Shown here: in pieces, positions 1 to 64,000 of the stretch
How the letters are laid out: every line of letters starts with the position of its first letter
Position numbering within the stretch: the stretch's first letter is position 1
Assembly (NCBI RefSeq): GCF_032854445.1
Contig: NC_088297.1
Span: 9,570,163-9,634,162, forward strand
Direction: 5' to 3'
DNA from: Liolophura sinensis
Taxonomy: Eukaryota > Mollusca > Polyplacophora > Chitonida > Chitonidae
Length of the DNA: 64,000 nt
Translations under genes and position numbers: made by a program
Notes under the pieces: model-generated
Databases searched by the model: none
Seen by the model: only the letters and a program-made list of their open reading frames with translations
Told to the model about the DNA's origin: nothing

Positions 1-74
1 CTCTGACAGTTGTTGGTGCACGTGGTTGAATATAACATTCACACTAGACAATGTGGGCTTGTTCTCTTTGCCAG

Positions 75-508
75 AGCTTGACGCCAGGCGGAGCAGTGCT
101 GTGGGTAGAGGCGGGGATCCAGCGGAGGGCGGGCTATTTTGGTACGGGCGCAGAAAGGCGGGGTCCACACGGCGTCACATAGCTGCGGCGCGGACCAGCT
201 TTGAGCGGTGGCTGTGGAGCGCGACGGACGGAAAGGACGCCCGCGAAGTGTCGGAAATCCCTCCAGAAGAACTCGACGAGTTGCTCGCCAGCTATTTCCT
301 GTCTGTCCGAAAACCCTCTGGTGAACAATACAAGTTGTGCTCTTTCGTCAGCCTGCGCTCCAACCTCCAGACGTATCTCCGGGAGAAAGGGTATCCGGCT
401 AAGATTTCCACGGATAGCCGCTTTGTGAAAAGCCAGAACGCCTTTAACCAGAGAGGTGTGGAATTAGAGAACGCCGGCCTCCATGTCAGGGGATATTCAT
501 ATCATTGA
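75..508 (+). CDS. Alternative 3'-terminal exon with QRICH1/ZMYM-like (DUF3504) domain, copy 1
   Basis: The exon starts after a pyrimidine-rich acceptor (TTCTCTTTGCCAG, ending at 74). Two bases complete a codon, so the acceptor is phase 1, and the frame runs about 144 codons to TGA at 506-508. The middle contains PPEELDELLASYFLSVRKP, then a GEQY motif, a run of basic and hydrophobic residues (SLRSNLQTYLREKGYP) and KSQNAFNQRG. This order matches the conserved core of QRICH1, ZMYM2/3/4 and related proteins, known to derive from the N-terminal DNA-binding half of Crypton tyrosine recombinases; the catalytic half is absent. It is the most divergent of the four such exons here. A poly(A) signal lies at 527-532, only 19 bases past the stop. 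There is no good start codon, so an upstream exon outside the window must supply the N-terminus. The family call is from the pattern; the role as an isoform-specific DNA- or protein-binding end is inferred. Confidence 0.78.
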
Positions 509-3407
509 TTGAGGAAATTTTAAAATAATAAAACAACCAAGTCATGATATGTCCGCTACAATGACAAAAGCATGTGCCTTTCATGTTATAGCTGACCTTC
601 AGACTGTAACCGTTGAATATTGTTGCGTGCGGACACACAGCACGCCTGTGCCCTTCACGTTGGTACATCCCAAGGGGACGTGCACTGTAACACCGAAGGG
701 GACTGGTGGAATAACGTCTCACATATGATGTACAAGCAGATCAGTGCGGCAATTTCCAGATTACATCTTGAACTGTTAACGAAGACTAATATGATAATAG
801 CACCCGTTATACATAACCTAATCACAGTAAATATAATAAAGAGTCAAAAAAGCTTTTATTAAAAAAAGATCTATTATGAGGATCTATGTCGAGAAATGTT
901 TAAAAATCACCCTTGTGTACACAGATGTATCATGGGAGCCATTTCAGTGTACCAGTCTACTGGACGATATTTAAAACACACTAATTCTGCTGTTGAGTAC
1001 CAGGATAGTCTTGAAGCCAGAGTGCCCGACTATCCCCGGGAAACTGAGATTATCCCCACTGTTGCTTTGACTCGTTTCCGATGGTTTCAGTGACCACCAA
1101 GTGCCTTGGAGAAATCTTAAGAGTCGATATCTAAAACTACAACCAGTGCTGGGCCCAAAGTCCAAAGGCCAGGTTAACTACTTTTTATACAACAGAGAAG
1201 TTATTGATGGAAGTTTATATTCCGCTACAAGGCCCTGCACAAAGTGCTTTATTACAAACATTACGATGTATACGAGTTGTATTAAATGTGATTATTTTAG
1301 GTATTGTAAATATCTTGACGGGTTGAGGGAATATTTGAGAGAATTTAACCCTGTCTGTTTTTCTTGTTGAATGGGTCCAAATATCACGCCCAGAGTATAT
1401 ATAAATTCTTAAATCAACGACATGCACCACGTGTCTACTGGATGGAGGCTACAAGGCAACGGCCTATAGACTGATATTGAATGTTTACTGACCTTTGCCA
1501 CACATCACTAATCCTGTCAGCAATTTGATGTGGTGGACAGACCTGTGTAAGTTATTTCACATGCCCAGTCAAGCTAGTCATTTGATGCAGTTGGCTGACT
1601 TTTTGAATTGCCCTTGATCATTATTTGGACTTTCTGTCCCATCTTATTGCCTAAGCAATGGTTATAAATGTACCCTCTCTGCTTACCACATATTTTTGGC
1701 TCATGGTGATGGAAAATTAAGCTTATACAAAGTCGCTCTGCCTGTAAATATTCATTGAAGTCATTCCGTCCTATTATCGGAGGTGTGTTTCTTTCTCCTT
1801 CTGTCTATTTTGATTAAGCATTGCAGACATCTCATGGAAAGTTGTTAAAATGTCCCGTCATGCTTGGTACCTATTTGTTCCGGCATCGGGATATATACAG
1901 GCTTGATCGTACAATGTTACTGTTTGCTATTTTTATCATAAAATGGGGTATGATTTTTAATGTTGCATAATGTATTAATCCATTTTACGCGTAAAGTGCC
2001 ACTTGATTTGTTATTGTTCTAATGACATGTCGAAGTTAATTCATGTTTATATATATCCATTTAACAAACTGAATACATCCTGATTTGATTATCAGCTGTA
2101 TGTCGGTTTACACCAGTGTGGAATCATATGTGTTACCTGTTGAAAGATTTTAGTGTTCTGTGTTATTCAAAATGAAATTAAAAGAAAAATTTTAACTGGA
2201 GCAGTACTTTGATTTGTCCTTTGAATAATATTGTTTGTTAATGTTAGGCATGTACGTACTGTCCGAGATGAACAAGATCCTGTGATTTGTATTTACCTAC
2301 CTACTAATTTGGATTGTCAAGTGAGAGTCGCAAATTCGTACAGAATGTACGTGTCATAGGAATTCCATGGGTGTTGTCGGATAACTTTATAGGGTTATGA
2401 AGATAAACTGCGGCTGTGGTCTTTCGAATTAAGACATGCCAGTGCGGTTATGAAAAACAACAATGTGGAACTGTCCGGATGGTCTTAGGACAGATCTTAC
2501 CATATGACATGCAGCTTACCGGAGACAGGGTTTATGCATTGCAGTTTAACTTCCGTATTCAAGAAATTTTCGCTTGTACGGTGTACAACGAACGGCCTCT
2601 TTCACGAGCCTCCTCGACTGGTTAACTTCACAAAGGCCCCAAAAACAGTGAGAGCGAGGGATCCACAAACCCCTGAACATTCATCCCACCCTAGATTTAT
2701 AACGGTTACTTAGGTAACCTTCGCTAATGACGAAAAGTAGCGTATCCGTTCTGAAATAAGAGCGTTCCACAACAATGTTTGTTTGATCGAAACCATACCT
2801 AAGGGAGATTTTCCCTCAGTTAATTCTATAGTTTGATTTGTCGCTACTAAGAATTTAAAATACTACAGCATATGGACAGTAAATTCAGGGTAATGACGGA
2901 AGTGGTCACTAGCCTTCACGCTAGAAGGCTAGAAGTAGACAAGAGGCTAGAAGTAGAAAATTTTCTCCCCTACGTAACAAACTCTACAGGTTTTACTGGT
3001 CATGTTTTCCTTTCAAGTTCATGTGCAGAATTTCGATTTTCATAAAACCTTTGTGTTAGAGCACGTTTTTCGCTGTCAAACTATGTCTTTATTCTGTTAC
3101 TTTACCAGTAATGACTTAGAGAAATTTGCCTAGACATTGGTGGAATTAAAAGCTCTGAAGCTGAAAATGTAGCTCCGAATTTCATATGGGGTTTCAAAAA
3201 AAAGGGCAAAGGAACACAAATAGCCATTGAGATTTCAGTAGTAGAATAGAATCGATGTTGGTATGGGACAAAAGAAGTCACCACGCCATGAACGGTAATA
3301 GCCTGTTACCCTGCTGCTGAATGAGACATTGGAGCAATTGGGAAGGTCTTTTCTTCTGGTCTCTATAATAGACAGTCTGTAGTACCTATTTTCCCGTTGT
3401 GTTTCAG
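509..3407 (+). other. 3' UTR of copy 1, then intron or spacer
   Basis: No convincing exon on either strand. Two AATAAA signals follow the preceding exon (527-532 and 835-840). The rest is AT-rich unique-looking sequence. Confidence 0.5.
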
Positions 3408-3851
3408 ACAGGACTCCTCGGCCCTACCTTTGCGCCCTCTGCGGTAAGAGGTTCTCCCGCGGGGGACAGTCTTCGCCGTCACCGGGCCCTGCATGACCCC
3501 AGCTCCGTCACCTTCCCATGCTACGTATGTGGGGTCCGCTTCCGCCGGAAGGACCACGTCCGCCGTCATCAACGTAGAGCCCATCCGCAGCTCATCGATT
3601 TGACATCCCTACATGGGACAACGACAGAAACCCCCGTCCTGGACTTCCAACAGACGGAGCGGTTATTAAGCGACCTGAGCCAGGCTAAAGCCGGTGATAC
3701 GTCTCAGGTCCGGCAGCCTGAAGACCTCATTATGGAGACCAGCTTGAGTTTTGAGTTGATTAGAGATAAGGGTATCCTTGACGGACAACAACAACAACAA
3801 CAATCGCGTCATCATCCTCAGGTTCACCCGAGTATTACAAAGATAAGCTGA
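3408..3851 (+). CDS. Alternative 3'-terminal exon with two C2H2 zinc fingers (A), frameshifted
   Basis: The acceptor TTGTGTTTCAG ends at 3407. A phase-1 reading gives TPRPYLCALCGKRFSRG, the first half of finger 1. The second half (DSLRRHRALH) is in the +1 frame, after a run of five G at 3461-3465, so one extra G breaks the finger. Finger 2 follows intact (C-x2-C, F-RRKDHV-RRH, RRAH). A tail of about 90 residues then includes a short Gln run (3788-3803) and stops at TGA 3849-3851. The architecture is the same as the other four finger exons: two fingers, linker DPSSVTFPC, second helix with RKDHV. These fingers are expected to bind DNA. The break may be an assembly error in a homopolymer or a true decay. 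No start codon is needed if it is spliced to a shared region. Confidence 0.8.
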   Translation, partial: TGLLGPTFAPSAVRGSPAGDSLRRHRALHDPSSVTFPCYVCGVRFRRKDHVRRHQRRAHPQLIDLTSLHGTTTETPVLDFQQTERLLSDLSQAKAGDTSQVRQPEDLIMETSLSFELIRDKGILDGQQQQQQSRHHPQVHPSITKIS

Positions 3852-6289
3852 CGCTGAATGCGTCCTCTGAACGCTTTGGAGCGCCTAATCTAATTCATGT
3901 GTTACCTTCTTTGTCAAAGGTGGCTAGTTTCAAGCAGACTAAAATTGTTGGTACATAACGTGTATGTATGGATAACAAATGACCTGACAGAAAAAGTATA
4001 CTGAACTAGAAGTATTCGTACGGCGATCATTTTCACGAAAGCCTGTCGTATTGACAGATTTATAGAAGTGGATAATGTAGGTATTATCCTCAGTTGTAAA
4101 GGTTTATTTTATGAAGAAGAAAAAAAAACACAGCAGGTGTTCAAATGAAAAATAAGACTTAACGAAACTTAAGGAACACACAGGTTTTCGTGGTCGGGAG
4201 ACGATGTTGTAATCTGTCAATTTGAAAAGAGATGTTAAGCAGCTCTTTGGACCCCAAAACTTTTACAAGTTTGTCATAAAACGCTAGAGGACTGACAGAA
4301 GATATGGATTGCAAGTGAAAGACAACCATGGATACCTACTGGTCATCATATCGGGGAAAAGTCTCGGAGATACATGTTTCACTGGAGGACCGGATGTAGT
4401 GCATGGACTATTTTCTTTTGAGGATAGATAAAACAGTTGCTTTGTTTTCAGTGTGGAACTAGTTGAGAATCACGTTTTTGCGTGCAGATGGTCTCCGCTT
4501 GTTATGCTGGCTCAATATGTCATGAAGCGTCTCTGTCCCCGTGCTGATTCTGTGACCCAACTGATATTCTTGGATGTTTACATGCTCATGTTATAACATT
4601 AACGTTTGACCGATAAGTGAGGAAGTGCGTGTTCTTCATTTCTATAGACACAGATTACAATCTAATGCATACTCTCACAAGGTGCTCCACGCTTCCAAGG
4701 AACTCGCGGTCAGATAAGTCCAGATTTTTTAATTTGAGCTCGACTTCTTTCACTTGTTGTTTAGAACTCGTATGGATAGTTTTTTCCTGGAGCTGACTCG
4801 ATGATATGCTATCAGGACAAACCAAAGAAAATGTCCTCATTGCCAGTTTGTCTCAAACCGCCCAAGGGCGACCACTCAGTGTCTAATGGTTGACGAACGC
4901 TAGACAAGTACAACCCTTAACTTTGAGGGTTTCTAACTTCCGAAGGTTACATGGCTTGTATCTTCTGGAAACACAATAACCATTACCGTATAAAGCATTG
5001 TGAAGTACCACTTATACCTTTCTAACTTTAAACAGATATGCAGGAATAGGTGGTGTTATCGTGATGGAAATGGTGTTTAAAACCACTATTTTGTGACGTG
5101 GAATTCCAAAATTCGCTGACCGCTGTGCTCTAAGTACTTGATGTGAACGTTATAACAATACATATATACGTTTTTATTCCCAATCCATGTACATTTTGTA
5201 TGGAGATTGATACACTGGGTATTATAGGGAACTAATGTAACATTCCTTGTTTGGTATACTGGTATAGAGTGTACAAAAGTATTAAATGGGTACAACGTTG
5301 AGTGATGTATGAGAAAGGGTTTGATGTACATATAGACCTACTTTATGCATATGATGCAGGATTAATAATTTTTTAAGCAATTGTGTTGTTAAGATAATTT
5401 TTATTTATTCTGATAATATGAGATATTTATTGGTCTTGTGTGCCAGTGTTGCACCAAATGATGGGCTGGAAGTAAAAACAAAAAAATAACTATAGCATCG
5501 CTTGATACCTTACACCAAGGAAACAAGTCAGCTGGAACAACGATAATGCTATGCTGAAAACGTCGAAAGTACTGATGAAAATGCACGAATAAATATATAC
5601 GAGGCTTTTTGTTTTGTATTTTTGTACTGGTGTGATCATGTTAAATGTTGGTGATCCCTGTGTATTTGTGAATGCCTGGGACTAACAGTATGGGTTGTAG
5701 ATACGGTAATTATGGATTGGCGGGAGATTTATTCTTAAACCACTCATTTCTTTTTAAATAAATTACTATTGCTGCGTTAATGTATGTATTCACTGCAAAG
5801 TGCTACGTTGTAATTTTATATCAGATGTATATATCTATACGTTTATGAGTTTTTACACTTAATTTACTTAATTTTAGACAACACTTCACTCTAGAAATGT
5901 TTATAAACATGCGCATATTATGTGATAAATTTGAAATTTTATCGTTGTTATTTGACGTGTTTTGACAATGCATTTTATACGTTACTGTCTTCACATAGAA
6001 AATAAGACTGTAGGAAGTTAAGTTATATGGGGTTATATATTTGTATATTTCTATGAATTTATGTTACACAATGTCTGTGTATATGTTGTTTTGGAAACTG
6101 TGATTTCACCGTTTCCATGTGCGTTTTCATGACATAATATAGCTATACATTAAACCATATGTTGCCAACATTTCAATTTTTGGACTCCTTGATGTAAAAT
6201 ATTGTGTTATTAAGGTCGAAGTAGCAATTTACGTGTAAGATGTACCTTTTTAATATAACCGCATGGGATCATTTGTTAGGGCTTAACGC
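3852..6289. other. Spacer or intron without recognised genes
   Basis: AT-rich sequence, no credible exon and no clear repeat. Short open frames here have no family resemblance. Confidence 0.5.
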
Positions 6290-8230
6290 CACTTGGGAAT
6301 TACCTTGTAAGAGCATGTCAAAGTAGCAGTCGAACATGAAAACGTTCCGTCGCTATGTAAAAGGTCTTAGTGACGTTTGATTTGAGTAGCAGTTGTGTAT
6401 GGCGCAAAACACCAATCAAATAAATAAATAAATATTTTAACTGGAAACTGTTCCGTTGCCATATGAGAGCGACATGAACGTTTGATGAATGTGAGCTAGC
6501 AATTCAATTGATAACTGCCCCCATGCCCTTGTGAGAGCGACATAAACGTTTTCGTGATTAGGACGGTAACAGTTTGAACTGGAAATAGTTCCATTGCGCC
6601 GCGTGATGACCACGAGGGTAGTAACTGAGCTGAAAGCTGTTCCAATGCAATACGAACACCGCACTGACGTTGGGTGGATGGCAGAGAGGCGGTAAATGAA
6701 CTAGAGTGATTCAGTGAATGAATGGCTATGGCTTTTTGTGAGATATTTTGATAAATGTGATTAAAACACATTATTTGTTATTAATTCTAGATCAGTGGCG
6801 TGTAATAGATTGCAGTTAACATCACTGCATTTTGTTACCTAAATCTGCATAAGCCAAAGAGCGTGTAAATTACTGCTACTTAGACATTTACATGAACAGT
6901 TTAAATAGAACTATAGCTGACATAAATTGACAAGTGGCCGGACTTAACGGGCTGCGTGTGACGATATGCCGATTATGGACACTGTCTATGCTGTCTTTTA
7001 CATTAATGCCAAATAAATAGAAGTTGTTCTGTAGTCATTTGAGATGGAAGTTAATGTTTGATGGACTCATGCAGTGTGATGATTTAACAGTTAAGCTGCA
7101 AAACATTCCCTGTAACATGTAAAGACCATGTGAAGCTGTGATTGATACCGTCGTAATTTAACCTGAAGTAAATCATACGTTGAGTGCTATGTAGCAGTTT
7201 CACGTCTTCAGAATGTCGTCACTCCTCTTTATTTCATTATTTCAGTAATGTTTTTACTCATGAGTAAAAAGAGTTATTCCAACATTAAGTGTCGTGATTA
7301 TAGTTGGAAAAAAAGAGTTTCTGAACTCTGATAGTATGGTTCATAAAGCCCACCTTAGAATTCAAATGTTTGAATGCCTTTAAAATCCCTTCACAAAAAT
7401 CTAAAAAAAATAAATAAATAAATGAAATTATATTTGTGCGTAATTGTGAAGTGGTCTTAAAGTGATGTATACTTCGATTTTAGAGGTCTTATAACTAGCT
7501 CATTCAATACAGTACAAGATCCCACTTATCTGCAATCACATGCTGTTCCCTGCAAAACCCCATGATGTTTGATCGTGTGACCCCATGTTTGCAGTACACA
7601 CTAAAGACAGATACACGGGTATAGGTCGCAACAGCTCCTTCGCTTTATAGCACTTCGTTGGCCGAAACGTTTGAACTGAACTCATTTTTACTCACCGCAG
7701 ATGAGAGTCATCAGATTCGGAGTCATCTCTGAATCAAGAGATGAAGGAATGACAAATGGCGCCCTGTCTACATTCCAATCGCAAACTGTGAGTGGTTGTG
7801 TCTTCCGTGACGACATAAAACATGAAAGAGATACGTCGCTATGCTTGACTTAAATGTTGGGGGCATCTTTGGAGAACGGACCCCTGCATTGTATAGCAAG
7901 AATGCAATTACACGTAAAGCTATCCCGTTGAAATGTGACAATCATTTACCCGTTTAATGGATGTGATGTGGCAGTTGGATTCGAACGGTTTCGTTTCCTT
8001 GTTAGAACCATGTGAACGTTTGAAGATTGTGAAGTAGCAATTGAACTGGAACGGTTCAGTTGCCATGTGACAATTCTATAGATGTTTCATGTTTATAAGA
8101 TAGCAGTTGCACGTAAAGGGTTTCGGTTGCAATATGACAATCATTTGGACCTCTAATGTAACAGTGTAATTGGAGACGGTCCCCTTCCCATGTTTAGAAT
8201 AATATGGATCTTTGAAGATTGTGAAGTACC
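6290..8230 (+). repeat. Degenerate satellite of about 60-70 bp units
   Basis: Blocks at about 6290-6660 and 7900-8230 repeat a motif built from GAACTGGAACGGTTC, GTTGCCATGTGACAAT, a word like GGACGTTTGAAGATTG and TGAAGTAGCA. Copies are strongly diverged and spacing is irregular. The middle part (about 6780-7890) holds little recognisable repeat. A SINE 3' tail (CACCAATCAAATAAATAAAT) is inserted at about 6410-6433, and a full SINE interrupts the right end at 8231. Confidence 0.55.
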
Positions 8231-8503
8231 AATTTATTTATTTACTTATTTATTTATTTGATTGGGGGCTTTACGCTGTACTCAAGAATATTTCACTTAT
8301 ACGACGGCGGCCAGCATAATGGTGGAAGGAAACCAGGTATAGCCCGGGGGAAGACCTCGACCATCCGCAGGTTGCTAGAAGACCTTCCCAGATACGGCCG
8401 GAGAGGAAGCCAGCATGAGCTGGACTTGAACTCACAACGACCGCATTGGTGAGAGGCTCCTGGGTCATTATGTTGCACTAGCGCGCTAACCAACTGAGGC
8501 ACG
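8231..8503 (-). mobile_element. tRNA-derived SINE (family 1), full length
   Basis: Read on the minus strand it has a tRNA-like head with box A (CTCAGTTGGTTAGCGCG type), box B (GAGTTCAAGTC), a conserved body, and the 3' end GTATAAGTGAAATATTCTTG followed by (AAAT)n. This family recurs many times in the window in both orientations. It is mobilised by a LINE and does not encode protein. Confidence 0.88.
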
Positions 8504-9860
8504 AAGCAGGCTGCAGACAGCTGTCTACTGCCGTCCCCGTAGCCGCCTACTTATATATTCTTACTATTTAAATTAATAGTAATTGTGACATAATTACTTT
8601 CAATCAGTCGCCTACTTTTAAACTCTGACATCCTTCTCCAGTTCCAAATAAAAACCCTGGGTAGTTGTATAACCTGAAGTCGTTCCGTTCAGAAAATAAC
8701 AAACATAACTGTATAAATCCATTACAATTTTTCGCGTAAATCTAAAATTCTCGATATCGGAGTAAAACGCCATTTATAAGTATATCAGTAAATTATTTAT
8801 GGATCTGGTAGAATTCACCTAAGGGTGAAATGGTACGTGCATACTGCTTGTTTTACTCTCTGTAGTGTGGTGTAGTGTTTTCATATGGTTGTATTTCTGC
8901 AGCCCTTTACATATTTTTCTTGTATTTATAAAGTACTGCATGTGTGAATGTCATTTTCCCATGTAGCCAAAATGAAGTAGAGGAATACATGTGGGATTTT
9001 GTATGTTTTGTTCTGGGATGTGAAGACGGTGATAATTTATAACAATGTCATTGATACAATTTTGTACGCAAGTTTCATTTTGTTTGTGACTTCAAGACAG
9101 TGGTATATTTTTGTGACGATGCGCTTGGTACAACATTGCATGTAGTCTCCAGTTTGTTTGTTTTTTTTTAATTCAGTATAAAGTGAAAGTTTTATTATTT
9201 TGAACTCTTACTGGGGCTCCTGGAAATATACGCCATGGGTTTATGTATTGAATCAGTCTCTGTACATTNNNNNNNNNNNNNNNNNNNNNNNNNNNNNNNN
9301 NNNNNNNNNNNNNNNNNNNNNNNNNNNNNNNNNNNNNNNNNNNNNNNNNNNNNNNNNNNNNNNNNNNNNNNNNNNNNNNNNNNNNNNNNNNNNNNNNNNN
9401 NNNNNNNNNNNNNNNNNNNNNNNNNNNNNNNNNNNNNNNNNNNNNNNNNNNNNNNNNNNNNNNNNNNNTGATTTAATCCATTCGCAAAGAACATTGCTGA
9501 CGTCATTCCGTCATTGAAAACTGTTGATTGCCTCCCTTTGCATGGACCCGTCCTAATTTCTCGGTTGAGATACTTTCTTAGTTTTTGGATGGTATGTATT
9601 GAAAGTCAATTTCACAATTCATCTAGGGAATATTTACCCGGAACACCCAGTTTGGTTGACGGCTGGTATACGAATGTACGCTTATATAGATGCATTTTTG
9701 GAAGAACATTTCATGCTAGGATGTAGACCAACTTTTCTTGACATCATATACATTACCATGCAGTTGAAAATTCTAGATCAGCTATAGATGGAAACATGGG
9801 AGAGGTTTATAATATGGACAAAGAACATGCATTTACAGCATGCTTGAGTGTTTGTTCATT
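8504..9860. other. Spacer containing an assembly gap
   Basis: AT-rich sequence with no gene seen. It includes the N block described separately. Confidence 0.5.
9269..9468. other. Assembly gap, 200 N
   Basis: Exactly 200 N. The round number suggests a scaffolding placeholder or estimated gap. Open frames crossing it are meaningless. Confidence 0.98.
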
Positions 9861-10010
9861 AATTAATTAATTTATTTATTTATTTGATTGGTGTTTTACG
9901 CCGTACTCAAGAATATTTCACTTTTACGACGGCGGCCAGCATTATGGTGGAAGGAAACCGGGCAGAGCCCGGGGAAAACCCACGATCATCCGCAGGTTGA
10001 TGGCAGACCC
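9861..10010 (-). mobile_element. SINE family 1, 5'-truncated
   Basis: It holds the (TTTA)n tail, GGTGTTTTACGCCGTACTC and the body up to CGCAGGTTGATGGCAGACCC, then stops before the tRNA-like head, as expected of incomplete reverse transcription. Confidence 0.85.
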
Positions 10011-10270
10011 ATGATTGTTTAAGAGACTGCTTTGTACAGAATATCTTCTCCCAGTGTGGTATTTTGCATTTCCCAGCTAGCTTTTCACAAGACAGCATGT
10101 GCACTGTAAACTTATATAACGCCTTAAAACACCACGTTTATACGGAATATTTGGAAACCGGCCGAACTTTTTTCTTCGAAGGAATGAGTGATTATGATTT
10201 GATGCCTCTTAGGCAGTATACGGACGTATCGTGGAAATGTTTTCTTGTAGTTTTAGGAATGTTAATCCTT

Positions 10271-10530
10271 ACACTAGAAGAAAAATAAACTGTTAATTTT
10301 GAGAGACAGTCTGTTGTTTGAGTGCTGCCAGAATATGCTCTGTTATTATAATATAATATTCTGTCAATTTCACCATGATATCCTGTTAGTCTAGTAGACA
10401 TCTTTATGTTGAATTCATACAATACGTGCTTTATATTTGACAGAAACACCTGCTGCAATAACAAAATAGATTCTAGCATCACTCAAACAAAAATGTCTTT
10501 GTTGAATTTAACAGATTAATTTTTTGAGAG
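10271..10530. mobile_element. MITE-like inverted-repeat element, copy 1
   Basis: The ends are mutually inverted: a left edge near AAATAAACTGTTAATTTT and a right edge AACAGATTAATTTTTTGAG. Internal stretches such as GAGTGCTGCCAGAATATGC are inverted at the right as a GCATCACTC-type match. A clearly related copy is at 36685-36940 and a decayed one at 49367-49544. No coding capacity. Confidence 0.65.
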
Positions 10531-10593
10531 GATATTCTGCTAAGTATTAAACCTTATATGATAATAAAACACAACGTATGTTCTATGTTGTAG

Positions 10594-10865
10594 ATTTCCC
10601 CATGGCTCCAAGTCCGGTTCCTGATGTCACTGGCAGGCTCTGCACGGAATGTGGTAAACAGTTCAGTCGTAATGCGCACCTCAAGCGGCATATCATGATG
10701 ATACACATGCCTGCCCCACCCAAGTTCCCGTGTAGTATTTGTGCGGGGACTTTCAGCCGCAAAGATCACCTGAACAGGCACATGAGGAGAGTTCATGGAT
10801 TAGAGGCGTCCGCAGAGACCGATGGACAGGTGTATGATTCGGGTTATAGTATGACCACTTTGTAG
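10594..10865 (+). CDS. Alternative 3'-terminal exon with two C2H2 zinc fingers (B)
   Basis: The acceptor TTCTATGTTGTAG ends at 10593, and phase-1 reading is open to TAG at 10863-10865 (about 90 residues). Finger 1 is CTECGKQF-SRNAHLKRH with IMMIH; finger 2 is CSICAGTF-SRKDHLNRH with MRRVH. All eight zinc ligands are present. Predicted helix contacts (-1, 2, 3, 6) are R-A-H-R and R-D-H-R. A short acidic tail ends YDSGYSMTTL. That tail and its stop codon are the first unit of a tandem array that continues downstream. The likely role is a DNA-binding end of a transcription-factor isoform; the target is unknown. Confidence 0.85.
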
Positions 10866-11417
10866 CCGCGGTATGTCAGAGAGAACGGACGTTCCTACAT
10901 GTACGTTTGATCCGGACTGTATTGTGACCAGTTTATAGCCAATGTACATGTCAGAGAGAATTAATAATTGGAACGTTTACACAGATGGACGGACCGGCTT
11001 TGGATCCTGACTATGGTATGACCAGTTTGTAGCCAGTATGTTAAGTGGAACGTTTACACAGATGACGAACCGGCGTTTGATCGTGACTATAGTATGACCA
11101 ATTTGTAGCCAGTATGTCAGATGGAACGTTTACACAGATGGACGAACCGGCGTTTGATCCGGACTATAGGGTATGACCAGTTTGTAGCCAGTATGTCAGA
11201 TTGAACACTTACAAAGACGAAAGGACTGGCGTTTGATCTTGACTATAGTATGATCTGATATTCCTGTGGGAACAGTTACAGAGATTGAAGGACTGACAAT
11301 TGATCCGGACTATAGTATGACCAGTTTATAGCCAATATATCAGAGAGAACAGTGACAGAGATCAACAGATCGACATTTGATCCTGACTATAGTCTGACCA
11401 GTTTGTCGACGTTGAAC
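10812..11417 (+). repeat. Tandem array of the finger-exon B tail, about 75 bp period
   Basis: About eight units, the first being the coding end of exon B. Each has a form of TTTGATCCGGACTATAGTAT, then GACCAGTTTGTAGCC and a word like GTATGTCAGAGAGAAC. In the coding frame the units would each read a D-P-D-Y-S-M-T-S-L type peptide, followed by a stop in most units. Units 2-4 are the most alike. Confidence 0.85.
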
Positions 11418-12284
11418 AGGACTTATCTGTCACTGAAGGTATTTGGTGTTCAACTGAGTTATTATGTGCGTGTAGTGATGTTTCTTTTTCTGCCGAAAAT
11501 ATCGGGATCTAAGATAAATACACAAAAAAATCTCAAAATGTATTTAACTTTCTTAAAATTCTTTATTAATGCACAGGTATTTTGTCCTAAATTGTTTGGT
11601 GCTATGCTGAGCTGCATTTGTGCTTTATAGTAAATGTTTGTTCGTTCACAGTTTACATTTTTGTTTTCTAAATGTTTACATACGGGAGGTGTATTGATTG
11701 GTGTACAGTAACATTTTAGTTTAGGAGCATGGGAAAGGTCGGGTATTTTCTAAGCATATGACCATGCATCTTGTTCTCACACGCTCTTGATTTATTGTGT
11801 GTTTTTGGTAAAGACTATAGTGTTGTATTGTTTCATGTTTCAGAAAGTAAAAAAAATATTTACCTTTTTATATTTATACGTTTAAAAACTTGAAAAGGCG
11901 TTGTTCATTTTTCTCCCGTGGACCATTTGTTGTGAGTCCTATTTCCAAGCGTCACTTATCCTATTCAGTCTGGAGTCGAATGGAACGTTGGGAAGTTCGT
12001 AAGTCACTTGCCAGATGGTTTCGGTTTTACCCACCAATAAAGTTACCTTCACCGAGTAAGTGAACAAGTCTTGAGTATGGCGTTATACAGCAATCAATTA
12101 CGTAAACTGAGCCCAGTTTAACAAAGATATTGTACATGTGCGATAATCGCACATATAGCATAATGATACAGTGATAATTACGTACAAAATATCGTGCGAT
12201 TTATGTACGATAAAAAATGTCGTACACCGCTTAGTGAAACTGGGCCCAGGTGTATAAATCACCTGACCATACCATGTGACAAAT
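11418..12284. other. Spacer without recognised genes
   Basis: AT-rich, with no credible exon. A short hairpin-rich stretch lies near 12110-12250, with GCCCAGTTTAACAAAG inverted against TTAGTGAAACTGGGCCC. Confidence 0.45.
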
Positions 12285-12535
12285 CTCGGCAAAAATCACC
12301 AAGTGGGTTCTCACACTGTCCAGAGTGAGTATTGTACACAAGCCGATGTGTGGGTAGCACGACGACTTGTAGATGGCATAAAGGGTTGTTTAATTGATTG
12401 TGTGATTGATCGATATTTTGGTGCTAAGAGCAGTGTATTAAAGGCGAAAATAGAGAGCAAACAGATAAACAAATAAACAAATCCGGGGCAAGAGTTATTT
12501 CAAGTATATAGTACAAAACAAAAAACAACAAAATT
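12285..12535 (+). repeat. Direct duplicate, left copy
   Basis: Sequence with TGTCCAGAGTGAGTATTGTA, a GATTGATCGAT-like stretch, AGTGTATTAAAGGCG and TTATTTCAAGTATATAGTAC recurs at 12885-13165 in the same order, diverged. The two copies flank a SINE. Confidence 0.6.
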
Positions 12536-12545
12536 TGTGCAGTTG

Positions 12546-12870
12546 GCCGGTTTAGTTGATGATTGGAGCGCCCGTCTCGAACTCAGGAAACCTGGGATCA
12601 AAACTTTAAAAGTGATACTTGTTGCTGCCTTGCTTGGTGCTCAACACTAAGAGGTTAGAGCAAGGAAACAACGACTGGTTGGCCCGTGATCAGTATAATG
12701 TTAATGAGTGAGGTGTCATGCCTGGGCATGATACTTCAGTGGCGGCAGCACTTTGGCGGCATGGACTCGCCTTGCCATGAGGAGACACAGTATATATATA
12801 CACGTACCTAATGACTCATCGTTTTCATATGACTGAAAAATTGTTAAGTACCTCTAAAAACCCATAGATA
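12546..12870 (+). mobile_element. tRNA-derived SINE (family 2)
   Basis: A degenerate tRNA-like head has box B-like GGGATCAAAAC. It is followed by the family-2 body (AAAGTGATACTTGTTGCTGC, GGTTAGAGCAAGGAAAC, GCATGGACTCGCC) and the 3' end ATATGACTGAAAAATTGTTA. Related copies are at 26030, 32512, 42715 and 62841. Confidence 0.75.
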
Positions 12871-12884
12871 ACTTCATAAATACG

Positions 12885-13165
12885 GCTGAAATCACGACCA
12901 GGTGGGTACTCATGGTGTCCAGAGTAGGCATTGTTAGGCCGGCACGACATGTCAAGCGTGTCAAATCAGTGTGCCATGGCGAACAGGGATGTTCAGTGTT
13001 CAACTGTTTCAGTGATTCACTGTTTCAGTGATTGACTGATAAATCGGTGTTTAGGTAAGTGTATTACAGGAAAAAAATTACTAACCAAGCAGATAAAATC
13101 ATCTACAAATGAAGATCAAGTTATTTCAACTATAGAGTACAAAACACACTGAAAAAAAGAACCCC
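12885..13165 (+). repeat. Direct duplicate, right copy
   Basis: Counterpart of 12285-12535, with TGGTGTCCAGAGTAGGCATT and TTATTTCAACTATAGAGTAC in the same order. It has an extra internal CTGTTTCAGTGATT repeat. Confidence 0.6.
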
Positions 13166-15262
13166 AGGAAAAACACTTCATGCAGTGCGCCCTATGTCCT
13201 AATATGTAGATGTATTGTAATAAGCATAACGATGTATAACGATGATCCGTGTTATTTTTAGAGCTTTTGAGTGTATGCCAATGTTATGGATTGCCCAGTC
13301 CACGTCCCCTGGTAACGATCATTGGGTTCAAGTTGTTTTTATACTCATTAATTGATTAAAGCGTCTAAATATTTCTTAAAACAAGGTTTGATATCATGTA
13401 TTTCTTGTATGAACAGTAAGGCGTTTAGTTAATTAATCAAAATGACCACTCCTCCCCTAATTAGCAACTGCTGTAGTTAATATTCCTATTGAAATCGTCG
13501 CCATATCGAGCCTATAGCTCGTTCGGGAATGTGCGAGGAAGGATTTAATATTAAACCAGCGTCTCATCCCAAGTTTAGTATGCTATGTACACGTTTTTTT
13601 TCTTTTCCTTCTTCTTCTTTTTTGGGACGGTTCGTTATCTTGTATTAATTTTTCATTATTATTTATTTTGTTTTTTCCTCTCTGTAGTAGTCATAAGTAC
13701 AGTGTATATAGGCATAGCCCCCCCCCCCCACCCCACCCCCCCGATATAGTCAACCTGTTGCTTAATTTAGGTCTATTCTTAACTGGATAACTTATTCAGA
13801 AGAAAGACAAAAAATCTGTCTCAAATTGATTTAAGGAAATATACTGCTATATATTTCCGTTTGTCAAACCTATCTTGGTTCTTTCGTGTTATCAAAATTA
13901 CAAATGACCAGCAATGACATTTGACCAATAAAATTAATGAATGCTCCCTGCATGGCGCTCTCTCGGTTTGGAGATAAACAACGCCATTACTTCCTGAAAC
14001 AGCAAAGGACATACATTTTGGGTAAGATTCGACCGAATTTTGCAATGTATCTTTTATTTGACTTTCAGATTTCAAAATTTGTGTGTTTTATAATGTACGT
14101 AAAAGTCCAAGATATAGAACCAAGGCCTAGAAGTGGGCATCAATTGCATGATAGTCTCGCACTTAGGACATTTTTATGCTGCTCATTGTAGACTTGTCCA
14201 CCTAGGCAACAAGTCACCGTTACTATTTCTCAGCCTAAAAGCAGGCCTGAGCTCGCGTCTACCGATCTGAGATTCGATCTGGGCATTGTGGCCAAACGAC
14301 AGTGAGTAGCGAACAATGCCTTGACTGGATGTTAGCCTGAAACCTTGGTCTAAGGGTGGCTTATATATCTGATACGCGGTGACCGCTGGCCACCCTTAGC
14401 CCAAGAGCTATGTGGACCCGATTTCCCCAATAATGCTTACATAGAGCTAACCCCTCATTCATTTCTGATTCGTTTACGTTAGATTCGTCCTAAATACACA
14501 TAAAGCACGGCAATTCTGAAAGTTAATATATTTATGCGCATTTTGCAACAATCACTACTTGGCTTTACATCACCATTCTCCTGTAAATCTTAGAAGTCAA
14601 AAATAGGCTGATATGCGCGCTGCCATTTTTTAAAAATCTGGGTCAGCGAGGGGTGCATGCGTGACAGCGGTTGACCTTTCCTTCAAATTTGGAATGGAAC
14701 AAATGGCGAACCCCCCCCCCCCCCCCCCCCCATTTTTCACTGCAAAGTTAATTTGACAGTTTGCACAAACTGTGGGGTCCGTTATTGTGCTCAATTGGCT
14801 TTCTGTCTGTTAGAACTGACAGCCAGTTGATCAAAACTTAACACTGTGAAAGGTCAACCATGCATGCGCAAGCAGCAACAACCCGATTTATTAAGTCATG
14901 ATGTCGACACAGCATGTGAGTGTAAGTCACAGCTGTGAATTATCTTGGATTCACTGGTCATAAAGGGTACAGAATGTGGAAAAAATTGGCAGAGGAACAG
15001 AGAATGTCTTGGTGAACATAATTTATCGGAATTTTGGCGGTTAATGCATGTATTGTATTTTGCACAGATTTTTGTTTCTCAGCGTTTCTTCACCCTGCTC
15101 TTAGAAAACAATATTTTAACCTGGAAGACTTCTTGGCTGTCATCTACGCCTAACCCCATATTAAAAGATGACAGCCAAGATCCTTGGCTAACTGGTCTCA
15201 TTTCGACACACCGAAGCTCAAACCGGATTTTAGGCTGACCCAACTTCTCACATTTCAAATTA
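13166..15262. other. Spacer with homopolymer runs and a hairpin
   Basis: No exon recognised. C-rich runs lie at about 13720-13741 and 14709-14730. A strong hairpin is formed by TTGGCTGTCATCT and AGATGACAGCCAA (about 15133-15180). Confidence 0.5.
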
Positions 15263-15808
15263 GTACTGTAACCCAAAAGACTTCAACTCCTTTTCTTATA
15301 TTGGCCTAGCATCATTGGAGCCTTGACAGTGACACTTACAGTGTTAATTTTGTACTCAGCATAGGTCCAGGCCGATTGTGTTTGTTATCGAACAAGTCTC
15401 ATGCAAATAAAAGACACCAACCTAAAGACCTGCTTTTAGTGTTCACCACATCACCACCATTTGTCCCTACTCACTTTAGAATAGATTTATGAAGGCTTCC
15501 ACTGTACACGTTCCGCAGGCACGGATGCTTTGTTGAGCGACTACATGCATGTCCTGCTTCATAGTGGAGCAGTGGGAAGATGGCATCCGTGGCCGATGTG
15601 CGTGTGTAGTGGTATAATAAATCCATTCTAAAATGAGTAGGGCATATAGTGGTCTTTAGGCTGCTGTCTTTTATTTACGCGAGACTTGTTCAATAACGAA
15701 GACAATCGGCCTGGACCTGCGTTGAGGACAAAATCAACACTGTAAGCGTCAAGACTCGCTAGGCCAGTGTTAGAAAAGGAGTTGGAGTCTTTCAGGGCTA
15801 ACTGTGCT
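15263..15808. mobile_element. Foldback (large palindrome) element, copy 1
   Basis: The two halves are long inverted repeats of about 250 bp meeting near 15535. AAAAGACTTCAACTCCTTTT on the left pairs with GGAGTTGGAGTCTTT on the right. GTCCAGGCCGATTGTGTTTG pairs with GACAATCGGCCTGGACC. ATGCATGTCCTGCTTCATAG straddles the centre. There is no coding sequence. A diverged copy lies at 20512-21070. Confidence 0.8.
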
Positions 15809-17401
15809 GTAGCTCCTAGTGCAATTCTAGGGTTAGTCTTAGAAGTCTAGCCCTACCACCATAACCACTTCACTCTGATTTAACCTGGCAGTAGGCGAGA
15901 TTGCACTGAAGCGTTTGGAGCGCTCCATCAAACTTATGCTTGTAGTAAAATCCATGTATTGTGCGGTCATTGGCCTACCTTGATAGAAAGAAACGCGAAG
16001 ATAAACATCAACACTTTGGCTCAATGTTTTGCTTTAGTTTGGCATCAGTAACGTACTACTCTAGGAAAACATCACATTCCATCCCCTGGACCAGATTGTT
16101 TTACAATAGTTGCTAGATTGTATATGTATCTGTTTGTCAACTCAACAGCGACATTAACAAGTCAAGAATATCATACCTTTTAGCCATGGTAATCTGCGAG
16201 TGCCCCTTCCCTGTTTTGCTTAAATCTGTGTGCACTCCCGAGGACCCAGAAATGCTGATTCGACTTCTTATAAAACTTGTCAAAAACCTTGCCAGTGATC
16301 ACCGTGCAATTGATAATTTTAATTAGCTTCACTCCAGGATATCAAATGCCAAACAGAGAAACAAGTGGTAGGACATGTGCGAAGGCTGTGTAAACACATC
16401 AAATCTAGAAGCCTTATAAACACATTAAAAACTTCACATGGCCTCAAATCAATTTTACTGACATGCACTACAGCCCGAAAACACTGGCCAGTGCTATGGG
16501 TTTTTCGCATTATAATCATGCTCGCTTAGCCTCTGATCATGCCCCTGGGAATTCAAATGTGTCAGTGAAACTCTCCATGAACATCTAAGTGGTAAAATGC
16601 ATATAGAAATATCTGCGCTTCACATCGCCCTACACAGTTTTTAAATGGTAATCTGGTGAAGTCTCATTTCTACGGAGAAAAAATCAAGGTACATGTGTCT
16701 CTTGTGTTGTGAACAATCTGAAGAGAGCGACCGTTAACCTTATTGTTTAAATAAGTCAAGTCAATATTTGAAAAGTCATCCACAGTCGAACTTCTGGACT
16801 TCATAAAATACAATTGACTGTATTTCAGACGGTGCAAAATTAAGTCCAGTACATGTACATGTATTCTCTAAATACAATGTAACCAATTGCAAAAATATAA
16901 AACTATTATAAATGCAATCCAAGAGGAACACTACAAATGTCTGCTTATGGGCACATTCCCCAAGATGTGTTCACCCATCAACCTAGTGATGTATGCAGCT
17001 ACATGTACATTGATGGAGTGGACCTGGTAAAAACTTTCCTCCTCTTTATACTTTAGCCTGTTCAGTGTCGTACAATGTTCTGTGGACATGTATATATGAC
17101 AAGAATTTATCTGCAGGCGATTATGACTTTTTACAGATTTTTTTTGTTGATCATGCTGGATTTGAACATCCATCGGACAGTAGTCCTTTGGATCAGACTT
17201 TTCTGAGTAGGTTCGCCCCAGCACATGTCCCTGTGTCATCTCGCAGAAATGTTTCATTTGACTGCAATAGCCAGTCTTAATGTTTTGTATGCACTGAATC
17301 TTCTTCTAAGTTCTGAGTCATCAAACCTGTTTTAACAGTAATCCAGGCTTTTGAATCTAGAAGTCAGAATCATCATCCACCATGTTTTCAAAGTAATGTG
17401 G
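15809..17401. other. Spacer or intron without recognised genes
   Basis: No convincing exon. An upstream exon joining 17798 with a phase-2 donor is expected somewhere to the left but could not be identified. Confidence 0.4.
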
Positions 17402-17623
17402 CTCCCTTATAAGCTGGCTGATGGAGGGAAAGTTACAGAGTGAAAGCTTTGAAAATTCGAAGGGGAACATGGTGGAGGGGCCCACTTTTATTGAACAGCA
17501 GGCCTGTACTTTTTTTCTGTCAAATTAAACCAACAATTTGTGGTTAAACAGCTAAGTTACCTGTCCATTTTTGCTAGCTTTCACTTTGTAACTCTCCATC
17601 CATTAGCGGATTAATAGGGGAGG
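17402..17623. mobile_element. Small inverted-repeat (MITE-like) element
   Basis: Terminal inverted repeats of about 45 bp: CTCCCTTATAAGCTGGCTGA at the left and the inverse of TTAGCGGATTAATAGGGGAG at the right. Both continue inward into matching GGAGGGAAAGTTACAGAGTG and CACTTTGTAACTCTCCATCC. Length is about 222 bp, non-coding. Confidence 0.65.
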
Positions 17624-17797
17624 TGCAGTACTGTATCTGTACGGTAAGATATGCGCTGGCTACAGGAACCAGAAGAGGTGAGCTATGGAGATGTCGTGGT
17701 TGGAAATCATAGCGTTGCTTAGTCAGTGTTGCTGTTAAAAGTGAGTAAAAGTAGGGTTTGTTAGCATAATCAACATCTTCTCATTTTCATTGTACAG

Positions 17798-18000
17798 GAT
17801 AGCCTCCCAGTTAACACTGTTGGCGTTTTTAAAAAGGGACGGAGGAGACCCAATAATGGGTGTGTCACTGGAGCGAGTTCAGAACAAATTTGCCTGTATT
17901 ATTGGAGAACTCTGCAGTGAGCCGGTCATCTTGTCCAAATTTGCAATATGGCTGGACCTGAGACTGGCAGAGTACAAGGCCAAGGGAGCTATATCCTTAG
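17798..18000 (+). CDS. Internal exon, probable shared region of the terminal-exon locus
   Basis: The acceptor CATTTTCATTGTACAG ends at 17797 and the donor G|GTGAGATG begins at 18001. Entry is phase 2 and exit phase 1. About 67 residues start IASQLTLLAFLKRDGGDP, continue with ERVQNKFACIIGELCSEP, then LSKFAIWLDLRLAEYKAKG. The segment looks helical and soluble. I do not recognise the family. It joins in frame to the next exon at 18541 (G|AT gives Asp). The codon for its N-terminal side must come from an exon further left that was not found. Coding status rests on good splice sites, an open frame and the agreeing phase of the neighbour. Confidence 0.68.
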
Positions 18001-18540
18001 GTGAGATGATAAATCTGTAGTAAATGTTCAAGCATTAGCCAGGGCATGGTTCAAACCTGGCCATGGACAGCGAATTCATCTGTTCTCCATTTGTCCTTGT
18101 TTTTGGTGCCTGGGTGACAATAAGTTGCCAATGGTGCTCGCGTGACTCAAACTTGTGTACATATGTACGTCAGGGTGGAAAAGGGGTTTAACCGGGGCAT
18201 TTCAGTTTCCTCTGCTCATAAACCTGACTGCCATCATATATAAGTGGAAAATATTTGAGTAGACAGTTTAGCATTACACAATAATCAAATAAATAAATAA
18301 AACCTATATGTTTCCATGATTAAACATGCATCTATTTCTTGTCAAAGTGAGTTTTCTTACCACAACTCCCAAAAGTTCATATACATGTAAACACTCTTAT
18401 GATTTGTTTCCTTTTGAACTTTAAAATAAAAGTATTCTTTTTTGTGTTTTTTTATGAATTATTCTTTAGCCATCTTGTATATAGTGTAGTGAGGTCACTA
18501 CAGACAGACAGTGTAACCATCTAGTGAACTTTCTTTTCAG

Positions 18541-19254
18541 ATTGCTCAGGGGAAAATCCTGACCCAGGCTGGCTTAAAGGTCACGAAAAACCTGCCTGTG
18601 TTCGTGAAGATCACTACCCATATGATCATCCTTTAAGCCGATCCGCTGGAAATGTTCACATGTCTGGTTCAGGTTCCGTCTCTCGGACAGATGACAGGAT
18701 TTATGATGTTGATGACTCATTGACTGATGATCGCTTGGAGCCAGACGTTGTTGTTGTAAAAGAGGAGTCGGACGTAGAGACCCCTGAGTTGTTCCCAGTG
18801 AGTTTACATCGTGTTGATCCAAGTCTGCCACGCAAAAGACACGGACCTGAACACACACCAGCATCATCATATCACACATTCTCCCAATCACCAGCAAAAG
18901 TGGGTCGTTTTTCAGAAACTTTGCCGTCCACAACAGAGGACGAATCAGCCAATCAGAGCTTGATCTCTATTATCAGTAAGGCTAAAGACAATGACCCTGT
19001 GACAAACATGCACTTACCATCAACCGTGAACTTTAATCCTGATCTACCTTCTGACCAAGGACTCGAGCCTGCTCAATCTATGGGAGATAACTCTGTGTCA
19101 TTTTCACCGCAACATTTATCCACATCATCAACCCCCCAACATATAAACATCTCTCCATCAGCATCAGTTGACGATTCCAGCTCATTCCAGATGGCCTCAC
19201 TCCAATCGCTTGATAGTGAACTGCCATTTCCACAAAACTCGGGATTTAGTCCAG
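18541..19254 (+). CDS. Internal exon, long acidic Ser/Pro-rich linker of the terminal-exon locus
   Basis: The acceptor AACTTTCTTTTCAG ends at 18540 and the donor CCAG|GTAGGA begins at 19255. The 714-bp exon is phase 1 at both ends, so it can be skipped without changing frame. About 238 residues start DCSGENPDPGWLKGHEKP. The rest is low-complexity, acidic and Ser/Thr/Pro-rich, as in disordered linkers of transcription factors. A VVVKEESD stretch fits a SUMO-attachment consensus (hydrophobic-K-x-E). Its phase-1 donor matches the acceptor of every terminal exon downstream (24760, 26696, 31496, 34619, 39521 and 41960). It probably sits just before the variable C-terminus. No folded domain was recognised. 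Confidence 0.75.
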
Positions 19255-19649
19255 GTAGGAAATCTTTCTTTTTGGTCCCCCAAGTGTGAAGTTGGAAAAA
19301 TGTGTGTGGTTTTATGGTATTAAATTGTCACAAGGGAAGTCTTAAGACCAAACTCTTCTGTCGCTGTCAAAAAAGTCCTTTTGCATCATGTGACTGGTCA
19401 AAAATTTTGCCGTAAATCATGTAGAGTTTAGCCGATGAGTTTAAAAAGTGTATCCCATGATTCCTCGTGTCTAGTTGTGATTCTTGGGAATTGGACACAG
19501 CTTGGGAGCAATGGAGAGGAGTGTGTTCACAAGATTGTAATACCTGTGACAAGACTCATAAACACACTCACACTTCACTGAACATGTAACTGTTAGCTCT
19601 AATAGATTCGCTACACAGCTACTGCTGGAATGCACATCTCACATATGTT
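19255..19649. other. Intron start, no other feature seen
   Basis: Begins with the 5' splice site of the preceding exon. No exon or repeat recognised up to the SINE. Confidence 0.5.
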
Positions 19650-19923
19650 TGATTTAGTTATTTATTTGATTGGTGTTTGATTATGCTGTACTCAAGAATA
19701 TTTCACTTATACGACGACAGCCAGCATTATGGTGGGTGGAAACCGGGCACAGCCTGGTGGAAACCCACGACCATCCGCAGGTTGCTGGCAGACCTTCCCG
19801 TGTACGACCAGAGAGGAAGCCAGCATGAGATGGACTTGAACTCATAGCGACGGCATTTGCGAGAGACTCGTGGGTCATTACGCTGCGCTAGTGCGCTAAC
19901 CAACTGAGCCACGGAGGCCCCTT
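19650..19923 (-). mobile_element. SINE family 1, full length
   Basis: Complete head, body and (AAAT) tail on the minus strand. It is flanked by a near-perfect target-site duplication: CATCTCACATATGTT (19635-19649) against CATCTCATATGTT (19924-19936). Confidence 0.88.
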
Positions 19924-20511
19924 CATCTCATATGTTGTGCCAAGTGAGTCGTGCCAAAACGCTTCAGTGGGCAACGAAATATTAACACAAGTACCATCTC
20001 TACATATCATCTTCCAGAATGCATGTTTCACGTATGGTCTCTGAGAGTATGTCGTGCCTAAACAGGCGGATTATGGGTAGATGGTGGACAGATAACAAAT
20101 AGGTCTGCATTGATAAGCATGCAGGCCTTTGAAAGCATCACCGAACGACAAATGTGCGCCTAGTCTAAAGTAAATAAATACCCATATGTGTTTTGGAAGC
20201 TAATTTACAAATCTAAATACAACACTTTACTGCTCCGACTTAGCGCGATTAGGTTCAGCTTTACAGCATAAATATGGCTTACTGTCGATCCGACACAGTA
20301 CAAGCAATTACTCCCCGTAACTCTACCAACACTTTGTGTTGGTTTATACATAGAGTTACATTCTTCAACTAGCATTTGCCAATTTAATTGAAACCTGCAA
20401 GTGTAACCCCGCAAATTTAGCCTGTCAACCTGAGAAGTAATATGTCAAGTAGCCTGTTTAGCGTGGACACGTTTTTTGCATTTGTCGCTTAATATTTTAT
20501 TCACTTCAATT

Positions 20512-21070
20512 CACAAAAGACACCAACCTAAACACCTGTTTTCCGCACCCACTGCACCGCCACCATATGCCCCTACACGCTTTAGAATAGATTTATTATA
20601 GCCATGAAGGAGTTGGTTAGCGCGCTAGCGCAGCATAATAACCCAGAGGCCTCTCACCAATGTGATTGCTGTGAGTTCAAGTCCAGCTCATGCTGGCTTC
20701 CTCTCCAGTCATAAGTGGGAACGTTTGCCAGCAACTTACGGATGGCCATGGGTTTCCCCTGGGCTCTTCACAGTGTCCTTCCATCATAATGCTGGTCGCC
20801 GTCGTATAAGTGAAATATTCTTGATTACGGCGTAAAACATCAATCAAATAAATAAATAAATATAGCCATGAAGGCTTTCCACACCACACGCTCCTCATCC
20901 GTGGCAGCCTTCTTCCTACTGCTCCATTTTGAAGCAGAACATTCGTGTAGGCTTACATGTAGTTGCTCAACATTGCGGCCATGTGAGGTCTATTTTTAGC
21001 GATTTCTGAGATTTTCCTGCCACCATGTGGCTTGCGGAACAAAGTGGGCGCGTAAATCCACTCTAATACA
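20512..21070. mobile_element. Foldback element, copy 2, interrupted by a SINE
   Basis: Matches the element at 15263: AAAAGACACCAACCTAAA, a TTTAGAATAGATTTAT stretch, a CATCCGTGGCAGCC-like stretch, CTGCTCCATTTTGAAGCAG and GTAGTTGCTCAACA in the same order. It is split at 20611 by a SINE. Confidence 0.75.
20611..20860 (+). mobile_element. SINE family 1 with 14-bp target-site duplication
   Basis: Starts inside the tRNA-like head (AGTTGGTTAGCGCGCTAGCG) and ends with AAATAAATAAA. It is flanked by perfect duplications TATAGCCATGAAGG at 20597-20610 and 20861-20874, proving insertion into the older foldback element. Confidence 0.93.
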
Positions 21071-21614
21071 GCAGTACACACCAATTTTTCCATCATATGT
21101 TTGCAGGTGAAGTGTATTTAAATTAATTTGAGTGATGGTTAATGTTATACTGTACAATTTTCCACTTGTACGGAAGCAGTCGATTTTATTTCTGAAGAAA
21201 ACGGAAGTTCTGCCTTAAAACCACCAACACAACATTTGGCAAGTCACTGACAAGCTTTCCTACCTGTAATGTACGTGTTCAGATTTGCACTCCATATTGG
21301 TGGAAGACATTGAGACTTTGCAACAATAACACGAATACCATTGATTGCTTATTATAGATGGAATCCACGAATTTGAATTACATGTACAGTGTGCACTCTC
21401 AAGCACGCAGTGAAAAGCAAATTCATTAATAGAAAGGGATTCTGATATCAGCATGTGTATAATACTTGGAAAGACTTGGTACTTCAGCATAGTAGTTTAG
21501 CCAGACTTGTCCTGTTGAAATCAGGATTGTCATGTTTCCAGATCTCCCATTTTCTCTATCTCTACTGTGTTAGATTCATCAGAATACATGTAACGTGTCT
21601 CCAAGACCTATGAG
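21071..21614. other. Intron with a repeat fragment
   Basis: No exon. About 21185-21310 has words (CATTTGGCAAGTCACTGACA, TTTGCACTCCATATTGGTGG) shared with fragments at 42890, 45760, 48365, 50725 and 51235, probably another old SINE family. Confidence 0.45.
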
Positions 21615-21880
21615 GGGCCTCCATGGGGGCTCAGTTGGTTAGCGCAGCATAATGACCCAGAGGCCTCTCACCAATGTGGTCGCTGTGAGTTCAAGTCCAG
21701 CTCATGCTGGCTTCCTCTCTGGCCGTAAGTGGGAAGGTCTGCCAGCAACCTGCGGATGGTTGTGGGTTTCCCCCGGGCTCTGCCCGTTTTCCTCCCACCA
21801 TAATGCTAGCCGCCGTCGTATAAGTGAAATATTCTTGAGTACGGCGTAAAACATCAGTCAGATAAATAATAAATAAATAA
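21615..21880 (+). mobile_element. SINE family 1, near full length
   Basis: Head (GGGCTCAGTTGGTTAGCGCA), box B region GAGTTCAAGTCCAGCTCATG, body, and tail ending in AAATAAATAA. It lacks about 9 bp in the GCGCTAGC part of the head compared with other copies. Confidence 0.87.
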
Positions 21881-22518
21881 TACTTAAACCCATGAACTTC
21901 AGTAAAACCACACACATTTTTCTTTTATGACTTCATTTTCGTTCCTTTCTTTGTACATGTATTTTTGTCATGTTAGTACTAAGGCTTATTACTCTGTGTG
22001 CTTTAAACATGCTGTTAGGGTATTCAATATGACATAGTTATTTTTTTTGTTATCTGTACGTTCATGTATTATAGTTGCAACTGATATTTCAACAGAAGCT
22101 GCGACATGCTTGTGTCTTTGATATATGTGCATGTGTTGTAGTTGTAATTACACATACACATGTACCTGTTCCTGTAGATACATGTTTAATATTGAGGAGA
22201 AGTCAGTCTTCCAGTTGTTTTCACCCTCACGATCGTGAACAAATTATAAACTGCGATGACAGCACTTACATGTATAAAAGCAGGACGCCAGATAGTGTTG
22301 AAATACAGCTCAAATTTCTCCTTCATATTGGCTTTACAATGAGCTCCATATTTGGAGCCATTTTAAGATTTTATTTCAAAAAACTGCTTGGGCTCCCAAA
22401 CCAGTCAAGATGTATACATGAATCTATGAACAAAACTAACAAGTAAATTGAACAAAGATACATGTATGGTGGCTTACCAATGAGATATGTTTTCATAACA
22501 ATTTCTTTTATTTGCAAA
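21881..22518. other. Intron, no feature recognised
   Basis: An open stretch at 22075-22446 has no domain, splice support or composition typical of coding sequence. Confidence 0.45.
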
Positions 22519-22706
22519 CAGCTCATGCCGGCTTCCTCTCCAGCCGTACATGGGGAGGTCTGTCAGCAACCTACAGATGGTTGTGGGTTTCCGCTGGGCT
22601 CTGCCTGGTATCCACCCACCATTATGCTGGCTGCTGTCGTATAAGTGAAATATAGTATTCTTGAGTGTGGCATAAAATACCAATCAAATAAAATAAATAA
22701 ATAAAT
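22519..22706 (+). mobile_element. SINE family 1, 5'-truncated
   Basis: Begins at CAGCTCATGCCGGCTTCCTC, just after box B, and runs to the (AAAT)n tail. Confidence 0.85.
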
Positions 22707-23303
22707 TTCTTCGCAAACTTGTAATCTCTTAGAAAGCTTCGTTTTGAATTACATTTTATATAATTTCACCTTTAAACTACAAGTTTGGGATCTTAACCTG
22801 CAGTTTTTTTTGTTTTTTTTTGCTTGTGTACTAACCAATCTGTGATGTGTATTTGTGTACACATCACAGGAAACTTAATAAAGAATAATTCTAACAATTC
22901 ACATACTATTTCATGTAGATGCACCTGGTATTGTCTCTTAAGGAAGCATGTTGCCAACGGCGACAAAATTCTGCTGTTATTTTGGATGTTATCTGCATAA
23001 TGTTGAGACTCCCACATGCATACTGGCATATCTCAGACTTTAAGTGAACAATTGGATGTTCAGTTTTATCAGGGGCTTCTCTTCGACCATTAACCCAATC
23101 AAGTTGGTATAATTTAGAAACATTTGCCGAAGACTGAAACTCTCAAATTGATCAACCCAGTCAATGGAGTTTTTGTAAAAATGGAAATAGATTCCACTGA
23201 AATTCCTGTTTCATATGCGAAAGGTTGAGGAATTAGGGTATGTAAGTCTGAATGTCTTTGGTAATGTATATAAAAAAAAATGCTGTCCAGTATGACAACT
23301 TCA
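22707..23303. other. Intron, no feature recognised
   Basis: AT-rich. A small inverted pair GTGATGTGTATTTGTGTACA / ACATCACAG is present near 22840-22870. Confidence 0.4.
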
Positions 23304-23637
23304 AGGGAGTGAGAGCTTGGGGTTTAACGTCATACTTAACAATTTTTCAGCCATATGATAATGAAGGAGTCCTTAGAGTGCATGTACATGTAATGTGCCA
23401 CCTTTGTTGCAGTACGGATATCCATTGCTCTCTTATCTAGTGCTGCTTCACTTAGTGGACAAGTGAGCCGCCTAGCCCGAGCCATTATGCTGATATGGGT
23501 CAACCAGTCGTTGCACTACCCTTTCATGCTGAACGTCAAGTGAAGTTCCTCTTTTAAGGTCTTAGGTGTGACCCGACCCAGGATTGACCCTGAATCCGGA
23601 AGCAAACGCTTTACCAACTGTGCTATCAGGGCCGGTC
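23304..23637 (-). mobile_element. tRNA-derived SINE with a different head but the family-2 3' end
   Basis: On the minus strand the head reads GGCCCTGATAGCACAGTTGG, then TAAAGCGTTTGCTTCCGGA and GGGTCAATCCTGGGTCGGGT. This is a good tRNA-like fold with box A and box B. A unique body follows, then a 3' end GGCTGAAAAATTGTTAAGTA with GACGTTAAACCCCAAGC and CTCACTCCC. The 3' end matches that of the CATA-tailed SINEs in this window. It may be V-SINE/RUDI-like, but that needs a library search. Confidence 0.75.
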
Positions 23638-23671
23638 AATAGTACATGTTTACTATGGACATGTACACATA

Positions 23672-23812
23672 CTGTTAAATGCTGACATGCTGTTAAATTT
23701 TGACACGCTGTTAAATGCTGACATGCTGTTGAATGCTGACATGCTGTTGAATGCTGACATGCTGTTGAATGCTGACATGCTGTTAAATGCTGACATGCTG
23801 TTAAGTGCTGAC
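23672..23812 (+). repeat. 18-bp tandem repeat, about 7.8 copies
   Basis: The unit TGTTAAATGCTGACATGC has few substitutions (A/G at one site). It stays open in one frame as an LNADML repeat, but nothing else suggests coding. Confidence 0.95.
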
Positions 23813-24759
23813 TTTTACATATATTTCGCTAATGCATGTACATGTGGCTGTGTACATATCCATGTACATTATCTTTGGTTTAAAAGGAATTCTGTTCTAA
23901 GGATATTTGATGTGCACATGCTATGTCAGGAAGGCCACACAAATTCATGAATCCATTTCCTTGGCAATTTCTTTGGCATGATTAGGGATGACTTTGTTCA
24001 AGGTATGATAAACCTCATATATATATAAGATATATAATGTTTAAGCAGGTTTAATAATGGTTGGAGGGCATGGAAAAAGCTATATGTAATTCGTCAGATT
24101 GTCCTTCAAGAATTTGTGGCCTTTAAGGATGTTTATGGGCTGGTTTGTTGTTAAGCAGAGTGTACTGTATGCAGTGGTTCAGGGATCTACCCTGTATCCA
24201 GTGATCTCCATGGGAAACAGAAAAGGCAATTTCTGCATATCTACTATACAAATACTTGTATCTGGTACATATACATGTATGTAGAGAGGTATGAACTTGT
24301 GTAGGGGGCAACATCTCCACTTGTTTTTCATACAAGTACAGTTTTAATTCTTTGAGGCTGCAGAGGTGAAGATATTTTAGTGGTTGCTATGCTACCCAGA
24401 TCACCGTTTTCCTATAAATATATATATATAATGAGCCTCTACGGGCTTAATCTAGCCTTTGAGGGGCACCAGTAGCCATGCTCAGCGGTCAAAGTCGGTC
24501 TTTCAGACATCTTTATTATAGGGACACATGTTCTGAAGGTAGTGTTTTGACAGCAGAAGGAATTCCGTATGAAAAATTACTCATAACTAGCATGTAAGCA
24601 AGATAGGGTCACATAAACAGTGTAAACGACAGAAGACATACACCTTGCGAATGCCGAGACACCTTTTGGTTATGTGCCTTAGAATACAGGATACATCTAT
24701 GCACCAGGTCTGCTCATGGGAACGCACTCTGAATCAGTGTCTCACTGTTGTTGTTCCAG
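23813..24759. other. Intron ending in the acceptor of the next terminal exon
   Basis: No exon. The last 120 bases resemble the sequence before 26696, part of the exon duplication. Confidence 0.5.
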
Positions 24760-25247
24760 CTCAGCCGATGCTGTCTGGAAGCGGGCCTTCGCCTTCATCC
24801 ACCCGTGCAGACGTCAGGAAAGACACCCGTTTGAGAATGTCCACGCTTGCTTTGCCCCCACATCTCCACCGAGAGGTGGTTCGACGGAGGATATTGCAGG
24901 GAATCGGGTTGAAGGACAAAAATGATCACGTGATTCGGAACTTTATCAGTGTTGTGACGGCACTGGAACGCTGGTGGTGGCAGACTCACGGAGAGAAGCG
25001 TCGCATGGAAACGCTGACGCCCACAGAGCTGGACACGTATCTGTGTGAGTTTTATACAGTGCTGACAAAACCGTCCGGCGAAGACTACGATCCCAAGTCA
25101 TTTAGGGCCTTTCCAACAACTCTCGACCGTTTCCTTAGAGAGAAAAACTATCCAGTGTCCATTCAGAAATCTCCATTGTTCTGTCGTTCACAGCTCGCGT
25201 ATCGAACCAGACTAAGGAAGTTAAAGGAAGCCGTGGAGCTTCGTTAG
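24760..25247 (+). CDS. Alternative 3'-terminal exon with QRICH1/ZMYM-like (DUF3504) domain, copy 2
   Basis: The acceptor CTCACTGTTGTTGTTCCAG ends at 24759; a phase-1 entry (CT, then CAG CCG ATG CTG) is open for about 162 residues to TAG at 25245-25247. The sequence has a basic stretch (HLHREVVRRRIL), a helical region RNFISVVTALERWWWQTHGE, the hallmark ELDTYLCEFYTVLTKPSGED, then LDRFLREKNYPVSI and a C-terminal SQLAYRTRLRKLKE. This matches the Crypton-derived module of QRICH1, ZMYM and KCTD1-like proteins. The recombinase catalytic half is missing, so DNA or protein binding is expected and recombination is not. It is about 85% identical to copy 3 by eye. AATAAA lies at 25905-25910. Confidence 0.82.
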
Positions 25248-25292
25248 CGCGCCATAAACTAGACAATGTGCAGACACACTTCAGGGCCGGAC

Positions 25293-25889
25293 TTATACAC
25301 CAACCTTCACCACAAGGAGCATGACATGTGTGAATCTGGCTGAACTGTAATAAGAATTTCCTAAGCACAACAGACACAGGCAACATTTGTTGTAGAAAAT
25401 AGGATTTTTAGACCCCGGTGACAAATGATCCGGAATATCGGTTACCAGCTGATGGGCAGCATTTATCCATTCTTGAAGATTCCAGCAGCGACAGACGGTC
25501 ATGGTAATGCCCATAATTGTAGCAAATCGTTTGTCGCTCTCATTTTGTCTGTATTTACATAACATATCCATCCACATTGGCAGGTTGCTTAGAAGATCCA
25601 GATCGCCGCACACCAACGAATCTTTGATGGACTTGTTAGTTTCTAGAGCAGAATTTTTGGATCCAGTTTTCCAGAGTTCAGGAATTATGTTATGGCAACC
25701 GTACACGAGAAATTTCCGAGGATTCTTTCTTGCCGGGGAAATCAGGAAATGCCACTGTGCGCTAGGATGTAGTAGAATGAAATGACGGAAGACTTGATAT
25801 GTTTGGTATTGTACACTGTAATGACTTAAAAGAACAAATATTCCACTTTTCCCGCGGTTGCCATGTTTACCAGATTCGTCAGTATCTAC
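25293..25889 (-). other. Long antisense open frame of about 199 codons, unrecognised
   Basis: On the minus strand one frame stays open from just after a TAG at 25890-25892 to a stop at 25293-25295. It includes segments such as HPSAQWHFLISPARKNPRKF, VYGCHNIIPELWKTGSKNS and MWMDMLCKYRQNESDKRF. That length is unlikely by chance in AT-rich DNA. The first ATG is internal, and a possible acceptor (TCATTACAG) lies near 25815. I do not recognise the family. It could be a nested gene's exon, a captured transposon fragment or a pseudogene. It abuts the 3' end of the DUF3504 exon on the opposite strand. Confidence 0.35.
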
Positions 25890-26029
25890 CTATCTACTAC
25901 TGTGAATAAAAAGATGTTTCAATTTGCTCTGTCATGTATTGGGTTCACCTGAACTCTTTCTGGATTCAGGCATGTGTTGTTGTTGCTCTGCCCAGTCGGC
26001 ACTAGTCAATTCCTCAACCAGATTCTTTT

Positions 26030-26285
26030 CCTCATTGGTTAGGTCAAGGAAACGTGACTGGTTGGAACGGGGTCAGTATAATGGGACTGGATGGCGTGTC
26101 ATCTCTGGTGTCTTCGGCATGATACTGCAGTGGCGCCAGCCCTTTGGTGGCATAGACTCGCCCTGCCACAAGAGTACACAATATATGTACTCACACCTAA
26201 TGATTCCTCGTCGTCGTATGACTGAAAAGTTGTTAAGTTGGACGTTAAGCCTGAAGCATACATACATACATACATACATACATAC
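26030..26285 (+). mobile_element. SINE family 2, 5'-truncated, (CATA)n tail
   Basis: Body words CAAGGAAACGTGACTGGTTG, CTTCGGCATGATACTGCAGT and GACTCGCCCTGCCACAAGAG, then TATGACTGAAAAGTTGTTAA and GACGTTAAGCC, ending in seven CATA units (26259-26286). Confidence 0.82.
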
Positions 26286-26695
26286 ATTGCTTTCCGCATT
26301 GGCATAATCGGGGGAAAGAGCATTGTTTAGAGTTCTTAAGCATCCGCTGTTGCATTCCGTGTTCGGTTTTGTGCTTGGATTATTGAAATCAAAACGGATG
26401 AGATCACAGCATACCTGTTGCATGTTACCAACCTTGTAGTATTTGCGTTAAATAATGTTTGAGATTATTGATTTTGAGCGTCTTTTTCTCTGCTGGATAG
26501 CAGTGATATTCGAATGTTGTACTTGGGTAAGACCAGGTCTGTGCAAATGTTGTTTTAGAACGAAATTGCCATAAGCTGCATCTGTGAACAATTTTTTTCC
26601 GGAATTCTTGGAAACATTTTAGTAATATAGGATATGCATCAGGTCTGAGATCAAACACACCCTGAATTAGCGACTTACTGTTGTTGTTGTTCCAG

Positions 26696-27231
26696 CTCAG
26701 TCGATGCTGTCTGAAAGCGGGCCTTTACTTTCATCCACACGTGCAGACACCAGGAAAGACACCCGTTTGAAAATGTCCACGCTTGCTCTGCCTCCCCATC
26801 TCCATCGAGAGGTGGTTCGGCGGAGGATAATGGAGGGAAATGGGTTGAAGAACAAAAATGATCACGTTATTCGTAACTTCATCAGTGTGGTGACGGCACT
26901 GGAACGCTGGTGGTGGCAGACTCACGGAGAGAAACGCCGCATGGAAACGCTGACGCCCACAGAGCTGGACACGTATCTGTGTGATTTTTATACAGTGCTG
27001 ACAAAACCGTCCGGCGAAGACTACGATCCGCAGTCATTCAAGGCGTTCCCAACAGTCCTCGACCGTTTTTTAAAAGAGAAAAGCTATCCAGTATCCATTC
27101 AGAAATCACCAGAGTTTTGTCGTTCTCAGCTCGCGTATCGCACCAGACTAAGGAAGTTAAAGGAATCCGCTCTGCTTCGCAAAAAAGCCGAAAACTTGGC
27201 CATAACCAAGCTCGCGTGCGGAACAGTGTGA
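26696..27231 (+). CDS. Alternative 3'-terminal exon with QRICH1/ZMYM-like (DUF3504) domain, copy 3
   Basis: Acceptor TTGTTGTTGTTCCAG ends at 26695; phase-1 entry, about 178 residues, TGA at 27229-27231. It has the same domain order as copy 2 (HLHREVVRRRIM, RNFISVVTALERWWWQTHGE, ELDTYLCDFYTVLTKPSGED, LDRFLKEKSYPVSI). The C-terminus is longer by about 16 residues, basic then hydrophobic (KKAENLAITKLACGTV). The high identity reaches through the acceptor into the intron, so the pair arose by recent tandem duplication. Isoforms ending in copies 2 and 3 probably have similar binding but different tails. Confidence 0.82.
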
Positions 27232-27545
27232 GACATATGATGTCTACTTGCTAAAATGTAGATATCTCATAAAGGATCGTGACATGTTGGTTGAATCGTA
27301 GGTATCCCTGACCCGGTGCATGGCATGTCTGAGTTTTGCTGAAACGTAGATATGGTATATCTTGTCAACAGCAGGATATGTCTGTGTTTTGGTTGAACCA
27401 TAGAGCATGACATATCAGACTTTTGCAGAAACGCTGATACACGTAAATCTTGTCAAGCAGCAAGACATGTTTGTGTTTTGATGAAACGTTGGTATATTAT
27501 TTCAGAGAGCATGGCATGTATGAGTTTGATTGAACCGTAGATATT
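27229..27545 (+). repeat. Degenerate tandem repeat starting at the stop codon of copy 3
   Basis: About six units of 50-60 bp: CATGACATG or CATGGCATGTCTGAGTTTTG, then GCTGAAACGTAGATAT. One isolated related unit lies past copy 2 (25317-25351, AGCATGACATGTGTGAATCT), so the seed predates the exon duplication. Confidence 0.65.
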
Positions 27546-28755
27546 TCCAACAAAGAACATGGTCATTCTTTATTGTCGTATGTCAGGAGCTGGCAGAAAT
27601 GTTGGCCTATAGATGCCATGAAAAGCTGATCCTGAATCATGGAGGGATTTTTAGAGTCTGATGCTCAAGTATTATAATTGTGTGTTTAATGTGATGACAA
27701 CACAGGAGTATTTCTAAATCAATGACAATTGCAATTAACTGTATTGCATTTTTTAACCTACTTCGGTGTAAGCCATGGTGCTAGGTAGGGGTGTAATTTT
27801 CTAGACTTTAATCGTTTTCATGAACAATTAGTATAAAACATTACGTGTGGTGAATTGAGAAGAGGCCGTATTTTACAGGTTCCGTGTAACCACATAGTTA
27901 TTTTCACACTCTCGTCGCTGCTCTGGTTTTACTCTGTATGCTGTAAGTCTTTTAATGTGTGGATGTAACAAGTGAGTTACTGTTCACGTAATTGTTTACT
28001 TGAGGTGTGTTCATGTCGAACCAACAACTTCCTAAGATGTCTTGGACAGAAGTTCTTCACGTTGTTGGTCCGTATTCTGAGGAGGCATGGTCTGCTCTAA
28101 TTCTAGTCGTATATATGTACTTTCTTGAACCTTGGTATCCGGTGTCACAACTATACAAAATCATCTTCCACGGCTTTATACATATGTTTTTTTTTTACAG
28201 TTAAATAAAATATAATCGTAAAAAAGCTTTAATACTAAGAAATGGTGATTCAGAAGTTTCGAGAAAATGTGGACACCAAACAGATTTTGTCTCCATGTCA
28301 GGACGAAACAATCTGGCAAGTCAGGAAAATATGGTCAGCGCAACCGAGATTATCCACTTTTTATATCCGAGCATATACACGATTTGAATACTGATTTCAT
28401 TCATTTGCTTAAAATATTTCTTGCATCCAACATCATTGAGAGCGGTTCACTGCTTTTCTTAGCGTGCTTCCGTCCTTGTACTTCACATAATGTCTTTGTT
28501 CTTTTGGTTGCGTGTGTAAAGCTTCGTTCTGGGAATTGGCCTTGCAGCTGTTGACTCGGAGCGTCCAATTAGGTCTAAAGCTGTTACACGAATGTCTGTT
28601 TCGACGCACAGATTTCTGTTGATCTGTTCACAGAGATGACTTGTTTACTTTAAAAGTTGGCTTTTCGTGCATTTGATCATAGGGGCACTTTAAACCACAC
28701 ATTGATGTGCAAGTGCCGTTAATAGTTGGTAGAGTAGCCTTTACAAGATGGTACC
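27546..28755. other. Intron or spacer without recognised genes
   Basis: No exon supported on either strand. Confidence 0.45.
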
Positions 28756-29027
28756 TGGAGACCTCCGTGGCTCAGTTGGTTAGCGCGCTAGCGCAGCGTA
28801 ATGACCCAGGAGTCTCTCACCAATGCGGTCGCTGTGAGTTCAAGTCCAGCTCATTCTGGCTTCCTCTCAGGCCGTACGTGGGAAGGTCTTGCAGCAACCT
28901 GCGGATGGTCGTGGGTTTCCACCGGGCTCTGCCCGGTTTCCACCCACCATAAAGCTGACAGCCGTCGTATAAGTGAAATATTCTTGAGTACGGCGTAAAA
29001 CACCAATCAAATAAATAAATAAATAAA
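28756..29027 (+). mobile_element. SINE family 1, full length, with target-site duplication
   Basis: Complete element from CTCCGTGGCTCAGTTGGTTA to (AAAT)n. Flanks are TACAAGATGGTACC at 28742-28755 and again at 29028-29041, a perfect 14-bp duplication that shows a fairly young insertion. Confidence 0.94.
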
Positions 29028-29177
29028 TACAAGATGGTACCAAAATTTGAATTTGAAAAATCACATGTCAGAATGGAATTGAAGGTGCTAGTGGAAATTG
29101 AAGATTAAGTGTTTTTGATTTCTTGTTGGCATCTTTGCAAGAAACACTCCATGCAGTATGTATCACATTCGGGAATT

Positions 29178-29657
29178 GGTAGTTTGTAAAATGTGTATCA
29201 ATTTCAGGAGGCAAAACATGTACATGTAGCTTTACCTTCGTACATAGTTGGATCGAGCCGGTATCACTTCATTACCACGGATTTCAGTTGGTCTTGGGTT
29301 GAGTTGACTGTCGTCTTTTATGCTTAATTCTGGTCGACCTATTCTGCTTAATTCTGGTCGACCTATAGCCGGGCATGAGATGTAATATCCGGTGCTTTCG
29401 CTATGAAATTCCATGATGCAACACTAGAAATATATGGACCTTCAGACAGGCTTGATACTTGTATGCTGACACCGTAGCGCTTTTTAGGAAAAAGTATTGA
29501 AACGTACGTTGAATATCAAGCAGTAGTTGGGATGGTCTTCGCTCGGTTGTAGTATTCTAGTAATCAAATGAAATGGGCTAAAATAATATGAAATTTGACC
29601 TTTTGGCATCGAATTTTTATTGTTTTGCCTCCTGATATTGATACACATTTTACGAAC
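29178..29657. repeat. Inverted-repeat pair, about 38 bp arms
   Basis: GTAAAATGTGTATCAATTTC with AGGAGGCAAAACA at the left is the inverse of TGTTTTGCCTCCTGATATTG with ATACACATTTTAC at the right. The interior also has a 24-bp direct duplication (GCTTAATTCTGGTCGACCTA, about 29321-29366). It may be an old transposon. Confidence 0.55.
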
Positions 29658-31495
29658 TCATTCATGTATAACAGGACTTTTTCCGATTTTAAATCGTTGT
29701 AACCCTGTCCATGGAACCTACTTTATCACTTGATTTGAATATTTATTTATTAATTTTTTTTTCAAATAAATCAGTAATATGATAAAAATAAAAACCGTCG
29801 CTCCCTTTCCAAAAATTCGTTTCCTATTCGATTGGTTAGATCTTTGCTCCGTTGTATTTTGTCCTAAGAGCAGTATTTAAATATGTGGGTATGTGCATAC
29901 AAGATTTAAGATTTCTGGGTATGTGCATACAGTACACGTATTGCAAAACCTAATTAAGTAAGCTTGTTTAAATTTGATATAGACACACACAGTGATTTAA
30001 GTTTAGGGAGAGAATCGGCCCCGAAGAGGTATGATAAGAAAGTGCAAATTTCAAAATTCCAGCACAGTTCTGTAAATTTCCAAATGAGAAGTAGAAAACT
30101 TGGTCGAAGCTCCCATAAAAGTTATATGGCCAAAAAAGAGATGGTTGCTTAGTAACAATCATGCAGTAATGCAATCGCCACAAGAACGCGATCGCTACCA
30201 ATTTCTCGTGTAGATGAGGAAGTGTCCTTTTAATTTACAGGAAGAAGATCAGCATTAACCAGAAAAGTATCCTTCCTGAAACTTTCATGTGTGTCTTTCT
30301 GTGTGCTGTAAAAGTTTGGTTTTTGTTAACGTTTGCCTTCGTATGTAAAACATAAACTTTATAATGTGATCAGTTTTGTCATACATTGACAAGTTTAAGA
30401 TCTCAGGCGTCGTTCATACAATACAGTTAACTAACGAAGTCACTGTTGACAGTGGGAGAGTTTGAATCTCTGTGGACACTGGGAGAGTTCGAGTCTTTGT
30501 GGTTCTTGTTTTCCATGTGAAATATGCTTTTGTGTGAGTGAAGATATAGGCCATGTTGCAATAATAAGTGTTATCATGAATTACAACGGACAGTTGTTAA
30601 AGTATGGTATTAAGTATCGCGTGGCAACTATAGCAAATTCATACGCCAATCGTAATTGAGAGCACACGTGGTTGTTGTCTAGATATCATTGACATTAACA
30701 TGTTATGCGTAGGGGAAGTATTAGGTTAAAAGTTATAATTGTTGTATATTTCATTGATTGGTGCATAGCAGCATTCTCAAGAATTTTTCAGAAAGTTAAA
30801 TTTGTGGTGCAGTGATTTTCTAATGTCTAATGCAAAAAAAAAAATGATATTTTATTGTGACTGGAGCAGGCTACCATTTTTCGATTTAATAACCTATATA
30901 TTGTTTCAGTGCATGATTGGAGCTTTATTTGTCGCACGCGTGCCATATAACAGTAAAAGAAAAGTATAACAGAACTGAATAAAAGAAGTAACTTTACGAA
31001 TGTGCTAGCAGATGTCACTCACAACTGTTGTCAGTTTCGTTTCTTGTGGTGCACAGTTTCTTACACTTGGACCGATTCCCTGCATTGCCAATGTCGTTTT
31101 GGACACACAAGTGTGTACTGTGAACAGGTCTGAACTGCATGTACATGTGTCCAGTATATGATGTGTTTCTTGATATTTCAATCACATACATAAAGGTGTA
31201 CCGTGTTGTTTGGTGGATGTTTTTTGTAAACACCAAGTAAAGCCTCCATATAGGCAGTTTCTTAGTTTCAGTCAGCATTACGTTTACTGTTAGCCATGAC
31301 ACTTACTGTGATGTTGAAATTTCACGTTTTTTGCAAGGTCTGCGCTCTAGAAAAGCGATCTTGATTCGTCGTGGAATAGAGACGTATATGGCTACCTTTC
31401 TATCGTACATGAAATATCGGAACTGGTGTCCTGAACCATCTATATGCAGTGCCTTTGAAGTTTTTTGACAAGGACTCTCACTGTTGTTGTTCCAG
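29658..31495. other. Intron or spacer without recognised genes
   Basis: No exon. A short duplicated phrase (ACTGGGAGAGTTCGAGTCTT type) occurs near 30449-30503. The end carries the acceptor of the next terminal exon. Confidence 0.45.
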
Positions 31496-32055
31496 CTCAG
31501 TCTTTGCTGTCTGGAAGCGGGCCTTCGCGATCCACCCTCCAACGTGCATCTGGAAACGACGTCAGAACACACTCTACCTCTCCTACAAAGCGTTACCCAT
31601 CACATCTGCACCGAGACGCTGTTCGTAAAAGGATCGTCGCATCCGACAACAAGTCCCCTCACGTTATCAGGAACATTGTGAATGTCGTGTGCACACTGGA
31701 ACGTTGGTTGTATCAAACTCACGAAGAGTCGCGTCGCGTCGAAACGTTACCGCCGATGGAGCTGGACACCTATTTGAGAGAGTTTTTCACTGTGTTGAAA
31801 AAACCGACCGGAGACGACTACGATCCGCATTCGTTTAAAGGCTTTTCCACAAACCTCGATCGCTTCTTGAAGGAACACAGCTACCCGGTGTCAATCAAGA
31901 AGTCGTCGATCTTCTCAAACTCTCAGTCGGCATATCGTGCACGGTTTCAGGAGTTAACAAAATCCGCTCAGATTCGAAAACGAATAATAAGCCAGTACGC
32001 CATGTCAGTCAGTAACCCACAGATTGATTCTGATGTTCATGTTGATAATGGATAG
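31496..32055 (+). CDS. Alternative 3'-terminal exon with QRICH1/ZMYM-like (DUF3504) domain, copy 4
   Basis: The acceptor CTCACTGTTGTTGTTCCAG is the same as copy 2, ending at 31495; phase-1 entry; about 186 residues; TAG at 32053-32055. Conserved segments: HLHRDAVRKRIVA, RNIVNVVCTLERWLYQTHEE, ELDTYLREFFTVLKKPTGDD, LDRFLKEHSYPVSIKKSS and SQSAYRARFQELTK. It is clearly related to copies 2 and 3 but more diverged, and GC is higher than in the flanks. The C-terminus (NPQIDSDVHVDNG) is unique and is echoed in the 3' UTR. AATAAA is at 32287-32292. The Crypton-derived module assignment is from the motif order; molecular function is inferred. Confidence 0.82.
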
Positions 32056-32205
32056 TCTTGGAAACACGCCTTTGGGGCGACAGATTGTCTCTGATGTGCA
32101 TAGCTTTTTTGGTTACAGGCGGATTAACGTTGATTAATCTTGTACGTCTTGCCGGGGAGAAATCTGCAGATTGGTTCTGACGTTTGTGTTGAAAGTGGAA
32201 CCAGC
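32018..32205 (+). repeat. Degenerate repeats of the copy-4 C-terminal tail
   Basis: CACAGATTGATTCTGATGTT (coding, 32019 onward) recurs as GACAGATTGTCTCTGATGTG (32081) and TGCAGATTGGTTCTGACGTT (32163), the last continuing with TGTTGAAAGTGGA. Confidence 0.5.
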
Positions 32206-32511
32206 TTAGAGACCAGCCGTTTAATGTGTTCATACATTTGTATGTCCCCAACACTTCACGTGAAACCGAAATGATAATGTTTCATTAATAAACCATGAAA
32301 CGTTCCATCGGCTTTTGTTCTGTCCGTAAAATTGCGGAAACAATATGTCGAAAACTTTTCGATTTTTTACACTACACCAAGCTATTGCTTGTGTATGGAA
32401 TCCGTTCTTTCATTTTCGTTTCTCTCATTCCTCATATAAAAATCAAACAAGACACTGAAAATGTAATTAAATACGTTGAATTGTTAGAAACTGCGTGGGT
32501 TTCTTTTGAGC

Positions 32512-32830
32512 GCTTCTATGGCCTAATGGTTAGATGGAGACCCCAAGATCAAACTTTAAAAGCGGTACTTGTTTGCTGCCTTGCTTGGCGTTCAGCAGGG
32601 AAAGGTAAGCGTAAGGAAACATGATTGGTTGGCCCGGTGTCAATATAATATGACTGGGTGGGCAGTAATATCTGGTGTCTTCAGCATGATACTTCAGTGA
32701 CGGCTGCACTTTGACTCGTCCTGCCACAAGAAGACAATATACGCACTCACACCTAATGACCCCTTGTCGTCATCAGACTGAAAAATTGTTCAATACTAGG
32801 TTAAACCCCAAGCATACATGCATATATACA
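32512..32830 (+). mobile_element. SINE family 2
   Basis: tRNA-like head (ATGGCCTAATGGTTAGATGG, AAGATCAAAC), body with TTGCTGCCTTGCTTGGCGTT and TGGTTGGCCCGGTGTC, and 3' end CAGACTGAAAAATTGTTCAA with AAACCCCAAGCATACATGC. Confidence 0.8.
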
Positions 32831-33329
32831 CTGGGTTTCTCAAGATTTGTGTGTTAATAAAACGTTTCTATGTGCATAGATTTGCAAGTTTTGTTATTAC
32901 ATGTATGTTATTATAAAATACAGCAACCGTTAAGAAAGATTGTGAATAGACACAATCTGCTGATACCAATCACGTTAAGCCAAAGGCAGAATCTGTGTTT
33001 GGCGTCGACAAATCCTAACATTCTTACATCCTTAATGTTTCTTGTCTGTTCCTGTCAAAAGGATGTATCCTGAAAAATTTTATTGACGGCTAATGCCGTA
33101 GTCGTCTAAAGTGTTGCTGTCATCCAAATGTCAGGTCCTTGCTGCGTGAAGCAGCATGTTCAAATCTAGGTCGTGTTGATCGCTGCAGGTTTTCTGTAAT
33201 AAGCCATGTCGTTCTTAACAAAGGGCAGTATTCGCCAGAACGGTGTAACAATCAAATCAACTAAATAAATAGACTTCATGTTTGAATTTGCAGGGTATTG
33301 TGTCAGAACTTTCTGCACTTTAGATTTTA

Positions 33330-33473
33330 TTGATTGATTGATTTGTTTATTTAATTATTTTGTGTTTTACGCTGTACTCGAGAATATTTCCCTTATACGA
33401 CAATGGCCAACATCATGGTTGAAGGAAACCGGGTAGAGCCAGTGGGAAATCCACCATCATCTGGCGGGTGCAG
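33330..33473 (-). mobile_element. SINE family 1, truncated and decayed
   Basis: Tail, TGTTTTACGCTGTACTCGAG, and body to about GTGGGAAATCCACCATCATC. The head is missing. Confidence 0.75.
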
Positions 33474-34618
33474 ATTGTGTAATCAGGCATAGAGGCTGTA
33501 ACTGAAAGAAGATCTGTATATCTTCTTCGCGGGTTGAAATCCAATGATGTACTATTCTTTATAACAGATGGACTCAGTCTTCTTTTTTACATAGATGTGT
33601 GTTTTGTTGCTATTGTTTTAGTGTCGCACATGAGCCTTGCGAATATTGAATATGAACGCACTTCTTCGGATGACAGGTGATATACTCGAATGTCGGATTT
33701 TTATCCAGTCTCCTTAAATCCCAGTCCCTAATCTTGTGACAACTTAAAATAGGGTCTGGGTTTTTTGTCAGTTCGTTCCAGTAAAGCGTTGTTTGGTCCC
33801 TGACAAAAAAGGGTCACATGCTGAAATCCAGTTCATGTTGAGTCGGCTGTGGGCGGTAGTTTATTCGGAATACGTGGCGGTTGATCGCTCGTGCATGCTG
33901 GATTATGTCGAATTTAGGAAATAAATCTAGTAGCAGAGTCCAAAAATGACGAAAGAAAGGACACAGCGCCATCATCCCCAGTCAGAAAGGAAACTTGTCG
34001 GTTTAGTGCCGAGAAAGGGTATAGTTTCCTAGATGGTGTATTAGCAAGGAGTTAATGTGCGATAAATAGGACCTTGTAGGATAAGTGTATATCTGAAAAC
34101 GTGAGGAGGGAACTATTTTACAACTGAATAATAAACTTTCGCATGTTAATCTGTTTACCTTAGTGATTGCGTTGATATGAGCATTGTGTCCCCGCCTCCG
34201 GGTATTCTGTCAGGTTCATTCTAACAGTTTTCACTTGTCGTTCATATGAAGTAGTCTCCTATAACTGGTTTGTAGTCCTTTGTGGAAGTTTGTAAAGAAG
34301 CTTTCTAATAAACCTTCAATTTGTAATCACAAAACAGTACAAAGAGCTTTAGGGATTTGGTTGGGTTTTGAACAACAGCGTATACCTTGCCATATTGAGG
34401 ATACGAAATGTTTAGCAGCTTAAAAGAAATGGGAAATGTACATTAGAGAAGGGAAGTTAGTACGGATTTGATACGAATTATAAAACAACAATTTTAACAT
34501 AGGATGTTGTTCTATTCATTTTCTTTTGTCGTCGGAAAGCTTTGTAAGAAAAGAACCTTAGTCAGTCCGTTACCATGAGTGAAGAAAAAAACTATAACCA
34601 GCCTTGGTCTGCTTGCAG
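33474..34618. other. Intron before the finger-exon C acceptor
   Basis: No other exon seen. Confidence 0.5.
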
Positions 34619-35112
34619 GGGTTGACCCGGCCCTGCCGACGTGCCCGGTATGCAAGAGAACTTTCGCCACTGTAGGCAGTTTACAACGGCACGTGCAACT
34701 TCATATCCCGAATTCAAAGAGGTTCGCCTGCAGCGTGTGTGGGTCCAAGTTCCGAAGGCTGGAACACGTCAGAGCTCACGTGAGGAGTGTGCATCCGGCA
34801 TTAGCGGGATCTGGAGAGCTATACAGGGACACAGGCGCCAGAAGAGCATTGCTGCCCTTCTCTAGACGACCGAGGAATCAGTCCGGGCTTCCCACACCGC
34901 TGGTCAATGGCGCCACGAACTCCACGTCGCTCAGTTTAAATGTGGACAATAGTTCAGTGGAGATATCGAGCAGTTCGACGAAGGATGGTTGGATGACGTC
35001 GAGGCAGAATTTAACCCTACATTGTCTACCTGCGCCTCAGGGCACCGTGTCACCCCGCGTAGACTCCCAGATAGACGTTAGCCGTGTCAAACTAGAACCA
35101 ACGAAATCATGA
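34619..35112 (+). CDS. Alternative 3'-terminal exon with two C2H2 zinc fingers (C)
   Basis: The acceptor TTGGTCTGCTTGCAG ends at 34618; phase-1 reading (GG, GTT GAC CCG) gives about 164 residues to TGA at 35110-35112. Finger 1: CPVCKRTF-ATVGSLQRH with VQLH; finger 2: CSVCGSKF-RRLEHVRAH with VRSVH. Both have complete ligands; helix contacts are T-G-S-R and R-E-H-A. A Ser/Thr-rich tail of about 100 residues follows. It ends RVKLEPTKS, which contains a SUMO-type consensus VKLE, echoing the VKEE in the exon at 18541. The exon is GC-richer than its flanks. The role is an isoform-specific DNA-binding end. Confidence 0.86.
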
Positions 35113-35515
35113 CGGGTGTACTCCACGCAAACATTATTAATTACTTATCAAAATCTAAGACATTGAAGAGGTTTATTACGTCATATATATACTTAAATCT
35201 TCACTTTCTTAGTAAGTAACAGTCTTGTAATATGTGGAAACTTTCAATAACCGCACCACGTGTCTAGGTGACCAGATTTGACGTGAATGGAAAGTCATGC
35301 ACAAAAATAATTACAAAATCTAGTGCTTTGGTTACTTCCTATTCGAGTGACACCTTTTACTTTGTGATAAAATTGGACGCAAACGGATAGTCAAGCACAA
35401 TTCACATGCCAGTACAGTAGTGCTTTGCATGGTGGCATCGTGTTGAAGGTTAATATAGGGTTTTCCTTTTGCCCCCTGCAACACTTCACTCTCTCTGAAA
35501 TAACGGTCCGTTGGA
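35113..35515. other. 3' UTR or spacer of finger exon C
   Basis: No other feature; it ends at the SINE target-site copy. Confidence 0.45.
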
Positions 35516-35786
35516 TTTATTTTTTGATTTATTTGATTGGTGTTTTTCGCCGTACTCAAGAATATTTCACTTATACGACGGCGGCCAGCATTATGGTGGA
35601 AGGAAACCGGGCAGAGCCCGGTGGAAACCCACGACCACCCGCAGGCGGTTGACAGACCTTCCCACGTACGGCCGGAGAGGAAGCCAGCACGAGCTGGACT
35701 TGAACTCACAGCGACGGCATTGGTGAGAGACTCCTGGGTCATTACGCTGCGGTAGCGCGCTAACCAACTGAGCGACGGAGGCCCCC
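35516..35786 (-). mobile_element. SINE family 1, full length
   Basis: Complete head, body and tail on the minus strand. Flanked by GGTCCGTTGGA (35505-35515) and GGTCTGTTGGA (35787-35797), a target-site duplication with one difference. Confidence 0.92.
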
Positions 35787-36684
35787 GGTCTGTTGGAACT
35801 TGGGTGTTTACGGAAGACAAAACTATGGAAAGCAAAACAATCTGACACTGCCTATGGAACATCTTTAGGTTATAAGCGCGTGCGACGTTAACGGAGGCTG
35901 TGTATCATTTATATTTTATATAGTGATTTAAATACTAATCACGTTGACAAGGTTGAGACATATAACATTAGTGCAAGTTCTTGTCTGAAGACAGTTGTCA
36001 TGAAAAAATATTGTACGATCTTTGTACACCTTCTTCCTGTTGGTCGAAGTTTACCGACAGTGTACTGTTATTTACTTTAAATTTCACAGACTGATTTTAT
36101 TTGGGGATGGTCGAGTTGCTTATCTTCGTCAGTGCTAATGGTAACTCAATAAACTGGTAATTGTTTGAAAGAAGAATGGATTATAATTTTCCATGACCAA
36201 GCCTACGCACCCCAGAACACGTAGATAAGAAGTGTGGTGATTATTTTAAAGGTACATTTAAATAATCATCACAGTCTATACTAGTATTTATATACTTGAA
36301 TGTGTTGAATTGAAACACTGTGGTATGACGATGACCTTTGCTGGCCCCTACATAACGTGTGGTATAATCAGTGGCATTTTGCGCGCAGGAGGACCTTAAT
36401 CTTAGTACTGTGTGCCTTGTTGAGAAACAATCATAGCAGATCTTCAGCAAAAGTATGATAAGTAGTAAAATAAGGTAGAAAGCTACACAACGTGCATGTA
36501 CGTGCACAGTCTTCTGCTTTGAGGCATGTCGTTTTTTTTTTATAGGAATTTAGCTAGTATGTCGGCTGGGAATCTCATACGCAGCTTTGATAAATGTAAG
36601 GTAACGTCTTTTAAATTTATTTCTGTACAAGATTCTAATATTTCATGCTCAAAAAATTCAATGCGGTCAGCTCTTTCGCCTTTT
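35787..36684. other. Spacer without recognised genes
   Basis: No exon supported. A possible poly(A) signal is at 36148-36153. Confidence 0.45.
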
Positions 36685-36940
36685 ACACTCAAAAAATTAA
36701 TCTGTTGATTTTAACAGAACATCTGTTGTATGAGTGATGCTAGAATGTATTCTGTTGTTATATCGTAATATTCTGTCATATTCAACATAGTATCCTGTTG
36801 GTCTAATAGAATCTTTATATTGACTCAATAGAATATATATGTGTTATATTTAACAAAATAGTCTGCTGCAATAACAGAATGCATTCCAGCATCACTCAGA
36901 CAACATACACTGTTAAAATTAACATAAATTTTTTCAGTGT
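36685..36940. mobile_element. MITE-like inverted-repeat element, copy 2
   Basis: Best-preserved copy. ACACTCAAAAAATTAATCTG with TTGATTTTAACAG at the left pairs with CTGTTAAAATTAACATAAAT with TTTTTCAGTGT at the right. The inner pair is GAGTGATGCTAGAATG and CATTCCAGCATCACTC. Confidence 0.75.
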
Positions 36941-37310
36941 AGGTGTCTCACATGAAGCGAATATCTGGGTTTATCTTGGCAAACACAGTAAGTTGTTGAG
37001 TCTGTATAAGTGAATATCTCCACGAGATTTTTTGTACTTTCCGACTTCATTCCAGATATTTATCATTACCATTGTGATTGTCATTGTCAGCAGTGTTATC
37101 ATTTGATGTCATCTTTATACTTGATGCTAGAAATCGGTATGCATCGCACTTCACTGTTGCAATTCTCAATGTATATTTATTTCTCGGTAAATATGATATA
37201 TAGAGATGCTTTGCGCATTACACTTATCTTGTTAATTGTATAAAAAGCAACAGTAATCTATATGTGTTGTGTCCAAAATAGTTTCTCTATATTAGTGATT
37301 GTTATGGACC
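36941..37310. other. Spacer without recognised features
   Basis: Nothing supported. Confidence 0.4.
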
Positions 37311-37477
37311 TGTATACCAGTCGTTAACGAGTGTTGTGATTATCTCAGATTATCTGCGTCTGTATACCAGTCGTTATCGAATGTTGTGATTATCTCAGAT
37401 TATCAGCGCCTGTATACCATGCGTTATCGAACGTTGTGATTATCTCAGATTATCTGCGTCTGTATACCAGTCGTTCC
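37311..37477 (+). repeat. 50-bp tandem repeat, about 3.3 copies
   Basis: The unit starts TGTATACCAGTCGTTATCGA and continues with GTTGTGATTATCTCAGATTA and TCTGCGTC; starts are at 37311, 37361, 37411 and 37461. Confidence 0.95.
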
Positions 37478-39520
37478 GCGTACACTTGTTACTTATAGTT
37501 TATATTTATTTTTTATTATTATTTTTTTTCTTGCGCTTTTACATACAACAAAATCAAACCAGATTTGGTTAGTACAAGAAGTACGGTAAGAATTATCACA
37601 TGTAGTTAGGAATTTGGGATTGTTAATTTTTGGCTATACAAGAATTGTCATAATAAGCTTTAGCTGTGTCTGGGGCAGGTGATGATACCAGAAATGCTCT
37701 AACCTTTGTTTATCCACAGTAAGATTTATTTATTTATTTATTTGATTGGTGTTTTACGCCGTACTCCCAACAGTAAGAGTTCTGTTGGAAACTGACGGAT
37801 GAAATGAATAATTACATTCCCTCCATGTGTGTCATGTAAATTTACATTTTACTTTTTCGTTTTATTCTGGTTTTTGCGTCTAATCACATTTGATTCATTA
37901 GATTATGTCAAGAACTTTTGTCCATTAATCCCTTTCTATACCGTCTCATAACCCTATAGGGTTATTAGCAGAGAAAATTTTAATTCACGTATTAAAAACA
38001 TATTAAGATATATTCAAACTGTTATCGCGGATTAAAATGAATGTCGCCTAAACTTCTTGTTGTTTGGTGTGTGCGTGTATGTGTGCGAGCGTGTGTGCGC
38101 ATGTGTGCGCATGTGTTCTAAGGCATAATCAACAAGAGTGTATGGCTAGTGATGTTTAAGCTGTTACGTCTTTACCATTTACATGATTGGCTAGAATAAC
38201 ACCCTTACTGAGGTCAGGTGGCAAGATTTCAGCGGTTACCTGTGACCATTGGTCAATTATCACACTGTCGTCGTTTCTCTGGATTTACTCTCTGTGCTGT
38301 TTTCTTATGTATCATGCACTGGAATGAGGTTGGGTATTCGGAAATTGACGAGGAGTTTCCGTCACAATTGGCTTAATCCAGAGAACTCTACCGGAGGCAA
38401 GGAAAATGGCAGCAACTCTGTTAGACACGCTGTTTCCTCAATGTGGCTTGTTTATATAGGGGGTGGGGGTGGGGGTGGGGGGTGGGGGGGGGGGCCGCGG
38501 AGGTGTGGCTTACCCTGGTATTGTAATTATTTATTTATTTAATTGGTGTTTTACGCCGCACTGAAGAATAATTCACCTATGCGACGGCGGCCAGCATAAT
38601 GTTGTAGAAACTTTCTGCCTATATAGGTAGACTTTGTTGTGGTTTGTAGACTACAAATTGATCCATATTTAATCGAAGCATACAGAAAGAGAAATCGTCG
38701 ATAATAGGGAAAAAAACCCATTTACTTGGATAAACTGTCCGATTGTCCGATTCTGGCCAATCGAGTGCAGAATGGTGTGATTTCAAAATTTGAGTATGAA
38801 TGTGTTTCTGACACACAGATCAACAACTCCCACCCACATCCAATCCCCTCCCACCTGCCTGCAACCAATCCCATCCCGTCCGCACCCAATACCATCCCAT
38901 AAATTTGGGAAGGTTTTCTTCAAAATAAATTAGCTTATCCGTCCTGGAATTAAATCCCATTAACCTCAGGAGATTATCAGTGAAATTATTCGTGCCCGAT
39001 TGTTTGCATAGCTTGATGTCCTCGTACGTAACGGTTTGAACCGAATCCGTCGTAGGCTAAGGTCGACTAATCCTCATTAGTTAGGTATGGTATTAATTTC
39101 TGTCCGTTTCCAAGTTTAACTTTTGATCCAGAATGTAAATGTAATGGTTTTTTTTTCTTCTTTTTTTATGTATTACTGTATTTGCGCATGTATCAGGTGA
39201 CCACAGATGGTTCAAGTTGACGTTTGCATCCTCATACAGGTCATATCTAGAGGTCGTGAAGTTTACCAAAATCGCACAGTTATTTGCCCTTGGGTTGAGA
39301 CAGCAGAGGCAATATGCGTGGAGGACACAAATACGTGTAGACCTATAGCGAGTTAAAAGTGAATAAGTTAGCGTGTATGTCGTATCAAATGCTTATATAC
39401 TTGTATCTGTACGTCATAGGTCAACGTGGACATAAACCTTAAGTCCGCCATACCCAGTCTATTCGTTTTTTTACCATTCCGCGTCGCAAAGTAATTCGCC
39501 CTTCCACCTTGTATTTCCAG
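37478..39520. other. Spacer with SINE tails and low-complexity DNA
   Basis: SINE family 1 tail fragments (minus orientation) lie at 37723-37768 and 38528-38603. A GT/GC-rich microsatellite is at about 38065-38118 and a G-rich run at 38458-38496. No other exon. It ends with the acceptor of finger exon D. Confidence 0.6.
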
Positions 39521-39729
39521 GCGGCTCAAACGGCGGTCCGACGTGTCCGCTTTGTGGCAAATCCTTCACAACCCTTAGGAGTCTGTCTCGACATAAGCGT
39601 GTCCACCAGTCTGACGCCGCCACGTTCCCCTGTCCGACCTGCGGTAGAACTTTCACAAGGAAAGAACACGTCAGGGGACATATAAAACGGGCCCACAAGG
39701 AACTAGCGTCCACGTTTCACACCATGTGA
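39521..39729 (+). CDS. Alternative 3'-terminal exon with two C2H2 zinc fingers (D)
   Basis: The acceptor CACCTTGTATTTCCAG ends at 39520. Phase-1 reading (GC, GGC TCA AAC) is open for about 69 residues to TGA at 39727-39729. Finger 1: CPLCGKSF-TTLRSLSRH with KRVH; finger 2: CPTCGRTF-TRKEHVRGH with IKRAH. Helix contacts are T-R-S-R and R-E-H-G. The exon is almost nothing but the two fingers, with a tail of about 11 residues (ELASTFHTM), the shortest of the set. It has no ATG near its start, so it depends wholly on upstream splicing. AATAAA at 40646-40651 could end the transcript. Both fingers look functional. Confidence 0.86.
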
Positions 39730-41458
39730 CGAGCGTAATTCTGCCTCCTGGAGTTAACTCCCCTTGAAATCGGGTCAGTGTTAATTGTTAGGTTTGAAGT
39801 TTAGACAGGTTTTATTGTTGGAAGTACACCATGGAATTAAAGGCAGGATGTATACTAATGAACAACACGTCTACCCACGCATTGTTATTTGCGATTAAGT
39901 AAATTTGTTGATAATTTCACTAGGGGTTAACGGTCGTACCCAAAATATCCAGCTATACGACAATATCCAGTCTGATATATGCGTGAATTTATCTGGGTAG
40001 TTCCAGGCCGGGGGAAACTATCATCCATCGGCAGGCAGCTGACAGATCTTTAACTCAAACCCTCAGAAGAACCATATAACAAACAGATATGTGTTAGTGT
40101 TTTGAACTTTAGATCATGGAAAAAATACTTGACTGAAGCACGTTTCGACAAGTACACCGACAGATTGAGATGCATTCAAGACGCAATCAGAACAGTTTTG
40201 CCGTTACTGTTGTTTTCAGTTGCTATGTCTTTCGATAAAGGTTTTAGGATGTTGTATTCTGACATAAATTTACGCTGTGCAGATATCCTACTAAAGGCTT
40301 AAATGCAGCGTCTTGTGTCTTTCAGAAGCCCCCCCCCCCCTTATCTGCTCTCTTCGTTGTGTTAGTTCTGTGTTATACCGTTTTAAAGCAAAACGGTGGT
40401 CATGTGAAACAACCGTTCAAACTCCTGCCCCTACCTTTTATTTATTTATTTATGTATTTATTTATCTATTTGAATAGTGTTTTACGCCGTACTCAAAAAT
40501 TTTTCACTTATACAGAGGCGGCCAACATTATTGTGGGAAGAAACCCTCGACCACGTCAACCTTTTAGAATCATAGGCTGTCCTTCCTTACCAGTGTATAC
40601 ATGACGCGAACTATTTTTTTTATATGTATGCCATTCGTTTGCACCAATAAATGAACTATTGGATTTCTGCGTTTTGCCAAATCTGTCTCGTATAAAAGTG
40701 TCAAACATTTATTTCATCATAGAACTTCGCAACAAATATATGCTATAAGTCAGTTACCAGAATGTAAACGTTTACACCTTGGAGCTGATGTTACCTCTCA
40801 AGCTTACATTATTTGTCGTACATTAGTGTCTGTTTGGAGAAAGGCCCATGTATTCCTCATTATTCACTGCATTACGGTCGTACATCTGTGTTTTATCAGT
40901 TACACCGATATATCGATGGAGTTGCATTTTGTAACTGTATTTGATGTATGCACAGGTATATATGATCGCTACATCATGGCATAAGAACACTATTAATTTT
41001 GATTTTCTCCACTTTTAGAGTATTGATTATATTGATTATTCATATTCGGTTGTATCAGGGTTTCTTTTGCTATCTGATAAAAAAAGAAATATATGTTATA
41101 TCAGTTATAGGCGGTTGTCATGTGCCTGTTATTGTGATTTGGTGATGCAATATTGGTTTATCAATACTGGATATGATGCCAGTAGACGTCTATGTTTTCC
41201 TTCAGTATCGCTTTATAGGTTCAGACCATTATTGTAGCTGTAAGCTTAATATGTCCTGACTATACTCGCAGATATTAGCGGTAGCCATGTGTTTAAGATA
41301 ATTTTAGTCTCTAGAACAAACCATTTTTTTTTCAGTACCTACCTAGGAGACAGTGTGATAATTGGCAATGATGCCTCATTGGAACGCCATGCCAAAGATT
41401 GCAGTTCCAAGAAGCGCACTATATGCCAATACTTGTGTATTCTTTCTGCAATTTCACT
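39730..41458. other. 3' UTR or spacer with a SINE fragment
   Basis: A decayed SINE family 1 piece lies at 40437-40555 (minus orientation, TGTTTTACGCCGTACTCAAA). A C-run is at about 40329-40339. No exon. Confidence 0.5.
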
Positions 41459-41700
41459 TCCGGCTCCGTGTCCAGTTGGTTAGCGTGCTAGCGCAGCGTA
41501 GTGATCCAGGAGTCTCTCGCCAATGCGTTCGCTGTGAGTTCAAGTCCAGCTCAAGCTGGCTTCCTCTCTGGCCGTACGTGGGATGGTCTTCCAGCAACCT
41601 GTGGATGGTCGTGGGCTCTGCCCGGTTTCCACCCACCATAATGCTGGCCGCCGTCGTATAAGTGAAATATTCTTGAATACGCAGTAAAGCACCATTCAAA

Positions 41701-41739
<39 letters not shown>

Positions 41740-41741
41740 AT
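41459..41741 (+). mobile_element. SINE family 1, full length, long (AAAT)n tail
   Basis: Head CGGCTCCGTGTCCAGTTGGT, box B GAGTTCAAGTC, body, then at least ten AAAT units. The long tail suggests recent activity. Confidence 0.9.
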
Positions 41742-41959
41742 CATATTTCTACAACATACGCTTTCAAGCTTCCTGGTCAACATGATTCCCCATATAGGTC
41801 TCCCTACCTAGTCACCGTGCATTGACGCTGACATGACTGAGTCGACCAGAAGGAAGTGACCGTGTGACCGTGTATGTACAAATGTACACACCACATGTTT
41901 CCTCTCAAATTCAGTTTATCGTGGCGTGCTTATGTTTGTTTTTTATTTTCTGTTTGCAG

Positions 41960-42198
41960 ACATTCCTTCCGGTTCACAGATCCCGACGTGCAGCGCTTGT
42001 GGTAAGTCGTTCTCCCGGAAGTTCAGCTTGTTGCGGCATCAGCGTATGCACCAGGCCGCCGAACAGCGGAGGTTCCAGTGTCCCATTTGTGGGCTGCGGT
42101 TCAAGGAAAAGCATCATGTGAAGAGCCATCGCCTGGCGGTGCACGAGAAAACAAAGCGCAACTCATCCGCTGGTGTCATCTCCAGTGACACACCATGA
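41960..42198 (+). CDS. Alternative 3'-terminal exon with two C2H2 zinc fingers (E)
   Basis: The acceptor TTATTTTCTGTTTGCAG ends at 41959. Phase-1 reading (AC, ATT CCT TCC) is open for about 79 residues to TGA at 42196-42198. Finger 1: CSACGKSF-SRKFSLLRH with QRMH; finger 2: CPICGLRF-KEKHHVKSH with RLAVH. Helix contacts are R-F-S-R and E-H-H-S; finger 2 departs most from the RKDHV helix of the others. The tail ends SSAGVISSDTP. The second half of finger 2 plus the tail and stop is the seed of a tandem array that runs on for 430 bp. It is the last terminal exon of the plus-strand locus seen before the convergent SLCO gene. Confidence 0.86.
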
Positions 42199-42630
42199 AG
42201 TGCTGCCTGTGGTGGATATGTGAAGAGCCATCGACTGGTGTCATCTCCAGTGACACACCATGAAGTGCTGCCTGTGGTGGATATGTGAAGATCCATTGAC
42301 TGGCGAAGCGTAACTTATCCGCTGGTGTCATCTCCAGTGACACACCATGAAGCCCCTCTGTGGTCGATATGTGAACAGTCATCGGCTGGCGGTACACGAG
42401 AAGACGAAGCGTCACAAAACCACTGGTCTCCTCACCAATGATACACCATAAAAAAGTGCTACCTTTGGTGGATGTGTGAAGAGCCATCGGCTGGCGGTAC
42501 ACGAGAAGACAAAGTGTCACAGAACCACTGGTGCCCTCACCAGTGACACGCGTGGTTGACAATACAGTGTATATAGTGGTCATGTCATTGGGCCGTCGGT
42601 TATCGGCACACGAGAAGACTAACTTAACGA
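42118..42630 (+). repeat. Tandem array of the finger-exon E 3' end
   Basis: Five clear units plus a decayed sixth, 65-105 bp each. Each begins GTGAAGAGCCATCGNCTGGC (finger-2 helix codons) and holds CACGAGAAGACAAAGCG, ACTGGTGTCATCTCCAGTGA and CACACCATGAAG (tail and stop), then a TGCCTGTGGTGGATAT linker. Internal deletions vary between units. Confidence 0.88.
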
Positions 42631-45514
42631 GAAGACTAAACTTAACGCTTAACCACCAGTTAACCGTCCATCTGTAGTCAGTGAGTCATCGGCGAATTAT
42701 ACGAATAAGTGAAGCCCAAATATGGGCAGGAATGGTTGACCAGGAAGTGCCCACTGTGGCGGGCATATCATAAATCATCTAATGACTCCCCGTTGTCATA
42801 TGACTGAAAATTGTTAGGCACCACGTAAAATCCCAACCACACGTACGTACATATCATAAAGCTGTCGGCCGACGGTACACAGTGACCTTCCCAACCGCCT
42901 GTAAATCAGGAGCGAGTTCAATCCTCATCATGGGCAGGGAATTTCCACCAGCTCTCAATGTCCATGGGTTTTGTTGGTGACAGTTATCTGTGTACGGCAT
43001 TTGTGCGGGCTTTTGCCCAGTTTTATGTTCGCTGAAGACAATTCGTATTCCAATATGGAGTGCAAGTCTATGTCACACGTTGGAAACCTCGTCAGCAACT
43101 TGTCAGGTGGTTTACCCCGTACTTTGAGGCGTCCGTCAGAGAACCTTATAATGAACACCAGTATCCTAGGTGTCGAAGAAGCATGCTAGAACTCCCACCC
43201 AAGCAAACCTGAGTTTACAAAACTCATTAAAGGAGAAGAAAACTTAAAAACGTGACACTATAGGCTGAAAAGAGTACTTTTTTTTGTATCTGGTAGTGCC
43301 TGCTGCATAATTTTGCCATTTTTCCTCACCAAACACGTAAGCCTGAAAACGGCAAAGCTGGCATAAATCGCTGAGTACATCGCGTCCTCCATCTTTAACA
43401 CCCTGTAATTTATGCTGGGGGTGTGTTGCCTCTCAGCCAATGAGAGTCGTTAAAACTGCCGGCTTGTTCGTGTAAACTCGGAACCTACGTCCAACATTCG
43501 GGTTCCCCGATCGTCAAGCGGAAAACGAACTGTACTGTTTGCTACCTTCTGGGAAGAAGAGTTCTACCGGAAATGTACGAACCACACTTCCGCAGTTTCC
43601 AACGGCAATTCTCCTCCTAACACAACTTGAGGTACATATTAGATTTTTTATGGCATGCACCTGCGAGGAAAAGCATACTCTTTTCAATGGTATTTGATTG
43701 ATATTTAAATTTTCTTCTCCTTTAAGAAAAGCCACACTCCGTTAGTGATCTTGCAATGTAATATCCATTTGAGGTAAAAACAACATCTGCGAATTGAAGA
43801 TATGTTACAGTCTCTACGTCGCATCGTGTTGGGGTGTCGTAGGTATAATACTAGGTATCACTGTCGTTTTTTTTTTGTTTTTTGTGGTTTGTGATTGTAG
43901 TCGTGTGCCTTGTAGGAAATTAGGCTTTACTCGACGCGACTTCATCGTCGATAATGAGAACTGGGGGAAATTTTTCGGAAACAGAAAATTTTATTACAAG
44001 CAGCTCTGTAAGACACTGTGTTGATCTACCTGTCGGCTTGTCGGTCGAACTTTTTATCAATATTGCCCATCCCGTATTTTAACAAGGGCCGTTCAAAGTA
44101 TGGGACTGGAAATATTACAAAACGACATGGACGTTGTGCGGGATGTCGACGCTGTATTGCGGGTTAGCGCATGTTTTCTTTTTACGTTTTGCTTATATCT
44201 TGTGGAAAATCGCGGACATCAGTTTTCTTATATGGTGAATCTCCCGGGCGTATTGTGAGTTCTACAAAGCTTGGGTAATTCTGTGTTAGGCGGAATTAAA
44301 TGTTATGGCTCCATATCACTTCCGTAAGTGTTACCGTGAGAGTCGCGCTTGTACAAGTTTGCGCATGATTTGTTGAATAAACCCTGCTGCTTACGATACC
44401 ATGTTATAACATTCGATGGCTGCAGGTTACTAATAAAGCTCTATTCCACGGCTTTCTGTTCATTGAAAAATGTTTCTAGCAAAATTTTATATTACATCAT
44501 GAATGTATTAAAATAAAACATTCCATTTTAGTGCGATGTTTTCCTTTGTTTAAACTTTGCTTACCTATTTTTGTAAGAAGACAATGGAAACATTTCACTG
44601 ATTGTGATACTAATCACCCACTCTCCATGGTGACATGATATCTGAGCGTTGTTGTTTTGCTCTCTCTTTTCCCAAACCCAACAGCTGGAACGTCATACTC
44701 CTTATACCGCAAGTGCCGTTCTCCACACTCGCTTTACATCAATACTCGCCACCAGTAAACAAGCTTGTCCCTTGTGCGTAGCACATATGCTTCTTTAGGC
44801 GTAGCCTCACCACTGATGTCATCGCGCGGAACTGTCTAATCAACATTCATCAATAAAATTGTTTCAGGTGTACGTTAGAATCGAGTTTTGTATACTTTAG
44901 ATAAAGAGAATGGATGTGTTTAAAGTATTATTAGAAACAAAGGTTGAAACAGATTTTGTGGTTTCAGACATCGCTTCCCGCCTCGCCACCCCGATCCCAG
45001 TGACCTCGGCGTTGTTCAAGATTCCTGTACAGAATATGCTAGTGGTGACAGTGACGTAAAGCAAACGTAGAGAGCAGCGCATGCGATGTAAGGAATGTAC
45101 TAGAACCGTTAAGCAAGTACGGGCTAATGAAATGGTGGAGTAAAATAATGTAGTAACCTTGAATTATAATGTTTTATCATTGTTATGACATGGAATGGCT
45201 TTTCTGAACAACTCGAACGGAAGCTGGGGAAAACTTTATCGGACCCAAATTAAACAATTCTGAATTCCCAGTCTATTTGGCAAATAAGTTGAAATTAGTA
45301 TCAGGAGAGGTATGCGAAAAAAATATTAAAATTGAATACCAAAATGGTTGCCTTATTGATGTAATCACGTACCATTTCACTCACTGTGGCGAATCTGGCC
45401 CAAGTTGGACAGACCATTCTTCTCCTGAGTAGATACTGCGTTACTGGTTTGCCCTCAAGTCGTCATGACAAAGGCATGATCGAACAGTCGACTACAGAGT
45501 TCAGATTCGAGTTA
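42631..45514. other. Intergenic region between the convergent loci
   Basis: Partial SINE family 2 tail at about 42715-42855 (CATATGACTGAAAATTGTTA). Another old repeat fragment at about 42890-43160 has TCCAATATGGAGTGCAAGT, as near 21280. No credible gene. A hydrophobic open stretch at 43794-44024 lacks support. Confidence 0.5.
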
Positions 45515-45645
45515 CTTTATTTATTTATTTGATTGGTGTTTTACGGCGTACTCAATATTTCACTTACACGACGGTGGCCAGCATTATGAGGGTTGGAAAC
45601 CGGGCAGGACCTGGGGGAAACCGACAACCATCGGCAATTTCTAAG
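45515..45645 (-). mobile_element. SINE family 1, truncated
   Basis: TTTATTTGATTGGTGTTTTA tail end and part of the body up to ACAACCATCGGCAA; head missing. Confidence 0.8.
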
Positions 45646-45978
45646 TACTTTAAGCTGAAGGGTTCCCTGTTAAGTTGACAGACATAAAATTGTAAGTGTG
45701 GCAGCAATGTTAGCGTAACACATTGTAAAAATTTTCTGGCTTGATTTAGATTTTGGTCAGGTTTATGAATTGGGGAGTTCCCGAAGTAAACTTTCGCATT
45801 TTGAAGTTACTAACGAACTTTTCCATGTGTGTCGTACAGACTTGTAGGTCGTATTGGTGGAAGTCCAATGGTTTTCAACGAACGTAAGGCTAGGAATGAG
45901 GCTGGTTTGATCCAGATGGATATAACGGAAATGCTGATTTCAAAGCGACAAAAAGCTGCAACCAGTGACAGAGTTGGC

Positions 45979-46259
45979 CTATACCGATGTCTCTATCCAC
46001 ACAGCATACATTGACACAGGTTCTCCGGAAGTCTTCTTTAAAACTGTCTTGGTAAAGCCGGTCTCCTGGGATGGTGATTTCCGAAGAAGTATGGCAACAG
46101 ATATTAGAAGGGCAGAAGTGAAGAAAAAGATCATGTTGGTTCCAAACATTTTAAGCCGGAAGTCGGTGAGGCTGTAAATTGCGCATGCTCCTCCACCGGA
46201 ACAGCTGTTCTGCCAGATAGAACAGGTCGAATCCACGATCATACCGTATACGAAGGGTG
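45979..46259 (-). CDS. SLCO exon 9, C-terminus
   Basis: 281 bp, from acceptor TCATTTTCCAG to TAG at 45979-45981. APFVYGMIVDSTCSIWQNSC and GGGACAIYSLTDFRLKMFG are typical of the last extracellular loop. A final helix FFFTSALLISVAILLR and a short basic tail follow. Confidence 0.93.
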
Positions 46260-49200
46260 CTGGAAAATGACCTACAAGTAGAAGATAACAATTCTCTCTG
46301 TCAAACTGAAAATAAATCTAAATTAAATGCATTCATTGGAATTTTTCAATTTTTAAATTGTTCCCGACTAAAGTAAATCGTGCATTATTCTACTGTTCAT
46401 TTTTATTTTTGTAGTGTTTTCTAACTACCTGGTAACGTATCACTCATGTATTGCAAGGGAACAATGGCTAATGTATTCAGCTTGGGCCCGAGTTACCATT
46501 GCGCAGACTCACAGCGATGAGGTTTATGGCCCGTGCTCGAGTCCACAGGTGCTTTTACCCAGCGCTAAACTGAATTCACTGGAGGCATCGCGGTCGCGTA
46601 TGCTGCCACTGGCTTCTCAACTGGTTGTGGATAAAATAACACCAATGCATTCAAAGATTACAAGCTTTTAATTCTGTGTTTCATGTACTGACGCGAGATC
46701 TCCTACTTACGCGAGATCTCTTACATATGCGAGATCTCTTAATCAACTAAACCACTGCAATGGCTTGACATAATGGAAAATTCTGATATAGCTGTAGGAT
46801 TATGACCATTATCGCAAAGAGAAATATCCTTGAATGCAACTTAAAACACTGATCAAACAGATAAGTAGAGTGTGTACCGGTAACTCAAGTATAACAAATG
46901 AGCCGTGAATACTATATAGAACGCGGAGATGTCCTGGCTAAATGAATACATGTAGTATCAATACGGTTAGCCAGGCTGAATTTGGTCTGTATTACTACTG
47001 ATACTTAACACTCTGACTTGGAGCGCAATTGGCTCGACAGTAAAATCGTCTTGGTTGGTCCGTTTATCGACTGTCGGTTGCCATGGGAGCCCACAATCTA
47101 GTTTTTCAAAAGTTACGCATCTAAGAGAAATGAAATAAACAGATGTAGGACAGAACGCCGTTACAATCTTTCAGTTATACCGGGTTTTCAGAGGAAAATT
47201 AATTTCTACGGCATCGATCTTGGAAAGTGTGGGAGATTTTTCGAAGTTCATGGTTTCATTTCATAAATCTTCACTCTCCACGATCGGACAGTGTGAGAAA
47301 AAACAATTTTGAACGGAGACGGAACTTTGCCTCAGTATAATACTAGAGAAAACCACCTTGTCGGTCGTAACTGAGCATGCGTGAGTTTCAAATTCCGTTT
47401 GGTCACCTGAGTGTTGCTATTCACGGAAAAGCATCGTGATGGCTACGTATGAAGAACATAGCCCATGGCTAAGACAACCTGTCCAGAACCCATAAATCAT
47501 CCTCTTACCCAGGAGAGTGGAGATAAAGGACGATAACCCTAGAGCCAAAGACTTCTCTTCCTCTCTCACACTCCTGTAACAGAGAAACACTCCGATTGCG
47601 TTAATGCTTCGTATTAAATGCATACTGTATAAGCAATTTGTGTAAACTAAACGTCATCAATGAAAGAGGCAAGTAATGATTACTCTTATGAAATGTAACA
47701 GAATAATGACAAAACCTATTTATAAGACGTTTCCGGTTCCTCTTTGGTTTGGCCTATCATTCAATTCAGCTCATGTTGGCTTAGTTACGGCTTTACGTCA
47801 GATTTGTGAAGTACATGGCAAACAGGGGTAAATTCCAAACGGTTCTGCCAGAAATCCTGCTCGTGTAAACTTGGTTGATGCCACAGAACCACCAATGTCA
47901 GTGCTTTTCTTACTGCACCCGCCCCGCAGCCCCCCTCCTCCCGCTTCCCACTCCCCACCACCCCTCCCAATCACCCAGAAAATTCCTCCTACCCATCAGG
48001 CAATTCGCAATATCAGCCTTTACTTTACCTGACAATGATTATCATGGATGCACTCCCCAGCCCTCAAATATCTCCCCTCCTTATGTGTCCTCACATCACC
48101 CCCTCCCCTCAAATGTCTCCTTCCAACCCTGTCTTACCTGACAATGATCATGAAGGAAGCGCTGGTAGAGAACATGGAGAGGAAGGAAACTGCTGTGGCG
48201 TAGACCAGGAGAGGGTAGACGGTGGGGTCTTCCTGCTGACACAGCCCGGATGCGGCCGTCCCGAGAGTACAACTGCAGTTCCAGTAGCTCTGTCGGAAGA
48301 CATGGACAACACATCTATTTTTGTTTTACTTATTTATTTGATTGTTGATTAAAGCTAAAGATTTTTTACATACACAAAGGTGATCAGTTTTATGGGAGGA
48401 GGAAAGCTGAGTGCCCGGCGTAAACCAACGACGTTTGGCAAGTTACTGACGAACCTTCTGACACGTGACACGCGCAGATATGCACACTTTATTGTTGGGG
48501 TATAAGTTGCCTTTAAGGAACATTAAGACGGCGCAAACAACTAGAGGAAGGCATTCAACTTCTGATTGTCACCAGGTCCCTTGAACACTGAAGGCGGGGG
48601 TTGGGGGGGGGGGGTGATGCCGGTGTGGGGTGGGGGGGGGGGAGGGGGCTACAAATTGCCTGTCCAAGGACGGGGTTTGAACCCGCGCATCGACTATCCT
48701 AGAATATGCGTAGATTCTTCAAACTCAAAACATACAGTCGCATGGAAGGAAACAGAGAATGGCTGAACCATTGATTCTGCAAATCTATTCTCCAAGGAGG
48801 CTGACAAGGCATTCGTTTTGCGCGTTAGGAAGATATATTATCTGGATAAATGAGGGGAACAAAAGATTGAAAAGTACAACCGTATCGAACTAAAATTACA
48901 AAAGATGTTGGCTTTCCAGGAAGCAAGCTCAAGCCTGATTTATTGTCATTTTTCTTTTGGGGATTGAGATAGTCTCGTAATTGGCCTTATGATTTCTGAC
49001 TTGAGATGTCAATTTCTTATGTATATATAATATGCTTCTATGTATGTGTGCTAAGCCACACAAATTTACATACCCCGTGATTACCGGAAGTGCAGCCCGC
49101 ATGACATGGTGAATAATACGTCACGCCATCTGACCCACATACAGGCTCCATGACGTCACTGGCACACGTACAACCGGAAACGCATTTTTGCGTTTGGGTT

Positions 49201-52200
49201 GACCCCAATTGTTCATTGTGCCTACACAGGGTAAAACAAAACGGAAGAAGTTGTAGAAGTTTTCCGAAGGTAACGCGATATAGTAGATAACTCCAAAAAC
49301 AATCTTTAAAATCCACTGAATGCAAAGTTTTTCTGGGTGACGGAAGAATAGATGTTATTGCTACAAGTTATTATGTTATATATGACATATCAGTTGTTCT
49401 GTTATCCCACCAGGATAATGTGTGTTGATGTAACGGGATATTGTGTTGTACATAAAATAATATTATGTCGCAATAACATAATCTATTTTAGTATCGCTCA
49501 CAAAACATGATACTGTGCTCAATTTAACCGTTTTTTTATAGTGTACGAGGCGTCCGCACAGATACGGTAACTCACTTAGCGCACACCTCCAATTCGAGAC
49601 AACGAGACAAGAACCCCACTTTTTACAGCAATGCCTTCATAACAATAGATGACAAAATTTGATTTTATGGCTATTTCATGATCGTATTACGGTTTTTTTC
49701 CTGCCAACAATACTGTCAGTTGAAATATAACTTCATGATGAAATCCACATTTCTTATAGAGTTATAGTACACGCGATATAGAAAACCTGTACGATTTCTT
49801 TTTCCTGATGTTTGTTGTATTCGATGTCTGAATGAAACTGCAAGGTGCCACGTGAACACGATGGCTCGCTGCCAAAAAAAAAAAAAAAAAAAAACCCGGC
49901 AAAGTTGGCTGGAAAATGACGAAAACGACACCTTTGAACATGTCACTCCCAGGATCTGGTAGGTTGTTAATACGTCCTGAGAAACTTTACAATGGAACCA
50001 GTGAGAATTCTATACTATATATGATGAGTTTTGATGTAAAAATAATCTGAAAATCTATACCCATTCGCGTATAATACATCTAACCATAATTATACTGACG
50101 AGCCTCCCCCTCCCCCCCCCCCCCCCGCAGCATATATACATTTGGGCAATGGAATGAAAAATGAAATTGGAATCTGAAATTATCCCATGAAAGCAATATC
50201 AGGAAATAAATAAGATTCATATCCTTAATGAAGGCTTGTGTGTTAGGTAAACACTATAATAATTCAACAGGTGCGCGTTCTGTCACTGGAAAATATGATC
50301 ATTTTTAGTATAGATATATAGATAAATAACAAATGATCAAATATGAATATGATGTGGGAAGGAAATTCGATCTGAGGGCAAATGTACAAGAAAAAAAAAA
50401 CATATGAGAGAAAATCCGGACAATGATGTGATAAGTTGTGTACTTTACCCGCTAAAGTCCGTCTTGACCAGCTCTGGGGGATGCCCGGCCAACAGCATCC
50501 CGATTGGACAGCTGGCGGTCAGCAATATACAGACAGTCAATATAAGGCGAAGATTGCCGCGATTGGTGAGCTGAAAATGTGACGTCACAAACCCACCAAC
50601 CACAGGCCCGAGTGATCCCCCTACCAACGATATGACGCCTGAAATGAGAAAGAGTCTGGCAGCAAGAATAATGTATAAAACTTTTACTGGTTGCAGTTAG
50701 CTACAACTGCTGGTCTGTACTTGTTTATTTGATTGTTGTTAAACGGCATACTCCAGAATGTTTTGACTTATATGATGGGTAGAGGAAACCGTAGTAAACC
50801 TCGGACTTCTGACAAGTTACTAAGGAGCTTTCTCACGTGCATCGTACATATATGCACACCATATCGGAGGAAGACTTAGAAAATTATACAGAGTAAGCGG
50901 TCGCACGACGGTCGCGGGAACAAATTCCCTGTCCAAGATCGGATCTGGACCTGACTTCCTGGTGAGTGATGGAGGTAAACACCTGAAGCAATTGGGCATT
51001 GCCATATATTTCTTCACAAGTACGGCAATGTACATATCATTTTGTATGCACCAAAGGGATTATTCTAGAAGACGTCAGGAGTCTGAGATATAACATACTC
51101 TGTTGTTTCGTTCAAACATTTCATAAAACTATTGAATTACAAAGGCCCATGTCTTAAATAACATTATGGAAAGGATTATTTACAAAATGCCTTGATAAAG
51201 TACAAGAGAGTTTTTCAAAGAATGTGTCATACATACAATGGTGACCAGTTTCATGGGTAAACCGGAGTGCCCGGAGTAAACCAGGGACCTTTGGCAGGTA
51301 ACTGACGAACTTGTGACTACCATTTGTCAGGCACAGATCTTCACCCTCAGGGCAATGTTGAGCGTGTCATATGTATGGAAGACAAGAAATCCTCCACGAA
51401 CGTCTTGTAAGACTGCGTTATGTATGGCAATCCTCGTGCTGCTCACCAACCATTATGCTTACATGACGGGCTCTCTACCACTCACCAACCATTATGCTTA
51501 CGTGATAGGCTCTATGCTACTCACTAATCATTATGTCTACAATATAGCTCTCTGCTACTCGCCAAACGTTATGTTTACATGATAGTCTCTCTGCTACTCA
51601 CCAGCCATTATGCTTACATGACGGGCTCTCTACCACTCACTAACCATTATGCTTACGTGATAGACTCTATGCTACCCACTAACCATTATGTCTACAATAT
51701 AGCTCTCTGCTACTCGCCAAACGTTATGTTTACATGATAGTCTCTCTGCTACTCACCAACCATTATGCTTACATGACGGGCTCTCTACCGCTCACTAACC
51801 ATTATGCTTACGTGATAGACTCTATGCTACCCACTAACCATTATGTTTACAATATAGCTCTCTGCTACTCGCCAAACATTATGTTTACATGATAGTCTCT
51901 CTGTTACTCACCAACCATTATGCCTACAATATAGCTCTCTGCTGCTCGCCAAACATTATGCTTACATGATAGTCTCTCTCTTACTCACCAATCACTATGC
52001 TTACATGTCGAGCTCTCTGCTACTCACCAGCCATTATGCTTCCATGATAGGATCTCTGCTACTCACCAACCATTATGCTTACATGATAGTCTCTCTGCTA
52101 CTCACCAACCATTATGCTCGCATGATGGGCTCTCTGTTGCTCACCAATCATTTTTGCTGGCCTCCTAGACTTCCGGTTAGTCACTAACCACTGTGCTCGA

Positions 52201-55169
52201 CTGAGACAATCGCTTTGTTACTCCCAACTATAATACTCGCCTAATACACGTCCCGTTACTTACCAACCACTGTGCTTAAACCCAGAGCCTGACAGGCTCC
52301 CTGATACTCACCAACCATTATGCTCGCTTGATAGGCAGGCCGGTAAAACTGTGTCTCTAGGTACTTCGGGAAAAAAGACACCATTCCCAGTATGGCAAAA
52401 GTGTGCATCGTAATGGTCAGTACCACCAGTGTAAAAACTGGAATCCTCAAGATTCGGAAGACACATTTCAGAGGTTCTGTAAATGAACAAAAAAAGATCG
52501 TTCTCTGAATAAACTCGAGGAGTGAGATGTCTTTACAGATTAACTAGGAATACAGTACACTGCAAATTTAGAGCATCGTGTGAAAATCACTAGTCTTTTA
52601 CATGTTGATAAATGCTGAATTTGCTCTGAATGTCCTGTAACGAACAGGTTTGGGAGCAGTTTGGATTCCTTTATATGGAATAAGACAGGCGGAGTATATG
52701 AAATTGCAGTATTTTTTTCAGCTAAATCATCCATATATCTGCGTATTTTTTAATATTCAAATACTTGGTTAAAACGATGTGAAATTGTAATTTCAGGAAA
52801 GGGGGTAATAACTTCACAATTCATGGAAGTTCAACGTAGACGTCAAGGAACGCGTCGCAGTACGAAGCTATGCACGACTAGATACTAACCAGTACAGACC
52901 TGGTCGCCCGCAGCCAGAACAGTTTTTTTGATTGCTTGGAGTAGAGACAAGGAAAAATATAACAATATGACAGTGTAAAAACACACGAACTGTTACTGGT
53001 AACCTGTCGTAGAATCATACATGCGTCAACACATATGGACGTTAATCGTGAGACTAATTTCCAAAACAACGTTCAACACAAACCACCGAAGAACAAAAAC
53101 CACATATAGCAAGACATCAGGACGGATTCATGCAAAGAAAAGCAGTCAACACTTTTCATTGAAAAGACAGACTTACCAACAAAACCACTCAAAATCTGGT
53201 TAAAACTTGTGTGTCCACCAATTTCATTGCTGACTTTCACCTCCCGAGCCGGAGTGCTTTTCAATGACGCTACCTTCAGGCGCTTTGGGAAAAACAAAAT
53301 CAGAAAGGAGAAGACTATACTCAAGGTTCCCAACACAAGGAATCCCAGCCACCAGGCGCCTATCCACTGGGGGTCTCCAGGAGTCAGACTGGTTTCTGGA
53401 ATTATAGTAAGGAATAAAAAAAAATCGGAAACAGACAGATGTTACCAATGGTTTCCTAAGAGTTGTCATAAAACACTGTGTTTCGGAATATCAGCATCGT
53501 CAAGACATGAACGATACGAAATATGCTATTAATTTTATGCTATATACAGTCTGAGTGAAAATTGTCAAAAAAGATTGCTACGCATTAAATGGTCAGCGTT
53601 ACAGGTAGATATGTGTTTATTGTAGACGTTATGAATAATAAATTTATAAATGAATTAAATAATAAATAATAAATGAATTTATCTTTACTCTTACCTTCTA
53701 GAGTGTGGAAAATGCAACTACTGATAGCACCACTTCCAAACGACACGACTGTTGAGAAGGTTAGCACTCCCATCAAGATTCCTGAGAATTATGTAATCAA
53801 GCAAACAATTATCATGTTAAGGATAACATAGCAATTGCTTTATATTGCACAAGATCAAATCCTCACGATCAAAGATCAAATCCTCACGATCTCTACCAAT
53901 CGTTTTTTCACACAACCTTAGCCAGTCACATACACGGCTGTCCGCGAGAATGGAATAAACTCTCAACTTCGCTTAAATCCATTAGTTCAACATCACCATT
54001 TAAAAGTCAAATAAAAGAATTTAATCTAGAAAATAACTGAACCCTCATGTTTCCCTCGTTTTCTTGACTTCTCGTAATCTTGTTATCCGTTAAATAATGC
54101 ATTTATATCCTTTTTCGCATACTTTTGTAAGTGTGCTTAGGTATATATGTGCATTTGCCTATACATTGACAACATCCTTGTACATATACATGCATGTATG
54201 TGTATTTGCCTATACATTGACAACAGTCTTGTACTGGTAAATGAAACTGGTGAATAAAGAAAGAATTTTGACGGTGATTCTATATATGGTACTGATCTTT
54301 GAGGATTTGACTTTAGACTGTGTGTGACGTAGAATGATGAAGAATGCTGTATATACGTTTGATCAGGAAGTCTACTTTTCACATTATGCATTAGCGGTTG
54401 ACGTCTGGTATACAAATGTCTGTTTCGATGCACAGATGCAACTAACCGATGTATTTTCCACTGTTCATCGGAACGGGATTGTTGTCGTCGATAAATGTGC
54501 CACTTAGTGGCGCACGAGGGGCAGTAACTGCTCCTTGAATCAACATGGCCGTCAGAAATATTCCCAAGGCTATATAGTTTCCGGAAGCTCCTGAAACCTC
54601 GTCGCAGATTGGTTCTTCCATTTTGTATGAGCCGTTGATGGGGAGGCACGTGAATCTCACGGAATGGTCGCTTGGTAAGTGGCTGTCTGAAGAGTTTACG
54701 TTGCTTGAAAAGGCAGATCTGTGGCTTGCGCCGTCATTTTGTGGGATGAAATGTGCTGTAGCGAAGAGAAGCGAAGTCGCTCCGGCTATCATGGACGTAA
54801 CTGACAAAATCCGGGGAATGTGAGAATGTTGACTGTAGTGGAGAAAAACAAAATACACAGGACAAATGTCGCTTGAGATGAGCTCAGAATGACCCCGCTT
54901 TGAGCACTGCTGAGCCCAAATCTTTTTTCTATCGTGCTGAGCTGAGACACCAAGTACATCCGGTTGGAAAAGGTGAAGATATTCGCAACGGCGTAAAACC
55001 CAACGAAACTCTGAATTGTGGCAAACTTTTGTAACCAGCTTGGCCTGCATGCGCCGAGTCCACATCCGGTTGTAGACTCGGTGTCATCTTCGTCGCAAGA
55101 TTCCCTCTCGTCACTGAATGACGTAAAGTGCACAAAACGCCTGCCATCCACACGTCGGCTGGTCATCAT
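45979..55169 (-). CDS. SLCO/OATP organic-anion transporter, whole gene (nine coding exons)
   Basis: Spliced minus-strand gene. Exons: 54447-55169, 53695-53781, 53177-53395, 52312-52476, 50449-50638, 49074-49221, 48138-48289, 47509-47573 and 45979-46259. All introns are GT-AG, and junction phases run 1,1,1,1,2,0,2,1, agreeing at every join. Total is 2030 nt; one added base at a homopolymer in exon 1 gives 677 codons with the stop, normal for OATPs. Hallmarks are the OATP signature DPQWIGAWWLGFL (exon 3) and a Kazal-type Cys-rich extracellular loop with CTCASDVMEPVCGSDGVTYY (exon 6), completed by YWNCSCTLGTA in exon 7. Known OATPs are 12-helix plasma-membrane carriers for bile salts, steroid conjugates, thyroid hormones and xenobiotics. 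The start ATG at 55169 is the first of two adjacent Met codons. The substrate is unknown. Confidence 0.93.
47509..47573 (-). CDS. SLCO exon 8
   Basis: 65 bp, phase 2 to 1. SVREEEKSLALGLSSFISTL is the conserved post-loop segment of OATPs. Acceptor CTCTGTTACAG, donor TGG|GTAAGAG. Confidence 0.92.
48138..48289 (-). CDS. SLCO exon 7
   Basis: 152 bp, phase 0 to 2. SYWNCSCTLGTAASGLC completes the Cys-rich loop; VYPLLVYATAVSFLSMFSTS begins the next helix. Acceptor CTTCCGACAG, donor CAG|GTAAGA. Confidence 0.93.
48320..48490. repeat. SINE fragments in SLCO intron
   Basis: A family 1 tail (TTATTTATTTGATTGTTGAT) is followed by AAACCAACGACGTTTGGCAA and GTTACTGACGAACCTTCTGA, a phrase also seen at about 51270 and 61520. 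G-rich runs lie at 48595-48650. Confidence 0.5.
49074..49221 (-). CDS. SLCO exon 6, Kazal-like loop
   Basis: 148 bp, phase 2 to 0. QKCVSGCTCASDVMEPVCGS followed by DGVTYYSPCHAGCTSGNHG has the conserved Cys pattern of the OATP Kazal-type loop. The acceptor is CCCTGTGTAG. The donor GTATGT at 49073 was preferred to GTAATC at 49084 because only the first is in phase with the next exon. Confidence 0.93.
49367..49544. mobile_element. MITE-like element, decayed copy 3
   Basis: Shares TTATGTCGCAATAACATAAT and TTTTAGTATCGCTCACAAAA with copies at 10271 and 36685, and ends in TTTTTTTATAGTGT. Confidence 0.5.
50449..50638 (-). CDS. SLCO exon 5
   Basis: 190 bp, phase 1 to 2. Encodes GVISLVGGSLGPVVGGFVTS, HFQLTNRGNLRLILTVCILL and the start of the large extracellular loop (HPPELVKTDFSG). 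Acceptor CTCATTTCAG, donor CGG|GTAAAG. Confidence 0.92.
50725..51345. repeat. Old SINE fragments in SLCO intron
   Basis: Two pieces (50725-50940 and 51235-51345) share GGCATACTCCAGAATGTTTT-like and TAAACCAGGGACCTTTGGCA-like phrases with other fragments in the window. Old and truncated. Confidence 0.45.
51442..52334 (-). repeat. 39-bp minisatellite built from the exon-4 3' end and its 5' splice site
   Basis: About 23 units; plus-strand consensus CTCACCAACCATTATGCTTA with CATGATAGTCTCTCTGCTA. The right-most unit is the real end of exon 4 and its donor. About a dozen units keep a GGTGAG or GGTAAG at the donor place. At the left end four units (39, 39, 38 and 39 bp) form a higher-order repeat of 155 bp present three times; toward the exon the units are more diverged. 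Confidence 0.9.
52312..52476 (-). CDS. SLCO exon 4
   Basis: 165 bp, phase 1 to 1. Holds two helices (PVFTLVVLTITMHTFAILGM) and the conserved KYLETQFYRPAYQASIMVG. Its last bases and donor (GTTG|GTGAGTAT) match the units of the minisatellite in the intron that follows. Confidence 0.94.
53177..53395 (-). CDS. SLCO exon 3 with the OATP signature
   Basis: 219 bp, phase 1 to 1. TSLTPGDPQWIGAWWLGFL contains the family signature, followed by a helix (VLGTLSIVFSFLILFFPKRL) and the cytoplasmic loop LKSTPAREVKVSNE. Donor TTG|GTAAGTCT. Confidence 0.95.
53695..53781 (-). CDS. SLCO exon 2
   Basis: 87 bp, phase 1 to 1. Encodes ILMGVLTFSTVVSFGSGAIS, a transmembrane segment. Acceptor AATTCTCAG, donor G|GTAAGAGT. 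Confidence 0.9.
53782..54446 (-). other. SLCO intron 1
   Basis: Contains a duplicated phrase (GTATTTGCCTATACATTGAC type, 54152-54230) and AT-rich DNA. No other exon. Confidence 0.5.
54447..55169 (-). CDS. SLCO exon 1 (coding), frameshifted in a homopolymer
   Basis: Encodes the cytoplasmic N-terminus and first membrane helices (residues 1 to about 241): LQKFATIQSFVGFYAVANIF, then the OATP motif ERF-type IEKRFGLSSAQSGVILSSS. The frame then shifts at five A on the plus strand (54844-54848); one more base restores HSHIPRILSVTSMIAG, the conserved HIPR segment. The exon continues through an extracellular loop with several Asn/Ser residues to GKYIG and the donor G|GTTAGTTG at 54446. Upstream, a strong acceptor TTTTTCTTTTCTTTCAG precedes 55414, so this exon probably runs 54447-55414 with about 245 bp of 5' UTR. 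Confidence 0.88.
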
Positions 55170-55398
55170 TTTCTCAGTAAATGCTGTCCTTGTATCAAGC
55201 AAAACGATCTAAGGCCAGTTCTACAAAGCCAATATAAAATTTGATCCAAAACACTAGTAACAAGTGTTTTGTTCAGGTAAATGTTTTACAATTTGAACTT
55301 CTTTAGCTCTAAATTGCCCAGCATATTGATATTTTTTGACTTCAGTAAAAAATCACCCTGTGGAATGAATACCAATATGAGACCTGGTGTTAATTTCC

Positions 55399-55690
55399 TT
55401 TCTTGGTACATCATCTGAAAGAAAAGAAAAACCTAATTATAACATCATCAATAATGTTAGCATAGTTATAAATGTAGGTATAGTTCGATAAAAAGTAAAT
55501 ATTTGCCTTCCAGGAATTTGTTTTTTTCTTTTGAGTATTTTACAAAATTAAATTTATTTTATTTACTGGATTGGCCTTATACGCCGTGCTTCAAGAATAT
55601 TTCACTTATACGACAGCGGCAAGCGTTAGAGCTGGAGGAAACAGTGCAAAGAAAAACACCCGACCAGCGGCAGGTTACTGGCAGTCCTAC
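55399..55690 (-). repeat. Segment duplicated at 61750-62030, left copy
   Basis: Includes the acceptor before the putative SLCO 5' exon (plus strand CTGAAAGAAAAGAAAAACCT), a shared middle (AATATTTGCCTTCCAGGAAT, GTTTTGAGTATTTTACAAAA type) and a SINE family 1 piece (55552-55690, minus). Confidence 0.75.
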
Positions 55691-56565
55691 AAAATTTGTA
55701 GTACGGTAGTAATGTAAATATGGCTTTCTCTTGACTTGTAATACAAGATACATCTTGCCAAAAGCACAAGAAACCATAAAGCATTAAGCATCTACATATA
55801 CAGCATTAAAACCATGAAGATAAGAAAATAACAATTTTCTATTGGAGAGATACATGTACAATATCTGTGCTGTGTTTGAGGTTACGTAAGATTAGCTGCC
55901 ACTCCAAGATTATTGTTTTTCAGAAACTTGCTGATTTTTTCCCCCGTAAATATACATTTTAGGTGAGCAGAGTTAATGCTATGACAACGTGTCACGCTGT
56001 TGTGGAAGGTCTGAGTCACTACTCAGCCCACGCAGTCTGATCGCAATAACACAGCTATTGTCGCAAAGATTGAGTCATTGCCTTCACGCTTGACCTACAG
56101 CGACACCGTGCGATGCACTAGGTACCAGTTCTCCACTGTGAAGTTTACTTAATGAACAGAACTATCAGGCTGAAATTGTTAGCGCAGAATCAATAGGATT
56201 CTTCGTCACGTTTGTAACCTTCACTTTTAATTTCTATTCAAAGCTTATGATGTGTAAGTATAGGCTGTTATCCTTATATTCCATATAAACCTGCCGTTTT
56301 CTACTGCTAACCCCTAAGAAATATCTGATAAAAAATAAAGTTTACCCATTCCGTACGACAAAGACGTTTGAAGATTCTTGAAAAGGACTTAGTGCCTGTA
56401 TACACAAAACCTATATCAGTCAGATCTCCAAAAGGATTTAGTAACTAAATCCCATATACCCACCATCATCCAGTAGTTGGCAGAAATGCGAGGTAAAACA
56501 ACTCGTTAGTAGATTGTGAAGTCTGGGCTGTTACTATTGTCAACAAGTAAGATCTAACTGAACGT
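55691..56565. other. Upstream region or 5' intron of SLCO
   Basis: No gene or repeat recognised. A short hairpin-like stretch lies near 56010-56080. Confidence 0.4.
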
Positions 56566-57405
56566 CTTTACCGTCTCATATATACATTCCCTTTGTACTT
56601 ACATGTTTACTATCTAATACATACATTCGCTTTATACTTACATGTTTACTATCTAATAAGTCCATTCAAATTATGCTGACAAGTTTAACATGTAATAAAT
56701 GCATTCGCTTTTATACTTACATGTTTACCATCTAATACATACATTCACTATGGATTTACATATTTACCATCTAATAAATACATTCGCTTTATACTTACAT
56801 GTTTACTATCTAATGAGTCCATTCACATTATACTGACACGTTTAACATGTAATAAATGCATTCACTTTATACTTAAACATTTACCATGTAATAAATACAT
56901 TCGCTTATACTTACATGTTTACCACTAAATAAATACGTTCACTTTATACTTACATGCTTACCATATAACAAATACATTTATTTTAACTTACATGTTTACC
57001 ATCTAATAAATCCATTGAGTTATACTTATATGCTAAGGGCGGCAGTGGCCGATGACGTTAGCAAACCGGCAATGCGCAATAACCCAGGAGCCTCCAACCA
57101 ATGCGGTCGCTGTGAGTTCAAGTCCACCTCATGTTGGCTTCCTCCCCGAAAGTATGTGGGAAGGTCTACAAGCAACCTGCTCTGCCCTCCTTCCACATAA
57201 TGCCGGCCACCGTCGTATAGGGGGAAATATTCTTGAGTACGGCGTAAAGCACCAATGAAATAAATAAATAAATAAATATAGAAACTTACATGTTTACTAT
57301 CTGATATATACATTCACTTTATACTTACAGGTTTGCCCTCTAATAAATACCTTTGCTTTATATGTACAGGTTTATCACCTAAATATACCTTCACTGTATA
57401 CTTAC
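56566..57405 (-). repeat. 39-bp minisatellite carrying GTAAGT on the minus strand
   Basis: About 15 units; plus-strand consensus CTTTATACTTACATGTTTAC with CATCTAATAAATACATTCG. The minus strand of most units reads ACATGTAAGTATA, a good 5' splice-site match. The array ends at 57405 next to sequence reading CCAAATAT|GTAAGTATAC on the minus strand. A SINE interrupts it at 57037. Confidence 0.88.
57037..57278 (+). mobile_element. SINE family 1 inserted in the minisatellite
   Basis: Degenerate head, box B region GTGAGTTCAAGTCCACCTCA, short body lacking part of the middle, 3' end TATTCTTGAGTACGGCGTAA and (AAAT)n. Confidence 0.85.
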
Positions 57406-58009
57406 ATATTTGGGAAAACGTGTGTTCCAAAGTGTTTGATATCTGAAGGGTTAGTCGTATATCGAGTAAGAGACGGGTTGTATCAAGGGTACTTGAGTAC
57501 TGCTGTCTTATCAGACTTCACAACTCGATCCGAAAATCCCAAGTTAATACACTGATGTTAAGACCCTGTAGTATACTGTCTTCACTAAACACACACTGAA
57601 ACCCGCTCTAAGCAGTTCTCGAATTGTCGGTCACTTGTGAGACAGCCGAATTAACAAACAAAAAAAATAAATAAAATGTCGAACGAAAACATGTGAACAT
57701 CAGCCTTCTCAGCGTAACAACAAGTTCACTGTTTTGGGGGCATTTATTTTAAAAACTATACAGTTAAATCATGAGCCGAAATCGTATTACCTTAGTCACG
57801 CATGGGTGGTTTCTAATGCTTTAGGGCCTATATGTAGAAAACTCTGTCACAATCTGTTTTACTTACGTTATCTTTGCAGTCAAGCGTTACTTCCTTGACA
57901 AAAAAAACCTCACACACACAAACATCCCGTAATAATCAATCATGCATGGTTATGGGCTGTTGCAGGAACGCCCTGTTAATTGTGCAGCATATCACAATAA
58001 AGCAGAAAA
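57406..58009. other. Region that may hold a 5' non-coding SLCO exon
   Basis: Starts at the possible donor at 57405/57406 (minus). No exon end or promoter can be placed firmly. Otherwise featureless. Confidence 0.25.
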
Positions 58010-58295
58010 AAAGAACAGCACAGCTCAGTATAGCACAGCAAAGTGCAGTGCAGCACAGCATAGCATAGAATAGTACACCGCAGTATAGCACAGCATAGTG
58101 CAGTGTATTACAGCACAGTACACTGCAGTATAGCACAGCACAATGCAGTTCACGGCACAAAACAACACAAAGGAGTATCGGATAGCACAACACAACACAA
58201 TATAGCATAGCAAAGGATTGCATATCACTGCATATATTATAGCACAGCATGGACAGAATAAAATAGCATAGCATCGCATAACATAACATAGTCTA
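58010..58295. repeat. Short degenerate tandem repeat of AGCACAGCAT type
   Basis: Five-base words (AGCAT, AGCAC, AGTGC, AGTAT) in loose tandem order. The minus strand stays open as Cys/Tyr/Leu-rich nonsense. Confidence 0.85.
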
Positions 58296-59514
58296 ATTTC
58301 CACCATACTTCAAGACATATGACGTTTGTCATTCATCAAGCAATAAAGCCTATTATGGAATTGTGTCGAACTTGGAGAGGCGTTCACCTGATGTTTATTG
58401 CGTAATATTGTTTGATGCAGTATGTAATCCAGATATTGAGTTTCGAGTGCGCATGACACATCGGTTTCAACGACGACTCGCGTCACACATGAAAGCATCG
58501 TTACCTTTGGCAATTCAGTAATTATAGTGCCGGTTATGTGAATCTTTTGTCAGGCTTGAACTCTACATGGACTTCGGCTTAGTTTTACGTCGAAAAGACA
58601 AGTACATTCGAAAATAAAAGAAAACAGGACTGGGCTGAATCCTTCACAGCCCACAATAGAAAACGTGCACTCAAAAAAATAAATCTGTTAATTTTTCTTC
58701 TACAGGCTTACCTCAACGCTTCGGAGCAATATGTTAAGCAAACAAAAAACTGGGAGAAACAAAAGTGAAATGGGGTCTTCGTCGATGGTGATTTTTCATT
58801 TTGCTAATGGCGTTTGTCACGCATGCGGTCTAGGACCTTCTACCTTCTAGGACCTTCATTTAAAAACTCCATCATGCATGAAAGAGCACAAATCTCAAAG
58901 CTGTATACGCTTCTGACATTTCCATTAATTATTACATCAAATAGAACATTAAAAAAACATTCAAATAAGTCAACAAATATGGCATCGCAAAAAGCAGAAT
59001 CAACTTGGGGTCTGATAAGAAAGATAACGATAAAGAATGAATAAAGGGTTTACAGAGCCTAGATAACCCAAGACTGCGTGAGAATACGTAATCATTCTGC
59101 TTGTAGCACGAATTTGCAATTTAATATTTTTCGTGTATCCCATGGACTCATTAGACTTCACATTTTATGCTTTGATTGTATTTATACTGGAGGACAATTG
59201 ACGAAATTATACTTTAATGCAGTCAAAACAAGATTTACTATCTAAGATTTACTCCTCATTGATCATATATTTTATGTTTTGCATGTATCTATACTTGATG
59301 ACTGATGATCAAATCATATTTCAGTGCGATTAACAAAACATATTTACGACGAAGAACAACACTTGCCACAATGTTAACATAAGGCAAAGTGTATCAGAGG
59401 TCAGTTATCTTCCAGCAGTATACAAATTAAACTTGCTTTAATGTGACAAAATCTTATTAGTCTGTTACTTGTTTATATTTTAGTTTCCTCGATCTATAAG
59501 ACTGAGCGCCGTTG
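58296..59514. other. Intergenic, no feature recognised
   Basis: A half-site of the MITE-like element may be present at about 58669-58700 (ACTCAAAAAAATAAATCTGT). No gene. Confidence 0.4.
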
Positions 59515-60070
59515 TATATTTATTTATTTGATTATGGTGTAACGCCACATGTCAAGGATGTATCACACACACGACAGTACGATGGTACAGGTTTTAGCAA
59601 GCACTCCTGCTTTTATTTGGAATTTACATTTTCTCTGTATGACACACACCTATGTTAAAAATTAGCAGAGCCCACTGCGAGATTCGACAAACAACCTCAG
59701 AGAAAAGAATCTATCATCGTCATCAACAGTTGTCAACCGTTCTAGACCATTCCTCCAACAAGCCTCCCACAAACAATATGTGGTAGATGACCAGTAGATT
59801 TTACAGGGAGTATGCTTTACTCTTTTTGATTACCGGAAACGGCATGTTCTCCGTTGGGTTGATGAATGTTATCAGAAGTACATATATCGTACATGTATTT
59901 ATTTCTGTGTTTAATTGGAGTTTTACGCCGTACTGAAGAATGGTGTACATTGATGGACAGCGGCCAGCATTATTTGGGAGAGCCGAGCAGAGCACGGTAG
60001 GAAACCCACGACCATCCGCAGGTTGTGCCAAACGATAGGAGAGGATGCCAGCATGAGCTGGATTAAGAAA
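59515..60070 (-). mobile_element. Two decayed SINE family 1 fragments
   Basis: 59515-59590 (TTTATTTGATTATGGTGTAA) and 59897-60070 (GGAGTTTTACGCCGTACTGA to GCCAGCATGAGCTGG), the second with internal deletions. GGGAGAGCCGAGCAGAGCAC (59975-59994) reappears at 60525-60544. Confidence 0.7.
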
Positions 60071-61749
60071 TTGTAGGAAATAATTTGTCGCCGGCAAAAT
60101 CATGATCAGTAATGTCAGTTCAAACACACCTGTTGATCCTTTATCTCAGAAAGCTAGCTCTGAGAGAGGTTGGCAATGTTTCCAGCTTAGCTTCCTCATT
60201 AACCCCTTTGAGTTATTGCATTTACTAACTGTAATTTGATCCTGTCGTTTTATCTGTCCTCAAATTGTCAAAGCTGTACGCCGCAAGTAAAGGTTTCCTC
60301 TACTTCCGGTTCACATCAATTCATTATCAATGGATAATAAAGCCCATATCGTCGCCATTGACACAAATGTAACTGATGGATTAAATAGGGCAGCATTTGA
60401 ATTTCGCACTCCGAATGAGATCTGTTTCATTTTTTCAAGCTAAGCTTTCGGAAATGCAGATCTGCACTCGTCCATTCACCAACCCGGAACTAGATCTTTT
60501 CGAGCGTGCTGTCCTCAATTTGGCGGGAGAGCCGAGCAGAGCACGGTCGGCTGTCCTCAATATGTTAAAGCCGTAGGCTACAAGAAACATGTTTTCTTTT
60601 ATCCTGTGGTAATTCTGTCTGATAAGAAAGATAACGATAAAGAATGAATAAAGGGGATAACTTTTATCCTGTGGTAATTCTGTCTTCATATCACCGAGTT
60701 ATTCGTGCATAATACAGACCATAGCGTCACAATTATCACACATTTACCTGACGGATCGACAGCAAGCCACACTGCTTACCGCCAAACCCGTGGAACGTTC
60801 GGATTTCAAAATAAAAACATGTACACAATCAAGATGGCGAATGACAACTTGTGTGGGCGTCTTAAGTTTAATTTTGTCATAATAATGAACAGAAGAAACT
60901 CAGGCAAACTATCGTAATAGCGATGTTCTTAAATATACGAAGAGCAGCCGTGTCCACCCTATAGCAACGGGATCACGTGATTAAAAAATGGCGATTTGCG
61001 AAGCGTTGAGATGCGTCGGTTACATTTGTGTTAATTGCGATGTTATGCTCTGTATTATTCCCGCACAGGGAGGTGACACGGATTCAGGTGTATTTAAAGA
61101 TCGTGGAACACCTGTCTTCGTTACGATTAGCTTTTACACTATGAGGTCAGTGCAGGCGACCGGACCGGGTTGGTGAACGCAACGATGCAGAGCAGTTAAT
61201 GTGGAAGCTAAGCTGGGAACATGACCAACCGATCTCAGAGTTTTCTATGCATGCTAAAGAATCAAAAGACGTGTACCTGTCTAAAGATGTTCAGAAATTA
61301 CATGTGCAAGCCTATGAGGTAACAGTCTGGAAACGAGCTCTTAAAAAGATACATTTTGTATATATGCAGCTTAGGATGTGCCCAAACATATAAAAGTACA
61401 AAAAACTTCATAGCTTTCTTCTTGAGGCGTAATGATCCCTTTAAACTATACAGTTTTTCGACGCAACAGTGGTCACCCCGGAAGTACTTCACTTTTATGG
61501 GTGAAAGAAATGAGATTTCGCGTGGTAAACCATCGTCATTTGGCAAGTTACTGGCGAACGTTTTAACATCTGATATACAGACTTGTTAGCTAAATTGAAT
61601 TTTCAACGAACGTATTTAAGATTGTGGAAATAAACACAGGAGAGACTTCGACCGCACATTGTCACCAAGGCCCCACCAGCAGTGAGAGTGATGCTATTTT
61701 TTTGCAATATACTTGTTGCATTTATTTATTTATTTATTTACTTGATTAG
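60071..61749. other. Intergenic, no gene recognised
   Basis: A phrase AAGATAACGATAAAGAATGA with AAAGGG occurs at 59021 and 60628. AACCATCGTCATTTGGCAAG near 61527 is an old repeat piece. Confidence 0.4.
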
Positions 61750-62030
61750 TGTTTATTTGCTTTCTTGATGTATCTCATCTGAAAGAAAAGAAAAACGTAA
61801 TGATGTTATCATCATTAATGTTACCTTGGTTATAAATCTTGGCATATTTCAAAAGAAACTAAATATTTGCTTTAGAGGAATTTGTTTTTTGTTTTGAGTA
61901 TTTTACAAAAGTTGATTTATTTATAGATAATATGTATTTATTTGACTGGCCTTATACACCGTGCGTCCAGAATATTTCACTTATACGAAGGCGGCCAGTA
62001 TTATGGTGGAAGAACCAACGACCATTACTA
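61750..62030 (-). repeat. Segment duplicated from 55399-55690, right copy
   Basis: Same order: a TTTCTTGATGTATCTCAT-like edge, CTGAAAGAAAAGAAAAACGT, AAACTAAATATTTGCTTTAG, GTTTTGAGTATTTTACAAAA, then a SINE family 1 piece (61930-62030). Confidence 0.75.
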
Positions 62031-62661
62031 ATTGTATACTCGTGTTTTTAACCTTGTCTTGCCTATAGTATCATTACACAGCATTTAACAATTAACACAG
62101 CATAACGCGCGGCGTAGCAGCATTCCTCTAATATTACCTGAGTGCAATGGCCATGCGAGACAACATGACACTAACATGAAATTGTTATAGTTTTATATCA
62201 GTCAATGAGACACAACAAAATAGCTTTACAGCAGAAAAAAGATAATGTGAACAAATGATCCGAGAATAAATGTACATTAAATTTATTATCAAAACTTGCT
62301 ACCTGCACAAAGTGTGTGCAAACGATGAGTATTGGATAAACACACCTGTATAATGGGACACTCTCAGGTACACAAAATCGATCAGGCATGATAGTATTGA
62401 TCTCATCAGAGACCTGGAATATGAGGTAACATCAGATCATCTTCAGCTTTCAAAAATATTGTAACAGACCACTATGGGATTTCTCAATATACACCTACCG
62501 ATTTTTTTTTTCATTTTTATTTATTTTATTAACCGGAACGCCGGTTCCGTTAAACTAGAAAGCCTATATATATTCTGATTATAAACAATACTTTTGTCAT
62601 TCCTTGCCTTCATTCTGGGATGTATGTACATGCATATAATTTCTCCAGATACAAATTTGCT
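62031..62661. other. Intergenic, no feature recognised
   Basis: Nothing supported. Confidence 0.4.
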
Positions 62662-62835
62662 GTGGTTATTGGTGTTTCACGCCGTATTCAAGAATATTTC
62701 ACTTATACGACGACAGTGGGTATTGCAGTAGAGGGACGAAACCGGGCACACGGCGGAGGAAACCCGCATGTACGACCAGGGAGGAAGACAGCATGTGCTA
62801 GACTTGAACTCACAGCGATCTTATTGATGAAAGCA
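62662..62835 (-). mobile_element. SINE family 1, partial
   Basis: TTGGTGTTTCACGCCGTATT, TTCACTTATACGACGACAGT, a shortened body, and box B region inverse CTTGAACTCACAGCGA. Confidence 0.8.
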
Positions 62836-62840
62836 AAACT

Positions 62841-63200
62841 GCATCGGTGGCATAATGGTTAGAGCGTCCACATCGAAGTCGGAGGACCCGGGATCAAACC
62901 CGAGTCGAGTCATACGAAAAACTTTAAAAATGGTACTTGTTGTTGCCTCACTTGGCGTTCAGGACTTACAGGTTAGAGCAAGGATACAGGACTGGTTTTC
63001 CCGGTGTCAGTATAATGTGACGGCAGCATTTTGGCAGCATGGACTCGCCCTGCCACAAGAAGACACAATATATGTACAAACATCTAAGGACACGTCGTCG
63101 TCATATAACTGAAAATTGTTAAATATGACGTTAAATTTTAAGCATACATACGTACATACTCACATACATACATACATATATACATATATACATACATACT
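62841..63200 (+). mobile_element. SINE family 2, full length, (CATA)n tail
   Basis: The best head of the family: CATCGGTGGCATAATGGTTA, GAGCGTCCACATCGAAGTCG and GACCCGGGATCAAACCCGAG, with box A and box B well placed for a tRNA fold. Body and AACTGAAAAT-TGTTAAATATGACG end, then CATA/CATATA repeats. Confidence 0.88.
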
Positions 63201-63976
63201 TGCACTGATGAAAGTCTCATGAGCCATTCTGTTGTGTTAACCTCTCGGTCACGCAAACTCTTAGTGAGAGGCGCGTAGCACGCTCGGCCACGGAGACCAG
63301 GTTTAAATCAAGTATTGCCGATTACAGGCCATATAATAAACGCACTGAAGTCTTCATCGTGTTAGAACCCTTACGAAAAGCACCCAGTTTATTTTTTTAA
63401 GACTAAATTTAAAATACAGCTTATGTTTAGCCTTAAAAATTAAATTCAGATTGTGACCACCCCATCAATCTTACCTTAATATAATGTGTCAGAATTTCAA
63501 AAAAACGGCTTTAAGGAATAGATTCTTCATGTCCTTCATGAATTCCCTTAATGCTCACTATTGAAACATGCCTGGTGAAACCTTCATTGCTTCATTTGAT
63601 ATTTAGATGAAGCACGACTTCACGAATTATTTGAGAACATTATTTCAAATTTCATATTTTCCCTTGTGGGAAATAAAACCTTTTCCAACATTAAAAAACT
63701 AAGCTTTATTGTAAATAGGAGAAGCAGACGCTAGAGTACCTAAATACCATGCACTTGCAGACGCTAGAGTACCTAAATACCATGCACTTATATGGTTTAC
63801 AGCCCCTCCCTAACCCGCAAAAACTGAATGATAGCATTCTACATATACATCAGTTTTCACTTGTCCACTTGAAACTATAGCTTCATCTTTTATACTGAGG
63901 AGGGTGTGCAGAACCACGTTTAACAGAGATTAGACATTTAACATATATATATATACCGACAGCTTCTCTCCTCCAG
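63201..63976. other. Intergenic, with a 34-bp direct duplication
   Basis: GCAGACGCTAGAGTACCTAA with ATACCATGCACTT occurs twice back to back (63725-63790). A tRNA-like inverse (GGCCACGGAGACCAG) lies at 63286-63300, probably an old SINE head. Confidence 0.5.
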
Positions 63977-64000
63977 GGCGTTCAGTAGCCCCTTCTCCTT
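63977..64000 (+). other. Possible exon start cut by the window end
   Basis: AGCTTCTCTCCTCCAG is a strong acceptor, and a phase-1 reading after it is open (R S V A P S P) to the window end. Too short to assign. The minus strand of the same bases is also open. Confidence 0.2.

Follow-up and report, generated by a model that had tools for sequence, protein, structure and literature searches.

The arrangement in which a common N-terminal part is joined to one of many alternative 3' exons is best known from insect loci encoding BTB-domain proteins. Excerpts from the literature count 20 isoforms for lola, 17 of them with zinc fingers, and at least 30 for mod(mdg4), mostly with FLYWCH domains, and trans-splicing is known for both loci (PMC11426971, PMC1947980). 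In vertebrates, KIAA1958 has two isoforms in which different Crypton-derived DUF3504 domains lie on different exons, as stated in an excerpt from PMC3212892. QRICH1, another Crypton-derived protein, forms Zincore, described as a binder of zinc-finger factors in a title from the reference list of PMC13383152.

Here, we analysed a stretch of 64,000 nucleotides (the window) from the chiton Liolophura sinensis, on contig NC_088297.1 (C3). Coordinates are those of the window, negative ones lying to its left, and 9,570,162 is added to obtain the position on the contig. Genome-wide searches were run on the species' own genome (609,464,459 bases, 632 contigs), for which an excerpt of the genome paper gives 609.5 Mb in 632 scaffolds, the longest of 96,433,062 bases (PMC11068029); an excerpt of a correction replaces the species name L. 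japonica by L. sinensis (PMC12441733). A first-pass annotation had rightly supposed a mollusc, since the matching public models are named Liolophura sinensis, and had read nine exons of the window as a single array of alternative 3'-terminal exons of a BTB-zinc-finger locus. We propose instead, with a probability of roughly 0.87 for this explanation as a whole, that the window comprises gene D together with the 3' portion of gene C, both tandem members of one multigene family in which every gene has its own shared exons and its own alternative, cis-spliced last exons encoding putative DNA-binding ends. The features are as follows:

-102712..-102856 and -104576..-105268, minus strand: gene B, shared exons 1 and 2
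-73510..-73654 and -74926..-75522, minus strand: gene Bp, shared exons 1 and 2
-45209..-45065 and -44173..-43511, plus strand, left of the window: gene C, shared exons 1 and 2
75..508, plus strand: gene C terminal exon, QRICH1-like (Pfam QRICH1, E 8.7e-6); acceptor at 75 ranked second
3408..3851, plus strand: gene C terminal exon with a C2H2 finger pair whose frame is interrupted within the first finger
10594..10865, plus strand: last terminal exon of gene C, two C2H2 fingers (Pfam), phase 1
17856..18000, plus strand: gene D shared exon 1, 145 nt with ATG and GT donor; 48 codons plus one base, phase-1 donor
18541..19254, plus strand: gene D shared exon 2, 714 nt with AG acceptor and GT donor; phase 1 in and out, last base G
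24760..25247, plus strand: gene D terminal exon, recombinase core-binding (QRICH1-like); public model P0001 has exactly this junction
26696..27231, plus strand: gene D terminal exon, QRICH1-like and nearly a copy of 24760, phase 1
31496..32055, plus strand: gene D terminal exon, QRICH1-like by a profile of the four window exons, phase 1
34619..35112, plus strand: gene D terminal exon, two C2H2 fingers (Pfam), phase 1
39521..39729, plus strand: gene D terminal exon, two C2H2 fingers (Pfam), phase 1
41960..42198, plus strand: last terminal exon found for gene D, two C2H2 fingers (Pfam), phase 1

In the 264 kb examined around the window, we found four complete paralogous genes (B, Bp, C and D) and the tail of a fifth (A). 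Every complete gene starts with an exon of 145 nt (4/4 paralogues), followed by a second exon of 597-714 nt (D 714, C 663, Bp 597, B 693) and then by a run of terminal exons. In gene D, exon 1 encodes the N-terminus of P0001 and exon 2 a linker with a PsiKxE motif, its boundaries being exact in that model; the open frame that contains exon 2 (18528-19289) has a phase-1 acceptor and a phase-1 donor, and no Pfam match. For gene A, on the plus strand, the tail alone falls inside the 264 kb, and an exon 1 copy at -191849 on the same strand would fit as its start. A total of 35 terminal exons was counted (A 2, B 9, Bp 5, C 13, D 6), nearly all with phase-1 acceptors, and those absent from public models were assigned to a gene by position and strand; no further terminal exon was found past 42198, up to +114 kb. 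Because exons 75, 3408 and 10594 lie between the shared exons of C and those of D, the window contains two genes rather than one array: the alternative 3' exons of the first-pass annotation stand, but they divide into six preceded by D's shared exons and three preceded by C's.

One could also imagine that the shared exons of one gene join the terminal exons of the other as well, within a single transcription unit covering C and D or by trans-splicing, as C and D are tandem on one strand and as lola and mod(mdg4) do use trans-splicing. We find this improbable, since 33 of the 33 terminal exons of the four complete genes can be assigned to shared exons located upstream on the same strand, so that trans-splicing is not needed, and since the eight mapped models of B, Bp and D all join the N-terminus to ends of their own array.

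The nine exons themselves proved real, each starting directly 3' of an AG with two bases that finish a codon. Eight are open from the acceptor to their own stop, as had been described for all nine; exon 3408 departs from this, with a stop 28 codons past its acceptor, within the first finger, and the remainder of the finger pair in another frame, so that it is a decayed exon, a variant or an assembly error. The uniformity of phase was evaluated on 32 of the 35 terminal exons (leaving out exon 3408, the -80958 exon, which is a short frame, and the -94932/-97109 end, which spans two exons) by ranking all AGs with a 12-site acceptor matrix from which training sites near the tested exon were held out. 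The top-scoring acceptor left two bases (phase 1) in 31 of these 32 exons, including 22 of the 23 that were absent from the training set, while the remaining AGs of the same stretches left 0, 1 or 2 bases in 120, 101 and 108 cases, respectively. The sole exception was exon 75, whose own AG scored lower than another at position 10; for exon -116282, the top-ranked site differed from that of the public model, both being phase 1. The uniform phase of these acceptors is thus beyond chance. Hexamers resembling poly(A) signals were also seen 3' of the stops at varied spacing, the first at 22 to 1433 bases, and were not taken as evidence.

Public "isoform X" protein models, which in such annotation pipelines generally rest on RNA evidence, agree with an anatomy of shared front and alternative ends. 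Five models are listed for gene B, with a common N-terminus and five different terminal exons, and others map to Bp (two), D (one) and the tail of A (two). When nine junctions were checked in the DNA, the preceding G and the first two bases of the terminal exon encoded the residue of the model in all nine. Among the 122 proteins in the matches listed, 107 fall into 19 groups that share identical first 60 residues and hold more than one model. As an exon 2 ending in a lone G demands, the first residue at which members diverge is invariably A, D, E, G or V in 17 of these groups (99 proteins), and the two remaining groups (8 proteins) have G or V as their last common residue. A choice of one among many 3' exons, as first suggested, is therefore borne out by more than one isoform end in 19 family genes and by nine mapped junctions that are exactly phase 1. 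The largest group has at least 24 proteins, with model names reaching isoform X31 (LOC135463552). Among the matches listed by three protein searches, no gene C protein appeared, and of the six terminal exons of gene D only 24760 is in a public model, none being found for 26696. Models named "zinc finger protein 181-like" and "KIAA1958 homolog" in L. sinensis are isoforms of this same exon 1/exon 2 family; with isoforms under such unrelated names, ordinary annotation hides the family.

The terminal exons do not all encode zinc fingers. Of the 35, 22 are QRICH1-like, one of them short, 12 encode C2H2 pairs, one of which is broken, and one is of another kind; up to 11 QRICH1-like exons lie in the run of gene C, and four of the nine window exons (75, 24760, 26696 and 31496) are recombinase core-binding exons. 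QRICH1-like ends are also found in 107 of 122 public proteins (matches listed, clustered at 90% identity). Sequence similarity to the Pfam QRICH1 family (PF25561) is mostly below the curated cut-off of 30.8 bits: exon 75 scored 26.2 bits, two other window exons 17.4 and 15.3, and exon 31496 had no Pfam match by itself. Over the family, the profile was matched at E <= 0.01 in 35 of 102 proteins (best 2.7e-7), and some carry precomputed PF25561 labels. The predicted fold of the core-binding domain was closest to chain 9hjt_H of the Zincore structure, which we take to be QRICH1, and then to Cre, in alignments covering residues 289-408 only, and thus not the N-terminal segment. As modelled, these ends appear to derive from a domesticated Crypton-type tyrosine recombinase, of which they keep the core-binding domain but not the catalytic half: the DUF3504 catalytic part (PF12012) gave 59 matches genome-wide and none in C3 9.42-9.68 Mb, with 150 of 167 candidates scored. 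Complete Crypton elements were ruled out by this absence from the region and by the common phase. No match at E <= 0.001 was obtained in a viral fold library.

Tramtrack-like fingers were considered and rejected: in a PDB sequence search with exon 39521, Tramtrack (2drp) came far below many other C2H2 proteins, and it was not among the best 60 PDB matches of exon 10594. CENP-B/Tc5 or BEN-like domains occur in single relatives, BEN being matched at E <= 0.01 in 2 of 102 proteins and below the cut-off in P0029. The end of P0014 (-94932/-97109) had no Pfam match and may resemble SAMD3.

The common N-terminus is of another kind than that of the insect loci. Exon 1 encodes 48 residues, with at least 25 columns invariant across 32 aligned proteins, and the predicted structure has helices at residues 5-19 and 23-42, with middling confidence, followed by a disordered linker with basic clusters and a SUMO-type motif. 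When each of 34 groups was represented by one protein, 31 had a [VILMAF]KxE motif within residues 60-260, as compared to a mean of 4.0 and a maximum of 8 for shuffled sequences. No Pfam domain was detected in the N-terminal segment of P0001 and seven other family proteins, and a PDB sequence search with P0034 returned one match, at E 0.22. A lola/mod(mdg4)/fruitless-type locus, that is one BTB-zinc-finger gene with nine alternative 3' exons, would have the same layout as lola, with a common N-terminus and many alternative C-terminal DNA-binding exons, but this reading now looks very improbable: BTB (PF00651) has 108 matches in the genome and four rows on C3, yet none in C3 9.42-9.68 Mb and none in the same eight proteins, there are two sets of shared exons, and four of the nine ends carry something other than fingers. 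In its place stands a different helical segment of about 48 amino acids with its linker.

Searching the genome with the N-terminal 64 residues encoded by gene D gave 48 places, three of which are exon 2 pieces, leaving 45 copies of exon 1: 35 on C3 (17 within 8.87-9.59 Mb), 7 on C7, 1 on C6 and 2 on C1, the last two being divergent (54% and 50% identity). Nine neighbouring pairs of exon 1 are less than 10 kb apart, eight of them head to head. In a tree of core-binding domains (111 leaves, one of which repeats P0001), the nearest neighbour lay in the same gene for 74 leaves, compared to a shuffled mean of 7.8 and a maximum of 19, indicating that the runs grew largely inside genes; some core-binding exons are most closely related to exons of other genes. 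Exons 24760 and 26696 differ by a dN of 0.071 and a dS of 0.294, so that both have been constrained since their split.

Such duplication, together with the broken exon 3408, could also be expected if the exons were separate genes, or remnants of Crypton insertions and zinc-finger genes, that share a phase as a by-product of duplication. This is highly unlikely, considering that public models join the ends to shared exons, that none was seen to have its own start exon, that no DUF3504 catalytic part was found on any of them (150 of 167 candidates scored), that there is purifying selection and that one phase extends across two unrelated domain classes.

Among the matches listed by the three protein searches, which require shared 5-residue words and may miss distant relatives, all named proteins are from Liolophura sinensis; one of these searches listed 120 of 123 matches, with 7,991 candidates scored. 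P0002, with the source label "lgn", lacks exon 1 and aligns with 69% of the exon 1-2 query at 75% identity. A search of open-licence papers found no prior description of the family, and excerpts of chiton genome papers retrieved with related words do not mention it. It thus appears to be a large and previously undescribed gene family in this chiton.

Based on exon structure, phase, paralogy and public junction models, each gene would be transcribed from its own promoter, and exon 2, with its phase-1 donor and last base G, would be cis-spliced to one terminal exon of its own downstream run, whose stop and poly(A) site would end the message. The resulting isoforms would carry a common two-helix segment and disordered linker, followed by one of many ends, either a C2H2 pair or a core-binding domain. 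All terminal exons may be used in this way, the N-terminus may mediate protein contacts, and the alternative ends may bind DNA and act in transcription. Since QRICH1, the closest fold, binds zinc-finger factors on DNA, finger and QRICH1-like isoforms could pair via the N-terminus, and this analogy suggests that isoforms of one gene might do so. More speculatively, and in our view doubtfully, the family may be a chiton-lineage transcription factor system in which a new, strongly conserved N-terminus, present in 45 genomic copies, is combined with well over 100 interchangeable DNA-binding ends, the majority being domesticated recombinase core-binding domains, with finger and QRICH1-like isoforms of a single gene pairing as a combinatorial code.

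Like lola, mod(mdg4) and fruitless, the chiton genes join a common N-terminus to many alternative 3' exons. Unlike these loci, whose ends are mostly C2H2 or FLYWCH, they have another N-terminus without BTB, fingers are in the minority while most annotated ends are recombinase core-binding, and the arrangement is a family with 45 exon 1 copies instead of a single locus, without any need for trans-splicing. Alternative Crypton-derived domains on separate exons are shared with KIAA1958; however, the chiton runs have up to 11 QRICH1-like exons (gene C) in place of two, their ends have the core-binding half only, and C2H2 exons occur in the same runs. A domain derived from tyrosine recombinases is shared with the Crypton-derived proteins QRICH1, ZMYM, WOC and KCTD1, from which the chiton family differs by its N-terminus, by sequence matches mostly below the Pfam cut-off and by the DUF3504 catalytic part not being found in the region.

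The chiton family is thus a one-of-many 3' exon layout with an N-terminus unrelated to BTB. If our reading is true, this design would have had an independent origin here and would lend itself to scaling up, and the family would represent a transposon-derived fold domesticated on an unusually large scale. It would also make two questions testable: how splice choice is controlled among up to 13 ends in gene C or, judging by model names, 31 in LOC135463552, and whether gene duplication is traded off against exon duplication.

The Tc5/CENP-B helix-turn-helix domains found in the family isoform P0097 (LOC135463852 isoform X3) form its end, which is a second transposon-type end alongside the recombinase-type one. 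Gene Bp, a minus-strand paralogue left of the window, has a protein model, P0014, whose end is split over two exons, and for this end a Pfam search returned no match:

-94932..-97303, minus strand, two-exon end of gene Bp

Using a protein search, we also found that P0002 (208 aa, source label 'lgn'), which probably comes from a related species, is 75% identical to exon 2 of gene D and that its reading frame continues beyond the position of the exon 2 donor.

Several other features were located in the window, including the adjoining gene on the right of gene D, a run of N that is probably a scaffold gap, and copies of a repeat that recurs here and in the surrounding region and whose frames translate into stretches resembling FIYLFIYL and RRTQEYFTYTTAASIM:

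9269-9468, run of N (200 bases), between terminal exons 3408 and 10594
28817-29104, 35335-35904, 41454-41807, 57026-57313 and more, repeat copies
45979-55083, minus strand, organic anion transporter (OATP/SLCO) exons, the adjoining gene
49041-49367, Kazal-type domain piece inside the OATP/SLCO exons

Across the genome, eight of the nine neighbouring exon 1 pairs spaced by less than 10 kb (contigs C3 and C7) are arranged head to head. In these eight pairs 3-9 kb separate the start codons. The head-to-head arrangement would be consistent with shared promoters. On contig C1 there are two well-separated copies of exon 1 that have diverged, with identities of 54% and 50%:

C1:70529833, L029, divergent exon 1 copy
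C1:79760603, L030, divergent exon 1 copy

L029 and L030 are possibly the oldest members of the family, and they may be the best bait for finding relatives in other molluscs.
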